Assembly: GCA_017962605.1 (NCBI GenBank)
Contig: JAGCUY010000179.1
Location: 1 to 64,000 of the forward strand
Source of the DNA: Kiritimatiellia bacterium
GTDB taxonomy: Bacteria; Verrucomicrobiota; Kiritimatiellia; RFP12; JAAYLN01
DNA length: 64,000 nucleotides
Direction: 5' to 3'
Below are positions 1 to 64,000 of this stretch, piece by piece. Within the stretch, counting starts at the first letter, position 1, and each line of letters starts with the position of its first letter. The notes under the pieces are model-generated. The model was given only the letters and a program-made list of their open reading frames with translations, was not told the DNA's origin and searched no databases. Made by a program: the position numbers and the translations under genes.

Positions 1-1
1 C

Positions 2-49
2 ATCGCCCAAAACCCAAAGGCCAATGTAGCCAAGGCCCTTTGGCGCTGA
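2..49 (+). CDS. 3' end of an unidentified gene (partial)
   Basis: The first bases read as 15 sense codons and a TGA in one frame, giving a plausible C-terminus ending in KALWR. The rest of the gene is outside the window, so no function can be given. The frame was chosen on protein-like composition only; another plus-strand frame stays open to about position 129. The 150 bases from here to nnrD show nothing else recognisable. Confidence 0.3.
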   Translation: MAQNPKANVAKALWR

Positions 50-205
50 CAACTCCGCTCCGGCAAGCCCGCCGCCTCAATGCCGCGACTTCCGCTCCCC
101 ATTCATGGGAAGGCTCGCCCACGAATCACTAACCCAATACCGATTCCGAAGCTTTCGCCTTGCGCATGTCGTGGATTTTTGGTGAAATACATTTAGGAGA
201 AAGAG

Positions 206-1105
206 ATGAAAAAGATTGATGTTGAAGAGGTGCGGGCGGCGCTGCCGCTTCGGGCGCGCGATGCGCACAAGGGTGATTTTGGACATGTCCTGGTGGCTGG
301 CGGGAGCGCAGGCTTTGGAGGCGCTCCGGCGCTGGCGACGCTGGCCGCGCTGCGGACAGGTTCGGGGCTGGTAACGGCGGCAGTGCCGGCGTCGCTGGCA
401 TGCGGTCCTATTGCCGCGCTGGCACCAGAGGCGATGGCGCACCCCATTGAGGAAGACGCCGGCCACATGGTTGGCAACGCTTTTCTGACATGGCTCTTCG
501 CGCGGCGGCGCTTCGATGCGATCGCGGTAGGGCCGGGGATGGGGCAGAGCACAGACACGGCGGCAATTGTCGGCGCGCTGCTCAAGATGCACGACGTGCC
601 GCTGGTATTGGATGCCGATGCGCTGAACCTGATTGCCGCTTCGCCGGAAGGGCTGGCGGGAGTGCGCCAGTCGGGAGGCGGCGCGATGCGGGTGCTGACG
701 CCGCACCATGCGGAAGCGGCGCGGCTGCTGGGGGTGTCTGCAGGGGAGGTCGCAGCAGACCGTGAAGGCGCGGTGCGGCGACTGGCGGAGGAATCAGGCG
801 CGGTGGCGGTGCTGAAGGGGCATGGAACACTGGTGGCTGTGCCGGGCGATGGGGAAGTCGCGATTTGCGAGGCGGGGAATCCGGGAATGGCGACCGGCGG
901 TTCGGGTGACGTGTTGACGGGGATGATCGCCTCGCTTATAGGGCAGGGGGTGGCGCCGGATTCGGCGGTTCGCGTCGGCGTTTGGCTTCACGCCACGGCG
1001 GGTGATTTGGCGGCGGCGCGGCTAGGAGAGCGGTCGATGCTGGCGCGAGACATCATCGAAGAGATTCCCGGCGCGATGCGTGCGGCGAATGTTGCGGGAA
1101 TGTAG
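206..1105 (+). CDS. nnrD: ADP/ATP-dependent (S)-NAD(P)H-hydrate dehydratase
   Basis: This 299-aa protein repairs hydrated NADH/NADPH by dehydrating the S epimer with nucleotide hydrolysis in the cytoplasm. It matches the YjeF C-terminal / carbohydrate-kinase-like family: an N-terminal GHVLVAGGS segment followed by GFGGAPALA, then GPGMG, LDADALN, LTPHHAEAARLLG, VLKGHGT and the diagnostic NPGMATGGSGDVLTGM near the C-terminus. The length fits a stand-alone dehydratase, and the usual N-terminal epimerase domain is absent. The ATG follows an AGGAGA ribosome site about 5 nt upstream. rny starts 16 nt after its stop, so the two are probably co-transcribed. Function is assigned from family motifs. 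Confidence 0.95.
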   Translation: MKKIDVEEVRAALPLRARDAHKGDFGHVLVAGGSAGFGGAPALATLAALRTGSGLVTAAVPASLACGPIAALAPEAMAHPIEEDAGHMVGNAFLTWLFARRRFDAIAVGPGMGQSTDTAAIVGALLKMHDVPLVLDADALNLIAASPEGLAGVRQSGGGAMRVLTPHHAEAARLLGVSAGEVAADREGAVRRLAEESGAVAVLKGHGTLVAVPGDGEVAICEAGNPGMATGGSGDVLTGMIASLIGQGVAPDSAVRVGVWLHATAGDLAAARLGERSMLARDIIEEIPGAMRAANVAGM

Positions 1106-1121
1106 TATAATAAACGAAATT

Positions 1122-2681
1122 ATGCAGACGCAGACAATAATTGCAATTTTGGTTTCGTCGGTCGCGGGCCTGATTATAGGCTACGCGGTGCGCGCGCTCT
1201 TCTCCAGATGGCAGAGCGACGCGATGGAAAAGCAGGCGCAGGCGAAGTTGGACGAGGCCGACGAAGAGGCGGCGCGTAGGCTCCGCGAGGCCGACATCAA
1301 GGCGCGAACGGAATTGGTTCAGGCGCGCGAGGCATTCGCGGAGACGACCCGCCAGCGCCAGGCGGCGTTGCAGGAATACGACGAGCGCATTGCGGCGCGT
1401 GAAGGCGACATCGAGCGCAAGATGCACGTAATCGAGGAGAAGGAGCGGCAGCTTCAGGAGACGCGGGACCAGCAGCGCGAAACGGCTGCGGACCTGACGG
1501 CGCGCGAGGACGCGGTAAGCGAACAGGAGCGCGAGGCTCTTAAGAAACTTCAGAAAATCGCAGGCATGACGGCGGAAGAGGCGCGGAACGCGCTTCGCAA
1601 CAAGGTCAAGGACCAGGTGAAGGCGGAGTGCGGCGCCTATTTCAGGCGGCGCTACGAGGAGGCTAGGACATACGCGGACCGCAAGGCGGCTGAACTGGTG
1701 GCCTACGCCGTCAGGCGCTACACGGCGGCGCACGCCGGGGAGTCGATGACGAGCATCGTTCCGATACCGAGCGCAGAGATCAAGGGGCGCATCATTGGCC
1801 GGGACGGGCGTAATGTCAGGTCGATCGAGGCGGCGACGGGCGTGACATTGATTGTGGATGGCACTTCTGATGCGGTGGCGATTTCGTGCTTCAGCCCAAT
1901 GCGGCGCGAGGTTGCGCGGCGCGCGCTGCTGGACTTGGTCGATGACGGGCGCATCCATCCTGCAAGCATAGAGAGCGCGGTGGAGAAGGCCAGGGCGGAT
2001 TTGGAAGGTGAAATGGTGAAGGAAGGCCGCGAGGCGGCAGACCAGTTCAACCTCGAGGGAATTTCAAGCGAGATACTGCAAGGTCTGGGGCGGCTGAAGT
2101 TCCGGCTCAGCTATTCGCAGAACGTGCTTGCGCACTCCATTGAAGTGGCGCGGCTGATGGGGACGATGGCCGACGAACTCAAACTGGATGGCCAGCTGGC
2201 GCGGCGCATAGGGCTTTTCCACGACATCGGCAAGGGAATGACCGACGAGAAAGAAGGCGCGCACGCGAAGCTTGGCGCGGACCTGCTGGCGTCGCAGGGC
2301 GAAGATCCGATTGTGGTGAACGCCGTTGCCGCGCATCACGAGGAAGTGGAGGCAACGAGCGTCTATGCGGTGCTTTGTTCGGCGGCGGACGCGATTTCCT
2401 CGGCGCGGCCAGGAGCGCGCAGCGAGACGAGCGAGCTTTACTTCGAGCGCATCGGGAAGTTGGAGGAAATCGCCACGTCCCATGATGGCGTGAAGACCGC
2501 CTTCGCCATGCGTGCCGGCCACGAGTTGAGAATCATCGTCGATGCGGACAAGGTCAACGACAACGACGCGATGATCCTTGCGCATGACATTAGCGCGGAG
2601 GTGGAGGCTACGCTCACCTATCCTGGGCAGATTCGCGTAGTAGTGATACGCGAGAAGCGCTGCATCGAATACGCCAGATGA
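1122..2681 (+). CDS. rny: ribonuclease Y
   Basis: This is a membrane-anchored endoribonuclease that starts bulk mRNA decay. The 519-aa length equals the usual size of RNase Y. It has an N-terminal transmembrane helix (about residues 5-26), a long charged coiled coil (about 40-165), a KH RNA-binding domain with the IIGRDGRN loop, and an HD metal-phosphohydrolase domain with the FHDIGKG motif (H367, D368). I chose ATG 1122 rather than the in-frame ATG at 1080 because it puts the hydrophobic anchor directly at the N-terminus, as in the family. A TATAAT at 1106-1111 lies only 10 nt before this ATG, so a near-leaderless transcript is possible. It overlaps ymdB by 4 nt (ATGA), the classic rny-ymdB pair. 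Confidence 0.95.
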   Translation: MQTQTIIAILVSSVAGLIIGYAVRALFSRWQSDAMEKQAQAKLDEADEEAARRLREADIKARTELVQAREAFAETTRQRQAALQEYDERIAAREGDIERKMHVIEEKERQLQETRDQQRETAADLTAREDAVSEQEREALKKLQKIAGMTAEEARNALRNKVKDQVKAECGAYFRRRYEEARTYADRKAAELVAYAVRRYTAAHAGESMTSIVPIPSAEIKGRIIGRDGRNVRSIEAATGVTLIVDGTSDAVAISCFSPMRREVARRALLDLVDDGRIHPASIESAVEKARADLEGEMVKEGREAADQFNLEGISSEILQGLGRLKFRLSYSQNVLAHSIEVARLMGTMADELKLDGQLARRIGLFHDIGKGMTDEKEGAHAKLGADLLASQGEDPIVVNAVAAHHEEVEATSVYAVLCSAADAISSARPGARSETSELYFERIGKLEEIATSHDGVKTAFAMRAGHELRIIVDADKVNDNDAMILAHDISAEVEATLTYPGQIRVVVIREKRCIEYAR

Positions 2682-3463
2682 AACTTCTTTGGGTAGGCGA
2701 CATAGTTGGCAGTCCGGGGCGACGGGTATTCGCCGAGGTGGCCCGCAAGCTGAAAGGCTCCGGCGGGGTGTCGGCCATCATCGCCAACGGCGAGAACAGC
2801 GCCGGCGGCAGTGGGATTACAGAGGAGATTGGCGCGGAACTGCTGGCTGCTGGCGCGGATGTCGTGACGCTTGGCGACCATGTCTGGAGCCAGAAGGGAA
2901 CGGAGCAGTATCTGGCGCATGAGCGGCGGGTGCTGCGGCCGGCGAACCTGCCGAAGGCCTGTCCTGGCGTGGGCTGTGTGACGGTGCAGACGCCGCAGAT
3001 GCCGATCACGGTGATGAGCCTGGTGGGGCGCGTGTTCATGCAGCCGGCGGAGTGTCCGTTCCTCACTGCCGATGCGGTGCTGGCGAAGCTGCCGGGGAAT
3101 TGCGGCCCGGTTTTTGTAGAGATACATGCCGAGGCGACATCGGAGAAGATAGCGCTTGGGCGTTATCTTGACGGGCGCGTTGCGGCAGTGGCTGGAACGC
3201 ACACGCACGTGCCTACTAACGACGCGGGGTTGCTGCCAAAAGGGACGGCCTATATCACGGATCTTGGAATGACTGGACCTGCCGACTCGGTCATAGGGCG
3301 GCAACTGGAGCCAGTGTTGCACAAATTCACGACGGGGATGCCTATGAAGTTCGACGTGGCCAAGGGCCCGGCCGTTCTTCAGGGCGTAGTGTTGGAGGTT
3401 GAGCGGGCGACAGGGAGGGCTCTTTCAATTGAGCCTTTTCTGTATCGCGAGCGCGCCAGTTGA
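2678..3463 (+). CDS. ymdB: YmdB-family metallophosphoesterase
   Basis: This 261-aa protein belongs to the TIGR00282/YmdB family of dinuclear-metal phosphodiesterases; in Bacillus YmdB hydrolyses 2',3'-cyclic nucleotides. Visible metal-site motifs are GDIVG at the N-terminus, NGEN, a GDH motif, EIHAE and GTHTHVPT. The third motif reads LGDHVW where well-known members have GNH, so an Asp replaces the usual Asn ligand. It overlaps rny by 4 nt, implying translational coupling; coupling of an RNA-decay endonuclease with a cyclic-nucleotide phosphodiesterase is conserved in many bacteria. Confidence 0.92.
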   Translation: MKLLWVGDIVGSPGRRVFAEVARKLKGSGGVSAIIANGENSAGGSGITEEIGAELLAAGADVVTLGDHVWSQKGTEQYLAHERRVLRPANLPKACPGVGCVTVQTPQMPITVMSLVGRVFMQPAECPFLTADAVLAKLPGNCGPVFVEIHAEATSEKIALGRYLDGRVAAVAGTHTHVPTNDAGLLPKGTAYITDLGMTGPADSVIGRQLEPVLHKFTTGMPMKFDVAKGPAVLQGVVLEVERATGRALSIEPFLYRERAS

Positions 3464-3479
3464 AAGATGCGCGTTTTTT
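3451..3479 (+). terminator. weak intrinsic terminator after ymdB
   Basis: CGCGC (3452-3456) and GCGCG (3469-3473) can pair around a 12-nt loop, followed directly by six T. The stem is only 5 bp, or 6 with a G-T pair. The loop contains the -35 box of the next promoter. Confidence 0.4.
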
Positions 3480-3487
3480 GATATAAT
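3460..3487 (+). promoter_or_regulatory. sigma-70-type promoter for the 3512 gene
   Basis: TTGAAA (3460-3465), a 16-nt spacer and a perfect TATAAT (3482-3487) lie 24 nt before the ATG. An AGGAGG ribosome site follows at 3501-3506. Confidence 0.7.
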
Positions 3488-3511
3488 GGTGTTTGAAAAT
3501 AGGAGGATGCC

Positions 3512-6500
3512 ATGCGTAGCATTATGAGGAAATTTGTATCGCGCCGTCCGTTGGCGGTGGCCGTGGCGTTTTTGTTTTTCGTGGCTGTGTTCGGAGTTGA
3601 GGCAGCAGTGTCCATCTATTCGGCACCGACGTCGGTGAACAATGGCGAGACCGCGCAAATTGTCGCAAGGGTTACGACTGATTATGAAATCGATGGCGTC
3701 TGGCTTCGATACAGGATTTCAAATGACCCCAAGGGTTACACGACTGCCAATGTTATAAACTATTTGGCGATGACGAATTCCGTTGACAAGGATTACGTCT
3801 GTGAGCTGCCGATACTTCCAGGGGGAACTGTTCAGTTGGGTGCGATGGCGGTTTTGTCTGGCGGCGCAATAACAAACTTTAACCTCACTTGGAAGACGGT
3901 AACCATTGGCAACAATTTGACATACGACCGCTTCCACGACATGAAGGGCATTCCGGGGATTCTTTCATCGGCAACTGCCAATGACACTGTCGCCGACTGG
4001 GGGTGGCAGCAGGACAAGAAAATCGGAGGCAATTCCTCGACAAACTTTTTCGCGGATACTCCTAATGGATCACAGTGGAAAGCAAGCGGCGTAGTGTGGG
4101 CAAGGGCGGCAGGCTCGAGAAATACAAACAGGTTGCCGCAGGGATTAGGTTTAACCACTCTGAACATACCCGACACAATGGCTTTTCCTGTCATGTGGAT
4201 TGGAAATGTTCCCAAGGAATATGAACCGCAAATAAGATCTCCAAAACTTGAAAATGGACTAGGCACGATTTCATTCAATGCCAGAAACTACGAAGGTGAA
4301 AGCAAAATCAAGATTCAGGTCGCCTACACTGACGATGAGCCGGGGATGTTAGATTGGAACGATGTTCAGGAATATGTTTTTTCTGGTAGTCAAACAAACT
4401 ATTACATCACCAACATTGTGAGCGATGTAGATGTTAAATTTGTGCGAATTTTTCGATCGGAGATGTATACAGGCAACTTATTGTTCAACCGTGGCTGGAT
4501 TGGCATTGACAACATTTGCCTAACGCCGCCGACGCCGGATATTGTGATGAACGAGAAACTCCGTAACCCTGGTTACATGAACGCGACAAACGACACCATA
4601 ATCAGGTGCGTGGTGTCCAACATAAACGAGCGCGTTCCTGCCATCAACAGGACTGTTACGGCCTATTACTGCCTTACGAACTCCCAGTTCGCGACAATAG
4701 CGCCGAGCGCCTTCCATGCGACGAACATGACTTATGTGTGCGAGTCGAACGGATGGTCTCTCTACGAAGGGAGGATTCCGGCGCAGAAGGAGGCAGGCTG
4801 GCTTCACTACTACTATCGGTGCGATTTCCAGGGCTATTACTATGTCTCGCCGGCTGCCAATGGAATGCCGACTCCGAAATTCTTCAGCGCCAATGGCTCG
4901 ACAATTGATGCACCGACATCCTCCGCGACCACACACCTTACAGGCGAAATCCGCGCAAGCAAGTCAAGGTATTCAGGCGTCCAGGTGATGCAGATTGTCG
5001 ATGGTGTGGAAACGAAGTTCTACGACATGAGCCTGGTGGATGACAACCAGTGGCAATTGGCCTTGCCTGTGACGGAGGGCACGGTGACGGAATCTTATTT
5101 TGTGGGCGATGGCTGCTATGTGGAAAACGCAGACGATTTCCAGATGAGTCCCTATTACTATGGCCATTTTAGTGACAATCCCCAGGATCAGCCTTACGAC
5201 ACGCCAACTGGAGGGACGCCGAACCGGCAATTCGCAACGACCAACAACCTGACGGCAATTAAGATAGAAATTGACAGCGATGGCTACATGGTATATCGCT
5301 TTGACGATGCTGTTGCAGACAACGACCTCAACTACACCATCCGCCGCGGTGTTTTCCAGAACTTTGACGACTGGGAGGAGGAAGGTTTAATATACGTTGA
5401 ATCGCTCTATGGTTCCGGCGTGGGAACATTTGAGACCACTTTCGACAACTGGGAGCAGGCATACGGTTGGCTGCCGGCTGAAAACGCCATGGAGAACTTC
5501 CAGCTTGCCGCGTCCAATAGCGCGTTCTCGATAAAACGCGACATCGTTCCGAGGGAAAGCGATTATTTAAAAGGTTTCACATTGACGCCGGAGAACTGGT
5601 ATATCAATGACTTCAGGATTACCAACGAGCGTGTAACGAACAACACCGCGAAGTTCGCGTATGGCGGCAGTTCAAATGTCGTGGCGCAGGTCCTGCCAGG
5701 TGGTGGCCTAAGGAATGCCGACGCCTCACTGCCAGAGGGTGTGGGAGAGATATCCGCCATGTTGCGTCCTTCCATTACCGATGGCGCGAAGGCGCTTTAC
5801 AAGAAAGACTGGCAGTATGCCAGTAACAACCCGCTCCTTATCAACACCTCATTTAGCATTCCACCCGCCGATAGGGGCAATTCCCATTACTATGCCTCCA
5901 TTGTTTTCGACTATAGGGATTCAAAGAACTATCACGAACTGCGCTTGACCCGCGGTGATTCCACGGATGCAAACGACAACCGCCTGCTCCTTCAATTGGC
6001 TGAGGTTTACAATGGCGTGGAGACTAATGTCACGCACAAGACGATTTACTCTAACAACAATGTGAAGAACGAAACCTACTACACAATAGCCGCCTCTATC
6101 TCGGCTTCAGGCAGCACCTTGACCGTGACTTTTACCACATTGGGTGTTGGGAGTAACTTTGGAGCTAACCCATCATCTATTTCAGGCTGGGTGGGGGCCA
6201 ACAACGCCATCAAACTGAACAATTGCAAGTTTACAGGCTTGGATAAGGGGGGGCGCGTAGGCTTTAGCGCATACGACTGCGCGCCGAAGTTCAACTATCT
6301 TATCATCTCCGGCGGAGGGAGCAGCGAAGGGTATTCCGCTGGCTCATCACTCGCGCGTAGCAGCGGCAAGGCGACGACGTCTTTTGAAGATTCAGAAGAG
6401 AAATGGTTCCTCGGCGGTTCGGATGACACGGCCGATGACGATGAAGCCATGAAGTGGTATTTCGATGATGGATATGTCCTGCGCCGCCGCATTCCGGCAA

Positions 6501-9500
6501 TGACGGTTGATTTGTTGACAGGCGTGGATCCGTTTGGCCTGACGATTAAGGAGACGGTACCACTGACGTCAATGCAATACTACCCTTACAAAAAAACCAT
6601 TCATTCATGGGATCCTTTCTACGTTGAGTTCAAAGTTGGCAATAAGGGCGGTGCCAATACCGTGGTGATTGACAGTGCAACTGTGACGCCTTGGCGAGGC
6701 GGAACACGTGGCCCAAGCACCCATGCCAACACGGAATCGTTTGAATGGACAGGAAAGGACGAGCAGAACGCTTTCGCGCGTGGTCGTTTTTACAGAGACA
6801 ACTGGCTAATTTTCGAAGGCTGGGCCGTGACGAACAACGTCAAGAACCAATCGGTTCTTAAAGATGTCGCCGCGCGTTTCCAGCGTTCGCAGGCCAATAC
6901 GAATTTAGTCCAAGCGCTCTACTCGCCCTTTATGACAAACGGCATCGGGACGGTGAAGTTCAACTACCTCGTGGAGGGCAACAGCGGTGACCGTGTCATT
7001 TACGCCATCGAATACACTGATAAGGATAATTCGGGCGATTTCGGAGACAGCGACCTGCATTTAACGGCAGCCGTATATACCAATACCGTCACTAGCGGAA
7101 TGGTTTACGGCAAGCGATCCTGCAATGTCTGCACGAACTACCTCTACTCTACAGAGGGCAACCTTTACGAAATGCGATTCCGCATTCGATTGCTGGAAGG
7201 AAGCAGTCCAGACGCCGTGTTGTGGATAGACAGCGCATACGCGAACGACTATCCGGAGGAGACCGATGACATGTGGAAAGTCTATAACGGCCGCCTTGCC
7301 AATGCGGAGACATCAAGTGAGTACTCTCGCATTTATGGAAGAAAGGGAACAACGCTCTACCTCAACAACTCCACGACGGCCGACACCGGTGATGCGCGTG
7401 GCGTTGAAAACCCATTCGACCAGTGGAAGCCATTCCTGCAAGTCCCATACTTGGAGGATGGCATTGGCGAGATCGCCTTCAACTATCGCGTCCATACGCC
7501 CACGAACGCCTCGAACCGTGCAGCAAGCCTGACAATCGCCATTTCCACCAACAAGACACTTGAGGAGTCGGAGTGGGTTGTTATCACCAACATGACCGTG
7601 ACGGGCACCGGCTATGTCAAGTTCGACGACCCGGACATTTTCCAGAAGGAATACAAGTATGTCCGCTTCTTTTCCGACACCAATAATGTCGGCCGCATCT
7701 GCCTTGACAACATCCTCGTGATGGAGCCGTCGCGTCCCGGCTATGACATCTCAAAGGTCGTCATCACCCCAGCGCAGCCAATTTACAATGACCCCGAGGC
7801 TCCGGTGGTGTCGGTTGCCGCGACAATATCGCGTTTGACGCAAAAGCCCGAAAACATAAGGCTGTTTGTTTCATGGCACGAAGGGACCAATGTTTGGGGC
7901 TATTCCAATTGGTGGACACCCGAACTCGAGGGCGCATACAACACTGTGGAATTGTTTGAGAGCCCTGATACGCCTCGCTTATATACTACGCAGGCCAACC
8001 AGGGGTTGCCAACGGCGCCGGCAAATGGCACTATCCAGTATGTGGTCTGGGGCAAGCATTCCAAAGTGCCTGACAACTATACGAGGCAGGATGTCATTTT
8101 TGAAAACGACAGCGCTTTCGTCAACCCCGAGTGGTATGGTTCCGTGGATTTGAACAAATCAATGACCAACTCAAATCCGTCTGCGACATTCTCTCCATAT
8201 TATCTTGTCTATTCCTGCGCGCCAGGATCCATTTGGATTAACGAAGTCTGGAACAACTACAGCACATCCGCGAGTACAAAGAACTATTATCCGGAAGGAG
8301 ACCCCTGGAATAAGTGCAAAGCCTGGGAATTCATCGAGCTGTGCGGCAAGGGCGGAATTGACATTTCCGGCTGGCGGCTGAATATCTATCTCAAGGCTGC
8401 GGAAGACCCAACGTATGAGGTAGACCTTGTCCAGTCGTATCATTTCGCCTCCGGGACGATTCTTGACTATGACTACAACGGCTGGGGCTTCTATGTCGTA
8501 GGCGATAAGGATACTCCAAATGTTGACTATGTCTTGACCGATACAAAGGGGAATCCTACGGTGGCCGGTAAGATCGACGCACTCAAGGCGAGCGTCATAG
8601 CGATAGAGTTGCTGCGCGATGGCGGAGAAGACGGCATTCTTGAGTGCGCATGTCATATCGGCGGTGGCTCAGCCGATCCGCAGAACCCGAACGCGGCCTT
8701 CTCGCAGCGTATATCCGCCCCGAAGACAAAAGGGTCCGGAGCTTCGGAATATCCATATTCCTACGCCCTTCTCGATGACTTTACCGACGAAGAAAATACC
8801 ATTTACACAAACGAAGTGGCCGGAACGGCGTCTGGGCCGCGTCTATGGTACTGGGCGCTCGGCAACCCAACCCCAGGCGCAGTGAACCGAAACAAGGACT
8901 ATCGCGTGAACCAGAGCTTTGGGGAAACCATCATAGACTATTTCACGCTGGATTCCGGAATCGTTGAAGGGAAGACGTATGGCACTCAGAACGGCGATAC
9001 GACAGACATCTTAATCGGCATGCAGGGCGGTGCTTCCACGTCTATCGTCTATGTCGCGAGAAGCTGGTATAAGATCATTGCCTTGACTTCGAACAATATC
9101 TCCGTTGACGAGGCCGTTGGCAAGACGTCCTATACATACAACATCGATTCCATCTCCGAGAATGTGCAACTCAACGTGTCGTTCGGCCCGAAGGGTGCTT
9201 CCGACTACGCCTCGGCGCAAGATGTATCGCAGCGCTGGACTGACGCCATCCTCGACTGGTTCCGTTCCAATGGATGGTCTGAAGAGGACATTGCCGCAGG
9301 CGACAGCGACGAGTATACTGTCTGGGAGGAGTTCTGGATGGACACCGATCCGACGCTCTTCACGACAGTCGATGCACGGACGACCTCGATTTCGCTTGAT
9401 GGCAGCACGCTTTACCTTGGCCTTGGGCTAAGCCGCACAAACTGGAGCAATAGCGCAAGCGCGAGCGGCACCGCCTCTGCTGCAACAGGCGGCCTCAATG

Positions 9501-9667
9501 GCGTCGTGAACGTCTATGGCAAGGCGACGCTGGCAGGCTCCAAGACAAAGGTCGCAGCCGCGCAGCTGGCGGCAGGAGCCTTCAACAAGACGGAGAAGGC
9601 AACGACATCCTTCAACACGGATGGCCTCGGGCTGAATTTCTTCATCTGGAGCATCGAGGACAAGTAG
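3512..9667 (+). CDS. giant secreted protein with lamin-tail-like domain
   Basis: This 2051-aa protein has a clear signal peptide (charged MRSIMRKFVSRR, then a hydrophobic core ending near residue 32) and is exported. Most of it consists of beta-rich segments in which stretches such as FNYRV and IGDI/IDSA-type sentences recur, resembling jelly-roll domains. Around residues 1570-1780 there is a lamin-tail-like domain: IWINEVWNNY, then EFIELCGKGGIDISGWRL. Near residues 1927-1950 a DSDEYTVWEEFWMDTDP stretch resembles calcium-binding thrombospondin-3/EF-type segments. No catalytic domain was recognised. The start is fixed by AGGAGG and a good promoter. It is probably a surface adhesion or structural protein, but that is inference. 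Confidence 0.75.
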   Translation: MRSIMRKFVSRRPLAVAVAFLFFVAVFGVEAAVSIYSAPTSVNNGETAQIVARVTTDYEIDGVWLRYRISNDPKGYTTANVINYLAMTNSVDKDYVCELPILPGGTVQLGAMAVLSGGAITNFNLTWKTVTIGNNLTYDRFHDMKGIPGILSSATANDTVADWGWQQDKKIGGNSSTNFFADTPNGSQWKASGVVWARAAGSRNTNRLPQGLGLTTLNIPDTMAFPVMWIGNVPKEYEPQIRSPKLENGLGTISFNARNYEGESKIKIQVAYTDDEPGMLDWNDVQEYVFSGSQTNYYITNIVSDVDVKFVRIFRSEMYTGNLLFNRGWIGIDNICLTPPTPDIVMNEKLRNPGYMNATNDTIIRCVVSNINERVPAINRTVTAYYCLTNSQFATIAPSAFHATNMTYVCESNGWSLYEGRIPAQKEAGWLHYYYRCDFQGYYYVSPAANGMPTPKFFSANGSTIDAPTSSATTHLTGEIRASKSRYSGVQVMQIVDGVETKFYDMSLVDDNQWQLALPVTEGTVTESYFVGDGCYVENADDFQMSPYYYGHFSDNPQDQPYDTPTGGTPNRQFATTNNLTAIKIEIDSDGYMVYRFDDAVADNDLNYTIRRGVFQNFDDWEEEGLIYVESLYGSGVGTFETTFDNWEQAYGWLPAENAMENFQLAASNSAFSIKRDIVPRESDYLKGFTLTPENWYINDFRITNERVTNNTAKFAYGGSSNVVAQVLPGGGLRNADASLPEGVGEISAMLRPSITDGAKALYKKDWQYASNNPLLINTSFSIPPADRGNSHYYASIVFDYRDSKNYHELRLTRGDSTDANDNRLLLQLAEVYNGVETNVTHKTIYSNNNVKNETYYTIAASISASGSTLTVTFTTLGVGSNFGANPSSISGWVGANNAIKLNNCKFTGLDKGGRVGFSAYDCAPKFNYLIISGGGSSEGYSAGSSLARSSGKATTSFEDSEEKWFLGGSDDTADDDEAMKWYFDDGYVLRRRIPAMTVDLLTGVDPFGLTIKETVPLTSMQYYPYKKTIHSWDPFYVEFKVGNKGGANTVVIDSATVTPWRGGTRGPSTHANTESFEWTGKDEQNAFARGRFYRDNWLIFEGWAVTNNVKNQSVLKDVAARFQRSQANTNLVQALYSPFMTNGIGTVKFNYLVEGNSGDRVIYAIEYTDKDNSGDFGDSDLHLTAAVYTNTVTSGMVYGKRSCNVCTNYLYSTEGNLYEMRFRIRLLEGSSPDAVLWIDSAYANDYPEETDDMWKVYNGRLANAETSSEYSRIYGRKGTTLYLNNSTTADTGDARGVENPFDQWKPFLQVPYLEDGIGEIAFNYRVHTPTNASNRAASLTIAISTNKTLEESEWVVITNMTVTGTGYVKFDDPDIFQKEYKYVRFFSDTNNVGRICLDNILVMEPSRPGYDISKVVITPAQPIYNDPEAPVVSVAATISRLTQKPENIRLFVSWHEGTNVWGYSNWWTPELEGAYNTVELFESPDTPRLYTTQANQGLPTAPANGTIQYVVWGKHSKVPDNYTRQDVIFENDSAFVNPEWYGSVDLNKSMTNSNPSATFSPYYLVYSCAPGSIWINEVWNNYSTSASTKNYYPEGDPWNKCKAWEFIELCGKGGIDISGWRLNIYLKAAEDPTYEVDLVQSYHFASGTILDYDYNGWGFYVVGDKDTPNVDYVLTDTKGNPTVAGKIDALKASVIAIELLRDGGEDGILECACHIGGGSADPQNPNAAFSQRISAPKTKGSGASEYPYSYALLDDFTDEENTIYTNEVAGTASGPRLWYWALGNPTPGAVNRNKDYRVNQSFGETIIDYFTLDSGIVEGKTYGTQNGDTTDILIGMQGGASTSIVYVARSWYKIIALTSNNISVDEAVGKTSYTYNIDSISENVQLNVSFGPKGASDYASAQDVSQRWTDAILDWFRSNGWSEEDIAAGDSDEYTVWEEFWMDTDPTLFTTVDARTTSISLDGSTLYLGLGLSRTNWSNSASASGTASAATGGLNGVVNVYGKATLAGSKTKVAAAQLAAGAFNKTEKATTSFNTDGLGLNFFIWSIEDK

Positions 9668-9683
9668 AGCGGGGCATTGGGTG

Positions 9684-10829
9684 ATGGCCACCGAACGCGA
9701 GGCTCTGGTCGCGCTGAACCTGGTTCCCGAAATGGGGCCGATCGCCTGGCGGAAATTGCTGGGCGTGTTCGGCTCTGCGGCGGCTGTGCTGGCGGCCACG
9801 GAGGATGACCTCCGCGACCGCGCCGGCTTTGGAGCGCAGCGGGCGGCGGCGCTGGCAGAGGCGATGCGTGGCGCAGATCCCACCAGGGAACTGTCGCTGG
9901 CCGCGAAGACGGGCATTAAAATCATCGTCAAGTGCGACCCGGAGTATCCGTCAATTCTGAAGAAGATTGCAGATCCGCCGCTCGTCCTCTACTGCTTTGG
10001 TGACCTTGACGCCCTCACTGTTCCTGCGGCGGCGATTGTCGGAACGCGCATCCCCACCGTTTACGGCAGCGAGACCGCACACCGCTTCGCATACGCGGTG
10101 GCTGCGGCTGGCTATTGCGTGGTCAGCGGCATGGCGCGCGGCATCGACACCTCTTCCCACAAGGGCGCACTTGACGCCAAAGGCCGCACCATAGGCGTCC
10201 TTGGCGGCGCGATTGACTGCTTCTATCCGTCTGAGAACCGCGAACTCGGCCGCACCGTGGCCAAGTCTCGCGGACTGATTGTGAGCGAGTTCCCGCTTGG
10301 CCGCAAGCCCGATCGCACCACCTTCCCTATGCGCAACCGCATAATCAGCGGCCTCTCGCGCCTGACCCTCGTGGTAGAGGCAGCCGCCAAAAGCGGTTCG
10401 CTTATAACAGCCGGACAGGCAATGGAGCAGGGGCGCACTGTCATGGCCATACCCGGCCGAATCGACGTCCCGAGTTCGCTTGGCTGCAACCTCCTCATCA
10501 AGGACGGCGCGGCCATGGCCCTCTCTCCTAATGACCTGCTTGATGAGATGGACTCGCTTGGGTTGCAGACGGACAATGCCGTCCAGCCCGCCACCACTCA
10601 GCGCGCCGCCAGCGCAACCCAGTCGCCTCCGCAAAAGCCCTTTGTGCCGCTCACCGATGAGGAGAACCGCATCTATGAGGCCATTGGCTCGGAGGAAACC
10701 CTCATCGACGAGGTGATTCGCCATTCCGGCGTTGACGCCGGCCGCGCAAATGCCCTTCTTCTTTCACTTCAGTTAAAACGTCTGGCCGAGATTCTCCCGG
10801 GCGGCTGGGTGAAGAAAAAAAGAAAGTAA
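9684..10829 (+). CDS. dprA: DNA-processing protein DprA/Smf
   Basis: DprA protects incoming single-stranded DNA in the cytoplasm and loads RecA during natural transformation. The protein shows the N-terminal helical SAM-like part, the Rossmann-type DprA core (AAIVGTRIPT, VVSGMARGIDTSSHKGAL, TIGVLGGAIDCFYP, LIVSEFPLG, FPMRNRIISGLS, VEAAAKSGSLITAGQA, GRTVMAIPG) and a C-terminal winged-helix segment ending in KKKRK. A GTG directly before the ATG (9681) is an alternative start. The gene follows the giant secreted protein by 16 nt and precedes the mutarotase by 5 nt. Other competence genes are not in view. Confidence 0.94.
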   Translation: MATEREALVALNLVPEMGPIAWRKLLGVFGSAAAVLAATEDDLRDRAGFGAQRAAALAEAMRGADPTRELSLAAKTGIKIIVKCDPEYPSILKKIADPPLVLYCFGDLDALTVPAAAIVGTRIPTVYGSETAHRFAYAVAAAGYCVVSGMARGIDTSSHKGALDAKGRTIGVLGGAIDCFYPSENRELGRTVAKSRGLIVSEFPLGRKPDRTTFPMRNRIISGLSRLTLVVEAAAKSGSLITAGQAMEQGRTVMAIPGRIDVPSSLGCNLLIKDGAAMALSPNDLLDEMDSLGLQTDNAVQPATTQRAASATQSPPQKPFVPLTDEENRIYEAIGSEETLIDEVIRHSGVDAGRANALLLSLQLKRLAEILPGGWVKKKRK

Positions 10830-10834
10830 CTACC

Positions 10835-11746
10835 ATGCAAACTCTCGAAAAACTTGAAAAGTTCGCCCAGGCAGGGCGTGTCGCGTTTCGCGAAGACGAT
10901 GTCGCCCCAGTCGCAATACTCGTGGCCCCAGGCGGGGCCGCCGAGGTCTCCTTCTATGGCGCGAATGTCATCTCATGGCGCCCCACCGGCCAGCCGCCGG
11001 CGTTATGGCTGGCCGACAGCTACCGCGTCGTGAACCCTGGCTCGCCTACTCGCGGCGGCATCCCCGTCTGCTGGCCCTGGTTCGGGCGTCTGGACGACCA
11101 GTCCAAGCCCATGCACGGCTGCGTCCGCACGGAGGTATGGAGCCTCATCAGCGCCGAGGTCGACGCCGAGACAACCTCCGCGACCTTCGCCCTTGAGGAG
11201 ACTCCCTCGACGCTCGCGCTCTGGCCCCATCGTTTCCATCTTGAACTCAAGGTCACAGTTGGCAAGACGCTCTCGTTGGCGCTGACCACGGAGAACACGG
11301 GCGATGCCACCTTCGCCATAACGGAGGCGCTGCACACATACTTCCGCATAGGCGAAATCTCCAAGACCCTTGTCACCGGCTTTGACTGCCAGCCCTACTT
11401 TGACAAGGTTACTGGCACGGCGGACTGCTTCCAGAGCGGCGCCATTGCCTTTACCGGCGCGACCGACCGCGTTTACCACCACCACGCCGGCGCTGCGGTG
11501 ATCAATGACGAGGCGACTGGACGCCGCATCCTCATCTCCAAGGAAGGCAGCGCCGCCAGCGTCGTCTGGAATCCATGGGCTGAAAAGTGCGCACTCCTCA
11601 AGGACATGAGTCCTGACGACTGGCATCGCTTTGTCTGCGTCGAGACGGCCAACGCCGGCGGAGACCCGATTGAAGTCGCGCCAGGCGAGCGCCACACAAT
11701 ATCGGCAACCTACACTGCCGCCCTCGGTTCATCCGAGCAGGCGTAA
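10835..11746 (+). CDS. D-hexose-6-phosphate mutarotase (YeaD family)
   Basis: This 303-aa cytoplasmic enzyme interconverts alpha and beta anomers of glucose-6-phosphate-type sugars. It shows the aldose-epimerase family hallmarks of the YeaD branch: the SPTRGGIPVCWPWFG motif, HGCVRTEVW with the catalytic-type His, EALHTYFRIG, and the C-terminal SVVWNPW ... VCVETAN with its conserved Glu. It starts 5 nt after dprA, so the two probably share an mRNA, although their functions are unrelated. The 67 bases to the converging minus-strand gene contain only a T-run and no convincing terminator stem. Confidence 0.9.
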   Translation: MQTLEKLEKFAQAGRVAFREDDVAPVAILVAPGGAAEVSFYGANVISWRPTGQPPALWLADSYRVVNPGSPTRGGIPVCWPWFGRLDDQSKPMHGCVRTEVWSLISAEVDAETTSATFALEETPSTLALWPHRFHLELKVTVGKTLSLALTTENTGDATFAITEALHTYFRIGEISKTLVTGFDCQPYFDKVTGTADCFQSGAIAFTGATDRVYHHHAGAAVINDEATGRRILISKEGSAASVVWNPWAEKCALLKDMSPDDWHRFVCVETANAGGDPIEVAPGERHTISATYTAALGSSEQA

Positions 11747-11813
11747 CATGTAAACAATGGTTGGCTACAACATGAGTGCCGCACTTTGCCGTCGCTTTTT
11801 TTGAGAAGCCTTA

Positions 11814-13832
11814 TCAGCGACATTGATCATTGTTAATTATGCTGCCGCTGGTTGCTTGATTCACCAGTGCTTCAAGGTTTCTTCGTGCGGAAATGAGCGA
11901 TGGCTTGCGGCGGAGGGCATCCTCGAAGCACTCGCGCGCTTCATCTAAGCGGTTAAGCGAGAGCAGTGCGCTACCACGAATATTAGCCCATTCAGGTGTC
12001 CACTTTGATTTTAAATCCGCATGTCTGCCACACTGGTTCATGAATCTCCGTGAAATCAACTCGGCATAACCTGCGTCCTTTGCTATAAGGGAGATGGCGC
12101 AGAGTCGGTAGAGTTCGGAATCTGTAAAAAATTTATACCAGAGTCGGAAGCGTTCGCGCTCGACTATGGCGGCCTCGCTTTTGCGATTAAGTCGCTCCAG
12201 GCAAAGTGACAAGCCCTTAAGGGCTTCTTCGTGTAAAAGACCGCAGTTTGCAAGGCGGAGCCAGACTCCTACGGCATCTTCATTCAAACCTACGGCTTCC
12301 AACGCCTGGGCTTCTGTAATCAGCAGAAGGGGCGAGAGCCATTCATCGGAAGCCATGACGGCATATTCGGCAGCGAGAACCGGGGCACCATTCGCAAGTG
12401 CAAATTGTGAGGCATTGGCAAGCCAGCGTCCATGCAGCATAGGCGACGGTTCACCTGAAAGTGCTTCCCAGTGGGCATCCACGTTTTCTAGGTTCATGGC
12501 GTTGTCGGTTATGGATGCGAAACAAACCAATACCGAGAGGCCGAAGGAGGTTGAGGCTCCGGCAATGGATAGGCACCTCCCGCAACTGCCAGAATCCTGG
12601 TTGTTGGAAAAGGACATTCCAACAATAAGGGCAGTCAAAGGGGCTGCAAGGGAACTTTGCCAGGAAAAGGAGAACAAGGAGCAGATTGTGAGAAAAGCCG
12701 CCGCGCGCAAGGCTGCGCCCGCATATAGTGAATGGGGGCTGCTTCTGGAGAGGGAGAAAAGGAATGCGATGAACAGAAGGATTCCAACAATGCCGAACTC
12801 GGATGCGAACTGGAGTGGGTCGCAGTGGGACTCCCGTGCCCAGACGATATTGCGGAGGATGGCGTGTTCCTTTTTGGCGGGCAGAAGGGCGCTTAGACGG
12901 TCGATGTATTCGTATGCAAAGGATCCTGCGCCACCTCCGAAGAATTGATGGTCGCGCCAGAGAGAGAGGGCGACGCGATCCATCCATAGTCGTGATTGGA
13001 CGGCTACTGATCTAGTTGGAGAGGCAAGTTCGCGCATTCTCGTGGCAACAGTGTCTCCTCTGACAAGTATCAGGGCTAATGAAATGGTGGCAATTGCGGC
13101 AAAGGAAAAAGCATGGCGTAGGGACGGTATGACACCTCTGTTTCTGAACCCGCTTGAAAAAACATAGGCTACGGCGCTGTAAGTCCCAATGGCCGCCAGT
13201 GCGAGAATGGCTCCCCGATTGGCTGTAAGGACAACTGCTGTAACGAGCACTGCTAGTGTGACTAGGCGAACTTCTCGTTTGGAAAAGACCACTGGGACGC
13301 AGAAGATGGCGACTCCCAAAAACTCTGATGCCTGGTTATGGTATCCGACAGTCCCTATCATGCGCCCAGGGGCATAGGGGATGGCGGATGTCGCTTCGCC
13401 GAAGAGAGGATCTATGCCAATGCGTTGTAGTAACATCAAGATGGCCTCTGCCACTGCCAGCACGACGATGACCCGTAGCGCATTGCGGCGTGTGGTGTCC
13501 GGCCAAGGAATGACTGAAGCGGTGATACAGAGAAGTGGTGGCAGTATCCATGATGCCAGTGGCTGGATTACGCGCCAAAAGGGGGCTGCCAGCAGTGAGC
13601 GAAACGCCATCCATGCGAGTAGTGCGCATCCGAAAAGCAAAAACGGTGGCGTTACCGCATTTGAGCTGCCGGCAATCGCCCTCTTCAGCGCAAATGTCGC
13701 AAGGACGAGGGCCAAAGCGCACCAAACAAGGCGTTTTGGCCCTTCAAATGCATCTGTAGTACCGGTGAAAACTAATAAGGTCGCCGTCGCTATTGCGACG
13801 GCGACCAGGCAATTTGCGGCATGTTTTCGCAT
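11814..13832 (-). CDS. O-antigen ligase/Wzy-like polytopic membrane protein with C-terminal TPR region
   Basis: The N-terminal two thirds holds many transmembrane helices and the O-antigen ligase/polymerase signature: TANRGA in the middle and, after a periplasmic loop, GGGAGSF ... SHCDPLQFASEFG. Such proteins join or polymerise glycan repeats at the outer face of the inner membrane. The last roughly 220 residues are soluble and helical, with a LDEARECFEDALRRKP segment typical of tetratricopeptide repeats. I chose the ATG at 13832, which has GAGGA 5 nt upstream; an in-frame TTG at 13844 would overlap the upstream gene by 4 nt. The gap of 8 nt to the giant secreted protein upstream marks an operon. 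The substrate is unknown. Confidence 0.8.
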   Translation of the reverse strand: MRKHAANCLVAVAIATATLLVFTGTTDAFEGPKRLVWCALALVLATFALKRAIAGSSNAVTPPFLLFGCALLAWMAFRSLLAAPFWRVIQPLASWILPPLLCITASVIPWPDTTRRNALRVIVVLAVAEAILMLLQRIGIDPLFGEATSAIPYAPGRMIGTVGYHNQASEFLGVAIFCVPVVFSKREVRLVTLAVLVTAVVLTANRGAILALAAIGTYSAVAYVFSSGFRNRGVIPSLRHAFSFAAIATISLALILVRGDTVATRMRELASPTRSVAVQSRLWMDRVALSLWRDHQFFGGGAGSFAYEYIDRLSALLPAKKEHAILRNIVWARESHCDPLQFASEFGIVGILLFIAFLFSLSRSSPHSLYAGAALRAAAFLTICSLFSFSWQSSLAAPLTALIVGMSFSNNQDSGSCGRCLSIAGASTSFGLSVLVCFASITDNAMNLENVDAHWEALSGEPSPMLHGRWLANASQFALANGAPVLAAEYAVMASDEWLSPLLLITEAQALEAVGLNEDAVGVWLRLANCGLLHEEALKGLSLCLERLNRKSEAAIVERERFRLWYKFFTDSELYRLCAISLIAKDAGYAELISRRFMNQCGRHADLKSKWTPEWANIRGSALLSLNRLDEARECFEDALRRKPSLISARRNLEALVNQATSGSIINNDQCR

Positions 13833-13840
13833 GGATGTCC

Positions 13841-16800
13841 TCAACGGGGAAGTCCCGGTGCCGGGATCTTCCCTACGTTTAGGTTACCATCGACGCTCCA
13901 CCACTGGCCTTGGAATTCAATTGCTGCGTCTTCGCGGTCGCCATTTGTGTAGACGTTCCAGTAGCCAGTGGCCGCTCTCGAGCCCTTATTCCCGAACGGC
14001 AGTGTGCGGATCTCGCGCCACTTCGACGTCGAGAACATCCGGTAGAGCTGCGGCGAGGCCGCAGTCCCGCTGTAGGCAGCGAAGTCCGTGGTGCCGTCGC
14101 CGTCGAAGTCCCCGCAGCACGGCGTTGAACCCTTCGCACCGAGTATGACGTTGAATGGCGCAGATGGATTCCTGCCGCGCTTAGAGAGCGCGATGCTAAA
14201 GGCGGGTTTGGAGGCCGTTGCCGTGTAGCAGCCGAAGTCTGCCTCTCCGTCGCCGTCGAAATCGCCAGTCACGGCAGTCGCCCCTTTCGTTCCAAAGACG
14301 ATGGAGAGCGCGCTGCCCGAGGAGCTGGGAAGAATAGTGAACGCCGGCTTCTTCGCGTTGCCCTGGAACACGCCGGGGTCGGCGATGCCGTCGCCGTCGA
14401 TGTCGGCGGCGAAGGGCGTCGCGCCCTTCTCGCCAAGAGCGACTGGGCCGTATTCCTCGCCCTTCTGCGTGAGGATGCGGAACTCTGGCACCTTGGCCGT
14501 GGCGGAGTACGTCGCGAAGTCCGCGCGGCCGTCCCCGTCGTAGTCGGCGGGCACCGGCGTCGCCTTCGCCTCGCCGAACTCCTCGACAAGCAGCCCGTCG
14601 CGTGACTGCATCACGACCCAGGTTGCCGTTGTCGCGTCGAAGTAGGCTGCGTCGCAAACGCCGTCGCCGTCATAGTCTCTTGGAACGGGCGTTCCATCTG
14701 CAATTTCATAAGCCCCCATGTCAGGAGCCGTGCCGATGGCACGCGGGAGTCCAGCCAGGTCGAGCGCGCAAGCAGCCAGCGAAGCCTTGCCTTTGTTTTT
14801 CACCGGCGAGGCGAACTGGAGCCTGAAGTCGCCACTCTCTGCATCAATGAACAGCGGGTCCTTGGCCAGGTTGCCGGTGCCGGCCGGCTTCGGCGAGCTG
14901 TCCGTGTAGGTGCAGGCGTTCTTGTAGAGCGTTTTCTTGCCCGCCGTGACGTTGGCGCAGTTGCCAAGTAGAGGCACGCCTTTCTTGTCGGTCGCGTAGA
15001 GGCGGTTCTCCCAGACAATGGAGTTGCGTACGGTGCATCCAGCGACACCGGCGCCAGTGGTCGCGGCGCAGCCGTAAACGGTGCAGCCAGTCAGCGTGGC
15101 GTGGTAGGCGCCACCTCCGAAGCCGCCAGCCTCGCAATCGACGACGAGGCAGTTCTCCGCCTCGCCCTCGGCAAGTCCGCCGCCGTTGCCGTCAGCCGCA
15201 CAGCGGGAGACAATGCAGCGCGAAAGGATGCTGCCCCATGTGCCACCGCCGTCGCCGCCATTCCCGTTCTCGTCCATTACCGCGACGCAGTCCAAGATGT
15301 CGCAGTTCATGAGGATGCCGCCCAAGGCGCCGCCGCCGAAGTCGGCTTTGCCATTCTTCAACACGAGGCCGGAGAGTACGACATCATTGCCTAGCGTCGC
15401 GCAACGCGTCTTATGACCGCCGTCGATGGTGGCGACAGTGTTTTCCGGATCATCGGAGTCGGGGTCGAAGACGGCGCGGATTTCAATCTTTTCGCGCCCC
15501 GTCGCGTCAAAGGAACTGTAGGTGCCAGGGTGAACTTCAACGACGCCACCATCGGAAACCGCGTCAATGGCCGCCTGAATGGCACCGGGGCCGTCATCGG
15601 CGTGCACGACGGCTAACTTGCCCTTTTCCACCCAGAAAGCATGGAGCGTGACACTCGTCGTTCCTTCTGGGAGATCTGAGAGAGTCTTCAGAATTATCCC
15701 GTCATCCAGCGCCCAGCCTGCAAAGTCATAGCCATTGCAAGTTGGCGTCTCAGTCGGCAGTTCATCGTATCCGCCATCCGCTGGAACGCCGGACACTACT
15801 GCGCCCGGACGGGCGTTGCCAACAGCGTCAAATGTAATCAGTATTGGCTCGGCAGCAGGCGTGTAGCCGATAAGGATTTCCGGGTTGATGGAGAGCGGGA
15901 TGGCTTTGCCATCAAGCGGGAGGCCAGTTTCAGGGTCAATCCCCGACTCATCTACGGGACGCGGAAGAATCGGCGCGACGCCTTTACGGCGTAGCATTAT
16001 GGAATGTGAAGCGCTGTTCCAAAGATACCCTGCGTGGGAAGCCGGGTCGAGTCCGTCAATAGTCGCGGGGGTCACTTCTCCCGTCGGGAGGTAGTCGAGG
16101 TAGATATCCAGTCCCTCAACGGCGCTGGAGACGGCCACTGACAGCCCCTCCTCGCTTGCGGGTGTCAATTCGACGGAGATTTCCGTCGTCTCGTCGGCCT
16201 CAACGTAAAACCAAATCGGGCGCGGGCGCAGATATCCATCCTTCTTCAAAAGAAGAATGTGCGCGTGACTTGCGGCGGTCGCGGCGATATTGTCCACCGT
16301 TAGCGGTGTGACGCCGAGTGACTGGTCGGCGTAGTCAATCCAGACCTCCGCGCCCGCCGGCTCTGTGACTATACTGACTGTCCCGGAGTTTACGCTGAAG
16401 TGCGGGTTGGCCTCGATGGTGTCGAGTTCAATGCCATCCCCATCGCAGGGGGCGGGAATCTGGCCATCGTCGGGGAGTTTGACGGAGATGATGTGAGACT
16501 CCGTCTCCCAGTAGATGGCGCTGTGGGAGGCGGGAGCCTCGCCGAGGTCGATGAGGCCGCCGCCAACGGGCGTCACCGGCCAGAGGTCGATGTAGAACTG
16601 GGTTCCGTTGGGCAGGGATGCGACTTCGCATTCGTCATTCCACCAGTCCGCATCTTCAGGGAGGACATGTGCAATGACGCGGGCGTAGGCGGGAGCCTGT
16701 CCTGGTTTGAGGTCGAAGTTGGCGTCATCGCGGTCGCCGGCAAAAGTCGAGAAGGGCGCCGGTGCTTCAAATGACGGACGGGCCTCGTCCAGCCAGGCGT

Positions 16801-19582
16801 CCACTGCGCCATCCGCCTCTATTTTGACGAAATATAGGCCGGGGACAAGGCCGGAAATCTCGTAGCGGCCGTCCTCGTCGGCTTCTGCCTTGGCGCGGCG
16901 GGCGCCGGAGGCGTCGTAGAAGGCAACGACGGCACCGGCGCCGTCCGCCCCGTCGATGGAGACGCGGCCTGAAACGTCCACGCGGCTGGTGTCCTCCCAC
17001 ACGGCGGGGTCGCGGCCGAGGAGCCTCTCTTCGTTGTCTGCAATTGTGTCGCCGTCGGTATCGGTGAGAATCGCGGTGCAGTGGTAGCCGCCGGCAGCGA
17101 CGCCCAGGGCACCCATGCGCACGGCGGCGGGGACAACGCCCAGGCTGTAGTTCCAGGTGTTGGTGTAGCCCCAAACGGCAACCTGTCCAGCGGCGTCAAG
17201 CGCCACGGCATGCTCTTGCCCGCCATCAACGGAAACAAATCCCAAAACGGACAAGGGAACGTCCGTGATGCCGTTCCATGCATTGCCCCAGGCGGCAAGC
17301 TGGCCGTCGGCGCAGATGGCGAACCCGGCACAGTTCCACTCGGATTTCATTGCGCCAACCGCAACTGCGTCCGCAAGATATTCGGGAACGTCGTATTGCC
17401 CGTTGTCATTGTACTCTTTGCCCCAAGAAAGTACAGTTCCATCGGCGCAAAGGGACACCACATGCTCGTCACCGGCGGCAATCGCGACGATATCCCGAAC
17501 CGCCAGCGGGACCGCGTAGTAGTCTTCCGGCACCCACACATCCTCCTGAAGATCCTCGTCCCAGTCCCACCATCCGCCTCGAGCCCCCCATGTGACAACC
17601 GTCCCATCCGCCCTGAGCGCAACGGCGAAGTCACCGCCAACGGCGATTTGCACGACGTCAGCCAGGTCGGCAGGCATCAGGTTGACGGTGTCCCAGCCAT
17701 TTGTGTAACTGTCGTAATACACCTTATGCGGCTCGCCCCAGGCGACGACGGAGCCATCGGTCTTCACGGCGAAGCCGGCGCCGTGGCTCTCGTAGCCGCC
17801 GGCGGCGACAAAGGAGACGTTCTCAAGGCCGTCTGGCACGTCGCAGCCGCCGTGGCCGTTATAGCCCCAGGCAGTGACTGTGCCGTTGGTGGTGAGGCCG
17901 AGGTTGAAGTTCATGCCGCTGGCAATCTGTGCGACGCCAGTCAGACCTTCAGGCGCCTCAGTGCGGCCATGTCCGCTGGCTCCCCAGCCATAGGGAACGC
18001 CCGCCGGCGCGGGTTGAAGAACGTAGGCATCGCTTGTCGCGGTGCCATAGGACGTCGTCACGGTGAGCGTGTAGGCGCCGAAATCGGAGGCCTTGAGTGC
18101 GCCGATGTCCAGACGCTCTGTCGTGGCAACGGTCACGCCGCCGCGCTTCCAGGCGTAGGTGGCCCCGGTGAGGTCACCGTATGGCTTCGCGCGGAGAACG
18201 AGGCGGTTTCCAACAAAGGCGGGGCCGGTCATCTTGTAGATGCGCCCGACCGTTGGCTTTGGATCGACGGTCACCGTCGCGACGGCGCTGGTGACAACGC
18301 CTATGGCGCTTTGGGCAACGGCGTAGTAGGAAGCGGTAGTGGAGAGGCCTTTTAGCGCCAGCGAGGAACCAGTTCCAATCTCGTCGTCTGTTTCGGCGTC
18401 GAACCAGGTGATGGTCGCGGGGGTTGATGATGTGAGTTCCACGGAAAGTGTGGTATTCATGCCAGTGGAGATTGTCTTTGAGGCCGGATCGGAAAGCGTC
18501 AGGACGCCGACCTTCCACTCGCGCATGGCGGTCTTGGGAAGATTTGTCGCGGAGGCCACGACCTTGACAGTGTGGAGGGCATCGTCTGCGTGCTTGTAGG
18601 GAAACGCCGTGCCAGTGCCAACGGGTTCGCCGTCGACAAGCCACTGGATAGAGACGGCGCCGCTGGAGGGGTGTGATGTTGTGACCGCAAAGTTGATGGC
18701 TCCGCCAAGGGCGGCGATGTTCAACGCGCCCGCTTCCGGTGTGGCGGAGGTGATTGCGGGGCGCAGCGCTGGGTTTTCATCAACGGTGAGGTTGACGAGG
18801 CGCTCTTCAACTGCGCCACCGACGAGGGTTGCCGCAACAGAAAAAGTGTAGTCGCCTGGATCGTCGCAGGTGCCGGATACTGTGCCGTCCGCCGCGAGCA
18901 AGAGGCCGTCTGGGAGCGTAAGCGGCACGAAAACTATGTCGTTAGCGTTGTCCATCGCGCCGCAATTACTCATTGTTGAAACGAACTGCGTCTCACCGTC
19001 GCCGATTGAAACACCGATAAAACCGCCTTCAATATTCCCAGCGCCATAGGAAAAGATAATCTTGCCGTTGGAAAAGAGCGTGGCCGAGACGTTCACTGCG
19101 GAGGAGCCAGACCAATACTCCGAAACCCAGCGAATTGAGACATAATCGGCATTAGATTCGACAAAGATATCCATATCTCTGCTATACAAGTCGGCCCAGA
19201 GCGGGGCAATCATGGGATGGGCGAGAAATTCCGATTCTGAAACCCAATACCGTGAAAAAGGACCGTCAAATGCAATCGTCCCGTTGTCGGCTACATAGCA
19301 CCGCGAATAGGTCGTATCATAAAAGGGGAAGTCAAAGGGAAGGTCGAGCATCCAGCAGGAATCATCGGCGCGCCATCCCCGCGCTTCGCCGGTTTCGGCA
19401 AATGTGGAGGATTGGAAGGATTCGGCATAGTCACCGGGAAGCAACTCCCAGGAGATGACATTCTCGCCGTCCTCGGCAAGTTGCGCGGAATAGGCCACGC
19501 CCTCCATTGCGTTCGGCAACGCCGTCAACGAGAACGAAACGGTGGACGCCACTGCTGCCACTAGGAATTTATTGAATTGCAT
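13841..19582 (-). CDS. 1913-aa secreted mosaic protein (Ig-like, RCC1, PEGA, InlB-like, beta-helix, FG-GAP-like)
   Basis: A signal peptide opens the protein (MQFNKFLVAAVASTVSF, cleavage near TALPNA). In order it has a beta domain (about 60-250), Ig-like segments (about 270-520), RCC1-type repeats (about 527-830: repeated TNGTVTAWG, TDGSVVAWG, ADGTVVTWG), a DTDGDTIADNEE calcium-type loop, a carboxypeptidase-regulatory-like domain (about 867-927), two PEGA-type domains (about 1067-1207), one InlB/Listeria-type repeat (about 1247-1314, YDFAGWALDDG), a glycine-rich parallel beta-helix (about 1324-1530), and five or more D-x-DGDG FG-GAP/VCBS-like repeats (about 1630-1864). No enzyme motif is visible. 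It is probably a surface adhesin or carbohydrate-binding scaffold (inference). A promoter lies at 19631-19659. Confidence 0.8.
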   Translation of the reverse strand: MQFNKFLVAAVASTVSFSLTALPNAMEGVAYSAQLAEDGENVISWELLPGDYAESFQSSTFAETGEARGWRADDSCWMLDLPFDFPFYDTTYSRCYVADNGTIAFDGPFSRYWVSESEFLAHPMIAPLWADLYSRDMDIFVESNADYVSIRWVSEYWSGSSAVNVSATLFSNGKIIFSYGAGNIEGGFIGVSIGDGETQFVSTMSNCGAMDNANDIVFVPLTLPDGLLLAADGTVSGTCDDPGDYTFSVAATLVGGAVEERLVNLTVDENPALRPAITSATPEAGALNIAALGGAINFAVTTSHPSSGAVSIQWLVDGEPVGTGTAFPYKHADDALHTVKVVASATNLPKTAMREWKVGVLTLSDPASKTISTGMNTTLSVELTSSTPATITWFDAETDDEIGTGSSLALKGLSTTASYYAVAQSAIGVVTSAVATVTVDPKPTVGRIYKMTGPAFVGNRLVLRAKPYGDLTGATYAWKRGGVTVATTERLDIGALKASDFGAYTLTVTTSYGTATSDAYVLQPAPAGVPYGWGASGHGRTEAPEGLTGVAQIASGMNFNLGLTTNGTVTAWGYNGHGGCDVPDGLENVSFVAAGGYESHGAGFAVKTDGSVVAWGEPHKVYYDSYTNGWDTVNLMPADLADVVQIAVGGDFAVALRADGTVVTWGARGGWWDWDEDLQEDVWVPEDYYAVPLAVRDIVAIAAGDEHVVSLCADGTVLSWGKEYNDNGQYDVPEYLADAVAVGAMKSEWNCAGFAICADGQLAAWGNAWNGITDVPLSVLGFVSVDGGQEHAVALDAAGQVAVWGYTNTWNYSLGVVPAAVRMGALGVAAGGYHCTAILTDTDGDTIADNEERLLGRDPAVWEDTSRVDVSGRVSIDGADGAGAVVAFYDASGARRAKAEADEDGRYEISGLVPGLYFVKIEADGAVDAWLDEARPSFEAPAPFSTFAGDRDDANFDLKPGQAPAYARVIAHVLPEDADWWNDECEVASLPNGTQFYIDLWPVTPVGGGLIDLGEAPASHSAIYWETESHIISVKLPDDGQIPAPCDGDGIELDTIEANPHFSVNSGTVSIVTEPAGAEVWIDYADQSLGVTPLTVDNIAATAASHAHILLLKKDGYLRPRPIWFYVEADETTEISVELTPASEEGLSVAVSSAVEGLDIYLDYLPTGEVTPATIDGLDPASHAGYLWNSASHSIMLRRKGVAPILPRPVDESGIDPETGLPLDGKAIPLSINPEILIGYTPAAEPILITFDAVGNARPGAVVSGVPADGGYDELPTETPTCNGYDFAGWALDDGIILKTLSDLPEGTTSVTLHAFWVEKGKLAVVHADDGPGAIQAAIDAVSDGGVVEVHPGTYSSFDATGREKIEIRAVFDPDSDDPENTVATIDGGHKTRCATLGNDVVLSGLVLKNGKADFGGGALGGILMNCDILDCVAVMDENGNGGDGGGTWGSILSRCIVSRCAADGNGGGLAEGEAENCLVVDCEAGGFGGGAYHATLTGCTVYGCAATTGAGVAGCTVRNSIVWENRLYATDKKGVPLLGNCANVTAGKKTLYKNACTYTDSSPKPAGTGNLAKDPLFIDAESGDFRLQFASPVKNKGKASLAACALDLAGLPRAIGTAPDMGAYEIADGTPVPRDYDGDGVCDAAYFDATTATWVVMQSRDGLLVEEFGEAKATPVPADYDGDGRADFATYSATAKVPEFRILTQKGEEYGPVALGEKGATPFAADIDGDGIADPGVFQGNAKKPAFTILPSSSGSALSIVFGTKGATAVTGDFDGDGEADFGCYTATASKPAFSIALSKRGRNPSAPFNVILGAKGSTPCCGDFDGDGTTDFAAYSGTAASPQLYRMFSTSKWREIRTLPFGNKGSRAATGYWNVYTNGDREDAAIEFQGQWWSVDGNLNVGKIPAPGLPR

Positions 19583-19630
19583 TTTATGCCCCTGGCATTT
19601 TATGTTAAAAAAAGAATGAGAATTGAAAAC

Positions 19631-19659
19631 AATATATCAAAGTGCCAGAAGTTCGTCAA
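19631..19659 (-). promoter_or_regulatory. sigma-70-type promoter for the minus-strand operon
   Basis: On the minus strand TTGACG (19659-19654), a 17-nt spacer and TATATT (19636-19631) precede the ATG at 19582. The surrounding 160-bp divergent region is AT-rich. A TATAAT (19675-19680) and a TACAAT (19725-19730) on the plus strand could serve the 19745 gene but lack good -35 boxes. Confidence 0.7.
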
Positions 19660-19744
19660 CATCTTTTTTCGTTTTATAATTTGCCTGCGTTTCATGTCGA
19701 ACTCTTTTTTGCTAGAATCTTTAATACAATATTATTCTTTTGCC

Positions 19745-22663
19745 ATGAAAACATTGCCAGTCTATTCCGTCGTCCGCCTTGAATGGCAGGAGGATGGCGA
19801 ACGTCCAGTTGCAGTTCTGGACTTTGGCCCTGACTGTGAAGGCGGCTACCCCGCCTTCACGGCATCGGGCATCAAGGGCGCGCCCGTGGTGCGCGCCTCC
19901 TACGCATGCCATCCCGGCGGTCTCGGCGACACTGGCGACTTCTCCCACGAGACGCGGGCGACATACTTGGGGCCGGAGGTCGATCTCCCCATCCTCCCAG
20001 CCAGCACCAACCGCCACGACCTCTTCCGGATCTCAGCGCCTGGCCGCTACGAGGCCCCGCTCCAGCAGGGTCTGGTGCGTTACGTGCGCCTCACCCTTGA
20101 CACACCCGGCACCGCCGTCACCATCACCTCGTTCGCCCTTGAAAACCGCGGCACCCATGCCATAGAGCCGGTCGTCGGCGCCTTTGACTGCACCGACGCC
20201 AGCCTTGCAGCCATCTGGCGCATGAGCGTCCGCACCTGCCAGCTCGCCGCAATCCCGGCGCGTACCAGTCCGCTCACAGTGCAAACGGCGAATCATGGAC
20301 AGGTGACGCTCGGCCCCTCTCGCGCCTACCTTTCAGATGGCGCCAAGCGCGACCGCCTCGTGTGGAGCGGCGACCTATGGTGGGCGCAGCGCAACGCATA
20401 CGCCGCGTGGGACTACGACAGCCCCTACATGCCCGAGTCCCTGCGGATGCTCGCCGAAAACCGCACGCCTGAAGGCTACGTCCAGGCCTGCCCCTATCCC
20501 GAATCGCGCGGCCCTCTCGCCGATGGCGACTACGGGCCATTCCCATCGGACGAGTTCGCCGCATGGTTCGTGCCTGTCCTCTGGGACCACATCCTTCACT
20601 CCGGCGACCGCGCCCTGGCCGAGGAACTCTACCCAGTTGCCCGCGACCTCGTGGCCTACCTGCGCCGCCACTGCCGCGCCGACGGCCTCTTTGAGCAGCG
20701 CATTGAAACGGCCAAGCACGCCAGCTCCCTGGACTTTGGCGAGTCGTCAACCTACCACCGCTCCTACATCAACATCCTTCTCTGGAAGACCTACCGCGAT
20801 GCGGCAAGTCTGGCGGAGTGGCTTGGCGACGGCGAGTCGGCGGCGGCGTGGCGCGCGGTTGCTGAATCGCTTGCGGCGCTCATCCGCCGCCTCTTCTGGG
20901 ATGCGGGGAAGGGGAGGTTCGTCGGTGCCCTTGAAACCGACGAATTCCAAGGCGAGGCAAACGGCCTGGCGCTCGCCGCGCGCTTCTGCACAGATGAGGA
21001 GGCCGCGGCCATCCGCCGCTCGATTGCCCGCCACCAGCATGGCAAGTTCCAGGCTCTCTTCGTGCGCGGCCTCTACGAGTATGGCTATGCGGACGACGCA
21101 GTGGCGCGAATCTACGAGCATGGCTGGCCGAAGGCGCTTGACCCATCGTGGGAGGGGCCGCGCCTCACGAGCGAGTGCATGGGCCTCCACACGCGCGGCT
21201 GGGGGGATGAGGCGCACCCCGACACCGCCATCGCGGGCATTCTCACGAACTACGTGCTGGGCGTCGAGCCGATTGCCCCCGGATTCGAGAAATACACAGT
21301 CCGCCCGAGGCCTTCTGCTGGCGTCACTGGTGCATCGGGCGTGGTGCCAACGCCGTGGGGGGCGATCCGCGTCACATGGCGCATGGAAGACGGCAAGCCC
21401 GTGATAGACTGCCGCGAGGAACGCCATCCCATTACTCCATCCATCTCATTCACTTCCGGCCGAGATCCCCTTTCCTACGATCTCGGCGATGAGATTACCT
21501 TCTCGATTCGCGCCAGAGGAGGCTCCCGTATCCGCTGGAAGTGCCTCGGCGACGACGGCAGGGAGTCGCATGGCGAAGTGTCGTGCCTGCCATCCGCCCA
21601 GATGGAAACTCTTCTCCCCGGCGAGCCGCTAAAAGTCACCACCGCCCTTGATCGACCAGGCTTTGTGAGGCTTCGCGCCGACCTGCTTGATTCGGCGGGG
21701 AAGGAAGTGGCGCATTTTGACGGCGGCGCCGGTGCCGCTGTGGATGACATCCGTCCTGACAATCCTGAGCCGCCGGGCTTCGACGAATTCTGGGAGCGGC
21801 GTCGCGCCGCCCTTGCCGCAATCCTGATGGCCGGCGCCGAATGTCTTGAAATAAAGTGTGAGCGGGAGGGCGTCCGGCTATACAAGGTCTCCATCCCATG
21901 CGCCGGCGGGAGGCCATCCACCGGTTACCTCTCAATACCAAAGGCGGAAGGCCGCTATCCGGCGCGCGTCCACTTCCACGGCTACAACAACAGCTGGTCG
22001 GAAAACGCATACCGCCCGCCGAAGAATCCCCCTGCCGACGCCATCTTCTTCGATGTCTCGGCGCACGGATTCGAGTTGGACCGCGAACCCGAATACTACA
22101 CGGCCCTCCGCGCCACCTGTGGCTCGAATGGCTATGACTACGCCTTCGACCCCGTTCAGAACTCAGACCCCGAAAAGGCATATTTCGGCGGCATGACCTG
22201 GCGCGTCATGCGTGCCCTCGAATACCTCAAGAGCCGCCAGGAGTGGGATGGGAAGACTCTGATTGTCGAAGGCGGCAGCCAGGGCGGGTTGCAGTCCATC
22301 TGGGCGGCGACGCTAGACCATGATGTCACCGAATGCCAGATATTCATCCCCTGGTGCTGCAACATCGGCGGTCCGGATTCCGGTCGCGTCCGCGGCGACT
22401 GGCACATAGAATGGGTGCCGACTCTAGGCTACTACGACCCCGCTAACATGGCCAAGCGCATACCGTCGACATGCCGCGTAACCATATCATGGGCTGGCCT
22501 TGGCGACTATATCTGCCCGCCCTCCGGCGTCATGTCCTTCTACAACGCGCTGAAATGCCCGAAGTCCATCATGTTCGTCCAAGGAGCGGAGCACACCTAT
22601 TACCCGCCCGCGCCGCAGCAGACCTCGGGCCGCACCACCACTGTAACATGCAATGCCGTTTGA
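19745..22663 (+). CDS. bifunctional GH78-type alpha-L-rhamnosidase / acetyl-esterase fusion
   Basis: This 972-aa protein joins two enzymes. The first two thirds match the (alpha/alpha)6 catalytic region of GH78 rhamnosidases: DGAKRDRLVWSGDLWW, then PEGYVQACPYP, a GVEPIAPGFEKY segment and the usual C-terminal beta part. From about residue 675 it becomes an acetyl-xylan-esterase (AXE1/CE7-like) alpha/beta hydrolase beginning PGFDEFWERRRAAL, with nucleophile GGSQGG (S845), LGDY (D921) and EHTYY (H950). Removing rhamnose and acetyl groups suits acetylated rhamnogalacturonan. No signal peptide follows the chosen ATG, so it is probably cytoplasmic. I rejected upstream in-frame ATGs (from 19577) because that stretch is AT-rich promoter DNA. 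An isomerase-like gene follows after 15 nt. Confidence 0.85.
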   Translation: MKTLPVYSVVRLEWQEDGERPVAVLDFGPDCEGGYPAFTASGIKGAPVVRASYACHPGGLGDTGDFSHETRATYLGPEVDLPILPASTNRHDLFRISAPGRYEAPLQQGLVRYVRLTLDTPGTAVTITSFALENRGTHAIEPVVGAFDCTDASLAAIWRMSVRTCQLAAIPARTSPLTVQTANHGQVTLGPSRAYLSDGAKRDRLVWSGDLWWAQRNAYAAWDYDSPYMPESLRMLAENRTPEGYVQACPYPESRGPLADGDYGPFPSDEFAAWFVPVLWDHILHSGDRALAEELYPVARDLVAYLRRHCRADGLFEQRIETAKHASSLDFGESSTYHRSYINILLWKTYRDAASLAEWLGDGESAAAWRAVAESLAALIRRLFWDAGKGRFVGALETDEFQGEANGLALAARFCTDEEAAAIRRSIARHQHGKFQALFVRGLYEYGYADDAVARIYEHGWPKALDPSWEGPRLTSECMGLHTRGWGDEAHPDTAIAGILTNYVLGVEPIAPGFEKYTVRPRPSAGVTGASGVVPTPWGAIRVTWRMEDGKPVIDCREERHPITPSISFTSGRDPLSYDLGDEITFSIRARGGSRIRWKCLGDDGRESHGEVSCLPSAQMETLLPGEPLKVTTALDRPGFVRLRADLLDSAGKEVAHFDGGAGAAVDDIRPDNPEPPGFDEFWERRRAALAAILMAGAECLEIKCEREGVRLYKVSIPCAGGRPSTGYLSIPKAEGRYPARVHFHGYNNSWSENAYRPPKNPPADAIFFDVSAHGFELDREPEYYTALRATCGSNGYDYAFDPVQNSDPEKAYFGGMTWRVMRALEYLKSRQEWDGKTLIVEGGSQGGLQSIWAATLDHDVTECQIFIPWCCNIGGPDSGRVRGDWHIEWVPTLGYYDPANMAKRIPSTCRVTISWAGLGDYICPPSGVMSFYNALKCPKSIMFVQGAEHTYYPPAPQQTSGRTTTVTCNAV

Positions 22664-22678
22664 GGCAGGGAACCAATC

Positions 22679-23614
22679 ATGAAACTAGCGACAACCACGG
22701 GAGATTTCCTCGCCTGGAGTAAGACTCCGGCCGAGGCGGTGAGCCTATTCGAGGGAACGGGCTTCCGTCACCTCGACTACAACTTCTACAGAGTCATATA
22801 CCCCGGTTCGCCCTTCCTGGGCGATCGCTGGCTGGATGAGGTGGAGGCGGCTGGCCGCGAGGCCGAACGCCTTGGGCTTGATTTCGTCCAGGCGCATTCC
22901 CCGAACTACAACCCCTTCGACCCTAAGGCGGACCATGAGGTGGGGATGCTCGCGACGCTGCGCTCAATCGAGGCATGCGGCCGGCTCGGCATCAGGAACA
23001 TCGTCGTCCACTCCGGCATAGCGGCGGACCTGGACTACCCTGGCGGCCGCGACGAATACTTCCGGCGCAATCGGGGGTTCTACAGCTCGCTCTTTCCGGC
23101 GATGGAAAAGTGGAACGTCAATGTCCTCATCGAGAACAGCGCCGAGAAGAACATGGGCGGCCGCTACTTCTTCATGACCGGTGAGGAGATGCGCGACTTC
23201 GCGGACTACATGGCGCACCCGCTGCTTCACTGCAACTGGGACACAGGCCACGCCAACATGCGCGGCACCGACCAGATGGCGGACATCATAGCGATGGGCG
23301 GCCACCTCCGCGCCCTGCATGTCCAGGACAACCTCGGCACCTATGACGAACACCTTGCCCCTTTCATGGGGACGCTTGACATCGACGCCATCATGCAGGG
23401 GCTTAAGGCAATTGGCTACAAGGGGTATTTCACCTTCGAGGCGGACAACATGCTGCTTCGGTCGGCTCGCTGGCCCCATGTCCGCCGCGAGTCGCCCTCG
23501 GTGGCGGAGCGCCGCCTCTCCAATCCGCCGGTTGAACTCAAAAGGAAGGCAATAGCCCTCCTATACGAAATCGGGCGCACTATCCTCTCCGCCTACGACT
23601 GCTTTGAAGAGTAG
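22679..23614 (+). CDS. xylose-isomerase-like TIM-barrel protein (sugar epimerase/isomerase)
   Basis: This 311-aa protein has the AP-endonuclease-2/xylose-isomerase-like TIM-barrel pattern: a metal-site series including NIVVHSG, VLIENSAEK, CNWDTGHANM, LRALHVQDN and YFTFEAD, which matches divalent-metal sugar-isomerase/epimerase enzymes. The likely role is interconversion of a sugar released by the neighbouring rhamnosidase, in the cytoplasm; the exact substrate cannot be read from the sequence. It lies 15 nt after the GH78-esterase gene, with an AGGGA ribosome site, so it is probably co-transcribed. A T-run after the stop lacks an obvious stem. Confidence 0.82.
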   Translation: MKLATTTGDFLAWSKTPAEAVSLFEGTGFRHLDYNFYRVIYPGSPFLGDRWLDEVEAAGREAERLGLDFVQAHSPNYNPFDPKADHEVGMLATLRSIEACGRLGIRNIVVHSGIAADLDYPGGRDEYFRRNRGFYSSLFPAMEKWNVNVLIENSAEKNMGGRYFFMTGEEMRDFADYMAHPLLHCNWDTGHANMRGTDQMADIIAMGGHLRALHVQDNLGTYDEHLAPFMGTLDIDAIMQGLKAIGYKGYFTFEADNMLLRSARWPHVRRESPSVAERRLSNPPVELKRKAIALLYEIGRTILSAYDCFEE

Positions 23615-23629
23615 CGCGTTTTTTCATTT

Positions 23630-23682
23630 GAACCGTTTGCCCCCCGGTTCGCCATTATTAATGTAGAGGATTTTAATATCCC
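23630..23682 (+). promoter_or_regulatory. conserved promoter-like block, copy 1
   Basis: GAACCGTTTG (23630-23639), 14 nt, ATTATTAATG (23654-23663), then a near-palindrome GGATTTTAATATCC (from 23668). The same elements precede the second sigma-fusion gene, and in both the ATTATTAATG ends exactly 27 nt before the start codon. GAAC is typical of ECF-type -35 boxes, so autoregulation is plausible but inferred. Confidence 0.55.
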
Positions 23683-23690
23683 AACGGGGC

Positions 23691-26486
23691 ATGACCATTG
23701 TTGAAGAAATAAGGCGGGATCGCGAAAGCGGGGCAAGGAGGCTCGAAGCCGAATACAAGGCCGGGCTGATGACCCTTGCCCGTCGCTTTTGCCATGACGA
23801 GGGCGATGCGGAGGAACTCGTCAACCACACTTTTGCAGTCGTTGTTGACCGCATAGACGACTACCTTGAGAAGTCGGCTTTCTTCGCATGGATGTGTCAG
23901 ATACTCTCTCATCTGCACTCGGAGGAAGTCCGCCGCAAGTCGAACAAGACCATATTGTATCCCGGAGAGGTGCCTGACCTGGCGGACGAGGCGGCCGAAG
24001 ACCGCATCTACGACGAAGTCGATGCCTCGCTTGTCAGGGACGCGGTCGATGGACTGCCGGCGGAGATGAGGGAGACCGTTGTTCTGCACTACTTCACGGG
24101 ACTTTCTGTTCCGCAAATCGCGAAATTCCTGGCCATCCCGGCGGGGACGGTCAAGAGTCGCCTGCACTATGCCCGCAAGGCGCTGGCGGCAAAATTCAGT
24201 TCCTCGGCGCACGAGTTCGCGAAGAAACCCGGCGGCAGGGCAGTCCTGCTGGCGCTGCTGCTTTGCGGGATTACGGCTCTGGGGGCGGTGGCAGGGCTTG
24301 CTGTTGCCAGCTTGCTGTCGTCGCCGTCGGTCGCCGTTGAACAGCAAGCAGACGACAGCAAGGACGCAGGACAGGCGACTGGTGGCACGCGACAAGCCAA
24401 GGCTTCCAACCTTTCAACTTTTCAACCTTTCAACTTTTCAACCTCCTCAAACTTGCCGCAATCCCCTTCAGCCACCACCCAGTCGGCCACCGAGTGCCAC
24501 CGGCCATCGGCAACCGAAAACTCTTTCTTAACAACTCAAGGAGAAAACATGAACATAAGCAGAACAGCAAAGACCACCGCCATCCTCGCCTCCGCGTCGC
24601 TGGCGCTCACAGCCACCGGCGCTGACTGGTATGTGGCCCCCAATGGCACCGGCGGCGGCACGTCGCAATCGGATCGCGGCGACCTCATGGACGTCCTCTA
24701 CAACGGCCAGATTGGGAGCGGAGACACCATCCACCTTGCTGTCGGCACCTATGTCTTGGATAAGAGCAAGAGTCCGGAAGGCCATGCCTACGGTGCCGGC
24801 GCCTACCTGTCCATTCCCGACACGACCAGTAGCCTGACGTTCATCGGCGAGAGCGATGACCCGGAGGACGTTCGTCTCATCGGAGGCGGCTCGACGGACG
24901 GGATGCGCATTTTCTACTTCGCATCTGGGGGGCACGTCCTTCGCAACATGCTCATTTCGGGCGGTTACGCGACCTACCAGGGGGCGGGCTTGTGCATGGG
25001 AGACAATTTCGTCGGCACCCCCGAATCGGCGTTTTGCGCCTCCAACTGCGTGGTGGAGAACTGCTCGGCGCCCTACACGGGGGCGAACTTCGGTGGTCTG
25101 TGGCGCAACTGCGTGATCCGCAACAACGAAGTGCGGAACTTGACACCCTCTCCCAACCCTGGCGAGGTCTGGAACTGGTATGAGTCCATTGAGGGGTCGG
25201 GCGGTGGCGTGTTCCACGCTGTTCTCCATGACTGCGTCATCACCAACAACTACGCGGGCTTCTGCGGCGGCGGCATAGCCGGAGGAAGGATCAACGGGCT
25301 TTCGGATGGGGCGATTTGCTTGACCAAGGCGTACAACTGCCTGATTGGCTGGAACCGCGCGACGTATGGCGGCGGGGCGGGCGCTGCGCCATCCTACGGC
25401 ACACGCGACTATGTCCAGCTCTTCGGCTGCACGCTCGTTGAGAATGTGTGGGCCTACACCGACCCCGGCGACGGCGGCGGGTTGGGCGGTGGCGCCTACC
25501 AGTGCGTCGTTTCCAATTGCGTCGTCCGCGGCAATTCGACGACACGGCCACACGGGTATTCATTCGCCGCATACGGACACGACTACGAGAAAAGCTCCGG
25601 CGGCGGCGTGATGGACTGCGATGTCTATGATTCCACGATTGAGGGTAGCACGAGCCAAAACAACGGGGCGGGAGCCGCTTTCAGTAGCCTGACACGTTGC
25701 AAGATTCTGAACAACACCGCATCTTGGACTCATCCCAACTTCACATTCGGCGGCGGCACCTATTCCTGTCCGCAGGTGACAGACTGCGTTCTTTCCGGCA
25801 ACAGGGCCGGATATGGCGGCGCTGCCTACTCAGGATATCTGGAGAACTGCGTGATCTCGAACAACCAGTCCACCGCCTATGACGGCAGTGCGACATACGA
25901 CGCCTCCACCCGCAACTGCCTTGTCGTGGGGAATACCGCCCAGCGGTACTACGCCGTCTGCAAGGGGACGCACTACGGGACGCTCGTGTATGGCAACACG
26001 AATCACAGCTGCGATCCGTGGGAGAATCTGCTGAACCCTGCTGCAAGCGGAATTGGCGCAGACGAAGGGGAATCAGCTGTTGCCGTCAACTGCACAGTTT
26101 GGAACAACATCTACAGTTCGGCGCAGGTTTCACGCACGGCCATGACGAACTGCATTGCCGGGAGCGTGGAGAACATTCCATCCGCCGTCAACTCCTTCTG
26201 GCGCTATGGGACGGTGGAAAACCAGACTGGCTGCATCAGCGGCGAGGACAAGGATCCATTTTTCGAGGGCATACAGGTCTCAGACGATGCGGCTCTCGTC
26301 GCGAGCGTCGCTCCCGAGGCGTATTCGATCAAGGCGGGATCGCCTTGCCGAGACACGGGCGTGACTCTTGCCGGCCAGACCGCCGAAAGGGATCTCCTTG
26401 GCAACAAGCGCGTGAAATATTACGAAGTTGATATGGGCGCCCTTGAATGCGCCAGCGCCTTGGCATTCACAATTGTCATTCAGTAG
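23691..26486 (+). CDS. ECF sigma factor-transmembrane-beta-helix surface protein fusion ORF (copy 1)
   Basis: One frame of 931 codons holds two normally separate things. Residues 1-170 are an ECF sigma factor: region 2 (CHDEGDAEELVNHTF) and region 4 with its helix-turn-helix (LSVPQIAKFLAIPAGTVKSR). Residues 184-208 form one transmembrane helix. A 75-residue low-complexity linker built from TTTCAAC repeats follows. At residue 287 (ATG 24549) a fresh signal peptide begins, leading to a glycine/cysteine-rich parallel beta-helix with repeated NCVV/CVI...NN rungs, ending in AFTIVIQ. There is no stop between the parts. The internal ATG has its own AAGGAG, so the surface protein may also be made alone. 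If read through, the product would be a membrane-tethered sigma factor. The first ATG has no clear ribosome site. Confidence 0.75.
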   Translation: MTIVEEIRRDRESGARRLEAEYKAGLMTLARRFCHDEGDAEELVNHTFAVVVDRIDDYLEKSAFFAWMCQILSHLHSEEVRRKSNKTILYPGEVPDLADEAAEDRIYDEVDASLVRDAVDGLPAEMRETVVLHYFTGLSVPQIAKFLAIPAGTVKSRLHYARKALAAKFSSSAHEFAKKPGGRAVLLALLLCGITALGAVAGLAVASLLSSPSVAVEQQADDSKDAGQATGGTRQAKASNLSTFQPFNFSTSSNLPQSPSATTQSATECHRPSATENSFLTTQGENMNISRTAKTTAILASASLALTATGADWYVAPNGTGGGTSQSDRGDLMDVLYNGQIGSGDTIHLAVGTYVLDKSKSPEGHAYGAGAYLSIPDTTSSLTFIGESDDPEDVRLIGGGSTDGMRIFYFASGGHVLRNMLISGGYATYQGAGLCMGDNFVGTPESAFCASNCVVENCSAPYTGANFGGLWRNCVIRNNEVRNLTPSPNPGEVWNWYESIEGSGGGVFHAVLHDCVITNNYAGFCGGGIAGGRINGLSDGAICLTKAYNCLIGWNRATYGGGAGAAPSYGTRDYVQLFGCTLVENVWAYTDPGDGGGLGGGAYQCVVSNCVVRGNSTTRPHGYSFAAYGHDYEKSSGGGVMDCDVYDSTIEGSTSQNNGAGAAFSSLTRCKILNNTASWTHPNFTFGGGTYSCPQVTDCVLSGNRAGYGGAAYSGYLENCVISNNQSTAYDGSATYDASTRNCLVVGNTAQRYYAVCKGTHYGTLVYGNTNHSCDPWENLLNPAASGIGADEGESAVAVNCTVWNNIYSSAQVSRTAMTNCIAGSVENIPSAVNSFWRYGTVENQTGCISGEDKDPFFEGIQVSDDAALVASVAPEAYSIKAGSPCRDTGVTLAGQTAERDLLGNKRVKYYEVDMGALECASALAFTIVIQ
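24404..24446 (+). repeat. TTTCAAC repeat in linker, copy 1
   Basis: Tandem TTTCAAC-type units, alternating CAACTTTT and CAACCTTT, are translated in frame as STFQPFNFSTS. The same stretch recurs at 39501-39537 and a variant at 35401-35434. Confidence 0.85.
24538..24551 (+). promoter_or_regulatory. internal ribosome binding site and start in the sigma-fusion ORF, copy 1
   Basis: AAGGAG (24538-24543) lies 5 nt before ATG 24549, which opens a signal peptide in the same frame as the sigma factor. It is stronger than any ribosome site at the 5' end of the ORF. Confidence 0.75.
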
Positions 26487-26586
26487 GGCGCGCCCCCGCA
26501 ATGAAGCCCTCATCGCCGTTGCCTCTCCTGCTGGCCCCGAAATGTCCGGTTGATGAGGTGAACGAATCATTTTCCCAGCATGGCAA

Positions 26587-26615
26587 TTGCCGTGCGGACG
26601 TCACTGTGCTATCAT
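26587..26615 (+). promoter_or_regulatory. sigma-70-type promoter for the 26659 gene
   Basis: TTGCCG (26587-26592), 17 nt, TATCAT (26610-26615), about 43 nt before the ATG. The match is moderate. Confidence 0.5.
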
Positions 26616-26658
26616 TGAAGCCAATATGGCAAGGCAAAACGTAATCGAGGACGAAACA

Positions 26659-28002
26659 ATGAAGACGAGCCAGGGATGCAACATTCTCATGGGCGCGGCG
26701 CTGGCCGCCGCGTCTGCGGCAATGCCGCTTCGCGGCGCTGCGGAGCCGCTTTCCGAGGAGGCTGTGGACAACCTCTGCCCGCCGCGTGCGGAGACGGCCG
26801 CCGAGTTCAAGGTAGGCTCATACCCCCCGGCGGCGCGCCCCTACCGCGAGGCCGCCAAGATGGCCTTTTCATACATGGCCTCGCTGCCAGCCATGCGGAC
26901 GCTTGTCGAGAAGGGCGAGCCGGAGCAGACCTACCAGCACAACGCATACGTCTCCAAGACCCATGCCGCGCACATCAACTACATGCTCGAATGGGCGCGG
27001 CGCGAGCCTGCACGGCGCAATGAGGCCATGCGTCTCGCCAAGGCGTCCGCCGAATATCTCCTCACGCAGCTGGAACCGAAGAAGGCGCCGCTCGCGTGGT
27101 GGCCCCCGACATACGGCCGCAAGCCGCTTAGAAGCGACTCCACGGGCGCAAACCGCCCCTCGATGGTCGGCAACGAGCCGGAGGGCGCCGTCAAGTATCG
27201 GGGCGAGGTCATGCTCCTCTACCCGGCAGACGTCGGCGCCGCATTTGTGGCCTATTTCAACGCCACCGGCGACCGCCGCTTCCTCAACGCGGCGATCGGC
27301 ATTGGCGAAACCTACATGAAAGTGCGCCGCAAGGATGGTAGCTGGCCGCTTAAGATGCGCCTCGCGACCGGGGAGCCGATTGGCGATAACACGCTCGTCC
27401 CGACCCGTCCGCTCGTTTTCTTCAACGCCCTGGCGGCAGCCACTAAAAAGGCCCGCTGGGCAAAGGCGGCCGACGACTGCTTCGCATGGCTTGAGGCGAA
27501 CCCGCTCACCGACTGGAACTGGGACGGTCAGTTCGAAGACATCCAGCCACGCCCGCCATACGCCAACCCCACCAAGCACAACGCCGTTGAGGCGATGTTC
27601 GAGATTCTCCGGCGCTTCCCGAACGATCCCGTGCGCCTGGAGCAGTGCCGCCGCATCCTGCGCTTCTGCGAGAAGCGCTTCGTTTGCTGGGAGCGTCCCG
27701 AGAACCACCCGAACTGGGATGCCCCGTCGGTGCTTGAGCAATACAGCTGCTTCGTCCCCATCGACGCCTCGGCGGCGAAGATGATCCGCGCATACCTCGC
27801 GCTCTGGCGCGTGACGGGCGAGCCGGAACTGCTGGCAAAGGCGCGGACGCTCGGCGACACCATCACCCGCGTTCAGACGCCCGAAGGGCGCATCCCGACC
27901 TTCTGGACGCACGACACCCTCGGCGATCAACTCTATGACTGGCTCAACTGCATGGGCTCTTCCGCATCGGCGTTGATGGAACTCGACGACGCGACCGATT
28001 GA
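26659..28002 (+). CDS. secreted alpha/alpha-toroid protein, probably glycan-active
   Basis: The chosen ATG has GAGG 8 nt upstream and opens a signal peptide (MKTSQGCNILMGAALAAASA), so the 447-aa product is exported. The mature part is almost all helical hairpins with repeated segments of the type MLEWARREP, AYFNATGDRRFLNAAIGIG and LALWRVTGEPELLAKARTLGD, the pattern of (alpha/alpha)6 toroids found in polysaccharide lyases and unsaturated-glycan hydrolases. Conserved-looking polar and aromatic patches such as WWPPTYGRKP and DWNWDGQFEDIQPR could form the active cleft. I cannot assign a family. Its place between the beta-helix protein and a GH5 suggests a role in the pectin-type degradation programme. 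Confidence 0.6.
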   Translation: MKTSQGCNILMGAALAAASAAMPLRGAAEPLSEEAVDNLCPPRAETAAEFKVGSYPPAARPYREAAKMAFSYMASLPAMRTLVEKGEPEQTYQHNAYVSKTHAAHINYMLEWARREPARRNEAMRLAKASAEYLLTQLEPKKAPLAWWPPTYGRKPLRSDSTGANRPSMVGNEPEGAVKYRGEVMLLYPADVGAAFVAYFNATGDRRFLNAAIGIGETYMKVRRKDGSWPLKMRLATGEPIGDNTLVPTRPLVFFNALAAATKKARWAKAADDCFAWLEANPLTDWNWDGQFEDIQPRPPYANPTKHNAVEAMFEILRRFPNDPVRLEQCRRILRFCEKRFVCWERPENHPNWDAPSVLEQYSCFVPIDASAAKMIRAYLALWRVTGEPELLAKARTLGDTITRVQTPEGRIPTFWTHDTLGDQLYDWLNCMGSSASALMELDDATD

Positions 28003-28057
28003 GCGCCCAGCGCCGCCCCGCCCTTTGACAGAGAATTATCGCTCCGTCGCCGACGCA

Positions 28058-29611
28058 ATGAAAAGACTGCTCATAACTGGCGTGGTGACGGTTGCCGCGA
28101 TTGTCACGGCGGCGGTTGAGATTGTTTCGCCTGATTCGCCGAAGCCGTATGAGGTGACGGCGGCGGGCCGCGAATGGGTACTCTCGCCCGAATGTCGGCT
28201 GGACGGCGACATCTTGACGGTTGTCGTGCCGGAGGGCGCTGCGGTCGGGCAGCACGGCGCCTGGACGACGCTTGACCTGTCCCCCTTCGCCGACGAAGGA
28301 TTCGAGGCCTCGATCCGCGTGCGCGGCGAAGGGGTGTCCGTCCCGCCCGAGTTCTACAATGGCGTCAAGTTCGTCTTCCGGTGCCGGAAGCCGGGGGACG
28401 AAGCCCCCGTGTGGCCGGGCGCGCTGCTTCCAACGGGCACCTTCGATTGGCAGACGGCCAGCGTCTGCTCCGACAAGGCCGCCTGCGTTGAAGGCGGCAG
28501 GGCCGATCTTCTCCTGGGACTTGAGAACTCCTCGGGAACGGCCGTCTTTGACCTCTCGACGCTGCGAATCGGGAAACCAGAATCGCACTGGCCAGTCACG
28601 AACCAGAACCACAGGTGCGCATACGGCGCACCTGACCCGTCACTCGCCACTCGTCACTCGCCGTTGCGCGGCGTGATGTCGCCTGGTGGAAACATGACGG
28701 AGGATGATTTCAAAACGCTCCATGCGTGGGGCGCGACGCTCCTGCGCTTCCAGATGGTGCGCGACTGGCACGCCGTGAACGGCAACCAGGATCTCGACGA
28801 ATATGACCGCTGGCTGGAAAGTCGCCTCGACCACTTCGACAAGGTAGTCCTGCCGCTGGCGCGGAAGTACGGGATCATGGTCGTTCTCGACCTGCATGTC
28901 CCGCCGGGGGGCCGCGATGCGGGCATGGAGGCCAACATGTTCTACGACGAGAGGATTGCCGGCCTTTTCGTGGAACTCTGGCGCCGCATCGCGAAGCGCT
29001 TCCGTGGACGCGGGGGCATCTATGGCTATGACCTCATCAACGAGCCTTGCCAGAGGCGCGAAACCCCCGCCGGCTGCGACTGGTGGAATCTCCAGCGGCG
29101 AGCCGCCGAGGCCATCCGCGCGGAAGACCCCGACACGCCGATTCTCGTCGAGTCAAACCAGTGGGACTCTCCGGAGACCTTCCGCTACATGTCTCCGATG
29201 ACGCTGACAAATGTCCTCTACGAAGTCCACATGTACGGCCCGGACGACTTCACCCATCAGCGCGTCCTCGGCACACGCCCCTGGATGGTCTCCTACCCGA
29301 ACGATGAAAGGGGCTGGAACCGGGTCCATCTGGCGGATATGCTGGAGCCCGTGCGCGAATTCCAGCGGAAGCATGGCGCGCGCATCTACGTCGGCGAGTT
29401 CAGCGCCGCCGCATGGGCGCCGGGGGCGGAGAACTACCTGCGCGACTGCATCGCCATCTTCGAGGAATATGGCTGGGACTGGACCTACCACGCCTTCCGC
29501 GAGGCGCCCGTCTGGGATGTGGAGAAGGAGGGCGAGACCATGGAGACCATGCGCCCCGCCGCCGCTGACACCCCGCGCAAGCGCGCCCTTCTCGATGGCT
29601 TCCGCAGGTAA
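28058..29611 (+). CDS. secreted GH5-type glycoside hydrolase with N-terminal beta domain
   Basis: This is a clan-A (retaining) hydrolase. An N-terminal hydrophobic signal (MKRLLITGVVTVAAIVTAA) is followed by a beta-sandwich resembling a carbohydrate-binding domain (about 25-180), then the TIM barrel. Catalytic residues are visible: acid/base E329 in DLINEP and nucleophile E447 in VGEFSAA, with VVLDLHVPPGG on an earlier strand. That pattern fits endo-beta-glucanase/mannanase-like GH5 enzymes; the substrate is not predictable. The linker between the domains (about residues 185-202) is made of a 9-bp-stem hairpin and CACTCG repeats translated in frame. I chose ATG 28058 over an in-frame start at 28025 because it begins the signal peptide. 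The XylR-like regulator follows after 14 nt. Confidence 0.85.
   Translation: MKRLLITGVVTVAAIVTAAVEIVSPDSPKPYEVTAAGREWVLSPECRLDGDILTVVVPEGAAVGQHGAWTTLDLSPFADEGFEASIRVRGEGVSVPPEFYNGVKFVFRCRKPGDEAPVWPGALLPTGTFDWQTASVCSDKAACVEGGRADLLLGLENSSGTAVFDLSTLRIGKPESHWPVTNQNHRCAYGAPDPSLATRHSPLRGVMSPGGNMTEDDFKTLHAWGATLLRFQMVRDWHAVNGNQDLDEYDRWLESRLDHFDKVVLPLARKYGIMVVLDLHVPPGGRDAGMEANMFYDERIAGLFVELWRRIAKRFRGRGGIYGYDLINEPCQRRETPAGCDWWNLQRRAAEAIRAEDPDTPILVESNQWDSPETFRYMSPMTLTNVLYEVHMYGPDDFTHQRVLGTRPWMVSYPNDERGWNRVHLADMLEPVREFQRKHGARIYVGEFSAAAWAPGAENYLRDCIAIFEEYGWDWTYHAFREAPVWDVEKEGETMETMRPAAADTPRKRALLDGFRR
28612..28662 (+). repeat. in-frame REP-like hairpin and CACTCG repeats in the GH5 linker
   Basis: CAGGTGCGC (28612-28620) pairs with GCGCACCTG (28626-28634) around ATACG, followed at 28638-28662 by CGTCACTCGC/CACTCG direct repeats. 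The reading frame stays open through it. Confidence 0.75.
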
Positions 29612-29625
29612 GGTGACTCGCCCTC

Positions 29626-30831
29626 ATGCCCCATAAGGATATGAACCCGCATCCCCGCATCCTCTATTTCGGGTACCATGCCGACGCGCAGATGCTGTGC
29701 GCGAAGTTAGCCGGAATGCGCCGTTATGCCGCGGCGCGGGGCTGGGAGGTGGAGCCGGTGGCGCGGGAGGACTCGACGCCGGCGGCCCTCCCCGGCATCC
29801 TGGCCCGCATCCGCCCCGCCGGCTGCATCGTGGAATGCCATTTCGGAAACACGGCACTGAAGCCATCGCTTTTCAAGGGCGTTCCCGTCGTGTATGTAAC
29901 TCCGGCCCACGGACTTTTCGGCCGTGGTGTCGCGCGCGTCATGCCGGACGACGACGCGATTGCGCGAGAAGCGATGCGTGAACTCGCCGCCAACCATCCC
30001 AAGGCATACGCCTATGTCGGCTTTGACCAGCCGGCCTCATGGGATGGCGTCCGCCTGAACGCTTTTCGCAAACTGGCGCGAATATCCAAGCTGCCATGCG
30101 GCGAGTTCCACTACATCCTCCATGACAAAGACGACAAGGCGGAACGCGCTGCCCGCGCTGCTGCGCTTTCGGCATGGCTGGCGACTCTGCCGCGTGGATG
30201 CGGCATCATGGCAGCCAACGACCGCATCGCCGCCGAGACGCTTTCCTCCGCCCGCGCGGCGCATCTCTCCTGCCCATACGACTTCACGCTCATCGGCGTT
30301 GACAACAGCGAGGCATACAGCGGAACTGACGAGGCCTCCATCTCGACGATCCGTGTTGATTACGAACGTATGGGCTATGTTGCCGCAAAGATGATTGGCG
30401 AGATGACCGGAACGCCTCGGGCTGCCGCAAAGACTGGCGCGCCCCAGCCGGTTCTGGTCGGTCCGCTCCTTGTTCTCCGGCGCAAATCGACGGGAGGCAG
30501 CGGCCGCAGGGCACCGTTCATCATAGAGGCGGTCGAAATCATCCGACGAGAGGCGTGCGACGGCCTCGAACCCCATGACCTGATTGCGCGCTTCCCATTT
30601 TCACGCCGCCTGTTCGAGACCCGCTTCCGCGAGGCCATGGGCCATTCCATTCGCGAGGAAATTAGGCAGGTTCGCCTTGAGCGGGTGTGCTCGCTCCTCG
30701 CCGAAACGGACATGCCGGTTTCGGCCATATCGGACTTCTGCGGATTCGGTTGCGGCCACGCCCTGCGCGAACTGTTCCACGACCGCCTAGGGATGTCCAT
30801 GCGAGAATTCCGCGCCTCCAGGTGCCGGTGA
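29626..30831 (+). CDS. XylR-like transcriptional regulator (LacI-type ligand domain plus AraC HTH)
   Basis: The 401-aa protein has a LacI/periplasmic-binding-protein-like sensor domain (about 10-285: VPVVYVTPAHG, AYVGFDQP, GIMAANDRIAAE, FTLIGVDNSE, STIRVDYERMGYVAA) followed by a C-terminal AraC-type double helix-turn-helix (about 300-400: LIARFPFSRRLFETRFREAMG, ISDFCGFGCGHALRELFHDRLG). This arrangement is that of XylR, which binds a sugar and activates catabolic genes. Here it probably senses a monosaccharide or oligosaccharide released by the surrounding hydrolases. It is the only classical DNA-binding regulator seen in the catabolic region, the others being the two sigma domains. AGGTGA about 9 nt upstream supports the first ATG; 29641 is an alternative. 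Confidence 0.88.
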   Translation: MPHKDMNPHPRILYFGYHADAQMLCAKLAGMRRYAAARGWEVEPVAREDSTPAALPGILARIRPAGCIVECHFGNTALKPSLFKGVPVVYVTPAHGLFGRGVARVMPDDDAIAREAMRELAANHPKAYAYVGFDQPASWDGVRLNAFRKLARISKLPCGEFHYILHDKDDKAERAARAAALSAWLATLPRGCGIMAANDRIAAETLSSARAAHLSCPYDFTLIGVDNSEAYSGTDEASISTIRVDYERMGYVAAKMIGEMTGTPRAAAKTGAPQPVLVGPLLVLRRKSTGGSGRRAPFIIEAVEIIRREACDGLEPHDLIARFPFSRRLFETRFREAMGHSIREEIRQVRLERVCSLLAETDMPVSAISDFCGFGCGHALRELFHDRLGMSMREFRASRCR

Positions 30832-30909
30832 ACCTAAAAAAACTTTGCGCAAACAATCCACTCACCACTGCGGAAGGGTGGTAAAATGGAATCATGTTCG
30901 GGATGATTA

Positions 30910-30930
30910 GGCCTCCCGCGCCGGGGGGCC
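30910..30930 (+). promoter_or_regulatory. strong 5'-UTR hairpin before the FGE-like gene
   Basis: GGCCTCCCG (30910-30918) can pair with the segment ending CGGGGGGCC (to 30930) with one T-G pair. No T-run follows, so it is not a typical terminator. A TAAAAT (30882-30887) upstream may be a -10 box. It could be a stabilising or regulatory leader element. Confidence 0.4.
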
Positions 30931-30954
30931 GGCCTGAACGGTGGAGAAACTCAC

Positions 30955-32193
30955 ATGCACAACGGAATCGCAAAAACCAAAATTGACACACGCCTCGCCT
31001 TGGTGGCGGCCGCCGCAATGGCGCTAGCACCTGTCGCTAAGTCTGCAACGACCATCACCGTGGACAGCGTTGTCCAGCGCTGGCCTTGGAACAACAAGCT
31101 TGACATTACTTACACCGTGACCGACGGGCAGGACGTCTCGACCTCGTCATTTAAGAAGATTGTCTTTACCGCCGACATCGGCGGCACGACCTACACGATT
31201 GATGGCGTGACCGACGTAGGTGCGAGCGCGAACACCGGCACGCACACCGTTACCTGGACGGCCCCGTCGGGTGTCAAGAGCGACAGCTGCACGATGACCG
31301 CCGCAATCTACGCCGCCACGGCTCCGAGCGGCGACGACTACCTCGTCGTCGACCTCTCGACCGGCGCGAAATCCTATGAGGGTCTGCTCGCCACGCAGGC
31401 CGACTCGAACGCCCGCTACAACGTTGCGACCTACAAGACATCCAAGATGGTCCTCCGCAAGATTCCCGGCGGCGGCACCTACCCGACGGGCGACAACTCG
31501 AACTACCCCACCTCCAACTCGGCGCGGACTTGGACAACCGACCGCGACTACTACGTCGGTGTCTTTCCCGTGACGCAGGGGCAATACCAGCAAATTACTG
31601 GCAGCAATCCGTCCACCAGGAACTGGACTGCCACAGGAAACACCATTTCGTACCGACCTGTCGAACATGTCTCGTGGGACGACTTGAGGCTGTCCACTAC
31701 GGCTTCGTCGTCTCCGATCCCGGCCGTCTCGGCTTCAGGCACCGGAACGTTTTTCCAACGGCTCAACTACATGACCGGCCTCTACTTTGACCTCCCGACC
31801 GAAATCATGTCGGAAATCGCGCAGCGCGCCGGCGCAACAACGGTGTATTACTGGGGGGATGCATGGGACACCTCCAAGGTTGTTTGCAGTGCCAACAGCG
31901 GCAACTGCACCTTCGCCGTCGGCTCCAAGGAACCAAACGCCTGGGGCATCTATGACGCGGCTGGCAACACGAGGGAGTGGTGCCTCGACGACTATACGTC
32001 GGAAAACAGGGCCACACGGGCGGATCCGTTTACGCCGTTCTGCGCGGAGACCGTTTCATCAAAGGCTTCGCATGGTGGCGGAGGGTTTGGCAGCAGCAAC
32101 GCCAATGCGTTCAAAGCGTCCTACATCAGCAATGGCGGGCATGCGTCGGTAACAAACGACGATGGCTTCCGCGTCGCCTTGATCGCAGACTAA
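30955..32193 (+). CDS. secreted SUMF1/FGE-like protein, probably non-catalytic
   Basis: An exported 412-aa protein: signal peptide to about residue 30, a beta domain (about 35-160) and a C-terminal formylglycine-generating-enzyme-type domain. The family is recognised by YVGVFPVTQGQYQQITG, RPVEHVSWDD, LYFDLPTE, WGIYDAAGNTREWC and the terminal DDGFRVAL. The usual RGGSW segment is replaced by SHGGGGF, and no Cys follows it, so the copper-binding Cys pair of true sulfatase activators appears to be missing; a binding or structural role is more likely. Ribosome site GGAGAA lies about 8 nt before the ATG. The next secreted protein starts 12 nt after its stop. Confidence 0.8.
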   Translation: MHNGIAKTKIDTRLALVAAAAMALAPVAKSATTITVDSVVQRWPWNNKLDITYTVTDGQDVSTSSFKKIVFTADIGGTTYTIDGVTDVGASANTGTHTVTWTAPSGVKSDSCTMTAAIYAATAPSGDDYLVVDLSTGAKSYEGLLATQADSNARYNVATYKTSKMVLRKIPGGGTYPTGDNSNYPTSNSARTWTTDRDYYVGVFPVTQGQYQQITGSNPSTRNWTATGNTISYRPVEHVSWDDLRLSTTASSSPIPAVSASGTGTFFQRLNYMTGLYFDLPTEIMSEIAQRAGATTVYYWGDAWDTSKVVCSANSGNCTFAVGSKEPNAWGIYDAAGNTREWCLDDYTSENRATRADPFTPFCAETVSSKASHGGGGFGSSNANAFKASYISNGGHASVTNDDGFRVALIAD

Positions 32194-32205
32194 AGGGAGG
32201 GTGCC

Positions 32206-33084
32206 ATGAGAACACCAACCTTGGCAATTCTTGCGACGCTGGCTGCAGGCCTGCCGCTTTTCGCAGACGAGACGCCGGAGGCGACATCCTCCGCCTGCTC
32301 CTTCTCGCTTGACTCGGCGGGGACTGGCACCCCCATCGCCCTGAAAACCGTGGCGGACATTACCGCCCTTCGCCAGGCCACCTACCAGCCCGTCGAGACT
32401 GTGACGCTCGTCGCCCCCGACGGTACGGTGTCCACGGTCGTCACTGGCGCGTCCGGCGCCGGGACTGTCGCCCTTCCAATCACCGCCGTCGGCGGCGTCT
32501 GGACGGCCCGTAGCACGCGGTCTGGCACGGCGACCTTCACGGTTCGCCGTTCGATTGACAACACCCTCGGCGCCGGAACGGCGGCCTCGCCCGCAAAACT
32601 GGTCGATGGCGACGAACTTATCGACTACAACGCCGGTGACGGCTATGTGTTCGAGGCGAATGCCTGGGAGGGGCTGCTCGACTCGATTGCCCTTCCTTCA
32701 GGCTTCCGGCTGGAGGCGGCGGGGGACGATGCCTGGCGCATTGTCTCCTCGCCGGATGGCTGCCTGTATGCCTGGGCTGGAACGGTGGCTTTCCCGGTGG
32801 ACAGCCGCGTAACAGGGCCAGATCGTTCTACGACCAAGGTGGACGCCCTTCCGGTCGCCTATACTGGCGACAACTGGATAGGCGACGCATCCAAGGCGGC
32901 GACGCTGACGCTCACCCCGCCCACGGGCGAGCCGACGACGCTAAACCTCGCCGGAACTGGCGCCCAGCCCTTCACCTTCAATAAAATCGGTAACTGGACC
33001 CTGCTGCTCGCCATGGCGAACGGCAAAAAACTCCAATCGACGCTCTCCGTAGCCGGCTGCGCCTTTACGATGGTTGTCAGGTAA
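32206..33084 (+). CDS. small secreted beta protein of unknown function with hydrophobic C-terminal tail
   Basis: This 292-aa protein starts with a signal peptide (MRTPTLAILATLAAGLPLFA) and is otherwise rich in Thr, Gly and beta-forming residues, with alternating segments such as TVTLVAPDG, TATFTVRRS and ATLTLTPPTGEP. I recognise no family. It ends in CAFTMVVR, the tail type shared with five other secreted proteins in this window. It is preceded at good distance by GGGAGG and probably forms a secreted pair with the FGE-like protein 12 nt upstream. The GH63/trehalase-like gene begins 7 nt downstream. Confidence 0.6.
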   Translation: MRTPTLAILATLAAGLPLFADETPEATSSACSFSLDSAGTGTPIALKTVADITALRQATYQPVETVTLVAPDGTVSTVVTGASGAGTVALPITAVGGVWTARSTRSGTATFTVRRSIDNTLGAGTAASPAKLVDGDELIDYNAGDGYVFEANAWEGLLDSIALPSGFRLEAAGDDAWRIVSSPDGCLYAWAGTVAFPVDSRVTGPDRSTTKVDALPVAYTGDNWIGDASKAATLTLTPPTGEPTTLNLAGTGAQPFTFNKIGNWTLLLAMANGKKLQSTLSVAGCAFTMVVR

Positions 33085-33091
33085 AGTGCCC

Positions 33092-34399
33092 ATGACGGCC
33101 GCCATCCCCCGCGACTATGCCTCCGACGCGGATTTTGTCGCGGCGTTCCGCGCCGCCGCCATCGCGATGGCCCAGCGCAAGAGCGCCGCGCTGGGCGTTT
33201 CTCCGCCAGGGGCGGCAATCCCCGTGGGGCCGCGAATCGCCACTGGCGGCAAGTTCGACGGCCACTTCCTTTGGGATGCTGCCTTCAGCGTCTTCTGGGC
33301 CGTGCATGCGCCGGCAGGGGCGCTGCCCATCGCCTCTACCCTTGACAACTTCTACCGTTTCGCCGAGCCGGATGGCTACATAGGGCGCGAGTTCCTGGCG
33401 GACGGCACCCCTGTCTGGGATCCCGAACACCCAATCTCCTTCAATCCGCCGATGTTCGCGTGGGCGGAGCTGGAACTGGCAGGCAGTCCTTGCGCAGAGC
33501 CGGGGCGGCTTGCCCGCGTCTATCCCACCCTGGTGCGCCACCACCAGTCATGCGTCCGCAAGTTCCGGCGTCCAGACGGCCTATACTTCAGCTGCGGACT
33601 AGGCTGCGGAATGGACGACATGCCGCGCTGGCCGCATGGCTTCACCCCCGCCCAACGTGCGGCGGGCGGCATCCCGCTTACGGAACAGTCGCTCGGCGAG
33701 CGCTCGCGCGACATCTGGACGCGCTGGCTTAACTGCTGCGCCGCCGACCATTCATGGAACCGCCAGGCGGGCTGGATTGACATGTCGGCCGCAATGGCGC
33801 TGGACGCCCGCTCTCTTGCCGAGATTGCCATGCGCGTCGGCCGTACCGACGAAGCGCGCGAGTTCAATGCCGAACACGCGACGCTCGCGGCGGCCATCAA
33901 CCGTCTCTGCTGGGACGAGGCGACGGGCTTCTACTACGATGTGACCGACGGTGGGATCATCAGGCGCCGCCACCTCGGCGCGCTCTGGACGCTCGTCTCG
34001 CATGTCGCGCCGCCGGAGCGCGTGGAGCGGATGATTGCCACGCTTTTCGATCCGGCGGTGTTCTACCGCACCGTGCCCCTTGCATCGCTTGAGGCTGGCG
34101 ACCCGGACTACACGCCGGAGAAGGAATACTTCAAAGGCCCCGCCTGGCCGAACTTGAACTTCCTCGCGATTCGCGGGCTGTGCGAATACGGGCACAGAAC
34201 CGAGGCGGAAAGACTCGCCCGCCTCTGGTATAATTGCTGCGCCGCCCTCTACGAAAAAACGGGCGGCATCTACGAGAATCTCTCATCCGAGCAGTTCGAT
34301 CACCCCAAGGAACGCTCCTTCCCCGACTATGCGGGACATGGCTGCCTCACGCCAGTCGCCTTGCCTGCGATGTTCGGATGGGGCAAAAACCACCAATAG
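33092..34399 (+). CDS. GH63/trehalase-like (MGH1-type) glycoside hydrolase
   Basis: A 435-aa cytoplasmic-looking protein (no signal peptide) with the (alpha/alpha)6 toroid of the GH37/GH63/trehalase group. Motifs are GGKFDGHFLWDAAF near the N-terminus, SCGLGCGMDDMPRWP (the general-acid-type Asp region), GWIDMSAAMALDA, DEATGFYYDV, EYFKGPAWPNLNFLAI and FPDYAGHGCLTP at the end. These enzymes are inverting and act mainly on alpha-glucosides or mannosides; the exact substrate is unclear. I used ATG 33092; an in-frame TTG at 33074 would overlap the previous gene. The next gene begins 8 nt later. Confidence 0.75.
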   Translation: MTAAIPRDYASDADFVAAFRAAAIAMAQRKSAALGVSPPGAAIPVGPRIATGGKFDGHFLWDAAFSVFWAVHAPAGALPIASTLDNFYRFAEPDGYIGREFLADGTPVWDPEHPISFNPPMFAWAELELAGSPCAEPGRLARVYPTLVRHHQSCVRKFRRPDGLYFSCGLGCGMDDMPRWPHGFTPAQRAAGGIPLTEQSLGERSRDIWTRWLNCCAADHSWNRQAGWIDMSAAMALDARSLAEIAMRVGRTDEAREFNAEHATLAAAINRLCWDEATGFYYDVTDGGIIRRRHLGALWTLVSHVAPPERVERMIATLFDPAVFYRTVPLASLEAGDPDYTPEKEYFKGPAWPNLNFLAIRGLCEYGHRTEAERLARLWYNCCAALYEKTGGIYENLSSEQFDHPKERSFPDYAGHGCLTPVALPAMFGWGKNHQ

Positions 34400-34407
34400 G
34401 ACTCCTC

Positions 34408-36903
34408 ATGAAGACATCCCCAATTCTTGCCGCCATCTTCGCATTCCTCGCCTGTGCGCCAGTGTCGCAAGGCGCGGATGTCACCGCCCGCGTCAACAGC
34501 CGCGGTGGCCTTGCATTCGGTGGAGCCGAGATCGACATCGTCGCCTACGCCCCCGGCTGGAAGAGGCTTTCCGCGAAGTCCGAATGGATTTCCGCGCCCG
34601 ACATCGGACATGGCAGGTTCTCGATTGCCAACGACCAGGGCACGGCGACCTTCCGCGGGCGCGGCGTGTGGTCGCAGGGAGAGGGCGGGGAACTTCACGG
34701 CCACATTGAAATCAGTTGCGTCGCCGCCGCTGAAATGCAGTGTCTAGCCGTAATGGTCAACCTGCCAGTTGATCCGCCAATCGGCAATGGGGATGGCTCC
34801 GCAACGGACTTTGAACTGCCGCTTTCCGATGGCCGCGTCGCCCGCCTCTCTTTCACCAATGCCATCCCCTACCATTCGCAGGACTTGCGCCCGAAAGGCG
34901 GACGCTGGACCGTCCGATTCGGCGCATCCGCCATTACTCCACGCGCCTACACGCCGGGGGAGAAGATGGAATGGGACATGACTCTGTCCGCTCCAGGCGG
35001 CCTCGCGCTCGCCCTTGCCACGCCGATTGTAATTGCCGAAGGCGACGACTGGGTGCGCCTTGACTACAAGAAGGACATCGTTCCCGGCTCCGCGCTCGAC
35101 TTTTCGACACTGGGGCTGCAGGACGCTCCCGCCGGCAAGCACGGTTGGCTCAAATCCGTAGGCGGCCACTTTGAGTTCGAGGGGCTGCCTGGGGTCGAGC
35201 AGCGCTTCTATGGCGTCAACCTCTGCTTCTCTGCCAACTACCCCGACCACGACCTTGCCGACAGCCTCGTCGATCGTCTCGTGCGTCTTGGCTACAACGC
35301 CCTTCGCGTCCACCACCATGATGGCGCATGGGCTGCCGCATACGCGCATCGTGAAGTCGAAAGTCAAAGGTCGAAGGTCGATGACGAAGCATCCACTGAC
35401 CTTTCAACTCTTCAACCTTTCAACCTTTCAACCTCTGTCGATGTCGTCGACGACGACATCGACAGATTGGACTATCTCCTTGCCAAGTGCTTTGAGCGCG
35501 GCATCTATGTGACGACAGACCTCTATGTGTCGCGGAAAGCGCCATGGCACGACATCGGCATCGACCGCGACGACACACTCAACCAGAATCTCTACAAGAC
35601 CTACGTGGGCGTCCATGACGGGGCCTTCGCCGACTGGTGCCGCTGGTCGCGCGAGTTTCTGGAGCATGTGAACCCCTACACGGGCCGCGCCTACAAGGAC
35701 GAACCGGGCCTTCCGCTCATCTCGCTCATCAACGAGGGAATCCTCGCTATGGGCTGGGATGCCACCGGCAAGGCCACCGACCCATACATTCACCAGGCCT
35801 GGCTGGAGTCCGGCGGCAAAGGAGACACGCCCTCCCCTGGCACCAAGGAATTCGAGGCATTCGACGCCTGGCTCACCCGCCGCATCTTCGAGCGCTGCTC
35901 CGATTTCGTGCGCTCGCTCGGCTGCCGCGCCCTGCTTTCCAACGACAACAACGGCAAGAAGCACGGCGAAGGCGAGGGCTGCACTCCGCTCTACGACTAT
36001 GTGGACAGCCACTGGTATATCGACCACCCGACATTCATCGACAAGCCCTGGAGCCTTCCTTCCAAGTGCGGCAACGACAACCTGATCAAGTGCGACAAGC
36101 CGGCCATCTTCCACAGCGGCTGGGCGAAGGGTGCCTCAAAGCCCTACACGATTTCAGAGTGGAACATCGCCTATCCCGGCTATTACCGGGGCATGGGTGG
36201 CATCCTTACAGGCGCACTCGCGGACGAGCAGGAGTGGGATGGCCTCTGGCGCTTCGCCTACTCGCATGACAGGAAGAACCTTGCGGGAGACCACAACGTC
36301 GCCGGCTTCTTCGATTGCGTTGTTGATCCGCTAATCGCCGCCAGCGACCGCGCGAGCGTCTTCCTCTTCCTGGGCCGTGCGCCTGGAACCCTCTCACTTG
36401 ACAAGGCCCGTGGCTCAATGGCCATAGTCTCGCCACTCACTTGCGGCGGCTTCGCCGAAAGCGGCCGCATCGATGCCGGGCCTGTTCAATTCGAAATCTT
36501 GCCACCAAATCAGAGTTCTGCAAATCCGAGTCCCGCGCCCGCCACACTTTGGGTGAGTTCCCTCGACGGCAAGCCCGTTGAGCGCTCCTCCCGCATGCTG
36601 CTGGTGCATCTCACCGATGTGCAGGGCGAGGGAACGCAATTCGCCGATGAGGCTCGCCGGATAATTCTCAAGTGGGGCGAGGTGCCACTCGTCGCGGTTG
36701 GCTCCGCCGAGGTGTCGTTGCGCCTCGCGCAAGATGGTGCCGATGCTCCATCCTCTGGCACACCCGCCGTCTATTCACTCGATACCGCCGGCAATCGCAT
36801 TGGCGAAGTGCCGTCGCGCATCGAAGATGGAACCCTGCGCTTCACTGTGTCCACTCGTGGACCGCAAGGCGGCCGCATCTACTACGAAATCGTGCGGCAA
36901 TAG
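34408..36903 (+). CDS. secreted clan-A glycoside hydrolase with in-frame repeat insertion
   Basis: The 831-aa product starts with a signal peptide (MKTSPILAAIFAFLACAPVSQG) chosen at ATG 34408 with AGGA upstream; in-frame codons before it belong to the previous gene's region. It has an N-terminal beta domain (about 25-245), a TIM barrel (about 260-640) and a C-terminal beta domain. Catalytic Glu residues on the usual strands are E443 in SLINEG and E584 in TISEWN, with NALRVHHHDG on an earlier strand. This resembles GH5-like retaining enzymes; the family number is uncertain. Residues about 316-343, just after the HHHDG strand, are a translated repeat element, so an active-site-side loop has been lengthened. 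Confidence 0.8.
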   Translation: MKTSPILAAIFAFLACAPVSQGADVTARVNSRGGLAFGGAEIDIVAYAPGWKRLSAKSEWISAPDIGHGRFSIANDQGTATFRGRGVWSQGEGGELHGHIEISCVAAAEMQCLAVMVNLPVDPPIGNGDGSATDFELPLSDGRVARLSFTNAIPYHSQDLRPKGGRWTVRFGASAITPRAYTPGEKMEWDMTLSAPGGLALALATPIVIAEGDDWVRLDYKKDIVPGSALDFSTLGLQDAPAGKHGWLKSVGGHFEFEGLPGVEQRFYGVNLCFSANYPDHDLADSLVDRLVRLGYNALRVHHHDGAWAAAYAHREVESQRSKVDDEASTDLSTLQPFNLSTSVDVVDDDIDRLDYLLAKCFERGIYVTTDLYVSRKAPWHDIGIDRDDTLNQNLYKTYVGVHDGAFADWCRWSREFLEHVNPYTGRAYKDEPGLPLISLINEGILAMGWDATGKATDPYIHQAWLESGGKGDTPSPGTKEFEAFDAWLTRRIFERCSDFVRSLGCRALLSNDNNGKKHGEGEGCTPLYDYVDSHWYIDHPTFIDKPWSLPSKCGNDNLIKCDKPAIFHSGWAKGASKPYTISEWNIAYPGYYRGMGGILTGALADEQEWDGLWRFAYSHDRKNLAGDHNVAGFFDCVVDPLIAASDRASVFLFLGRAPGTLSLDKARGSMAIVSPLTCGGFAESGRIDAGPVQFEILPPNQSSANPSPAPATLWVSSLDGKPVERSSRMLLVHLTDVQGEGTQFADEARRIILKWGEVPLVAVGSAEVSLRLAQDGADAPSSGTPAVYSLDTAGNRIGEVPSRIEDGTLRFTVSTRGPQGGRIYYEIVRQ
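35352..35436 (+). repeat. in-frame repeat insertion in the clan-A hydrolase gene
   Basis: AAGTC/AAAGGTC units at 35354-35380 are followed by GACCTTTCAACTCTTCAACC and further TTTCAACC units to about 35434. The halves are roughly inverted copies. The frame stays open. Confidence 0.75.
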
Positions 36904-36912
36904 GCGCGCCGC

Positions 36913-36941
36913 TTGACATATTGGCGGCAACTTGAAACAAT
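36913..36941 (+). promoter_or_regulatory. sigma-70-type promoter for the binding-protein gene
   Basis: A perfect TTGACA (36913-36918), 17 nt and AACAAT (36936-36941). Transcription would start only a few bases before ATG 36952, giving little or no leader. Confidence 0.6.
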
Positions 36942-36951
36942 TAAAGCCTCT

Positions 36952-38718
36952 ATGTTCTTCCCCAAGCCTTTTCTTCTCCTTGCCGCCATTGGCGCGGCAG
37001 GCATAGCCTTCGCCCAGAACCCCTTCGCGGATGCGCCCGACCCAATCGCATCCGAGTTCGCAGTGCCGGGTGGCGCAATTACATACGCCGCCGCTGCCGC
37101 GCCGAAGTCGCTCAACCCCTACCTCGACAACAACGTTTTCTCTTATCAAGTTTTCGGGTCCCTCTACGAAACCCTCCTCTCCGCCGACCCGCTCACAGGC
37201 GACAACGCCCCCGGCCTCGCCCGCAAGTGGGAGGTGTCCGAGGACAAGCGCGAGTTCACATTCTTCCTCAACCCCATTGCCAAGTGGAGCGACGGCCAGC
37301 CGGTTACGGCGCATGACGTCTTATGGACCTTCAACGCCATCATGGCGCCCTCGAACCAGACTGGCGCCGCCAAGGTCGCTCTCCAGACCTTCACGGCCAC
37401 GCCGCCGGAGGTAATCGACGACCTGACCATCAAGTTCACTGCCGACGAGGTGCACTGGCGCAACCTCAACGCCGCAGGCGGCTTTGAAATCATGCCGAAG
37501 CATGTCTTCGAAGGCCGTGACTTCAACAAGATCAACACCGACTTCCCAGTTGTCTCCGGCCCATACCGCATCGCCGAGGTCAAGGAGGGCATATCAATCA
37601 CGCTGGAGCGCAGTTCCGACTGGTGGGGCCGCGCGCTGGCCGCCAACAACGGCCTCTACAACTTCAATCGCGTCATCTACCGTTTCTTCGCCGAGCAGGA
37701 CAACGCCTACGACGCCTTCCTTGCCGGCGAAGTCGATGTGTTCCCCGTCTATCGCGCCTCAATCTGGGTGAACCGCACCTCCGGCCGCAAGTTCGACAAC
37801 AACTGGATCGTGAAGCGCCGCATAGTCAACCACCACCCAACCGGCTTCCAGGGCTTTGCCATGAACCTCAGGCGTCCGCCCTTTGACGACCTCCGCGTCC
37901 GCATGGCCCTTGCCAAGCTGCTTGACCGTCAGCGCCTCAACGAGACCCTGATGTTCAACCAGTACTTCCTCCAGCGCTCATATTGGGAAAACCTCTACGA
38001 TGCCTCCAACGAGTGCCACAACGTGTCCATCGCCTTCGATCCCGCCGGCGCCGCGCAGCTCCTTGACGAGGCCGGATGGATTCTCGACCCCGCCACCGGC
38101 ATCCGCACCAACGGTGAGGCGCGCCTCTCGTTCACCTTCCTCACCCGTGACGAGTCATCCGACAAGTTCCTCGCCCTCTACCGCGAAGACCTCCGCAAGG
38201 CCGGAGTGGAGCTGAAGATCGAGCGCAAGGACTGGGCCGCATGGACGCGCGACATGGACGACTTCAATTTCGACATGACATGGGCTGCCTGGTCGGGCGG
38301 CGTGAACATCGACCCCGAGGGGATGTGGGCGTCGGCCGAGGCTGACCGTCCCGGCGGCAACAACATCACCGGATTCAAGGACGGCATGGTTGACAAGCTC
38401 ATCGAGGCCCAGCGCGGGATATTCGACATCGGCGAGCGCAATGAAATCTGCCGCCGCATCGATGGCATCCTCACCGATAAAGTCCCATACATCCTCCTCT
38501 GGAACGTCGATTCCACTCGCCTGCTTTACTGGGACAAGTTCGGCACCCCCGCCACGGTCCTCTCGAAGTTCGGCGACGAGCGTTCGCTTCTGGCCTACTG
38601 GTGGTTTGACGAAGACTCCGCCGCCGACCTGGCCGAAGCCATGGCCGAGGGCGACATCCTTCCGGCGCGCCCGGATGTGGTGGAGTTCGACTCCGCCTTC
38701 ATCCCCCAGCGCCCATAG
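36952..38718 (+). CDS. ABC-type family 5 extracellular solute-binding protein
   Basis: A 588-aa exported protein of the oligopeptide/dipeptide-binding family (SBP_bac_5), which also includes oligosaccharide binders. After a signal peptide (MFFPKPFLLLAAIGAAGIAFA) it shows LNPYLDNNVFSYQVFGSLYE, LARKWEVSEDKREFTFFL, WSDGQPVTAHDVLWTF, PVVSGPYRI, DDLRVRMALAKLLDRQ and a C-terminal ICRRIDGILTDKVPYILLW. It would deliver ligand to an inner-membrane ABC importer, but no permease or ATPase gene lies nearby in the window. An upstream in-frame TTG (36913) is the -35 box rather than a start. Given the context it may bind an oligosaccharide, which is inference. Confidence 0.87.
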   Translation: MFFPKPFLLLAAIGAAGIAFAQNPFADAPDPIASEFAVPGGAITYAAAAAPKSLNPYLDNNVFSYQVFGSLYETLLSADPLTGDNAPGLARKWEVSEDKREFTFFLNPIAKWSDGQPVTAHDVLWTFNAIMAPSNQTGAAKVALQTFTATPPEVIDDLTIKFTADEVHWRNLNAAGGFEIMPKHVFEGRDFNKINTDFPVVSGPYRIAEVKEGISITLERSSDWWGRALAANNGLYNFNRVIYRFFAEQDNAYDAFLAGEVDVFPVYRASIWVNRTSGRKFDNNWIVKRRIVNHHPTGFQGFAMNLRRPPFDDLRVRMALAKLLDRQRLNETLMFNQYFLQRSYWENLYDASNECHNVSIAFDPAGAAQLLDEAGWILDPATGIRTNGEARLSFTFLTRDESSDKFLALYREDLRKAGVELKIERKDWAAWTRDMDDFNFDMTWAAWSGGVNIDPEGMWASAEADRPGGNNITGFKDGMVDKLIEAQRGIFDIGERNEICRRIDGILTDKVPYILLWNVDSTRLLYWDKFGTPATVLSKFGDERSLLAYWWFDEDSAADLAEAMAEGDILPARPDVVEFDSAFIPQRP

Positions 38719-38734
38719 CTGCAAAAAAAACATT

Positions 38735-38786
38735 GAACCGTTTGGCGGCTCGGAGATATTATTAATGCGTGGGATTTTATAATCCC
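38735..38786 (+). promoter_or_regulatory. conserved promoter-like block, copy 2
   Basis: GAACCGTTTG (38735-38744), 13 nt, ATTATTAATG (38758-38767), then the palindrome GGGATTTTATAATCCC (38771-38786). The ATTATTAATG ends 27 nt before the start codon, as in copy 1 at 23630-23682. Confidence 0.55.
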
Positions 38787-38794
38787 GTGCATTT

Positions 38795-41575
38795 ATGGAT
38801 ATCGTCGAGGAACTCAGGCAGGATCGCGAAAAGGGCGCAAGGAGGCTCGAAACCGAATACAAGGCCGGGCTGATGACCCTTGCCCGTCGCTTTTGCCATG
38901 ACGAGGGCGACGCCGAGGAGCTGGTGAACCGCACCTTTGCCGCTGTTGTCAGTGGCATCGACGACTATCTGGAGAAATCCGCTTTCTTTTCCTGGATGTG
39001 CCAGATAATGACGAACATCCACACGGTCGATGTCCGTCGCATGGAGAACAAGATCATCCTCTATCCCGGGGATGTGCCGGAAGTCGCCGACACCTCGTCT
39101 GCGGAGCGCATCTACGAGGAAGTCGATGCCTCGCTTCTGCGGGAGGCGGTCCACAAGTTGCCGAAGGAGTCGCGGGAGCTTCTTGTCCTCCACTACTTTC
39201 TGGACATCCCGATTCCAAAGATGGCGAAGATTCTGGCAGTTCCGGCGGGGACGGTCAAGAGCCGCCTGCACTACGCCCGCAAGGCGCTGGCGGCCAAGCT
39301 GGGCGTGGCCGCCCAAAAGCCGGGGGGCAAGGCGGTGATCCTGGCGCTGCTGCTCAGCGGCCTCACCGCGCTTGGCGCGGGGGCGGGGCTTGCCGTTGTC
39401 CGATTGCTGTCGTCGCCGTCGGTCGCAGAGGAACAGCAAGCGGACAACAGCAAGGACGCAGGACAGGCGACAGGCGACGCGCGGCAAACTGAGGCTTCCA
39501 GCCTTTCAACTTTTCAACCTTTCAACTTTTCAACCTCCTCAAACTTGCCGCAATCCCCTTCAGCCACCACCCCGTCGGCAACCGATTGCTATCGGCCATC
39601 GGCAACCGAAAACTCTTCTTCAACAACTCAAGGAGTAAAAATGAACAAAACCACAACCACGCGCGCCGCCGCCATGTTGGCCGCGGCAACACTCACAACC
39701 GGCTTGGCCACCACCGCCAACGCCGACGACTACATCTGGAATGTTCCAGAAGGGGAAACGGAGACCATCGATGCTGTGGCTGTCGCCAACATAGGGGCGA
39801 AGGACCTTGTGAAGACGGGGCGCGGGAAGCTTATCAGCTCTGACGCAATGGCGTCATACACAGGCAAGATTACAGTCCGCGAAGGCGCGTTTGAAATCAA
39901 GACCACAGGCGACCTCGGCACAGACGCTGGCGGCACATTCGTCGAGAACGGTGGTACGCTCGTCGTGAACATGTCTTCAAAGGACCAGCAGTTTGGCAGC
40001 GAGGTCTTCACCATCGCAGGCGCAGGCGACGCGGCCTATGGAGCGGCCATCTACCAGTCCAACCGTGGCAATGACCAGAACAAGTTCTTCCACCACATTG
40101 CTCTTTCCGACGACGCCACCATTTGTTCGGGAACACATCTCGGGCTTGCGTCCGGCGAACTGACGATGAATGACCACACGCTGACCATCACGGGAGCGGG
40201 CATCTTCACATTCCGACATGCCCAAACACCTACACCCGTCGGCAACCTCGTCTCGGAGATTGGTACGCTCCGTTTCCGCGGCGGCTCCAATTACACGGGA
40301 AATCCGTCCAAGACGCTCACCGTCCGGAATGGCAGTACGCTGGTGCTTGGCGATTCGGGCGACAACGCCCCGCCAATCTGGTGGGAACTCGTCGTCGAGG
40401 ATGGCGGCAAGGTTGCCCCCGAGACTTCATCAGTACGCACCTATCAGGGCAATGTGGTATGGAACGCGACGACGGAGAATGGCGTATCCGGGTCTCTTGT
40501 GTTCGCCGGCGCAGTGACCGGCTCGGGGACGATCAAGGCCTCAAACGCGACGCTGACATTCTCGAAGCCGCTCGGCGCGGGCGTAGGCCTCGGGCTCTCC
40601 GGCACCGCCACGGCCGCTCTGCCAACCGCCTCGGCATACCCTTACACCCACAGGGGTCTCATCACCTGCTACCGCAGCGATGGATGGCGTAGTGGATTGA
40701 ACGACTCTTCCCGAAGGGACAACCGATGGGGCTATTGCGCCTACGGGCCAGGGCCTCAGCTTGAGCGCGAAGGCTGGTGGGAATCCAGGAATGGCAAGTC
40801 CGATTTGTGGAACACCCGCGGCTACCTTTGGAATCGCGAGGCGACAAATGTCACGTACACCATCTTCTGCGGCCCCGTTTACGAAACCTGGATCAACACA
40901 GGGGGAACGCTGGTGCTTAACAATAACAACTGGGTTTTTGAAGGAGACCGGACCGCACGATATGACAACAAGCGGGACGCCTGGGGATCATTCTCGCTTG
41001 AAGTTCCGGCAAACTCCTGCATTGGCATCGATATCCAGACGGTAGATGGCGGCAATTCAGATGCGAACGACGAAGGCGGTCCCCGCTCTGACAATGACAA
41101 GTTCAAAATCAACGGCGTGATTGCGAACGATCCGAGGGGCTATTACTTCACGACGAACGCGGTTTCGGTCCTTGAAACCCCGGCTCTGCCGACGCTGGCG
41201 CTGGCGGACAACGGCGCACTCGACGCGAACAACATGGCGATGTCGGTTGCCGCGCTTTCCGGTATGGGACAGGTCGCGAACGTGACGACGCTTACCGTGT
41301 CGAATTCCTGGAATCTCCCTGCTGCGGATGCCATCTCCGGCCACTCGCTCGTCGTTGATGGCGATCTCGCCTTTGGCGACAACTGCGCATTTTCGGTAAC
41401 AGGCATGTCCAATCTGGAGCTAGGCTCCATCCACACAGTCTGCACGGCGGACTCCATCACCGGCTTTACGGATACGGAAATCACTGACGGGCACAGCAAG
41501 TGCAAACTTGTCAAAACTGGAAACCGAATTGACCTCGTTTCCATACCCAATGTGACAGTGCTTCGATTCCGGTAA
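38795..41575 (+). CDS. ECF sigma factor-transmembrane-passenger-repeat surface protein fusion ORF (copy 2)
   Basis: This 926-codon frame repeats the plan of the 23691 ORF with another cargo. Residues 1-170 are an ECF sigma factor nearly matching copy 1 (same CHDEGDAEELVN and AGTVKSRLHYARKALA blocks), residues 180-205 a transmembrane helix, and about 206-282 the same repeat-derived linker. At residue 283 (ATG 39641, with AAGGAG) a signal peptide starts, followed by one passenger-repeat module (LVKTGRGKLISS, YTGKITVREG, FVENGGTLVVNM) with a jelly-roll-like part (LITCYRSDGWRSGLN ... YDNKRDAWGSF) and the tail VTVLRFR. The sigma half is conserved while the cargo differs, so the two halves look separately exchangeable. 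Whether one or two proteins are made is open. Confidence 0.75.
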   Translation: MDIVEELRQDREKGARRLETEYKAGLMTLARRFCHDEGDAEELVNRTFAAVVSGIDDYLEKSAFFSWMCQIMTNIHTVDVRRMENKIILYPGDVPEVADTSSAERIYEEVDASLLREAVHKLPKESRELLVLHYFLDIPIPKMAKILAVPAGTVKSRLHYARKALAAKLGVAAQKPGGKAVILALLLSGLTALGAGAGLAVVRLLSSPSVAEEQQADNSKDAGQATGDARQTEASSLSTFQPFNFSTSSNLPQSPSATTPSATDCYRPSATENSSSTTQGVKMNKTTTTRAAAMLAAATLTTGLATTANADDYIWNVPEGETETIDAVAVANIGAKDLVKTGRGKLISSDAMASYTGKITVREGAFEIKTTGDLGTDAGGTFVENGGTLVVNMSSKDQQFGSEVFTIAGAGDAAYGAAIYQSNRGNDQNKFFHHIALSDDATICSGTHLGLASGELTMNDHTLTITGAGIFTFRHAQTPTPVGNLVSEIGTLRFRGGSNYTGNPSKTLTVRNGSTLVLGDSGDNAPPIWWELVVEDGGKVAPETSSVRTYQGNVVWNATTENGVSGSLVFAGAVTGSGTIKASNATLTFSKPLGAGVGLGLSGTATAALPTASAYPYTHRGLITCYRSDGWRSGLNDSSRRDNRWGYCAYGPGPQLEREGWWESRNGKSDLWNTRGYLWNREATNVTYTIFCGPVYETWINTGGTLVLNNNNWVFEGDRTARYDNKRDAWGSFSLEVPANSCIGIDIQTVDGGNSDANDEGGPRSDNDKFKINGVIANDPRGYYFTTNAVSVLETPALPTLALADNGALDANNMAMSVAALSGMGQVANVTTLTVSNSWNLPAADAISGHSLVVDGDLAFGDNCAFSVTGMSNLELGSIHTVCTADSITGFTDTEITDGHSKCKLVKTGNRIDLVSIPNVTVLRFR
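39501..39537 (+). repeat. TTTCAAC repeat in linker, copy 2
   Basis: The same alternating CAACTTTT/CAACCTTT run as at 24404-24446, translated in the same frame. Confidence 0.85.
39630..39643 (+). promoter_or_regulatory. internal ribosome binding site and start in the sigma-fusion ORF, copy 2
   Basis: AAGGAG (39630-39635) lies 5 nt before ATG 39641, the first codon of a signal peptide in frame with the sigma factor. Confidence 0.75.
39728..41572 (+). repeat. passenger-repeat module copy A
   Basis: A full module of about 600 residues, from the TIDA-type opening to the hydrophobic tail, within the second sigma-fusion ORF. Confidence 0.8.
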
Positions 41576-41611
41576 CTGCTTTTTCACCATAACAAAGAAA
41601 GGAACTAAAAA

Positions 41612-43489
41612 ATGAAACGTATGGCAATCAACCGTGTCGCACTCTCCATCGCGGCATTCATTACTCCGGCACTGGCGACTACGCTTGTCCAGGCCGCAGA
41701 CTACTACGTGGACGTCCCCTACGGCGAAACCAACACCATCGACGCTGCTTTCGTGACCGCCCTCGGCTCGGATAACCTCGTAAAGACAGGGCGTGGGATG
41801 CTCGTCAGCTCCGCCGACATGGCGGCCTACACGGGCACGATCACCATCCGCGAGGGCGCGTTTGAGATTACGACGTCAAGCGACCTTGGCACGGGCGACG
41901 GCGGCACCGTCGTAGAGGACGGCGGAACGCTCTTCGTAAATATGGAGTCCAGTAACGATCGGTTCGGCAATGAGCAATTCACCATTGCAGGCACGGGCGA
42001 CTCGGCTTACGGCGCGGCGGTCTATCAGCCTAAGTCCAAAGACGAGTTCAAACTGTTCAAATACCTCGCCCTGTCCGGCGACGCGACAATTTACGCAGGG
42101 ACACGCCTCGGCGTGGACGGCGGCACCCTGACGATGAACGGGCATACACTTACCCTTACGGGCGTCAATCATTATTACCGCGATGTGACCTACGCATCCC
42201 CGATCGGTAACCTCGTTGTCGAGGCGAACCTTGCCTTCGTCAGGAACCAGAACGCAACCGCAGATGCCACAAAGACCCTCATCGTTCGGGATGGCGGACG
42301 AATCGGGTTCACGGAGTCCTACGTGGCACCTTCGTTCTGGAAGCTCGTCGTTGAAGACGGTGGCCAGGTCGCGTCCTCCCCCAGCTCCACCTTTACATGG
42401 GGAGGCGACGTGGTGTGGAACGCGGTGACGGAAGACAGCGTCACAGGGCTTCTCACGTTCGTCAACGATGTGACCGGCACGGGGACGATTAAGTCGTCCA
42501 GCGGGACGCTGACGTTCGCGAAGCCGCTTGGTACGGGCCTCGGCCTTGGCCTTTCCGGAACGGCCACGGCCGTTCTCAAAGGCTTCTCCTATTCTCACAA
42601 GGGGATGTTGACGGGGATGCGCACCGATGGCTGGGAGGCCGGATACAATTCAGATCGGTCCGACACGCGGTGGTCTTACTGCGCCTACGGCCCGGGGCCG
42701 CAGCTCACCCGTGACGGCTACTGGGATGATTCGCATCCAAATGGCAAGGCTAGACTGTGGTGCTCCCGCGGCTACATCTGGAACCGCGAGGCGACGAACG
42801 TCACCTACACGATCTTCGTCGGCTGTGTGTACCAGACATACGTCTATATTGACGGGACCCAGGTTTACAACAACAAGCGCGACTCATGGAGCAACACCTA
42901 CTCGTTCGAGGTTCCCGCCGGGACGTGCAAGAGCATAGACATTCGCACTACCGATGGCGGAAACATCGGTGGACCTCGTCCAGAAAAGGGCGACTCCGAC
43001 AAGTTCCACATCAACGGCGTAATCGCGAACGATCCGAGCGGCTACTACTTCACGACGAACGCGGTTTCGGTTCTGGAGGACACGCCCGCGCTTGAGACGC
43101 TGTCGCTGGCGGGCTATGGTGTAATCGACGCAAGCGGCATGCCGATGTCGGTTGCGGATCTTGTTGGCGGGTCGGTCGTGACGAACGTGACGACGCTCAC
43201 GGTCTCGGACTCCTGGACGCTTGACGCGGCGCGCATTGTGGCCGGCGATGCGCTCGTGGTCTATGGCGACCTCGCCTTTGGCGCGGACTGCGTGTTTGGT
43301 TTGACTGGCTCGAGCGCCCTTCCAACGACAACGTCCTACACCGTCGCGACGGCCGATTCCATCACCGGGCTCGCGAATGGGAAGACGGTCACCTATCAGG
43401 GCCAGACGTGGAAGTTCGTCCTCGCCGGCGACGGCAAGTCGATTGACCTCGTTTATGTTCCGCAGTCAACTGCCATCATCATGCAGTAG
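41612..43489 (+). CDS. secreted single-module passenger-repeat protein
   Basis: The 625-aa product has a signal peptide (MKRMAINRVALSIAAFITPALA) and one full module of the family repeated in this region. It begins VPYGETNTIDAAF, has autotransporter-associated strand repeats (LVKTGRGMLVSS, YTGTITIREG, VVEDGGTLFV), a second strand set, a jelly-roll-like domain (MLTGMRTDGWEAGYN ... VYNNKRDSWSN) and a closing beta part ending STAIIMQ. There is no C-terminal beta-barrel, so it is not a classical autotransporter. AAAGGAA precedes the ATG. It lies 36 nt after the sigma-fusion ORF and 12 nt before the chimeric esterase gene, so the three could share an mRNA. Confidence 0.75.
   Translation: MKRMAINRVALSIAAFITPALATTLVQAADYYVDVPYGETNTIDAAFVTALGSDNLVKTGRGMLVSSADMAAYTGTITIREGAFEITTSSDLGTGDGGTVVEDGGTLFVNMESSNDRFGNEQFTIAGTGDSAYGAAVYQPKSKDEFKLFKYLALSGDATIYAGTRLGVDGGTLTMNGHTLTLTGVNHYYRDVTYASPIGNLVVEANLAFVRNQNATADATKTLIVRDGGRIGFTESYVAPSFWKLVVEDGGQVASSPSSTFTWGGDVVWNAVTEDSVTGLLTFVNDVTGTGTIKSSSGTLTFAKPLGTGLGLGLSGTATAVLKGFSYSHKGMLTGMRTDGWEAGYNSDRSDTRWSYCAYGPGPQLTRDGYWDDSHPNGKARLWCSRGYIWNREATNVTYTIFVGCVYQTYVYIDGTQVYNNKRDSWSNTYSFEVPAGTCKSIDIRTTDGGNIGGPRPEKGDSDKFHINGVIANDPSGYYFTTNAVSVLEDTPALETLSLAGYGVIDASGMPMSVADLVGGSVVTNVTTLTVSDSWTLDAARIVAGDALVVYGDLAFGADCVFGLTGSSALPTTTSYTVATADSITGLANGKTVTYQGQTWKFVLAGDGKSIDLVYVPQSTAIIMQ
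41699..43486 (+). repeat. passenger-repeat module copy B
   Basis: A full module making up nearly all of the mature 41612-43489 product. Confidence 0.8.
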
Positions 43490-43501
43490 GGGGTAGCCAC
43501 A

Positions 43502-46500
43502 ATGAAGCACTTCGCGCTTGCCGCAGCCCTTTCGCTCGTGGCATTCGCGTCGCCGCCGGCGTCGGCTAGGACTCTCGTCCTGGCCGGCGACTCGACGCTC
43601 GACGAGCACGGCGGCGACGAGACGACCTACGGCAGCTGGGGCGCGAACCTGCGGCCGTATCTGCTGTCGGGCAATTCGATTGTCAACTACGGCAGGGGCG
43701 GGCGCTCCACGTCGTCCTTCATCCGGGAAGGCTGGTGGGACCTGGTGCTCGCGGCGGCGGGCGAAGGCGATTTTGTCCTCGTCCAGTTCGGGCACAACGA
43801 CCAGAAACTCGACGACGAAACCGTCGCGACGCCGATTCCGCAATTCAAGACGAATCTCGTGACGATGGCGGCGGCCGTGAGGGCGAAGGGGGCGACCCCG
43901 GTATTCGCGACGCCAATCGTCCGCCTCAACTACTCAGGCGGGCGCATCGCGGACTCGACGCTTGACCAATGGGCGGCGGCCATGCGGGAGGTCGCGGCAG
44001 ACAAGGGCGTCGATCTCGTAGATATGCGCGAAATGACCAGGCAGATCGCAAATGACGCTGGTGAGGCCGAGGCGCTGACATGGTATGTCGATGGCGACCA
44101 CACCCATCCCGCGCCCAAGGGGGCGCGCCTCTACGCGGAGCTTTTCATTGACGACGTCCTCTCGCGCGGGCTTCCGGTCGCCGCGCTTTTCTCTGCTGAC
44201 GCCGTCTCAGGGGATGACAATCCCGTGCCCATCGCGGCAAACGAATACGAAGTATATGTTCCGTTCGGGCAGACGCGAACCATCGACGCGGCCCTGGTCG
44301 CGGCAATCGGGACGAACAACCTCGTCAAGACCGGTCGCGGATCGCTGCGGAGTTCGGAGGCGATGGCGGACTACGCGGGCGAAATCACCGTCCGGGCCGG
44401 CTCGCTGGCCGTGACGACCGGGAGCGACCTCGGCACGGGCGACGGCGGAACGACCGTGGAAAGCGGAGCGACACTGGTGGTCGATATGTCGGCGGGGAGC
44501 CAGCGGTTCTCGAACGAGGCCGTCACCATTGCTGGGGATGGCGACGCCATGCACCGCGCGGGGATCTGGCAAAGCGCCGCTAGCAACGACCAGTTCAAAC
44601 TCTTCAAGTCGCTCACCCTTTCCGATGACGCGACGATCTTCGCCGGAACGCGGCTCGGCGTGGACAACGGCACCCTGACGATGAACGGGCACACGCTCAC
44701 CGTGAAGGGAACCAACTTCGCCTTGCGCAACATGACGTACCAGTCCGTCGGCGATGTCGTCGCGGAAGCGAACATGCAATTCATGACGGGGCAAAACCCA
44801 AAAGATGGCGCCGCCTCGGCCACATTCACAGTCAGGAATGGCGGCAAGGCCAACTTGTCGGATTCCAATTTCTATCACACGCCTTCTTGCTGGACGCTCG
44901 TTGTCGAGGAGGGCGGCAAAGTCCAATCCTCCACGACCGCCATCCGTTCGTGGCATGGCGACGTTGTCTGGAACGCGACGACTGAGAACGGGGCCACCGG
45001 CCTCCTTTCCTTCCCCACGGAAGTGACCGGCACCGGGACGATCAAGTCGTCCAGCGGGACGCTGACCTTTGAGAAGCCGCTTGGCGCGGGCGTCAGCCTT
45101 GGCCTCTCCGGCACAGCCACGGCTATCCTGCCTCCCTACTCCTACACCCACAAGGGCCTGATGACGGGATACCGTGCCGACGGATGGACGCAGGGCTACA
45201 ACACCGACCGGGCCGATACGCAGTGGTCTTACTGCGACTACGGGCCGGGGCCGCAGATCACCCGCGACGGCTACTGGGATGAAAACGATACCCACTCAAA
45301 CGGCAAGGCCAGAATGTGGTGCTCCCGCGGCTATCTGTGGAACCGCGAGGCGACGAACGCCACCTACACGATATTTGCCGGAAGCGTTTACGAGAACTGG
45401 ATTTATCTTGACGGGGACTACGGCACGGCAGTTTACGACAACAAGCGCGACTCATGGGGAAGCTGCACGATCACTGTGCCTGCCCAGTCGTGCCGGCAGA
45501 TCGACATCCGCACATCGGATGGAAAGTCCTACGGCGGGCCGCGGACTGACAGCGACAAGTTCAAGATCAACGGCGTCATTGTGAACGACCCGGAAGGCTA
45601 CTACTTCACGACCAACGCGGCTTCAGTCCTGGTGGCCTCGCCGGCGCTGCCGACGCTTGCCCTGGCGGGCGACGGCGTGCTCGACGCGAACAACACCCGT
45701 CTGACGGTCTCGAACCTTGTCGGCGGGGCGGCTGTGTCGAACGCGAAGGCGTTCACCGTTTCGGACTCCTGGACGCTCTCAGCGGCGGACATGGCGGCCG
45801 GCGACGCGCTCGATGTCGATGGCGCTCTTGTCTTTGGCGCGGGCTGCGCTTTCGCCGTGACAGACCTCTCGTCGCTTCCTGTCTCCTCCACCTACACCAT
45901 CGCGACGGCTAACTCGATTGCCGGGTTCGCAAGCGGAACGGAACTCTCCGACGGGGCCTATGTCTGGCGATTCACCCTCTCCGGCGACGGCAAGTCGATC
46001 ACGGCGGAGAACGTCGGGAGGCCCGTCGAGGAGTATGTGGTCTTCGTTCCATACGGCCAGACCAACACCATCGACGCCGCCTTCGTGGCCGCCCTCGGCA
46101 CGAAGAACCTCGTGAAGACGGGGCGCGGGACGCTTGTCAGCTCGAACGTGATGTCGAACTACACGGGAATGATCGTCATCCGCGAGGGGGCGTTCCTCGT
46201 GAAGACTACGGGAGACCTCGGCACTGGCGACGGCGGCACCGTCGTCGAGAATGGGGGGACGCTTGTGGTCAAAATGCAGGACGGACAGAGCAGGTTCTCA
46301 AACGAACGGTTCACCATTGAGGGAACTGGCGACGCGGCATACGGCGCGGCAATCTACCAGTTTGTGTCCAATGACCGATTCAAATTGTTCAAATACCTCA
46401 CACTCTCCGGCGACGCGACGATATACGCTGGAACGCACCTCGGCGTCGATGGGACGCTGGAGATGAACGGCCACACTCTCACCGTGAAGGGCGCGCACTT

Positions 46501-49500
46501 CACCCTCCGCAACCTCTCGACCCCTGCGCCGGTCGGCGACTTGGTGACCGAGGCGAGATTGGTCTTCGGGGACAGCGGTTCCGGCTCCATCGGCTGTTCG
46601 ACGAACACGGTCACGGCGCAAAACGGGGGCCGACTGTCGTTCCAGGACGCGACCCAGACGATCCTGTGGAATGTCGTCGTCGGGAATGGCGGCTCGATTG
46701 CCGGCCATGAAAACGACACTACGCTTGCCCTGGAATCCGCAGAACTGGCAGTCCAGGCCAATCCTGCGACTGGCGCCCTATCCGTGCGCGACAAGCGCAC
46801 GGGAGCCGAATGGCGGACGATCTGGACACCAAACTCCATCGCCCCGTCGTTCGCGAACACCCCGCGCTTCACCCTCTCCGGGGCGGAGCTGGTGGTGGAG
46901 GCGGACTTCTCCGCGCTTCCCAGCTCCGGCAGCGTGTTCCCGGCGCCCCTCGCGCCAAATCAAGGCGACGCGCTCGTCTTCCCGATGAGCGAGGGCTTCC
47001 GCATCCCATTCGACGAATGCGACCTCTTCAAGGGCGGCGAGGTCGGGGCCTGGCACGGCTCCGGCATGTCGATGCCCTTTTTCGGCGTGGTCGATGCCGC
47101 CGACGAAGGCGGCTTCATGGTCATTTTCGAAACACCGGAGGATGCAAAGGTCAAGTTCTTAGCGGATGCTTCAGACTTTGGCGTCGGCGCGGTCGCGCCG
47201 CTGTGGGCGCCCGAATGTGGCAGCCCAGGCTACACGCGCCGCGCGCGGTTCGTATTCTTCGAGAGCGGCGGCTATGTCGCTATGGCCAAGCGTTACCGGG
47301 CCTACGCCGCCGCGCAGGGCCTCGTCAAGACCTTCACCGAGAAGGCGGCCGAGCGGCCGCTGGTCGAAAGGCTCCCAGGCGCGGCGAACATCTGGTACTT
47401 CCCTAACAGCGGGGAGCCAACCCACGCCGCGATGGCGGCGGAACTCCGCGCGGCGGGCATCGACCGCTTCCTCTGGAGCTGGAATTCCGAACCAAGGCCC
47501 TCAGACCTAGCGGCAATCTCCGCGATGCCTAACACGCTCGCCGGACGCTACGACGTTTGCCGCGACGTCTATTATCCGGACCTCCTCGACGCCATGGGGC
47601 GCGACAACCCGCCGGAGAGCGAGATTTGCAACAACACGTCGGCCTGGCCCGATGACATCGCGTGGGACAGCTCCGACGCCAGCGACTGGCGCCGCGGATG
47701 GGCCGTCACGGGCACCAACGGCGCCACCTACTACTGCGCGGTGCAGTGCGACATTCCCGCCGTCGCGCGGCTGCGGGAGACCGCCGGAGGCGACCTGACC
47801 AACAACCCCTACACGGCGCGCTTCATCGACGTCACCGCCGCCAAGGGCTGGGAGGAGTGCTACAACCCGGCGCACCCGATGACGCGGCGAATCAGCCGGA
47901 ACGCGAAGACCAACCTCCTCAGGATGCTCGGTGACGAGTTCGGCATCGTCGTCGGCTCGGAGCAGGGGATGGACGCCCTCGTCCCCGTATGCGACTACTT
48001 CGAGGGGATGCTGTCGCCGGCCGCCGCGCGTATGCCGGCCCGGCGCGACGGCTACGGGCGCAGTGCCCGCTTCCGCGACGACGGGGGCATCCCGTCCCAG
48101 CTCACGGCGAAGGAGTGGGCGAAGATGGAGCGCTACGCCATGAACGAGCGCTACCGCATCCCCCTCTTCGAGCTGGTCTATCACGACTGCGTGGCCTCGC
48201 ACTGGTACTGGTACGACTACTCCAACAACCCCGTCTATTACTGGTGGAAGCGCGACATCTTCAACGCCCTCTACGGCACGGTGCCGATGTATATCTTCGA
48301 CTACCAGATGTGGAGCGAGCGCAGGGAGGAGTTCCTCGCGAGCTGGAGGCGCGTCGGCGGCATCGCCCGGAAGACCGGCTTCTCCGAAATGCTCTCGCAT
48401 CGGGCGCTAACGGCCGACCGCTCCGTGCAGGAGACGCGCTTTGCCGACGGCACTATCGTCATTGTCGATTTCAACGCCAGAACCGTCGAGGCGGGAGGCT
48501 ACACGGTCAATGTCCCCTATGGTCAGACCCGGATCATCGACGCCGACCTCGTCGCGGAAATCGGCATGTCCGACCTCGTGAAGACCGGTCGCGGAACGCT
48601 CGTCAGCTCGAACGTGATGTCGAACTACACGGGAACGATTATCGTCCGCGAGGGCGCGTTTGAAATCAAGACCACAAGCGACCTCGGCACAGCCGACGGC
48701 GGCACGGTCGTTGAGGATGGCGGGACGCTCGTTGTGAACATGTCGTCGGGACAGGAGCGGTTCGGAGAAGAGCATTTCACCATTGCCGGAACTGGCGACG
48801 CCGCCTATGGCGCGGCGATCTACCAGCGCAAATCCAACGACCGCTTCAAACTTTTCAAATACCTCGCCCTGTCAGGCGACGCGACGATCTACGCCGGAAC
48901 GCGGCTTGGTGTGGATGGCGGCAACCTGGCGATGAACGGCTACACGCTCACCTTGAAGGGGGCCAACTTCCAGTTCCGCGACGTGACCTACGCATCCCCG
49001 CTCGGAAACCTCGTCGTCGAGGCAAACCTGGCCTTCGTCAGGAACCAGAACGCAACCGCAGACGCCACAAAGACCCTCACCGTCAGAAATGGCGGACGGA
49101 TCGGTTTCGCGGAGGCCTACACGACGCCATCGTTCTGGACACTCGTCGTCGAGGATGGCGGCAAGGTCGTTTCGTCCTCCACCTCCACCTACACATGGGG
49201 AGGCGATGTGGTGTGGAACTCGACATCTGAAGACGGCGCAAGCGGCCTTCTCGTCCTCGACGGCAGGCTGACTGGCACTGGCGTCCTCGGGATGTCGGAA
49301 GGAGTACTGACCCTCGCCAGGTCGCCGTCGAACACCGTCGGCTTCGCCGTCTCAGGCACGGCCACCATAAGGATGGCCGGTTCCGCCGCGCCCGGTGACC
49401 ACACCTATCGGCACAGGGGGATGATGACTGGATACCGCGCCGACGGCTGGGAGGCCGGCTTCAACACCGACCGTGCCGACACGCGCTGGTCTTACTGCGA

Positions 49501-50308
49501 CTACGGGCCTGGACCTCAGCTTACCAGGGACGGCTACTGGGACGAGAACGACGACCACGCATACGGGAATGAGACAAGGGCAAGAATCTGGTGTTCCCGT
49601 GGCTACATCTGGAACCGCGCCGCGACAAATGTCACCTACACCATCTTCGTCGGATGCGTTTACCAGACATACGTCTATATCGATGGAACGATGGTTTACG
49701 ACAACAAGCGCGACACCTGGGGCAACACCTACTCGTTCGAGATTCCGGCTGGGACATGCAAGAGCATCGACATCCGCACCACGGACGGGAAAGTTTTCGG
49801 AGGCCCGCGATCCGACTCTGACAAGTTCAAGATCAACGGGGTGGTCGCCAACGACCCGACGGGGTGGTTCTTCACGACGAATGCCGTGTCGGAGGTGGAG
49901 AGTCCGACGGCCGTAGCGTCACTCGCGCTCGCCGGCGGCGAGATCGACATGCAGGGCATTCCGCTTGCGGTCGGCGCGCTTTCAGGAACGGGGATTGTGA
50001 CGAACGCGCCGGCGCTCACGGTGTCGGGTTCATGGACGCTCTCGGCGGCGGACATTGCGCGCGGGGCACGGCTCGCGGTGGACGGCAACCTCGTCTTCGG
50101 CGACGGCTGCGCGTTTGCCGTGACGGGGCTGTGCGACCTTCCCGCGCCGGGGCCCTACACCGTCGCGACGGCCGACGCGGTCACCGGGCTGGATGACGGG
50201 GTTGTCGTCACGGACCAGGGGCGGAAGTGGCGGCTGGTCGTCGTCGCCGACGGCAAGTCGGTTGAACTCGTTTGCCTGCCCCCGCCCACGACGCTCATTC
50301 TGCTATAA
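43502..50308 (+). CDS. 2268-aa chimeric secreted protein: CE12-type esterase, passenger modules and embedded hydrolase domain
   Basis: A signal peptide leads into an SGNH esterase of the rhamnogalacturonan-acetylesterase type (about 23-230: GDST with S31, GRGGRS, FGHND, and D199-x-x-H202). Then come passenger module 1 (about 247-839), the N-terminal half of module 2 (about 843-1075), a large hydrolase-like domain (about 1076-1663) and full module 3 (about 1665-2268), with terminal tail TTLILL. The hydrolase domain is clearly homologous to the partial gene at 62376: shared RDKR, EGFRIP, YVAMAKRYRAYA, YNPAHPMTRR and YHDCVASHWYWYDYSN. Its match begins at the mature N-terminus of that protein, so a whole hydrolase seems to have replaced half a module. 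The family of this domain is uncertain (GH101/GH129-like at best). Confidence 0.8.
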   Translation: MKHFALAAALSLVAFASPPASARTLVLAGDSTLDEHGGDETTYGSWGANLRPYLLSGNSIVNYGRGGRSTSSFIREGWWDLVLAAAGEGDFVLVQFGHNDQKLDDETVATPIPQFKTNLVTMAAAVRAKGATPVFATPIVRLNYSGGRIADSTLDQWAAAMREVAADKGVDLVDMREMTRQIANDAGEAEALTWYVDGDHTHPAPKGARLYAELFIDDVLSRGLPVAALFSADAVSGDDNPVPIAANEYEVYVPFGQTRTIDAALVAAIGTNNLVKTGRGSLRSSEAMADYAGEITVRAGSLAVTTGSDLGTGDGGTTVESGATLVVDMSAGSQRFSNEAVTIAGDGDAMHRAGIWQSAASNDQFKLFKSLTLSDDATIFAGTRLGVDNGTLTMNGHTLTVKGTNFALRNMTYQSVGDVVAEANMQFMTGQNPKDGAASATFTVRNGGKANLSDSNFYHTPSCWTLVVEEGGKVQSSTTAIRSWHGDVVWNATTENGATGLLSFPTEVTGTGTIKSSSGTLTFEKPLGAGVSLGLSGTATAILPPYSYTHKGLMTGYRADGWTQGYNTDRADTQWSYCDYGPGPQITRDGYWDENDTHSNGKARMWCSRGYLWNREATNATYTIFAGSVYENWIYLDGDYGTAVYDNKRDSWGSCTITVPAQSCRQIDIRTSDGKSYGGPRTDSDKFKINGVIVNDPEGYYFTTNAASVLVASPALPTLALAGDGVLDANNTRLTVSNLVGGAAVSNAKAFTVSDSWTLSAADMAAGDALDVDGALVFGAGCAFAVTDLSSLPVSSTYTIATANSIAGFASGTELSDGAYVWRFTLSGDGKSITAENVGRPVEEYVVFVPYGQTNTIDAAFVAALGTKNLVKTGRGTLVSSNVMSNYTGMIVIREGAFLVKTTGDLGTGDGGTVVENGGTLVVKMQDGQSRFSNERFTIEGTGDAAYGAAIYQFVSNDRFKLFKYLTLSGDATIYAGTHLGVDGTLEMNGHTLTVKGAHFTLRNLSTPAPVGDLVTEARLVFGDSGSGSIGCSTNTVTAQNGGRLSFQDATQTILWNVVVGNGGSIAGHENDTTLALESAELAVQANPATGALSVRDKRTGAEWRTIWTPNSIAPSFANTPRFTLSGAELVVEADFSALPSSGSVFPAPLAPNQGDALVFPMSEGFRIPFDECDLFKGGEVGAWHGSGMSMPFFGVVDAADEGGFMVIFETPEDAKVKFLADASDFGVGAVAPLWAPECGSPGYTRRARFVFFESGGYVAMAKRYRAYAAAQGLVKTFTEKAAERPLVERLPGAANIWYFPNSGEPTHAAMAAELRAAGIDRFLWSWNSEPRPSDLAAISAMPNTLAGRYDVCRDVYYPDLLDAMGRDNPPESEICNNTSAWPDDIAWDSSDASDWRRGWAVTGTNGATYYCAVQCDIPAVARLRETAGGDLTNNPYTARFIDVTAAKGWEECYNPAHPMTRRISRNAKTNLLRMLGDEFGIVVGSEQGMDALVPVCDYFEGMLSPAAARMPARRDGYGRSARFRDDGGIPSQLTAKEWAKMERYAMNERYRIPLFELVYHDCVASHWYWYDYSNNPVYYWWKRDIFNALYGTVPMYIFDYQMWSERREEFLASWRRVGGIARKTGFSEMLSHRALTADRSVQETRFADGTIVIVDFNARTVEAGGYTVNVPYGQTRIIDADLVAEIGMSDLVKTGRGTLVSSNVMSNYTGTIIVREGAFEIKTTSDLGTADGGTVVEDGGTLVVNMSSGQERFGEEHFTIAGTGDAAYGAAIYQRKSNDRFKLFKYLALSGDATIYAGTRLGVDGGNLAMNGYTLTLKGANFQFRDVTYASPLGNLVVEANLAFVRNQNATADATKTLTVRNGGRIGFAEAYTTPSFWTLVVEDGGKVVSSSTSTYTWGGDVVWNSTSEDGASGLLVLDGRLTGTGVLGMSEGVLTLARSPSNTVGFAVSGTATIRMAGSAAPGDHTYRHRGMMTGYRADGWEAGFNTDRADTRWSYCDYGPGPQLTRDGYWDENDDHAYGNETRARIWCSRGYIWNRAATNVTYTIFVGCVYQTYVYIDGTMVYDNKRDTWGNTYSFEIPAGTCKSIDIRTTDGKVFGGPRSDSDKFKINGVVANDPTGWFFTTNAVSEVESPTAVASLALAGGEIDMQGIPLAVGALSGTGIVTNAPALTVSGSWTLSAADIARGARLAVDGNLVFGDGCAFAVTGLCDLPAPGPYTVATADAVTGLDDGVVVTDQGRKWRLVVVADGKSVELVCLPPPTTLILL
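44240..46018 (+). repeat. passenger-repeat module copy C
   Basis: First full module of the chimeric 2268-aa protein, right after the esterase domain. Confidence 0.8.
46028..46726 (+). repeat. passenger-repeat module copy D (truncated)
   Basis: Only the N-terminal half is present; similarity to the other modules stops after NGGSIAGHEN, where the hydrolase domain begins. Confidence 0.75.
48494..50305 (+). repeat. passenger-repeat module copy E
   Basis: Third module, complete, closing the chimeric protein. Its LVSSNVMSNYTG stretch is nearly identical in DNA to copies D and F. Confidence 0.8.
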
Positions 50309-50309
50309 T
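50304..50309 (+). promoter_or_regulatory. possible -10 box for the GH127 gene
   Basis: TATAAT overlaps the stop codon of the preceding gene and sits 7 nt before ATG 50317, which would give a leaderless transcript. No good -35 box is visible at normal spacing. Confidence 0.35.
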
Positions 50310-50316
50310 TTTTGAA

Positions 50317-52236
50317 ATGAACAACGGAAGCAAATTGGTTCTTGGCACGGCGCTGGCGGCGTCGGCCGCATTGCCGAACCCCTGCGCGGCGGCCGAGTTC
50401 GCGATGGCGCGTCTCGGAGACGTCCGGCCGGCCGGATGGCTTCTCGACCGGGCGCGCGCCGCTCGCGACGGCTACACCGGCCACATGGACGAGGTGAGCC
50501 ACCACTTCCGCAGGGCGTGGTCGGCGGACTGGCAGCCGCGCGGGAAGTCCCTGAACTGGCCGAACGACGAGAAGGGGTCGTGGAGCAGCGAGGGCGGCGC
50601 CTACTGGTTCGACGGCCTCGTGCATCTGGCCTGGCAGATGGACGACCCGTCTCTGAAGGAGCTGGCGAAGCGGCGGATCGAGCCCGTGCTTGCGAACATG
50701 CACGGGAACGCGATGGGCCTCCTGTGGTGGATGGACAGGCGCGACGAGGCGCAGCGCGAGGAGTTCTTCGTCGAGGGCGCCTGGCAGTCCGAGTGGGTGC
50801 TCGGCATCCGGGAGCGCGCCCTTGCGGCCTTCTATGAGGCGACGGGCGACGAGCGGGCGCGGCAGGCGCTCGAATGGGCCTTCTCCGACGAGGGGATCGC
50901 GCGGCGCGTCGGCGGAAAGGCGTCGTTCGTGTCCGGGTGCGTAGGCGCCGCCCGCTTGACGGGCAGCGAAGCGGTCAGCAACTGCGTGGGAATCGCCGCC
51001 GGGGAGCTGAAGAAGGCCTCCCAGTATGCAAAGCCGCCGGAGCCGTGGCTGCCGGAGACCCTCTGGACGAAGCGCAAGTCGCAATGGCCGCTCAAGATCC
51101 CCACGCGCCACGGCGTCTTCTGCGCCGAGCAGCTGCTCAGCGTCTGGCGGGCCTGGGAGGTCACGGGCGACGAAAGCCTGCGCGACGCCGTGCTGGCCTG
51201 GTACGCCTTCCTCGACGCCAACTGCCGCCAGCCCTACGGCGTCACGATGATGGACGAGGAGTGGGGCTGGTCCAGCGCGAAGCGCGGCACGGAGACCTGC
51301 GACGTGGCCGCCGAGACCTTCACGCGCATCAACATCCTCGCCGCGACCGGCGACGGCAAGTGGGGCGACGACGTGGAGCGGGCGCAGTTCAACGCCGCGC
51401 CGGCCTGCGTCTCCCGCGACTTCCGGCGCCACGTCTATTTCCAGCTGCCGAACCGCGCCGGCCTCCGGGGCGAGGCAAAGGAGATGTCGTGCCCGAACGA
51501 CCACCAGTGCGAATACCGCGAGTCGAAGCAGTGGCCGCTGTGCTGCGTGGCGGCGCTCAACAGGATTCTGCCGAACTACATCCAGGCGATGTGGATGAAG
51601 ACCGCCGACGGCGGCGTGGCGGCGACGACCTACGGGCCCTGCACGTTCGCGACAACTCTGGAAGGCGGCCGCGCCGCCTTCACAGAACGGACGGACTACC
51701 CCTTCTCCGAGACCATCGAGATTGTCGCGGAGGAGGCGCCCGACGCGGCCTTCCCGCTCTGGGTGCGCGTCCCCGGCTGGTGCGACGCGCCGGAACTCCG
51801 CCTGAACGGGAGCCCCATCGACGCCGGGCCGGCGCAAAAGGGGTTCTGGCGCATTGAGAGGGTCTGGCGCAAGGGCGATGTCGTGCGGCTGACGTTCCCG
51901 ATGAAGCCGCGGGTGGAGGTCGTGCGCGACAGGATCGACTTCGGACGGCGGCGGGCCATCGTCTCGCTCGGGCCGCTCCTGATGGCCTACCCCTATCCTG
52001 CGAAAGACGACAACGCCGTTGACGGCGACCCGGCCGAGCCGGTGCTGGACGTGGCGTCCGTCGCCGGGGCGGCGGTCGTGCGTTCGCCGATGCCCGCAGT
52101 CTGGGACTGGCCGCTCGACGCGCCTGTGAAGGTCGTCGCGAAGGACGCCGCCGGGCGCGACCTCACCCTCGTCCCCTACGGCTGCACCAAGCTGCGCGTT
52201 TCCATGTTCCCCATCGAGGCGGAGTCTGTCAAATGA
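50317..52236 (+). CDS. GH127-type beta-L-arabinofuranosidase
   Basis: A 639-aa member of the DUF1680/GH127 group, retaining enzymes that release beta-L-arabinofuranose through a cysteine nucleophile held at a zinc site. The zinc/catalytic set is visible with the right spacing: E326 and C328 in TETCDV, and C409-C410 in PLCCVAALNR. The fold is an (alpha/alpha)6 barrel followed by beta domains (VRVPGWCDAPELRLNGSP). The N-terminus MNNGSKLVLGTALAASAA looks like a signal peptide, so it is exported. I preferred ATG 50317 to the in-frame start at 50272 inside the previous gene. Its stop overlaps the RAYT start by 4 nt. Beta-L-arabinofuranosides occur in plant cell-wall glycans and rhamnogalacturonan II, matching the neighbours. 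Confidence 0.88.
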   Translation: MNNGSKLVLGTALAASAALPNPCAAAEFAMARLGDVRPAGWLLDRARAARDGYTGHMDEVSHHFRRAWSADWQPRGKSLNWPNDEKGSWSSEGGAYWFDGLVHLAWQMDDPSLKELAKRRIEPVLANMHGNAMGLLWWMDRRDEAQREEFFVEGAWQSEWVLGIRERALAAFYEATGDERARQALEWAFSDEGIARRVGGKASFVSGCVGAARLTGSEAVSNCVGIAAGELKKASQYAKPPEPWLPETLWTKRKSQWPLKIPTRHGVFCAEQLLSVWRAWEVTGDESLRDAVLAWYAFLDANCRQPYGVTMMDEEWGWSSAKRGTETCDVAAETFTRINILAATGDGKWGDDVERAQFNAAPACVSRDFRRHVYFQLPNRAGLRGEAKEMSCPNDHQCEYRESKQWPLCCVAALNRILPNYIQAMWMKTADGGVAATTYGPCTFATTLEGGRAAFTERTDYPFSETIEIVAEEAPDAAFPLWVRVPGWCDAPELRLNGSPIDAGPAQKGFWRIERVWRKGDVVRLTFPMKPRVEVVRDRIDFGRRRAIVSLGPLLMAYPYPAKDDNAVDGDPAEPVLDVASVAGAAVVRSPMPAVWDWPLDAPVKVVAKDAAGRDLTLVPYGCTKLRVSMFPIEAESVK

Positions 52237-53000
52237 TGGACAACATGACCAATAGCCGCCATGCGGGCGATAACTGCCGGAGCGCGGACGGCCCGTCCGC
52301 CCATGCGGCGAATGCGGGCGAGCCGCCCGCGCTCCGGCACGATACGCCCCGGCAAGCACCAGTCTGGCATTCGCGCGGCTATCTCCCTCATGTCGAGAAT
52401 ATGGCAATCCAGTTCATCACCTACCGTCTCTTCGATTCCGTTCCTGACTCCGTGGTGGACGGGTGGAGACGAGAGCTCGCCATTGTCGACGGGACCGACA
52501 CGAATGCACCCGAATGCCAGGAACTCCGCCGACGCGTCGAGCGGTATGCCGATGCGGGACATGGCTCTTGCTTTTTGCGGGATTCCCGCATCGCATCCAT
52601 CGTGCAGGACAATCTCCTCCACTTCGACGGCGAACGCTACAGGCTTCTCGCCTGGTGCATTATGCCCAACCATGTACACGTCCTCATCGAGGTATTCGGC
52701 GGATGGACCGTAAGTCGTATCGTGCAGGGCTGGCGCTCGTTCACAGCTCATGCATTGAATAGTGTTTTAGGACGAACAGGGCGCTTCTGGCAGCCGGAAT
52801 ACTTTGACCGGTATATCCGCAACGAACGCCACTTTCACGATACTGTAGCCTATATCGACGCCAATCCCGGCAAGGCAGGTCTCGTCGATTGGCCCTGGCG
52901 GAGTGCATCGTGCCGGAGCGCGGACGGCCCGTCCGCCCCTGCGCACAATGCGGGCGAGCCGCCCGCGCTCCGGCATAATGCGAAGGAAGGTAACAAATGA
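52233..53000 (+). CDS. REP-associated tyrosine transposase (RAYT, Y1_Tnp)
   Basis: A 255-aa single-stranded-DNA endonuclease/transposase of the IS200-related RAYT family, which recognises REP palindromes. The HUH motif is H147-V-H149 in PNHVHVLIE and the catalytic Tyr is probably Y207 in AYIDANPGKAGL; the N-terminal WHSRGYLPH and QFITYRLFDSVP and the FWQPEYFDRYIRNE block are typical of the family. The ORF includes both flanking 65-bp REP elements, translated near each end as RSADGPSA ... NAGEPPALRH. The ancestral start may lie nearer 52352, after the left REP. Remarkably it overlaps the GH127 gene (ATGA at 52233) and the GH106 gene (ATGA at 52997) by 4 nt each, so it is embedded in the operon. 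Confidence 0.9.
   Translation: MMDNMTNSRHAGDNCRSADGPSAHAANAGEPPALRHDTPRQAPVWHSRGYLPHVENMAIQFITYRLFDSVPDSVVDGWRRELAIVDGTDTNAPECQELRRRVERYADAGHGSCFLRDSRIASIVQDNLLHFDGERYRLLAWCIMPNHVHVLIEVFGGWTVSRIVQGWRSFTAHALNSVLGRTGRFWQPEYFDRYIRNERHFHDTVAYIDANPGKAGLVDWPWRSASCRSADGPSAPAHNAGEPPALRHNAKEGNK
52275..52339 (+). repeat. REP element, left copy
   Basis: 65 bp with 13-bp outer arms (TGCCGGAGCGCGG / CCGCGCTCCGGCA) enclosing two hairpins, GGACGGCCCGTCC and GCGGGCGAGCCGCCCGC. Confidence 0.9.
52911..52975 (+). repeat. REP element, right copy
   Basis: The same 65-bp structure as at 52275-52339, with identical outer arms and hairpins; differences are confined to the spacer between the hairpins. Confidence 0.9.
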
Positions 53001-56000
53001 GACGCAACCTCGTGCTTTTCCTCGTTCTTTTCGCTTTTGCGAATGCCTCCGCACAGTCGCTTGAGGCGGGGTTCCGCGACCCGCCGGCGTCGGCGAGGCC
53101 GCACACGTGGTACCACCTGATGAACGGCAACGTCACGCGGGCGGGCATCACACGCGACTTCGAGGCGCTGGCCACGGCGGGAATCGGCGGCGCGACGCTC
53201 ATCGACGTCGCGTCCGGCATCCCGGCGGGCGACCTGGCCTTCAACTCCGAGGACTGGTTCGGCCTCGTCGAGCATGCCGCCTCAGAGGCGCGCCGCCTCG
53301 GCCTTGAACTCTGCCTCGAGAACTGCTCCGGGTGGTCGGCGGCAGGCGGCCCCTGGGTCACACCCGACCTCGCGATGAAGTCGCTGGTCTGGACGGAAAC
53401 GAGAGCCACCGGCCCGGCGCGGTTTTCGGGCGTCCTGCCCCGCACGTCGCAGGACAACGGCTTCTACCGCGACATCGCCGTCCTCGCCTTCCCAACCCCC
53501 GCCGCCGAACTCGCCGGCAACCCGCTCCGCATCGCCGACCACGCCAAGAAGATCTTCGCCGACCGCGACAAGAACGACTTCCGCTTCGACAACCTCGCGG
53601 CAACCCCGGAGGCCGCCCCGGGCCAGGCCATCGACGGCGCCTCCCTCGTCGATCTCTCGTCCGCGATGGCGTCAGACGGCAGTCTGGACTGGCAGATGCC
53701 GGGTGGCGACTGGACAATTCTGCGGTTCGGCTACATCTGCAACGGCGTCTGCAACCATCCCGCCACGGCGCAGGGCGTCGGCCTGGAAATCGACAAGCTC
53801 TCGGCGGCCGCGGCGGAGGCGCACTTCGACCGCTACATGGCGCGAATCTGCGACCGGCTCGGCCCCCTTGCGGGCAATGTCACCTCCGGCCTCAACGCCG
53901 TCCTGATCGACAGCCACGAGGTCGGCTGCCAGAACTGGACGGACGGTTTCGAGGCGGCCTTCGGGGAAACCGCCGGCTACCCGCTGCGCCCCTGGATGCC
54001 GGTGCTGGCGGGGCGTGTCGTCGGGGACACCGGGTCTTCGGAGCGGTTCCTCGAGGACTTCCGCCGCGTGATTGCCGACCTCTTCGCGAAGAACTACGCG
54101 GGGCGCTACGCGGAGAAGTGCCACGCGCGCGGACTTCAGCTTCAGATCGAACCCTACGGCAACTGCCCTTCGGACGACCTCCAATACGGCGCCGCCGCCG
54201 ACGTGCCCATGGCCGAGTTCTGGTCGCGGGCCGCGCTTGGCGACCATTCCACCGACACGCGGAACTCGCGCCTGGCGGCGCATCTCGCGCATGTCTGGGG
54301 GCGGCGCATCGCGGCGGCCGAGGCTTTCACCGGCGACCCAGCCGTCGGCAGCCGCTGGCTCACCACGCCGTTCACCATCAAGGCGCAGGGCGACCGCGCC
54401 TACGCCAACGGCATCAACCGTGTCATATACCACCGCTTCGTTCACCAGCCATGGACCAACCCCGACAGGCTTCCCGGCATGACGATGGGCAAATACGGCA
54501 TGCACTTCGACCGGACGCAGACCTGGTGGCCGCTCGTCGGCCCGTGGCTGCGCTACCAGGCGCGCTGCCAGTGGCTGCTGCAGGAGGGGACCTTCTGCGC
54601 CGATGTTCTCTTCTACGGCGGCGAAGAGGCTCCCAACGGCGTCGGCTACGACTCGCAGCCCCTCGCGGGCCACGGATGGGACATCTGCGCGACCGAGGCG
54701 CTGGAAAGGCTGGATGTGCGCGATGGCCGGATCGTGGCGCCAGGCGGCGTCTCGTATGCGCTCCTCGCGCTGCCGTCCCGCGAGTTCGCGAGCGCCCGCG
54801 TCCTGCGGGCGGTTGAGCGGCTTCTCGACGCCGGTGCGCATGTCTGTTGCGAGCAACGCCCGACCCGCGCCTATGGCGCGCCGGGGCAGTCGGGCGAGGA
54901 CGACACAGTCCGCGCCGACGTGGCGCGCATCTGGGCCAATGGCGTGATGGAATGCGCGCCGGCGGCGGCGCTCCAGCGCCTCGGCATCGAACGGGACTTC
55001 CGCGTGCCGGAGGCCGTGGAGCGGGCCGGCGCGTCCTTCATCCACCGCCGCGACGGTTCGGCCGACTGGTATTTCGTCGCGCTCAACAACGAGGAGACAA
55101 TCGAGTTCGAGGCGTCCTTCCGCGAAACGGGGCGCGTCCCCGAAATCTGGAACGCCGAGACCGGCGAAATCGCCGAAGCCGCCCTGTGGCGCGTCGAAAG
55201 CGGCCGGACGACCGTCGCGCTGTCGCTCCCGCCAAGCGGCTCCGTGTTCGTGGTCTTCAGGACGAGCGCCTCTAGCCCTTCTAGCAGTTCTAGCCCCTCT
55301 AGCAGTTCTAGCCCCTCTAGCTCTTCTAGCCCCTCTAGCGCCACCCTTGTCTCCGGCCCGTGGCAGGTCACGTTCCCCGTCGCCTGGTATTCCGGCGGCG
55401 CGGCCGTCAAGACGCGGGACTGGCCGGCGCTCCAAGACTGGACGTCCGACGACGACCCCGACATCCGCTACTTTTCCGGGACGGCTACTTATGAGACGAG
55501 CTTTGAATTGAAAATGGAAAATGGAAAATTGCCGGGGCAGGTGATGCTCGATCTTGGCGATGTCAGGAATTTCGCTGAGGTGACGGTCAACGGGAAAACC
55601 TTCCCCGTTCTTTGGCGGCCGCCCTACCGAGTGGACATCACGGATGCGTTGCCGCAAGCGGAGGACGCCGCCAACGAGTTTTCCATTCTCAATTTTCAAT
55701 TATCCATTCGCGTCACCAACCTCTGGCCCAACCGCCTGATCGGCGATGACTTCATGGAGGATGACTGCAACTGGCGTTCAGGGACCAACGGCGATCGCAG
55801 GGACGGACTGTGGTCGATTCCAGACTGGGTGAAGCGCGGCGAGCCTTCTCCGACTGGGCGCCACACCTTCACGACGTGGCGGCACTGGACGAAAGACGAC
55901 GCGCCGCTGCCGTCGGGGCTGCTCGGCCCCGTGACCGTTTCCGTGCCCGGGGACGGATCGGCGGGCGGCAGCTCCACGCCCCTGGGGGAAAACGAATACG

Positions 56001-57460
56001 AGGTCCATGTCCCGCTCGGCGTGACGCGGCTCGTCGGCGCGGCCCTGGTCGCCGACATCGGGGCGAAGAACCTCGTGAAGACGGGGCGCGGGAAGCTCGT
56101 CAGCGCGAACGTGATGTCGAACTACACGGGCACCATCACAATCCGCGAGGGCGCGCTGGAGATCCACGAGACGAGCGACCTCGGCACGTCGGCGGGCGGC
56201 ACAGTCGTCGAGGACGGCGGGACGCTCGTGGTGGCCATGTTTTCGTCCAACGTGTCGCCCGACGAGGCGATCACCATCGCGGGCGCGGGCGACCCCGCCT
56301 ACGGCGCGGCGGTCTGGCAGGCGGACAGGTCCAACGACCAGTTCAAGTTCTTCAAGGATCTCCGGCTCTCCGGCGACGCGACGATCTACTCGGGGACGCG
56401 CCTCGGCGTGAACTGGGGTTCGCTCGCGATGAACGGCCACACGCTCACCGTCCGGGGCGCCAACTTCATGCTGCGGGCCATCCTCAACCTTGCGACGCCC
56501 GGCGACATCGTTTCCGAAGTCTCTGGGTTCGCGTTCGACGGGAACGGGAGATACAACGACATCGGCGACGCCGCGAGGACTTTCACCGTTCGGAACGGCA
56601 GCACCGTCAATCTCACGAACGCCACCCAGACGCCGCGGTGGACGCTCGTCGTCGAGGAGGGCGGCAGGGTGATTTCCAATTCTTCGGCCGCGCGCGCCTG
56701 GGGCGGCGACGTGGTGTGGAACGCGACGACGGCCGACGGCGCCGCGGGCCTCCTTGACTTTCCGGGGGAAGTGACCGGCACGGGCATCATCAAGGCCTCC
56801 AGCGGGACGCTGACCTTCGCGAATCCGCTCGGCGAGCACCTCCGCCTCGAACTCTCCGGCACGGCCCGCGTCGTCCTGCCGCCGCCAAGCGGCATCTACG
56901 GTCGCGGCGGCCTGATGATCGCGCGGCTCAACAAGGCGGGGGGCTTCAACGATTTCCGCGACGGTAAGGTGACGGAATGGAGGCGCTGCCCCGAAGGGCC
57001 GGGGCCGCTGCTCGACAAGCGCTACTGGAAGAAGGGCTACTGGGGCGAAAGCCCCGAGGACGAGACCATTGGCGGCGGCTGGACGCTTGGCGCGAAGGGC
57101 TACATCTGGAACCGCGACCCCACGAACGTCTCCTTCCACGTCTCCGCCAGATGCCTCTACAAGAGCTATGTCCGCTTCGGCGAGAGCAACGCCGCCGCCT
57201 GGTTCATCGCGCGGAACAACAACATCGACCAGGACGACGAAGTGGCGATTCCGGCCCAGTCGTGCCTGGCGTTCTTCGCCGTGGTCGAGGGGGCCGGGAA
57301 CGGCGATCCGGGGCCATACAACCCCAACACGACCTTGAGGTTTTCAGATGGCCGGGAGCTGCGCGACGAGGGCGACGGCTACCTGTTCACCATCGACAAC
57401 AGGACCAGGGCCGAATACGAGGCCGAACTGGCGAGAAAGACAGTCCTCTTCGTAATGTAG
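52997..57460 (+). CDS. GH106-type alpha-L-rhamnosidase fused to a passenger-repeat module
   Basis: A secreted 1487-aa protein (signal peptide MRRNLVLFLVLFAFANASA). Its first half matches GH106 rhamnosidases: RPHTWYHLMNGNVTRAGIT, DFEALATAGIGG, CLENCSGWSAAGGPWV, LIDSHEVGCQNW, QIEPYGNCPSDDLQYG and VIYHRFVHQPW. A Ser-rich tandem-repeat linker (about 756-782) and a galactose-binding-like beta domain follow, and from about residue 998 a passenger-repeat module with a divergent end and tail TVLFVM. The linker and the beta domain (about 837-846 and 894-905) contain translated repeat elements. AAGGAAGG precedes the ATG, which overlaps the RAYT stop. It likely removes alpha-L-rhamnose from rhamnogalacturonan at the cell surface, with the module serving attachment or display (inference). 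Confidence 0.85.
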   Translation: MRRNLVLFLVLFAFANASAQSLEAGFRDPPASARPHTWYHLMNGNVTRAGITRDFEALATAGIGGATLIDVASGIPAGDLAFNSEDWFGLVEHAASEARRLGLELCLENCSGWSAAGGPWVTPDLAMKSLVWTETRATGPARFSGVLPRTSQDNGFYRDIAVLAFPTPAAELAGNPLRIADHAKKIFADRDKNDFRFDNLAATPEAAPGQAIDGASLVDLSSAMASDGSLDWQMPGGDWTILRFGYICNGVCNHPATAQGVGLEIDKLSAAAAEAHFDRYMARICDRLGPLAGNVTSGLNAVLIDSHEVGCQNWTDGFEAAFGETAGYPLRPWMPVLAGRVVGDTGSSERFLEDFRRVIADLFAKNYAGRYAEKCHARGLQLQIEPYGNCPSDDLQYGAAADVPMAEFWSRAALGDHSTDTRNSRLAAHLAHVWGRRIAAAEAFTGDPAVGSRWLTTPFTIKAQGDRAYANGINRVIYHRFVHQPWTNPDRLPGMTMGKYGMHFDRTQTWWPLVGPWLRYQARCQWLLQEGTFCADVLFYGGEEAPNGVGYDSQPLAGHGWDICATEALERLDVRDGRIVAPGGVSYALLALPSREFASARVLRAVERLLDAGAHVCCEQRPTRAYGAPGQSGEDDTVRADVARIWANGVMECAPAAALQRLGIERDFRVPEAVERAGASFIHRRDGSADWYFVALNNEETIEFEASFRETGRVPEIWNAETGEIAEAALWRVESGRTTVALSLPPSGSVFVVFRTSASSPSSSSSPSSSSSPSSSSSPSSATLVSGPWQVTFPVAWYSGGAAVKTRDWPALQDWTSDDDPDIRYFSGTATYETSFELKMENGKLPGQVMLDLGDVRNFAEVTVNGKTFPVLWRPPYRVDITDALPQAEDAANEFSILNFQLSIRVTNLWPNRLIGDDFMEDDCNWRSGTNGDRRDGLWSIPDWVKRGEPSPTGRHTFTTWRHWTKDDAPLPSGLLGPVTVSVPGDGSAGGSSTPLGENEYEVHVPLGVTRLVGAALVADIGAKNLVKTGRGKLVSANVMSNYTGTITIREGALEIHETSDLGTSAGGTVVEDGGTLVVAMFSSNVSPDEAITIAGAGDPAYGAAVWQADRSNDQFKFFKDLRLSGDATIYSGTRLGVNWGSLAMNGHTLTVRGANFMLRAILNLATPGDIVSEVSGFAFDGNGRYNDIGDAARTFTVRNGSTVNLTNATQTPRWTLVVEEGGRVISNSSAARAWGGDVVWNATTADGAAGLLDFPGEVTGTGIIKASSGTLTFANPLGEHLRLELSGTARVVLPPPSGIYGRGGLMIARLNKAGGFNDFRDGKVTEWRRCPEGPGPLLDKRYWKKGYWGESPEDETIGGGWTLGAKGYIWNRDPTNVSFHVSARCLYKSYVRFGESNAAAWFIARNNNIDQDDEVAIPAQSCLAFFAVVEGAGNGDPGPYNPNTTLRFSDGRELRDEGDGYLFTIDNRTRAEYEAELARKTVLFVM
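55262..55339 (+). repeat. in-frame CTAG-rich tandem repeat encoding a Ser-Pro linker
   Basis: An 18-bp unit, CCCCTCTAGCAGTTCTAG and variants, is repeated about four times in the GH106 gene and read as SSPSSS repeats. Confidence 0.85.
55505..55531 (+). repeat. in-frame GAAAATGGAAAATTG repeat, left partner
   Basis: GAATTGAAAATGG followed by AAAATGGAAAATTG. A roughly inverted partner lies at 55677-55709; both are within the GH106 gene and stay in frame. Confidence 0.6.
55677..55709 (+). repeat. in-frame CAATTTTCAATTATCC repeat, right partner
   Basis: Segments CCATTCTCAATTTTC and AATTATCCATTC resemble the inverse of the AATTGAAAATGG run at 55505-55531. Confidence 0.55.
55990..57457 (+). repeat. 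passenger-repeat module copy F (divergent end)
   Basis: The module at the C-terminus of the GH106 protein. The first half closely matches the other copies; the jelly-roll-like half and the end are divergent. Confidence 0.75.
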
Positions 57461-57468
57461 GGCAAGAC

Positions 57469-60400
57469 ATGGAAAACGATTGGGAAAACCCCGCCGTCAA
57501 CTCGATCAACCGCCTCCCGGCGCGGGCGTTCGCGCCGCCGCTCGCATCGGCTGAGGCGGCGCTCACCGACGCGCTGGAGCCGGAGACGCCGTGGGTGCGG
57601 TCGCTCAATGGCGACTGGAAGTTCCACTGGTGCGGCGAGCCGGCGCAGCGGCCGGCCGGTTTCTTCAACACGGACTTCGACGACTCGCGCTGGGCGCAAA
57701 TCGACGTCCCCTCCTGCGTGGAGATGCGCGGCTACGGGCGACCAATCTACACGAACGTCAACTACCCCCACGCCTGGAAGGAGCCGCTTGTCCGCGACCG
57801 CTTCGACCATGATGTCGTGTTTAACCCCGTCTCAAGCTACCGGCGGCGCTTCACCGTGCCCGAGTCGTGGCGCGGGCGGCGCACGATCCTACGCTTCGAC
57901 GGCGTGGCGTCCGCCTACTACGTCTGGGTGAATGGCAGGCGCGTCGGATACGCCGAGGATTCGCGCCTCCCGTCGGAGTTCGACATCACGGAGTATCTGA
58001 TTTACAGCCACAAAGAACACAAAGGACACAGAGAATTGGGCAACGACAAATCCAAAACGTCTTTGTGCCCTTTGTGTTCTTTGTGGCAAAATGAAGACAA
58101 CCTTCTCTGCGTCGAGGTCTATCGCTGGTGCGATGGCAGCTACTTTGAAGACCAGGACATGTTCCGCTTCTCGGGCATCTTCCGCGACGTGTCGCTCGTC
58201 TCGGAACCTGTGAACGCCATCCGCGACTTCAGCGTCCGCACCATTCCTCTTGACGACTCATTCCGCGACTGGCGTCTTGAAGTGAACGCCGAATCGCCGC
58301 TGCCAGTCAAGGCAACGCTCTACGACGCCGACGGACGCGCCGTGGGCGCGTCCCTACCAGCTACGTCCCTCTCGATCACAGTTCCCAACGCGGCGACTTG
58401 GAGCGCCGAAAAGCCGAATATCTACACGCTTGTCCTTGAAAACGGCGAGGACGTCCGAGCCTGCCGCGTCGGCTTCCGCGACATCCGCATCGTGGACGGC
58501 GTCGTGCTGGTGAACGGGATGAAGGTCAAGTTCCATGGCGTGAACCGGCATGAGGCCAACCCCGAAAACGGCTGGGCAATATCGCTGGCCGACATGGAGT
58601 CCGACATAGCGCTCATGAAGCGCCACAACATCGACACCGTCCGCACGAGCCACTATCCCGACCACCGCCTCTGGTATGACCTCTGCGACCGCCTGGGCAT
58701 CTACCTCATGGCTGAGGCGAACGTGGAGGGCCACGAGCCGGGCTACTGCGAAAACGCGCTTGGCGCGAAGCCGATGTGGGAGCACACCATCGTCGAACGC
58801 AACGAGCGCAACGTCCTAAATTGGCGCAACCACGCCTCGGTGCTCTTCTGGTCGCTCGGCAACGAGACGGGGACCGGCCGCGGATTTGAGGAGGCTGCAC
58901 GGCGGGTGCGCGCCCTTGACGGCACACGGCTCCTGCATTGGGAGCGAGGCAATTCCATAGCCGACATCGACGGGCGGATGTACATGTTGCCGGAGTGGCT
59001 TGAAATGCGCGGACGCATGGGCGACGGCCTTCTTGAAAACGACCTTGCCATCACCAACGAAGGCGACCGCACCCAGCACAAGGGCAAGCCCTTCTTCTTC
59101 ACCGAATACGCCCACGCCATGGGCAACGCCGTCGGGAACTTCCAGGAATACTGGGATGCTTTTTATGCGCACGACTCCCTCGCCGGCGGCTGCATCTGGG
59201 ACTGGGTTGACCAGGCCGTGTGGAAGACTACCGACCGCCTCGGCCCCGATGGCCGGCCCATCCGCCACCTCGCGTACGGCGGCGATTTCGACGACCATCC
59301 CAACGACGGCCCCTTCTGCTGCAACGGCCTTGTCGGCCCGTTCCGCGAAGTCACGCCGAAGCTGCTGGAAGTTGCCCATGTCCATAGGGGACTTGTTGTT
59401 TCAGGGGGTTCTGGGGACTTGTCCCCCGTCCTTTCCCTCTCCCTCTGGAACCGCTTCTCCTTCACCTTCGCCGACGAGTTCGACTGCCGCTGGGAACTGC
59501 TTGAGGACGGCGTCGCCGTGCGCTCCGGCTCTGCCGAGGTGCCGCATCTCCCGCCCCTTTCGCGAGGGGAGCTGCGCATCCCGCTGGACGCGGTGGCGCT
59601 GACGGCGGGCAGGGAATACTTCATCAATGTCGCATTCTCTACAAAGGCGGCCATGCCTTGGGCCCCGGCCGGATGGGTCGTCGCCCGCGACCAGGTCGCC
59701 CTGGGCCATTCTCACGCAGAGAACGCAAAGAACGCAAAGTTCACCTCCGTATCTCCGCGCCTCCGTGCCTCCGTGATAAATCCCCTCACCATCCGCCGTG
59801 GCGACACCGTCGCCGAGTTCTCCATGGCGACCGGCACGCTCTCGCGCCTTGAAATGAACGGCGCGACCATCCTTGAAGATGCGGCGGGAATTGTGGCGGG
59901 GCCGCGCCTCACCTGCATGAGGGCGCTTACCGATAACGACGTCTGGATGCGCCGCAATGATCGCGAAGGCGATTTCAACATATACTACACAGGCCTCACG
60001 CAGCTCTCCAACCACGAGCCGTTTATCGAGATCGTCGACGGTGAAGTCCGTTGCTCCGTCATTGTCCACGGGGCGAAGACTGGTGGGTGGCGCCATGAAT
60101 CGCGCTGGCGCTTTGCGGCCAACGGCGCAATCGAGGTCGAGGAGCGCGTCGAGCCCTTCGGCAAGATGCCCTTCCTGCCGCGTCTCGGCACGAGCTGGCG
60201 GCTCTCCCCGGCTTTGGAACGTCTCCGCTGGTATGGGCGAGGGCCCTTTGAGAACTACATCGACCGCAAGACCGCCGCCTTCGTGGGGCGCTGGGAATCG
60301 ACCGTCACCGGGCAATACGTCGAGTACGAGCGCCCGCAGGACTGCGGCTACAAGAGCGATGTGAGGTGGGTGGAGCTTACCGACGACGCCGGGCGCGGCG

Positions 60401-60654
60401 TCCGCTTCTCCGCCGACCGGCCGCTTTTCTTCCAGGCCCTCCACCATACATGGGAGGACCTTGAGTTCGCGCGGCATCGCGGCGGCCAGGAGCGCATCTT
60501 CAATATGCCGGTTCCGCGTCCCGAGGTATTCCTAAACCTCGACATAGGGCAGTGCGGCCTTGGCGGCGCGTCGTGCGGACCTCGCCCAATGGAAAAATAC
60601 CTTTTGCCGGCGCGTCCTGAAAAATGGACGCTGCGGCTGGAGCCTTTGACATGA
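57469..60654 (+). CDS. GH2 beta-galactosidase (LacZ type)
   Basis: This 1061-aa enzyme cleaves beta-galactosides. It has the LacZ domain order: sugar-binding N-domain (LNGDWKFHW ... FDDSRWAQIDVPSCVEMRGYG), Ig-like domain, TIM barrel (GVNRHEANPENGW, VRTSHYPDHRLWYDLCDRLGIYLMAEAN split here by a repeat-free run), acid/base E466 in SLGNETG and nucleophile E546 in FFTEYAHAMGN, then the small-chain domain. No signal peptide, so it is probably cytoplasmic. The chosen ATG starts 9 nt after the GH106 stop. Two translated REP-like elements interrupt it: residues about 180-207 in the N-domain and about 749-770 near the small-chain domain. It overlaps the second GH78 gene by 4 nt. Confidence 0.9.
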   Translation: MENDWENPAVNSINRLPARAFAPPLASAEAALTDALEPETPWVRSLNGDWKFHWCGEPAQRPAGFFNTDFDDSRWAQIDVPSCVEMRGYGRPIYTNVNYPHAWKEPLVRDRFDHDVVFNPVSSYRRRFTVPESWRGRRTILRFDGVASAYYVWVNGRRVGYAEDSRLPSEFDITEYLIYSHKEHKGHRELGNDKSKTSLCPLCSLWQNEDNLLCVEVYRWCDGSYFEDQDMFRFSGIFRDVSLVSEPVNAIRDFSVRTIPLDDSFRDWRLEVNAESPLPVKATLYDADGRAVGASLPATSLSITVPNAATWSAEKPNIYTLVLENGEDVRACRVGFRDIRIVDGVVLVNGMKVKFHGVNRHEANPENGWAISLADMESDIALMKRHNIDTVRTSHYPDHRLWYDLCDRLGIYLMAEANVEGHEPGYCENALGAKPMWEHTIVERNERNVLNWRNHASVLFWSLGNETGTGRGFEEAARRVRALDGTRLLHWERGNSIADIDGRMYMLPEWLEMRGRMGDGLLENDLAITNEGDRTQHKGKPFFFTEYAHAMGNAVGNFQEYWDAFYAHDSLAGGCIWDWVDQAVWKTTDRLGPDGRPIRHLAYGGDFDDHPNDGPFCCNGLVGPFREVTPKLLEVAHVHRGLVVSGGSGDLSPVLSLSLWNRFSFTFADEFDCRWELLEDGVAVRSGSAEVPHLPPLSRGELRIPLDAVALTAGREYFINVAFSTKAAMPWAPAGWVVARDQVALGHSHAENAKNAKFTSVSPRLRASVINPLTIRRGDTVAEFSMATGTLSRLEMNGATILEDAAGIVAGPRLTCMRALTDNDVWMRRNDREGDFNIYYTGLTQLSNHEPFIEIVDGEVRCSVIVHGAKTGGWRHESRWRFAANGAIEVEERVEPFGKMPFLPRLGTSWRLSPALERLRWYGRGPFENYIDRKTAAFVGRWESTVTGQYVEYERPQDCGYKSDVRWVELTDDAGRGVRFSADRPLFFQALHHTWEDLEFARHRGGQERIFNMPVPRPEVFLNLDIGQCGLGGASCGPRPMEKYLLPARPEKWTLRLEPLT
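58007..58087 (+). repeat. in-frame 24-bp inverted repeat in the beta-galactosidase gene
   Basis: The left arm (58007-58030, beginning GCCACAAAGAACACAAAGG) and the right arm (58064-58087, ending TTTGTGTTCTTTGTGGC) pair over 24 bp with one mismatch around a 33-nt loop. The 81-bp element is a multiple of three and stays open. Confidence 0.88.
59713..59776 (+). repeat. second in-frame repeat element in the beta-galactosidase gene
   Basis: CGCAGAGAACGCAAAGAACG units (59713-59739) are followed by CTCCGTATCTCCGCGCCTCC-type units to 59776. Read in frame as a basic, loop-like stretch. Confidence 0.75.
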
Positions 60655-62327
60655 CACATCCCGAAACGACAGGTCGCGTTATCAGCGGCCACCCGGTCTT
60701 TCCGGTGGAGATAACCAGGAACAAGGCGGGCCACACGCTCGTTGATTTTGGACGCCACTTCTTCGGCTGGATCGAAGTGGAGGCCCCGATGCCCGGCCCC
60801 TTCAAGTTCGTCTGGGGCGAACTCCTGGACGCCGACGGTTCCGTGCAGACGGCCTCCTTCTTCACCAAGGAGCAGGGGCGAATCCGGTGCGCGCTTTCCA
60901 ATGGGGAGTTCAAGGGCGGCGGTTGGGAGCGGATCCCATACCAGGAAAACGAAACGAGCGTGTTCAACGCGAATCCTGTCGGGCACTTCGGAACCATCAT
61001 GCCCTTCCGTTGGCTTGAGGTTGTTGAGTCCCCCTTTGAGATCACGAAGTCCAATGTGCGGCAGGTGCCGATTCACTACCCCTACGACATGGACGAGGAG
61101 CGCTTCGACTGCGATTCTCCGGATCTCGTGCGCGTCCACGACTTCTGCAAGCATTCGATTCTTGCGACGACCTTCATGGGGATGTTCGTTGACGGCGACA
61201 GGGAGCGACTCCCCTACGAGGCCGACGCCTTCATCACGCAGATGGGGACGCACGCGATAACTTCCGACAGGACGCTCATCCGCGCTTCAATCGAGCATCT
61301 TTCCGGCCATGCGACATGGCCTACGGAATGGAAGCAGTTCTTCATCTCGATGATCTATGACGACTGGATGCATTCCGGTGACCTGGGGTTCGTCAGGAAG
61401 TTCTACACCATGCTGAAGAACTGCAAGAGCTGGCGCCACCTCAGGCGTGGCGACGGCCTTCTTGTGACACGCGGTGAGTCGGTGCGCCCGAGTCCGGACG
61501 GGGCCATGCCGAGAGACATCGTCGATTGGGCGATGTGCTACCGCGACGGTTTCGAGATGCGTGACGTGAACACCGTCGTGAACGCGCTTCACATAAGAAA
61601 CCTGCGCGAACTGTCCGCGATGGCGTCGGCCATTGGCCGGAACGACGACGCGGCGATATTCGCGGCGGAATTGGAGCGGACGCTCGCCGCATTCAATGAA
61701 ACGCTCTGGGACGCCGGGCGCGGACGCTACCGCGACGGGGAGGGGACGGATCACGCGACCGTGCAGGGCAACGCCATGGCGCTCGCCTGCGGCGCCGTTC
61801 CGCCGGAGCGGGTCCGGTCCGTCGCGGCATACGTGGCCGCCAAGGGCCTAAGCTGCAGCACCTACATGGCGCAGTTCGTCCTGGATGCCCTCTTCGCGGC
61901 CGACCGCGACTGCGACGCCCTTGCGCTCATGACCTCGCGGGACCACCGCAGCTGGCTTGGCATGATGGAGCTGGGCGCGACAATCACCATGGAATTCTGG
62001 GATCTCACGCTTGAGGAGAAGGGGCGCATCCCAGACATGAACCACTCCTGGTCCACCGCGCCGCTCAACGCGATCAGTCGCCACGTCTTTGGCGTAGCGC
62101 CCGCTAAACCGGGGTTTGAGGAAATCTCGGTGCGTCCTCATCCCGGCGACCTTGCACGGCTCTCCGGCGTGGTGCCGACCCCGCGCGGCAAGTTGCGCCT
62201 TGCGATGGGGCGGCGCGGCGGCGTCTGGCGCGTTTCCCTCGACACGCCGGCGCCAACTGTATTCGCGCTGTGCGGTGAGAAGAGGAGCCTTCCCGCCGGA
62301 ACTCATGAATTTGAAATTCGCGCCTAG
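60651..62327 (+). CDS. GH78-type alpha-L-rhamnosidase
   Basis: A 558-aa enzyme matching the central and C-terminal parts of GH78 rhamnosidases: a beta domain (VDFGRHFFGWIEVE, WGELLDADG), the linker PFRWLEV, and the (alpha/alpha)6 barrel with FVDGDRERLPYEADA, the family's catalytic-acid region, followed by HATWPTEWK, SCSTYMAQFVLDAL, FWDLTLEEKG, MNHSWSTAPLNAI, PGFEEISVRPHPGDL. It is shorter than classic GH78 enzymes because N-terminal accessory domains are missing. No signal peptide, so probably cytoplasmic, hydrolysing imported rhamno-oligosaccharides. The ATG at 60651 overlaps the beta-galactosidase stop (ATGA), indicating coupling; the in-frame ATG at 60624 is less likely. Confidence 0.9.
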   Translation: MTHPETTGRVISGHPVFPVEITRNKAGHTLVDFGRHFFGWIEVEAPMPGPFKFVWGELLDADGSVQTASFFTKEQGRIRCALSNGEFKGGGWERIPYQENETSVFNANPVGHFGTIMPFRWLEVVESPFEITKSNVRQVPIHYPYDMDEERFDCDSPDLVRVHDFCKHSILATTFMGMFVDGDRERLPYEADAFITQMGTHAITSDRTLIRASIEHLSGHATWPTEWKQFFISMIYDDWMHSGDLGFVRKFYTMLKNCKSWRHLRRGDGLLVTRGESVRPSPDGAMPRDIVDWAMCYRDGFEMRDVNTVVNALHIRNLRELSAMASAIGRNDDAAIFAAELERTLAAFNETLWDAGRGRYRDGEGTDHATVQGNAMALACGAVPPERVRSVAAYVAAKGLSCSTYMAQFVLDALFAADRDCDALALMTSRDHRSWLGMMELGATITMEFWDLTLEEKGRIPDMNHSWSTAPLNAISRHVFGVAPAKPGFEEISVRPHPGDLARLSGVVPTPRGKLRLAMGRRGGVWRVSLDTPAPTVFALCGEKRSLPAGTHEFEIRA

Positions 62328-62375
62328 AAAGGCCAAATGCCATTTGAAAGCAACGAAACAACCCGAGACTGAAGC

Positions 62376-64000
62376 ATGAATTTTGCCACAATTGGAACTG
62401 TCAGAGCCGCACTTGTTGTCGCCACCATCATGGGAGGAGTAAACGCCATTGGCGTCGAAGCAAGGACACTTGAATCGGATGCGCTTGAGGTGCGTGTCGC
62501 GGACGACGGCGGCATTGCCTTCGTTCGCGACAAGCGATCGGGAAGAGTGTGGGGGGAGGATGTGGCGGAGGGGTCGCCGCGCCCTGGGGGAAAATCCACT
62601 CTCACCTTCGTCACCGCCGATGCGCAGGCCCGCTACCGCCTCGACGGCGCGGAGCTGCTTGTTGAAGCGGCGTTTGAAACCCTCCCCAACGAAGGCCATG
62701 TTTTCCCGCAGATGCCTGCGTTCGGTGCCGACGACGCCTTCGTGATTCCTTTCAGCGAGGGATTCCGCATTCCGGTCGTGGAATGCGACCTCATGAAGGA
62801 CGGTGAAATCCAGGTTTGGCGTGGCGGACTGTCAATGCCGCTGTTTGGCGTCGTGGATGAGCGTGACGAATGCGGATGGATGGCTATTCTCGAAACGCCG
62901 GAGGATGCCGTGCTGAAGTGCGTTGGGGCGGATGGCCATCTGGCTTCGGTTTCCCCGATGTGGAAGCAGGAATGTGGCAAGGCGGGCTATCCGCGCCGGG
63001 TGCGGTTCGTGTTTTTCGACAAGGGAGGATATGTGGCAATGGCCAAGCGCTACCGCGCCTACGCCGCCGAACAGGGCCTCGTCAAGACCTTCCGCGAAAA
63101 GGCTAAGGAAAGGCCGCTCGTCGAGCGCCTTCCCGGCGCCGCCAACGTCTGGTATTTTCCAGATAAGGATGATCCGCCCCATGCCGCTGTCGCTACAGAA
63201 ATGCGCGAAGCCGGAATTGACCGATTCCTTTGGAGTTCGTGGGCGCCTAAAGAGGATGTTGAAAAGATCGCTGCCATGCCAGATGCCCTTATAGGCCGCT
63301 ATGACGTATGCCGCGACGTTTACTATCCTGAACTTCTCGATGCCCTCGGCCGCGACAACCCGCCGATAAGCGAGATTTGCAACAACACCTCCGCATGGCC
63401 AGACGACATCGCGTGGGATCGGCCCGACTCCAACGCCTGGCGGCGCGCCTGGGGCTTGACCGGCAAGGACGGGAAAAAGCACTACTGCGCCGCGCAGTGC
63501 GACATCCCAGCCATCGCGCGGCTGGAGCGCCTCGCTGGTGAGGAACTCTCGCGCATTCCTTTCACTGCGCGGTTCATCGACGTCGTTTCCGCCATAGGCT
63601 GGGAGGAGTGCTACAACCCGGCCCACCCGATGACGCGGCGCGTCAGCCGCCAGGCCAAGACGAACCTTCTCAAGATGCTGTGCGAGAAATTCTCAATTGT
63701 GGTAGGAGGAGAGCAGGGCATGGACGCATTCGTCCCCGTCTGCGACTACTTCGAGGGGATGATGTCGCCCACCTGCGCACGCATGCCGCACGGCCGTCCA
63801 GGCTACTGGCGGCGCGAGCGCTTCCGCGACGACGGAACCATTCCTGCGGCCCTTTCGACGAACGAATGGGACCGCGTCGTGCGCTACGCCCTCAACGAGA
63901 AATACCGCATTCCCCTTTTTGAATTGGTGTATCACGACTGCGTGGCCTCGCACTGGTACTGGTATGACTACTCGAACTCCCCCGTCTATTACTGGTGGAA
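62376..64000 (+). CDS. secreted large hydrolase-like protein, partial at the right edge
   Basis: An open frame from ATG 62376 runs off the window (541 codons seen). It begins with a signal-like segment (MNFATIGTVRAALVVATIMGG), then LESDALEVRVADDGGIAF, a beta domain (EGFRIPVVECDLMKDGE), and a barrel-like region with YVAMAKRYRAYAAEQGLVK, ERLPGAANVWYFP, ICNNTSAWPDDIAWD, EECYNPAHPMTRR, GEQGMDA and YHDCVASHWYWYDYSN. The last motifs carry likely catalytic Asp, Glu and His residues. It is co-linear with residues about 1076-1480 of the chimeric 43502 protein. I could not assign the family; distant similarity to GH101/GH129-type alpha-N-acetylgalactosaminidases is a guess. It lies 48 nt after GH78. 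Confidence 0.75.
   Translation, partial: MNFATIGTVRAALVVATIMGGVNAIGVEARTLESDALEVRVADDGGIAFVRDKRSGRVWGEDVAEGSPRPGGKSTLTFVTADAQARYRLDGAELLVEAAFETLPNEGHVFPQMPAFGADDAFVIPFSEGFRIPVVECDLMKDGEIQVWRGGLSMPLFGVVDERDECGWMAILETPEDAVLKCVGADGHLASVSPMWKQECGKAGYPRRVRFVFFDKGGYVAMAKRYRAYAAEQGLVKTFREKAKERPLVERLPGAANVWYFPDKDDPPHAAVATEMREAGIDRFLWSSWAPKEDVEKIAAMPDALIGRYDVCRDVYYPELLDALGRDNPPISEICNNTSAWPDDIAWDRPDSNAWRRAWGLTGKDGKKHYCAAQCDIPAIARLERLAGEELSRIPFTARFIDVVSAIGWEECYNPAHPMTRRVSRQAKTNLLKMLCEKFSIVVGGEQGMDAFVPVCDYFEGMMSPTCARMPHGRPGYWRRERFRDDGTIPAALSTNEWDRVVRYALNEKYRIPLFELVYHDCVASHWYWYDYSNSPVYYWW

Follow-up and report, generated by a model that had tools for sequence, protein, structure and literature searches.

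The window, which is the whole 64,000-nucleotide stretch of Kiritimatiellia DNA analysed here, contains two long open reading frames in each of which an ECF sigma factor, a single transmembrane (TM) helix, a linker and an exported surface protein are joined without a stop codon. With a probability of roughly 0.6, each is read as a one-piece membrane-tethered ECF sigma factor, whose exported and often carbohydrate-binding part would serve as the sensor, with proteolytic release of the sigma factor and autoactivation of its operon.

Architecture of the Two Fusions

The frames at 23691-26486 and 38795-41575, both on the + strand, encode 931 and 926 aa, respectively, with no internal stops. The sequence-only reading had described sigma regions 2 and 4, one TM helix, a linker, a signal peptide and a cargo in this order and without a stop, which was confirmed for both frames. 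It had also described the sigma-helix halves as alike and the cargos as different; the halves are about 72% identical, and the cargo is of the beta-helix type in fusion 1 and a passenger-repeat-like module in fusion 2. The features are as follows.

23691..24200, +, ECF sigma domain of fusion 1, regions 2 and 4, aa 1-170 (Pfam, TIGR02937, Foldseek)
24144..24176, +, region 4.2 recognition helix GTVKSRLHYAR of fusion 1 (covaries with the -35 element)
24240..24305, +, predicted TM helix of fusion 1, aa 184-205, with KKPGGR ahead of it on the cytoplasmic side (hydropathy, flanking charge)
24306..24548, +, linker of fusion 1 without a stop, with a dispersed 8-bp repeat at 24411-24450
24539..24543, +, Shine-Dalgarno AGGAG for the cargo 1 start
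24549..26486, +, cargo 1 from an internal ATG, beta-helix-type surface protein with the C-terminus AFTIVIQ
24549-24623, +, signal peptide of cargo 1
38795..39304, +, ECF sigma domain of fusion 2, aa 1-170 (Pfam, TIGR02937)
39248..39280, +, region 4.2 recognition helix GTVKSRLHYAR of fusion 2 (covaries with the -35 element)
39332..39397, +, predicted TM helix of fusion 2, aa 180-201 (hydropathy, flanking charge)
39398..39640, +, linker of fusion 2 without a stop, with a dispersed 8-bp repeat at 39503-39542
39631..39635, +, Shine-Dalgarno AGGAG for the cargo 2 start
39641..41575, +, cargo 2 from an internal ATG, passenger-repeat-like protein with the C-terminus TVLRFR
39641-39724, +, signal peptide of cargo 2

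The Pfam families Sigma70_r2 and Sigma70_r4_2 were found above the gathering score in both fusions, and TIGR02937, used as the test of the ECF family, gave 63-71 bits against a cut-off of 42.9. The best Foldseek matches of the sigma-TM structure model, which was built from 67 sequences with moderate confidence (mean pLDDT 74.5), were AlgU, SigL, SigW and SigmaE, which confirms the ECF fold. Single-sequence AlphaFold prediction of the entire 931-aa fusion gave a mean pLDDT of 33.5 and no usable model. For cargo 1, the Pfam match to NosD was weak and below the cut-off. The linker is about 81 residues long and rich in S, T, A and P in both fusions.

Conservation of the Joined Frame

The source genome (4.18 Mb in 231 contigs) gave 20 sigma matches. 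Of these, 17 belong to full or nearly full fusions, which have differing cargos in open frames of 742-1330 aa; one further copy breaks off at a contig edge within the TM region. A contig scan added L097-L153, which are 57 loci with strong homology from Kiritimatiellae/Verrucomicrobia MAGs, chiefly of the ruminant gut. The search of related genomes that had been proposed with the sequence-only reading thus returned dozens more fusions with varied cargos. The same architecture is present in relatives of the same order, and in a class-wide sample of 116 genomes the long fused frames were confined to this order, with standalone sigma factors only elsewhere. Standalone ECF sigma factors of the same order (L183-L190) have a homologous sigma domain but, unlike the fusions, reach a stop soon after region 4. 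In L183, L185, L186 and L188, the protein encoded next after the standalone sigma factor is short and has a single hydrophobic helix; it is possibly a separate anti-sigma factor, and this arrangement is perhaps the ancestral one.

Loci were judgeable if they were distinct, had a TM helix and were sufficiently covered by sequence. There are 79 of them, and 77, from several genomes, are fused in frame. The exceptions are L117, whose cargo is out of frame through a small shift, and the degenerate locus L099. A normal stop between sigma factor and cargo in relatives had been named as the finding that would speak against the joined reading; the search for it produced these two exceptions and did not refute the reading. 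In the pairs L144/L146 and L109/L148, the sigma halves are nearly the same (99.0-99.4% identity over 480 nt), and they are joined to differing linkers and cargos, still in frame.

The linkers themselves are wholly unlike between genera, consisting of TTTCAACC repeats, STASTV, GTGGTG or HAENAESAE. In 60 dissimilar linkers (less than 50% of 5-mers shared; 3,976 codons), the number of stops was 0 in frame 0, 45 in frame +1 and 87 in frame +2, where the linkers are treated as independent and some relatedness persists among them. The corresponding numbers were 0/8/17 in the source genome and 0/37/70 in other genomes. The earlier view had been that chance is a poor explanation of the stop-free junction; together with the 77 loci in frame, these counts show that it is not due to chance. 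Since the linkers remain open and yet are dissimilar, their sequences argue that the joined sigma-cargo polypeptide is under selection. An indel test on the linkers, in which 42 of 177 gaps were multiples of three, was uninformative because most linkers are not homologous; clean linker alignments contained only three gaps of 15, 18 and 18 nt, and both gaps of 18 nt come from one comparison against near-identical copies.

Both window linkers contain the dispersed 8-bp unit TTTCAACC, which the sequence-only reading did not mention. The idea that the linker is open merely since this repeat is stop-free was rejected, as the other frames hold the 45 and 87 stops given above. Over the whole genome, a 20-mer of TTTCAACC with at most one mismatch has 133 forward and 97 reverse matches, and the reversed control has 66. 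Text similar to the repeat is also translated in frame at 34234-36903.

An assembly or binning artefact would be a trivial cause of the fusions, since the genomes that bear them include MAGs and one locus (L117) is frameshifted. However, the same architecture recurs with unrelated linkers in independent assemblies from different projects, so that an artefact is extremely improbable.

Cargos, Operon Context and C-Terminal Tag

Searches of the cargos against Pfam and NCBIfam gave matches to Laminin_G, CBM60, BspA LRR, PATR, beta-helix and other families, and many cargos had no match. Laminin_G_3 was found in 10 of 58 cargos and CBM60 in 2 of 58, neither being present in the two window cargos. 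In L098, L121, L128, L135, L139 and L180, the sigma factor is fused to a short cargo (about 85-100 aa) that contains EYQFI(V/I)SGD or FIISGDP as a motif. Cargos of such variety do not prove a role in sensing.

The fusion usually heads a run of genes. In 15 of 16 source-genome loci, no more than 150 nt separate the fusion from the start of the next ORF on its strand, where ORFs of at least 250 aa are counted. The downstream neighbours named by Pfam include GH5, GH39, alpha-amylase-type and pectinase-like proteins, with several others having no Pfam match; the neighbours in the window include a rhamnosidase/acetyl xylan esterase, a GH5, an MGH1-like GH and an AraC-type regulator. Fusion 2 is followed by two secreted proteins related to its cargo.

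41612..43489, +, secreted protein without a sigma fusion, paralogue of cargo 2 at 58% identity, 36 nt downstream
43502..50308, +, large unfused secreted protein with more cargo 2 modules at 54-55% identity, probably encoded in the same operon

The product of 43502-50308 has 2268 aa, with an esterase-like start, several cargo 2 modules and another enzyme-like stretch.

Otherwise unrelated cargos (57 distinct) have a common C-terminal signature, [GAP][FT]-four hydrophobic-[RK], where position -6 is F or T in 51/57, positions -5 to -2 are hydrophobic in 55/57 and the last residue is R or K in 47/57. This tag may possibly be an undescribed sorting signal. A similar ending occurs on unfused window proteins, as seen among the C-termini examined in the window (33084, 41575, 43489 and 50308), and the copy C100_2132, which lies at a contig end, has final residues without the usual tag. 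The T9SS sorting domain had no match among 58 cargos (NCBIfam, E 0.01), and in the search for SprA_N the controls gave no match.

The shared signature on unrelated cargos is what a common step of export or assembly would be expected to leave, and the fused cargo could then report its own secretion, with stalled or misfolded cargo leading to cleavage and sigma release. This sensing of export status is very unlikely, because the tag is also carried by unfused window proteins and no link was found between it and any protease or export machine.

Internal Cargo Start and Membrane Topology

A Shine-Dalgarno match of at least 4 nt is present at the cargo start in 82% of the loci, at the sigma start in 20% and at random codons in 13%. 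In the window, AAGGAG stands directly ahead of the internal ATG of both cargos (24549 and 39641), which had escaped the sequence-only reading. As nearly every cargo has its own Shine-Dalgarno sequence and ATG, two products are likely, and the free cargo is probably made as the second one. The conservation of the internal start suggests that the free cargo matters.

The TM windows reach a hydropathy of 1.6 in 60 of 60 cases. The 15 residues ahead of the TM helix are positive in 60/60 and the 40 residues behind it are negative in 53/60, and this distribution of charge fits an N-in/C-out orientation. The hydropathy of the internal signal peptide is modest, with a mean of 1.37 and a value of at least 1.6 in 13/60. 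If this segment acted as a second helix within the long product, the cargo would end in the cytoplasm, which makes the internal signal peptide awkward there; its modest hydropathy means that the segment may instead pass through the membrane. The loci L141 and L165 are fused though they have no internal signal peptide, so that they must make the long form, with export dependent on the first TM helix. In L165 (G037:C26), which is a distant member of the sigma-TM fusions, the exported part gave a match to squalene-hopene-cyclase-like repeats.

The strong and conserved Shine-Dalgarno sequence, ATG and signal peptide at the cargo start would also be expected of a two-gene operon that lacks a stop, in which the two proteins function separately, the cargo arises solely from its own start, and the role of the open linker is just to couple translation or to shield the mRNA from Rho. 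The dispersed repeats of intergenic type within the linkers point in the same direction, as does the adjoining free cargo paralogue, which works without a sigma factor. However, coupling or protection from Rho may need a stop-free linker but not phased frames, and the frames are in phase at nearly all judgeable loci; L141 and L165 also stand against separate products. Such an operon is therefore considered unlikely. The selection of a joined polypeptide remains the preferred reading, with a free cargo made in addition.

Promoters and Region 4.2

A motif sampler applied to 72 upstream regions, blind to the sigma sequences, gave a two-block ECF-like promoter. In the window, the pattern occurs twice against 0 expected, ahead of each fusion, which is also an addition to the sequence-only reading.

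23628..23661, +, ECF-type promoter of fusion 1, -35 TTGAACC and -10 region ATTATTAA (motif sampler)
38733..38765, +, ECF-type promoter of fusion 2, -35 TTGAACC and -10 region ATATTATTAA (motif sampler)

A few elements were poorly placed by the sampler (e.g., C217) and were kept unchanged, and a single shift of register, in which AACC had been taken as ACC, was put right by rule.

The -35 element changes with region 4.2 of the sigma factor encoded behind it. Sigma factors with GTVKSR have TTGAACC, those with GTVNSR, HSR or FSR have a -35 element with AAG, and those with MSR or LSR have mostly AAT; GTVxWR goes with CCAAC/CCAAT and the STVKWR type with ACTATC. When descent is ignored, the Fisher test gives p = 1.3e-13 for S/W against G/not-G in the -35 element, p = 1.5e-6 for the STVKWR type against CTATC, and p = 3.1e-6 for K/R against C in the -35 element. 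A tree for which region 4 was left out shows 11 changes of the S/W trait. Independent pairs on well-supported branches numbered 4 and 5, with agreement averaging 3.9 and 4.3 and 0 opposite cases (p ~0.125), which is too few for significance from this test alone. When aligned with E. coli sigma-E and further ECF sigma factors of solved structure, the covarying residues fall in the helix that reads the -35 element, where they presumably contact the DNA. Since the -35 element tracks region 4.2 of its own sigma factor, each sigma factor probably drives its own operon, in which polysaccharide-degrading enzymes are often encoded, and the covariation suggests that each fusion activates the operon it heads.

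The class-specific -35 sequence ACTATCCTTT occurs 4 times in the genome, twice ahead of fusions and twice apparently by chance, and no wider regulon of this class was seen among these genome occurrences. As a tentative proposal, the genome would hold a set of about 17 insulated switches that activate themselves. In each, the sigma factor would form one polypeptide with the surface protein encoded by the gene that it transcribes, and free cargo would be supplied through the internal start. The sigma modules would be shuffled onto new cargos, and their -35 code would be readable. The proposed code would pair K/R with C, M/L with T and N/H/F with G, and S with TTGAA and W with CCAA.

The covariation, which implies autoregulation with differing specificities, is also expected of an expression cassette that amplifies itself, where the sigma factor autoactivates its own gene for a bistable choice of one among many surface proteins and the cargo is a payload, not a sensor. 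The roughly 17 paralogues with different cargos and the few genome occurrences of ACTATCCTTT accord with such a cassette. It leaves unexplained, however, why there is a joined frame instead of two cistrons, and the degradative enzymes downstream suggest control by substrate, so that this possibility is regarded as unlikely.

Proposed Mechanism

The tethered, self-activating sensor that is preferred here would operate as follows. In the full-length product, the sigma factor would lie in the cytoplasm, the chain would cross the membrane once, and the surface domain would stand outside on a disordered linker. Tethering alone, or occlusion at the membrane, would keep the sigma factor quiet until an outside signal leads to a cut in or near the TM helix. 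The freed sigma factor would then read its own dedicated promoter and drive the operon headed by the fusion, including the downstream exported enzymes, and the second start, with its own Shine-Dalgarno sequence and signal peptide, would supply free cargo in quantity. What the sequences show is the architecture, the conserved frame, the signals for an internal start, the covariation of sigma factor and promoter, and the operon context. It is inferred that both products are made, that the tethered form is inactive, that release is proteolytic and that the signal is a polysaccharide; release by cutting the link is drawn by analogy to IutY, SCO4117 and RsgI. A protease of the M50/site-2 type is encoded; this finding carries little weight because such peptidases are near universal and occur in all 14 control genomes.

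Two interpretations had been offered earlier, a one-piece sensor and a sigma factor produced along with the surface protein under its control; they are compatible and partly supported. Both gain from the frame kept across genera despite unrelated linkers and from the -35-reading residues that track their own promoter. The earlier reading overlooked the cargo's conserved internal Shine-Dalgarno sequence and start, owing to which a free cargo is likely as a second product.

If the mechanism is true, signalling from outside to inside would be exceptionally compact, with sensor, anchor and transcription factor in one chain that lacks an anti-sigma domain, in a design multiplied and shuffled within one genome. 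It would suggest how the poorly known Kiritimatiellae of the rumen pair their polysaccharide-degrading operons with substrates, and would make an internal Shine-Dalgarno sequence with a signal peptide questionable as proof of a separate gene. The approximately 60 natural sigma-promoter pairs form a testable recognition code for orthogonal promoters.

Comparison with Known Systems

Literature searches limited to open-licence papers, and therefore weak as evidence, turned up nothing on the topic when Kiritimatiell* was combined with sigma factor, and no relevant paper for exact phrases denoting membrane-tethered sigma factors. An ECF sigma factor with a membrane-spanning regulatory extension is already known. 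In SCO4117 of Streptomyces coelicolor (ECF52), an ECF sigma factor, a TM region, a proline-rich extracytoplasmic stretch and a carbohydrate-binding domain form one polypeptide, with evidence of positive autoregulation and a proposed release by proteolysis; a zinc-finger (anti-sigma-like) domain lies between sigma factor and TM region, and the group is described as exclusive to Actinobacteria (PMC5826349). The present fusions resemble it in the TM region with an extracytoplasmic extension and in the carbohydrate-binding domain, which is found in some cargos of the family, not those in the window. They differ in having about 17 paralogues, changing cargos, and an internal start with a signal peptide. 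Among the Pfam/NCBIfam matches listed, none was to a zinc-finger anti-sigma-like domain in the two window fusions.

IutY of Pseudomonas putida (ECF243), which belongs to an iron-starvation cell-surface signalling system, is an ECF sigma factor with a membrane-spanning C-terminal part and a FecR-like anti-sigma factor, and is activated by Prc and RseP cleavage (PMC8999054). The fusion of a sigma factor to a membrane-spanning part is shared with the present proteins. Pfam gave no match to FecR in the window fusions, and there is no room for it ahead of the TM helix, as only 8-19 residues separate region 4.2 from the TM window. ECF48, ECF52 and ECF53 are further precedents of tethered or sensor-linked sigma factors (PMC8999054).

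In the SigI/RsgI systems of Clostridium thermocellum, multiple paralogues with a single TM helix and divergent extracellular sensors control polysaccharide-degrading genes, and cleavage is by RseP; RsgI is an anti-sigma factor with an autocleaving periplasmic domain, and SigI is not an ECF sigma factor (PMC12203970). There, the sigma factor and the TM sensor are separate proteins, whereas here the sigma factor, the TM helix and the exported domain form one polypeptide. What is new in the present family is that no anti-sigma domain is detectable, that it is greatly expanded within one genome with shuffled cargos, and that it combines a conserved internal start and signal peptide with a recognisable residue-to-base pattern.
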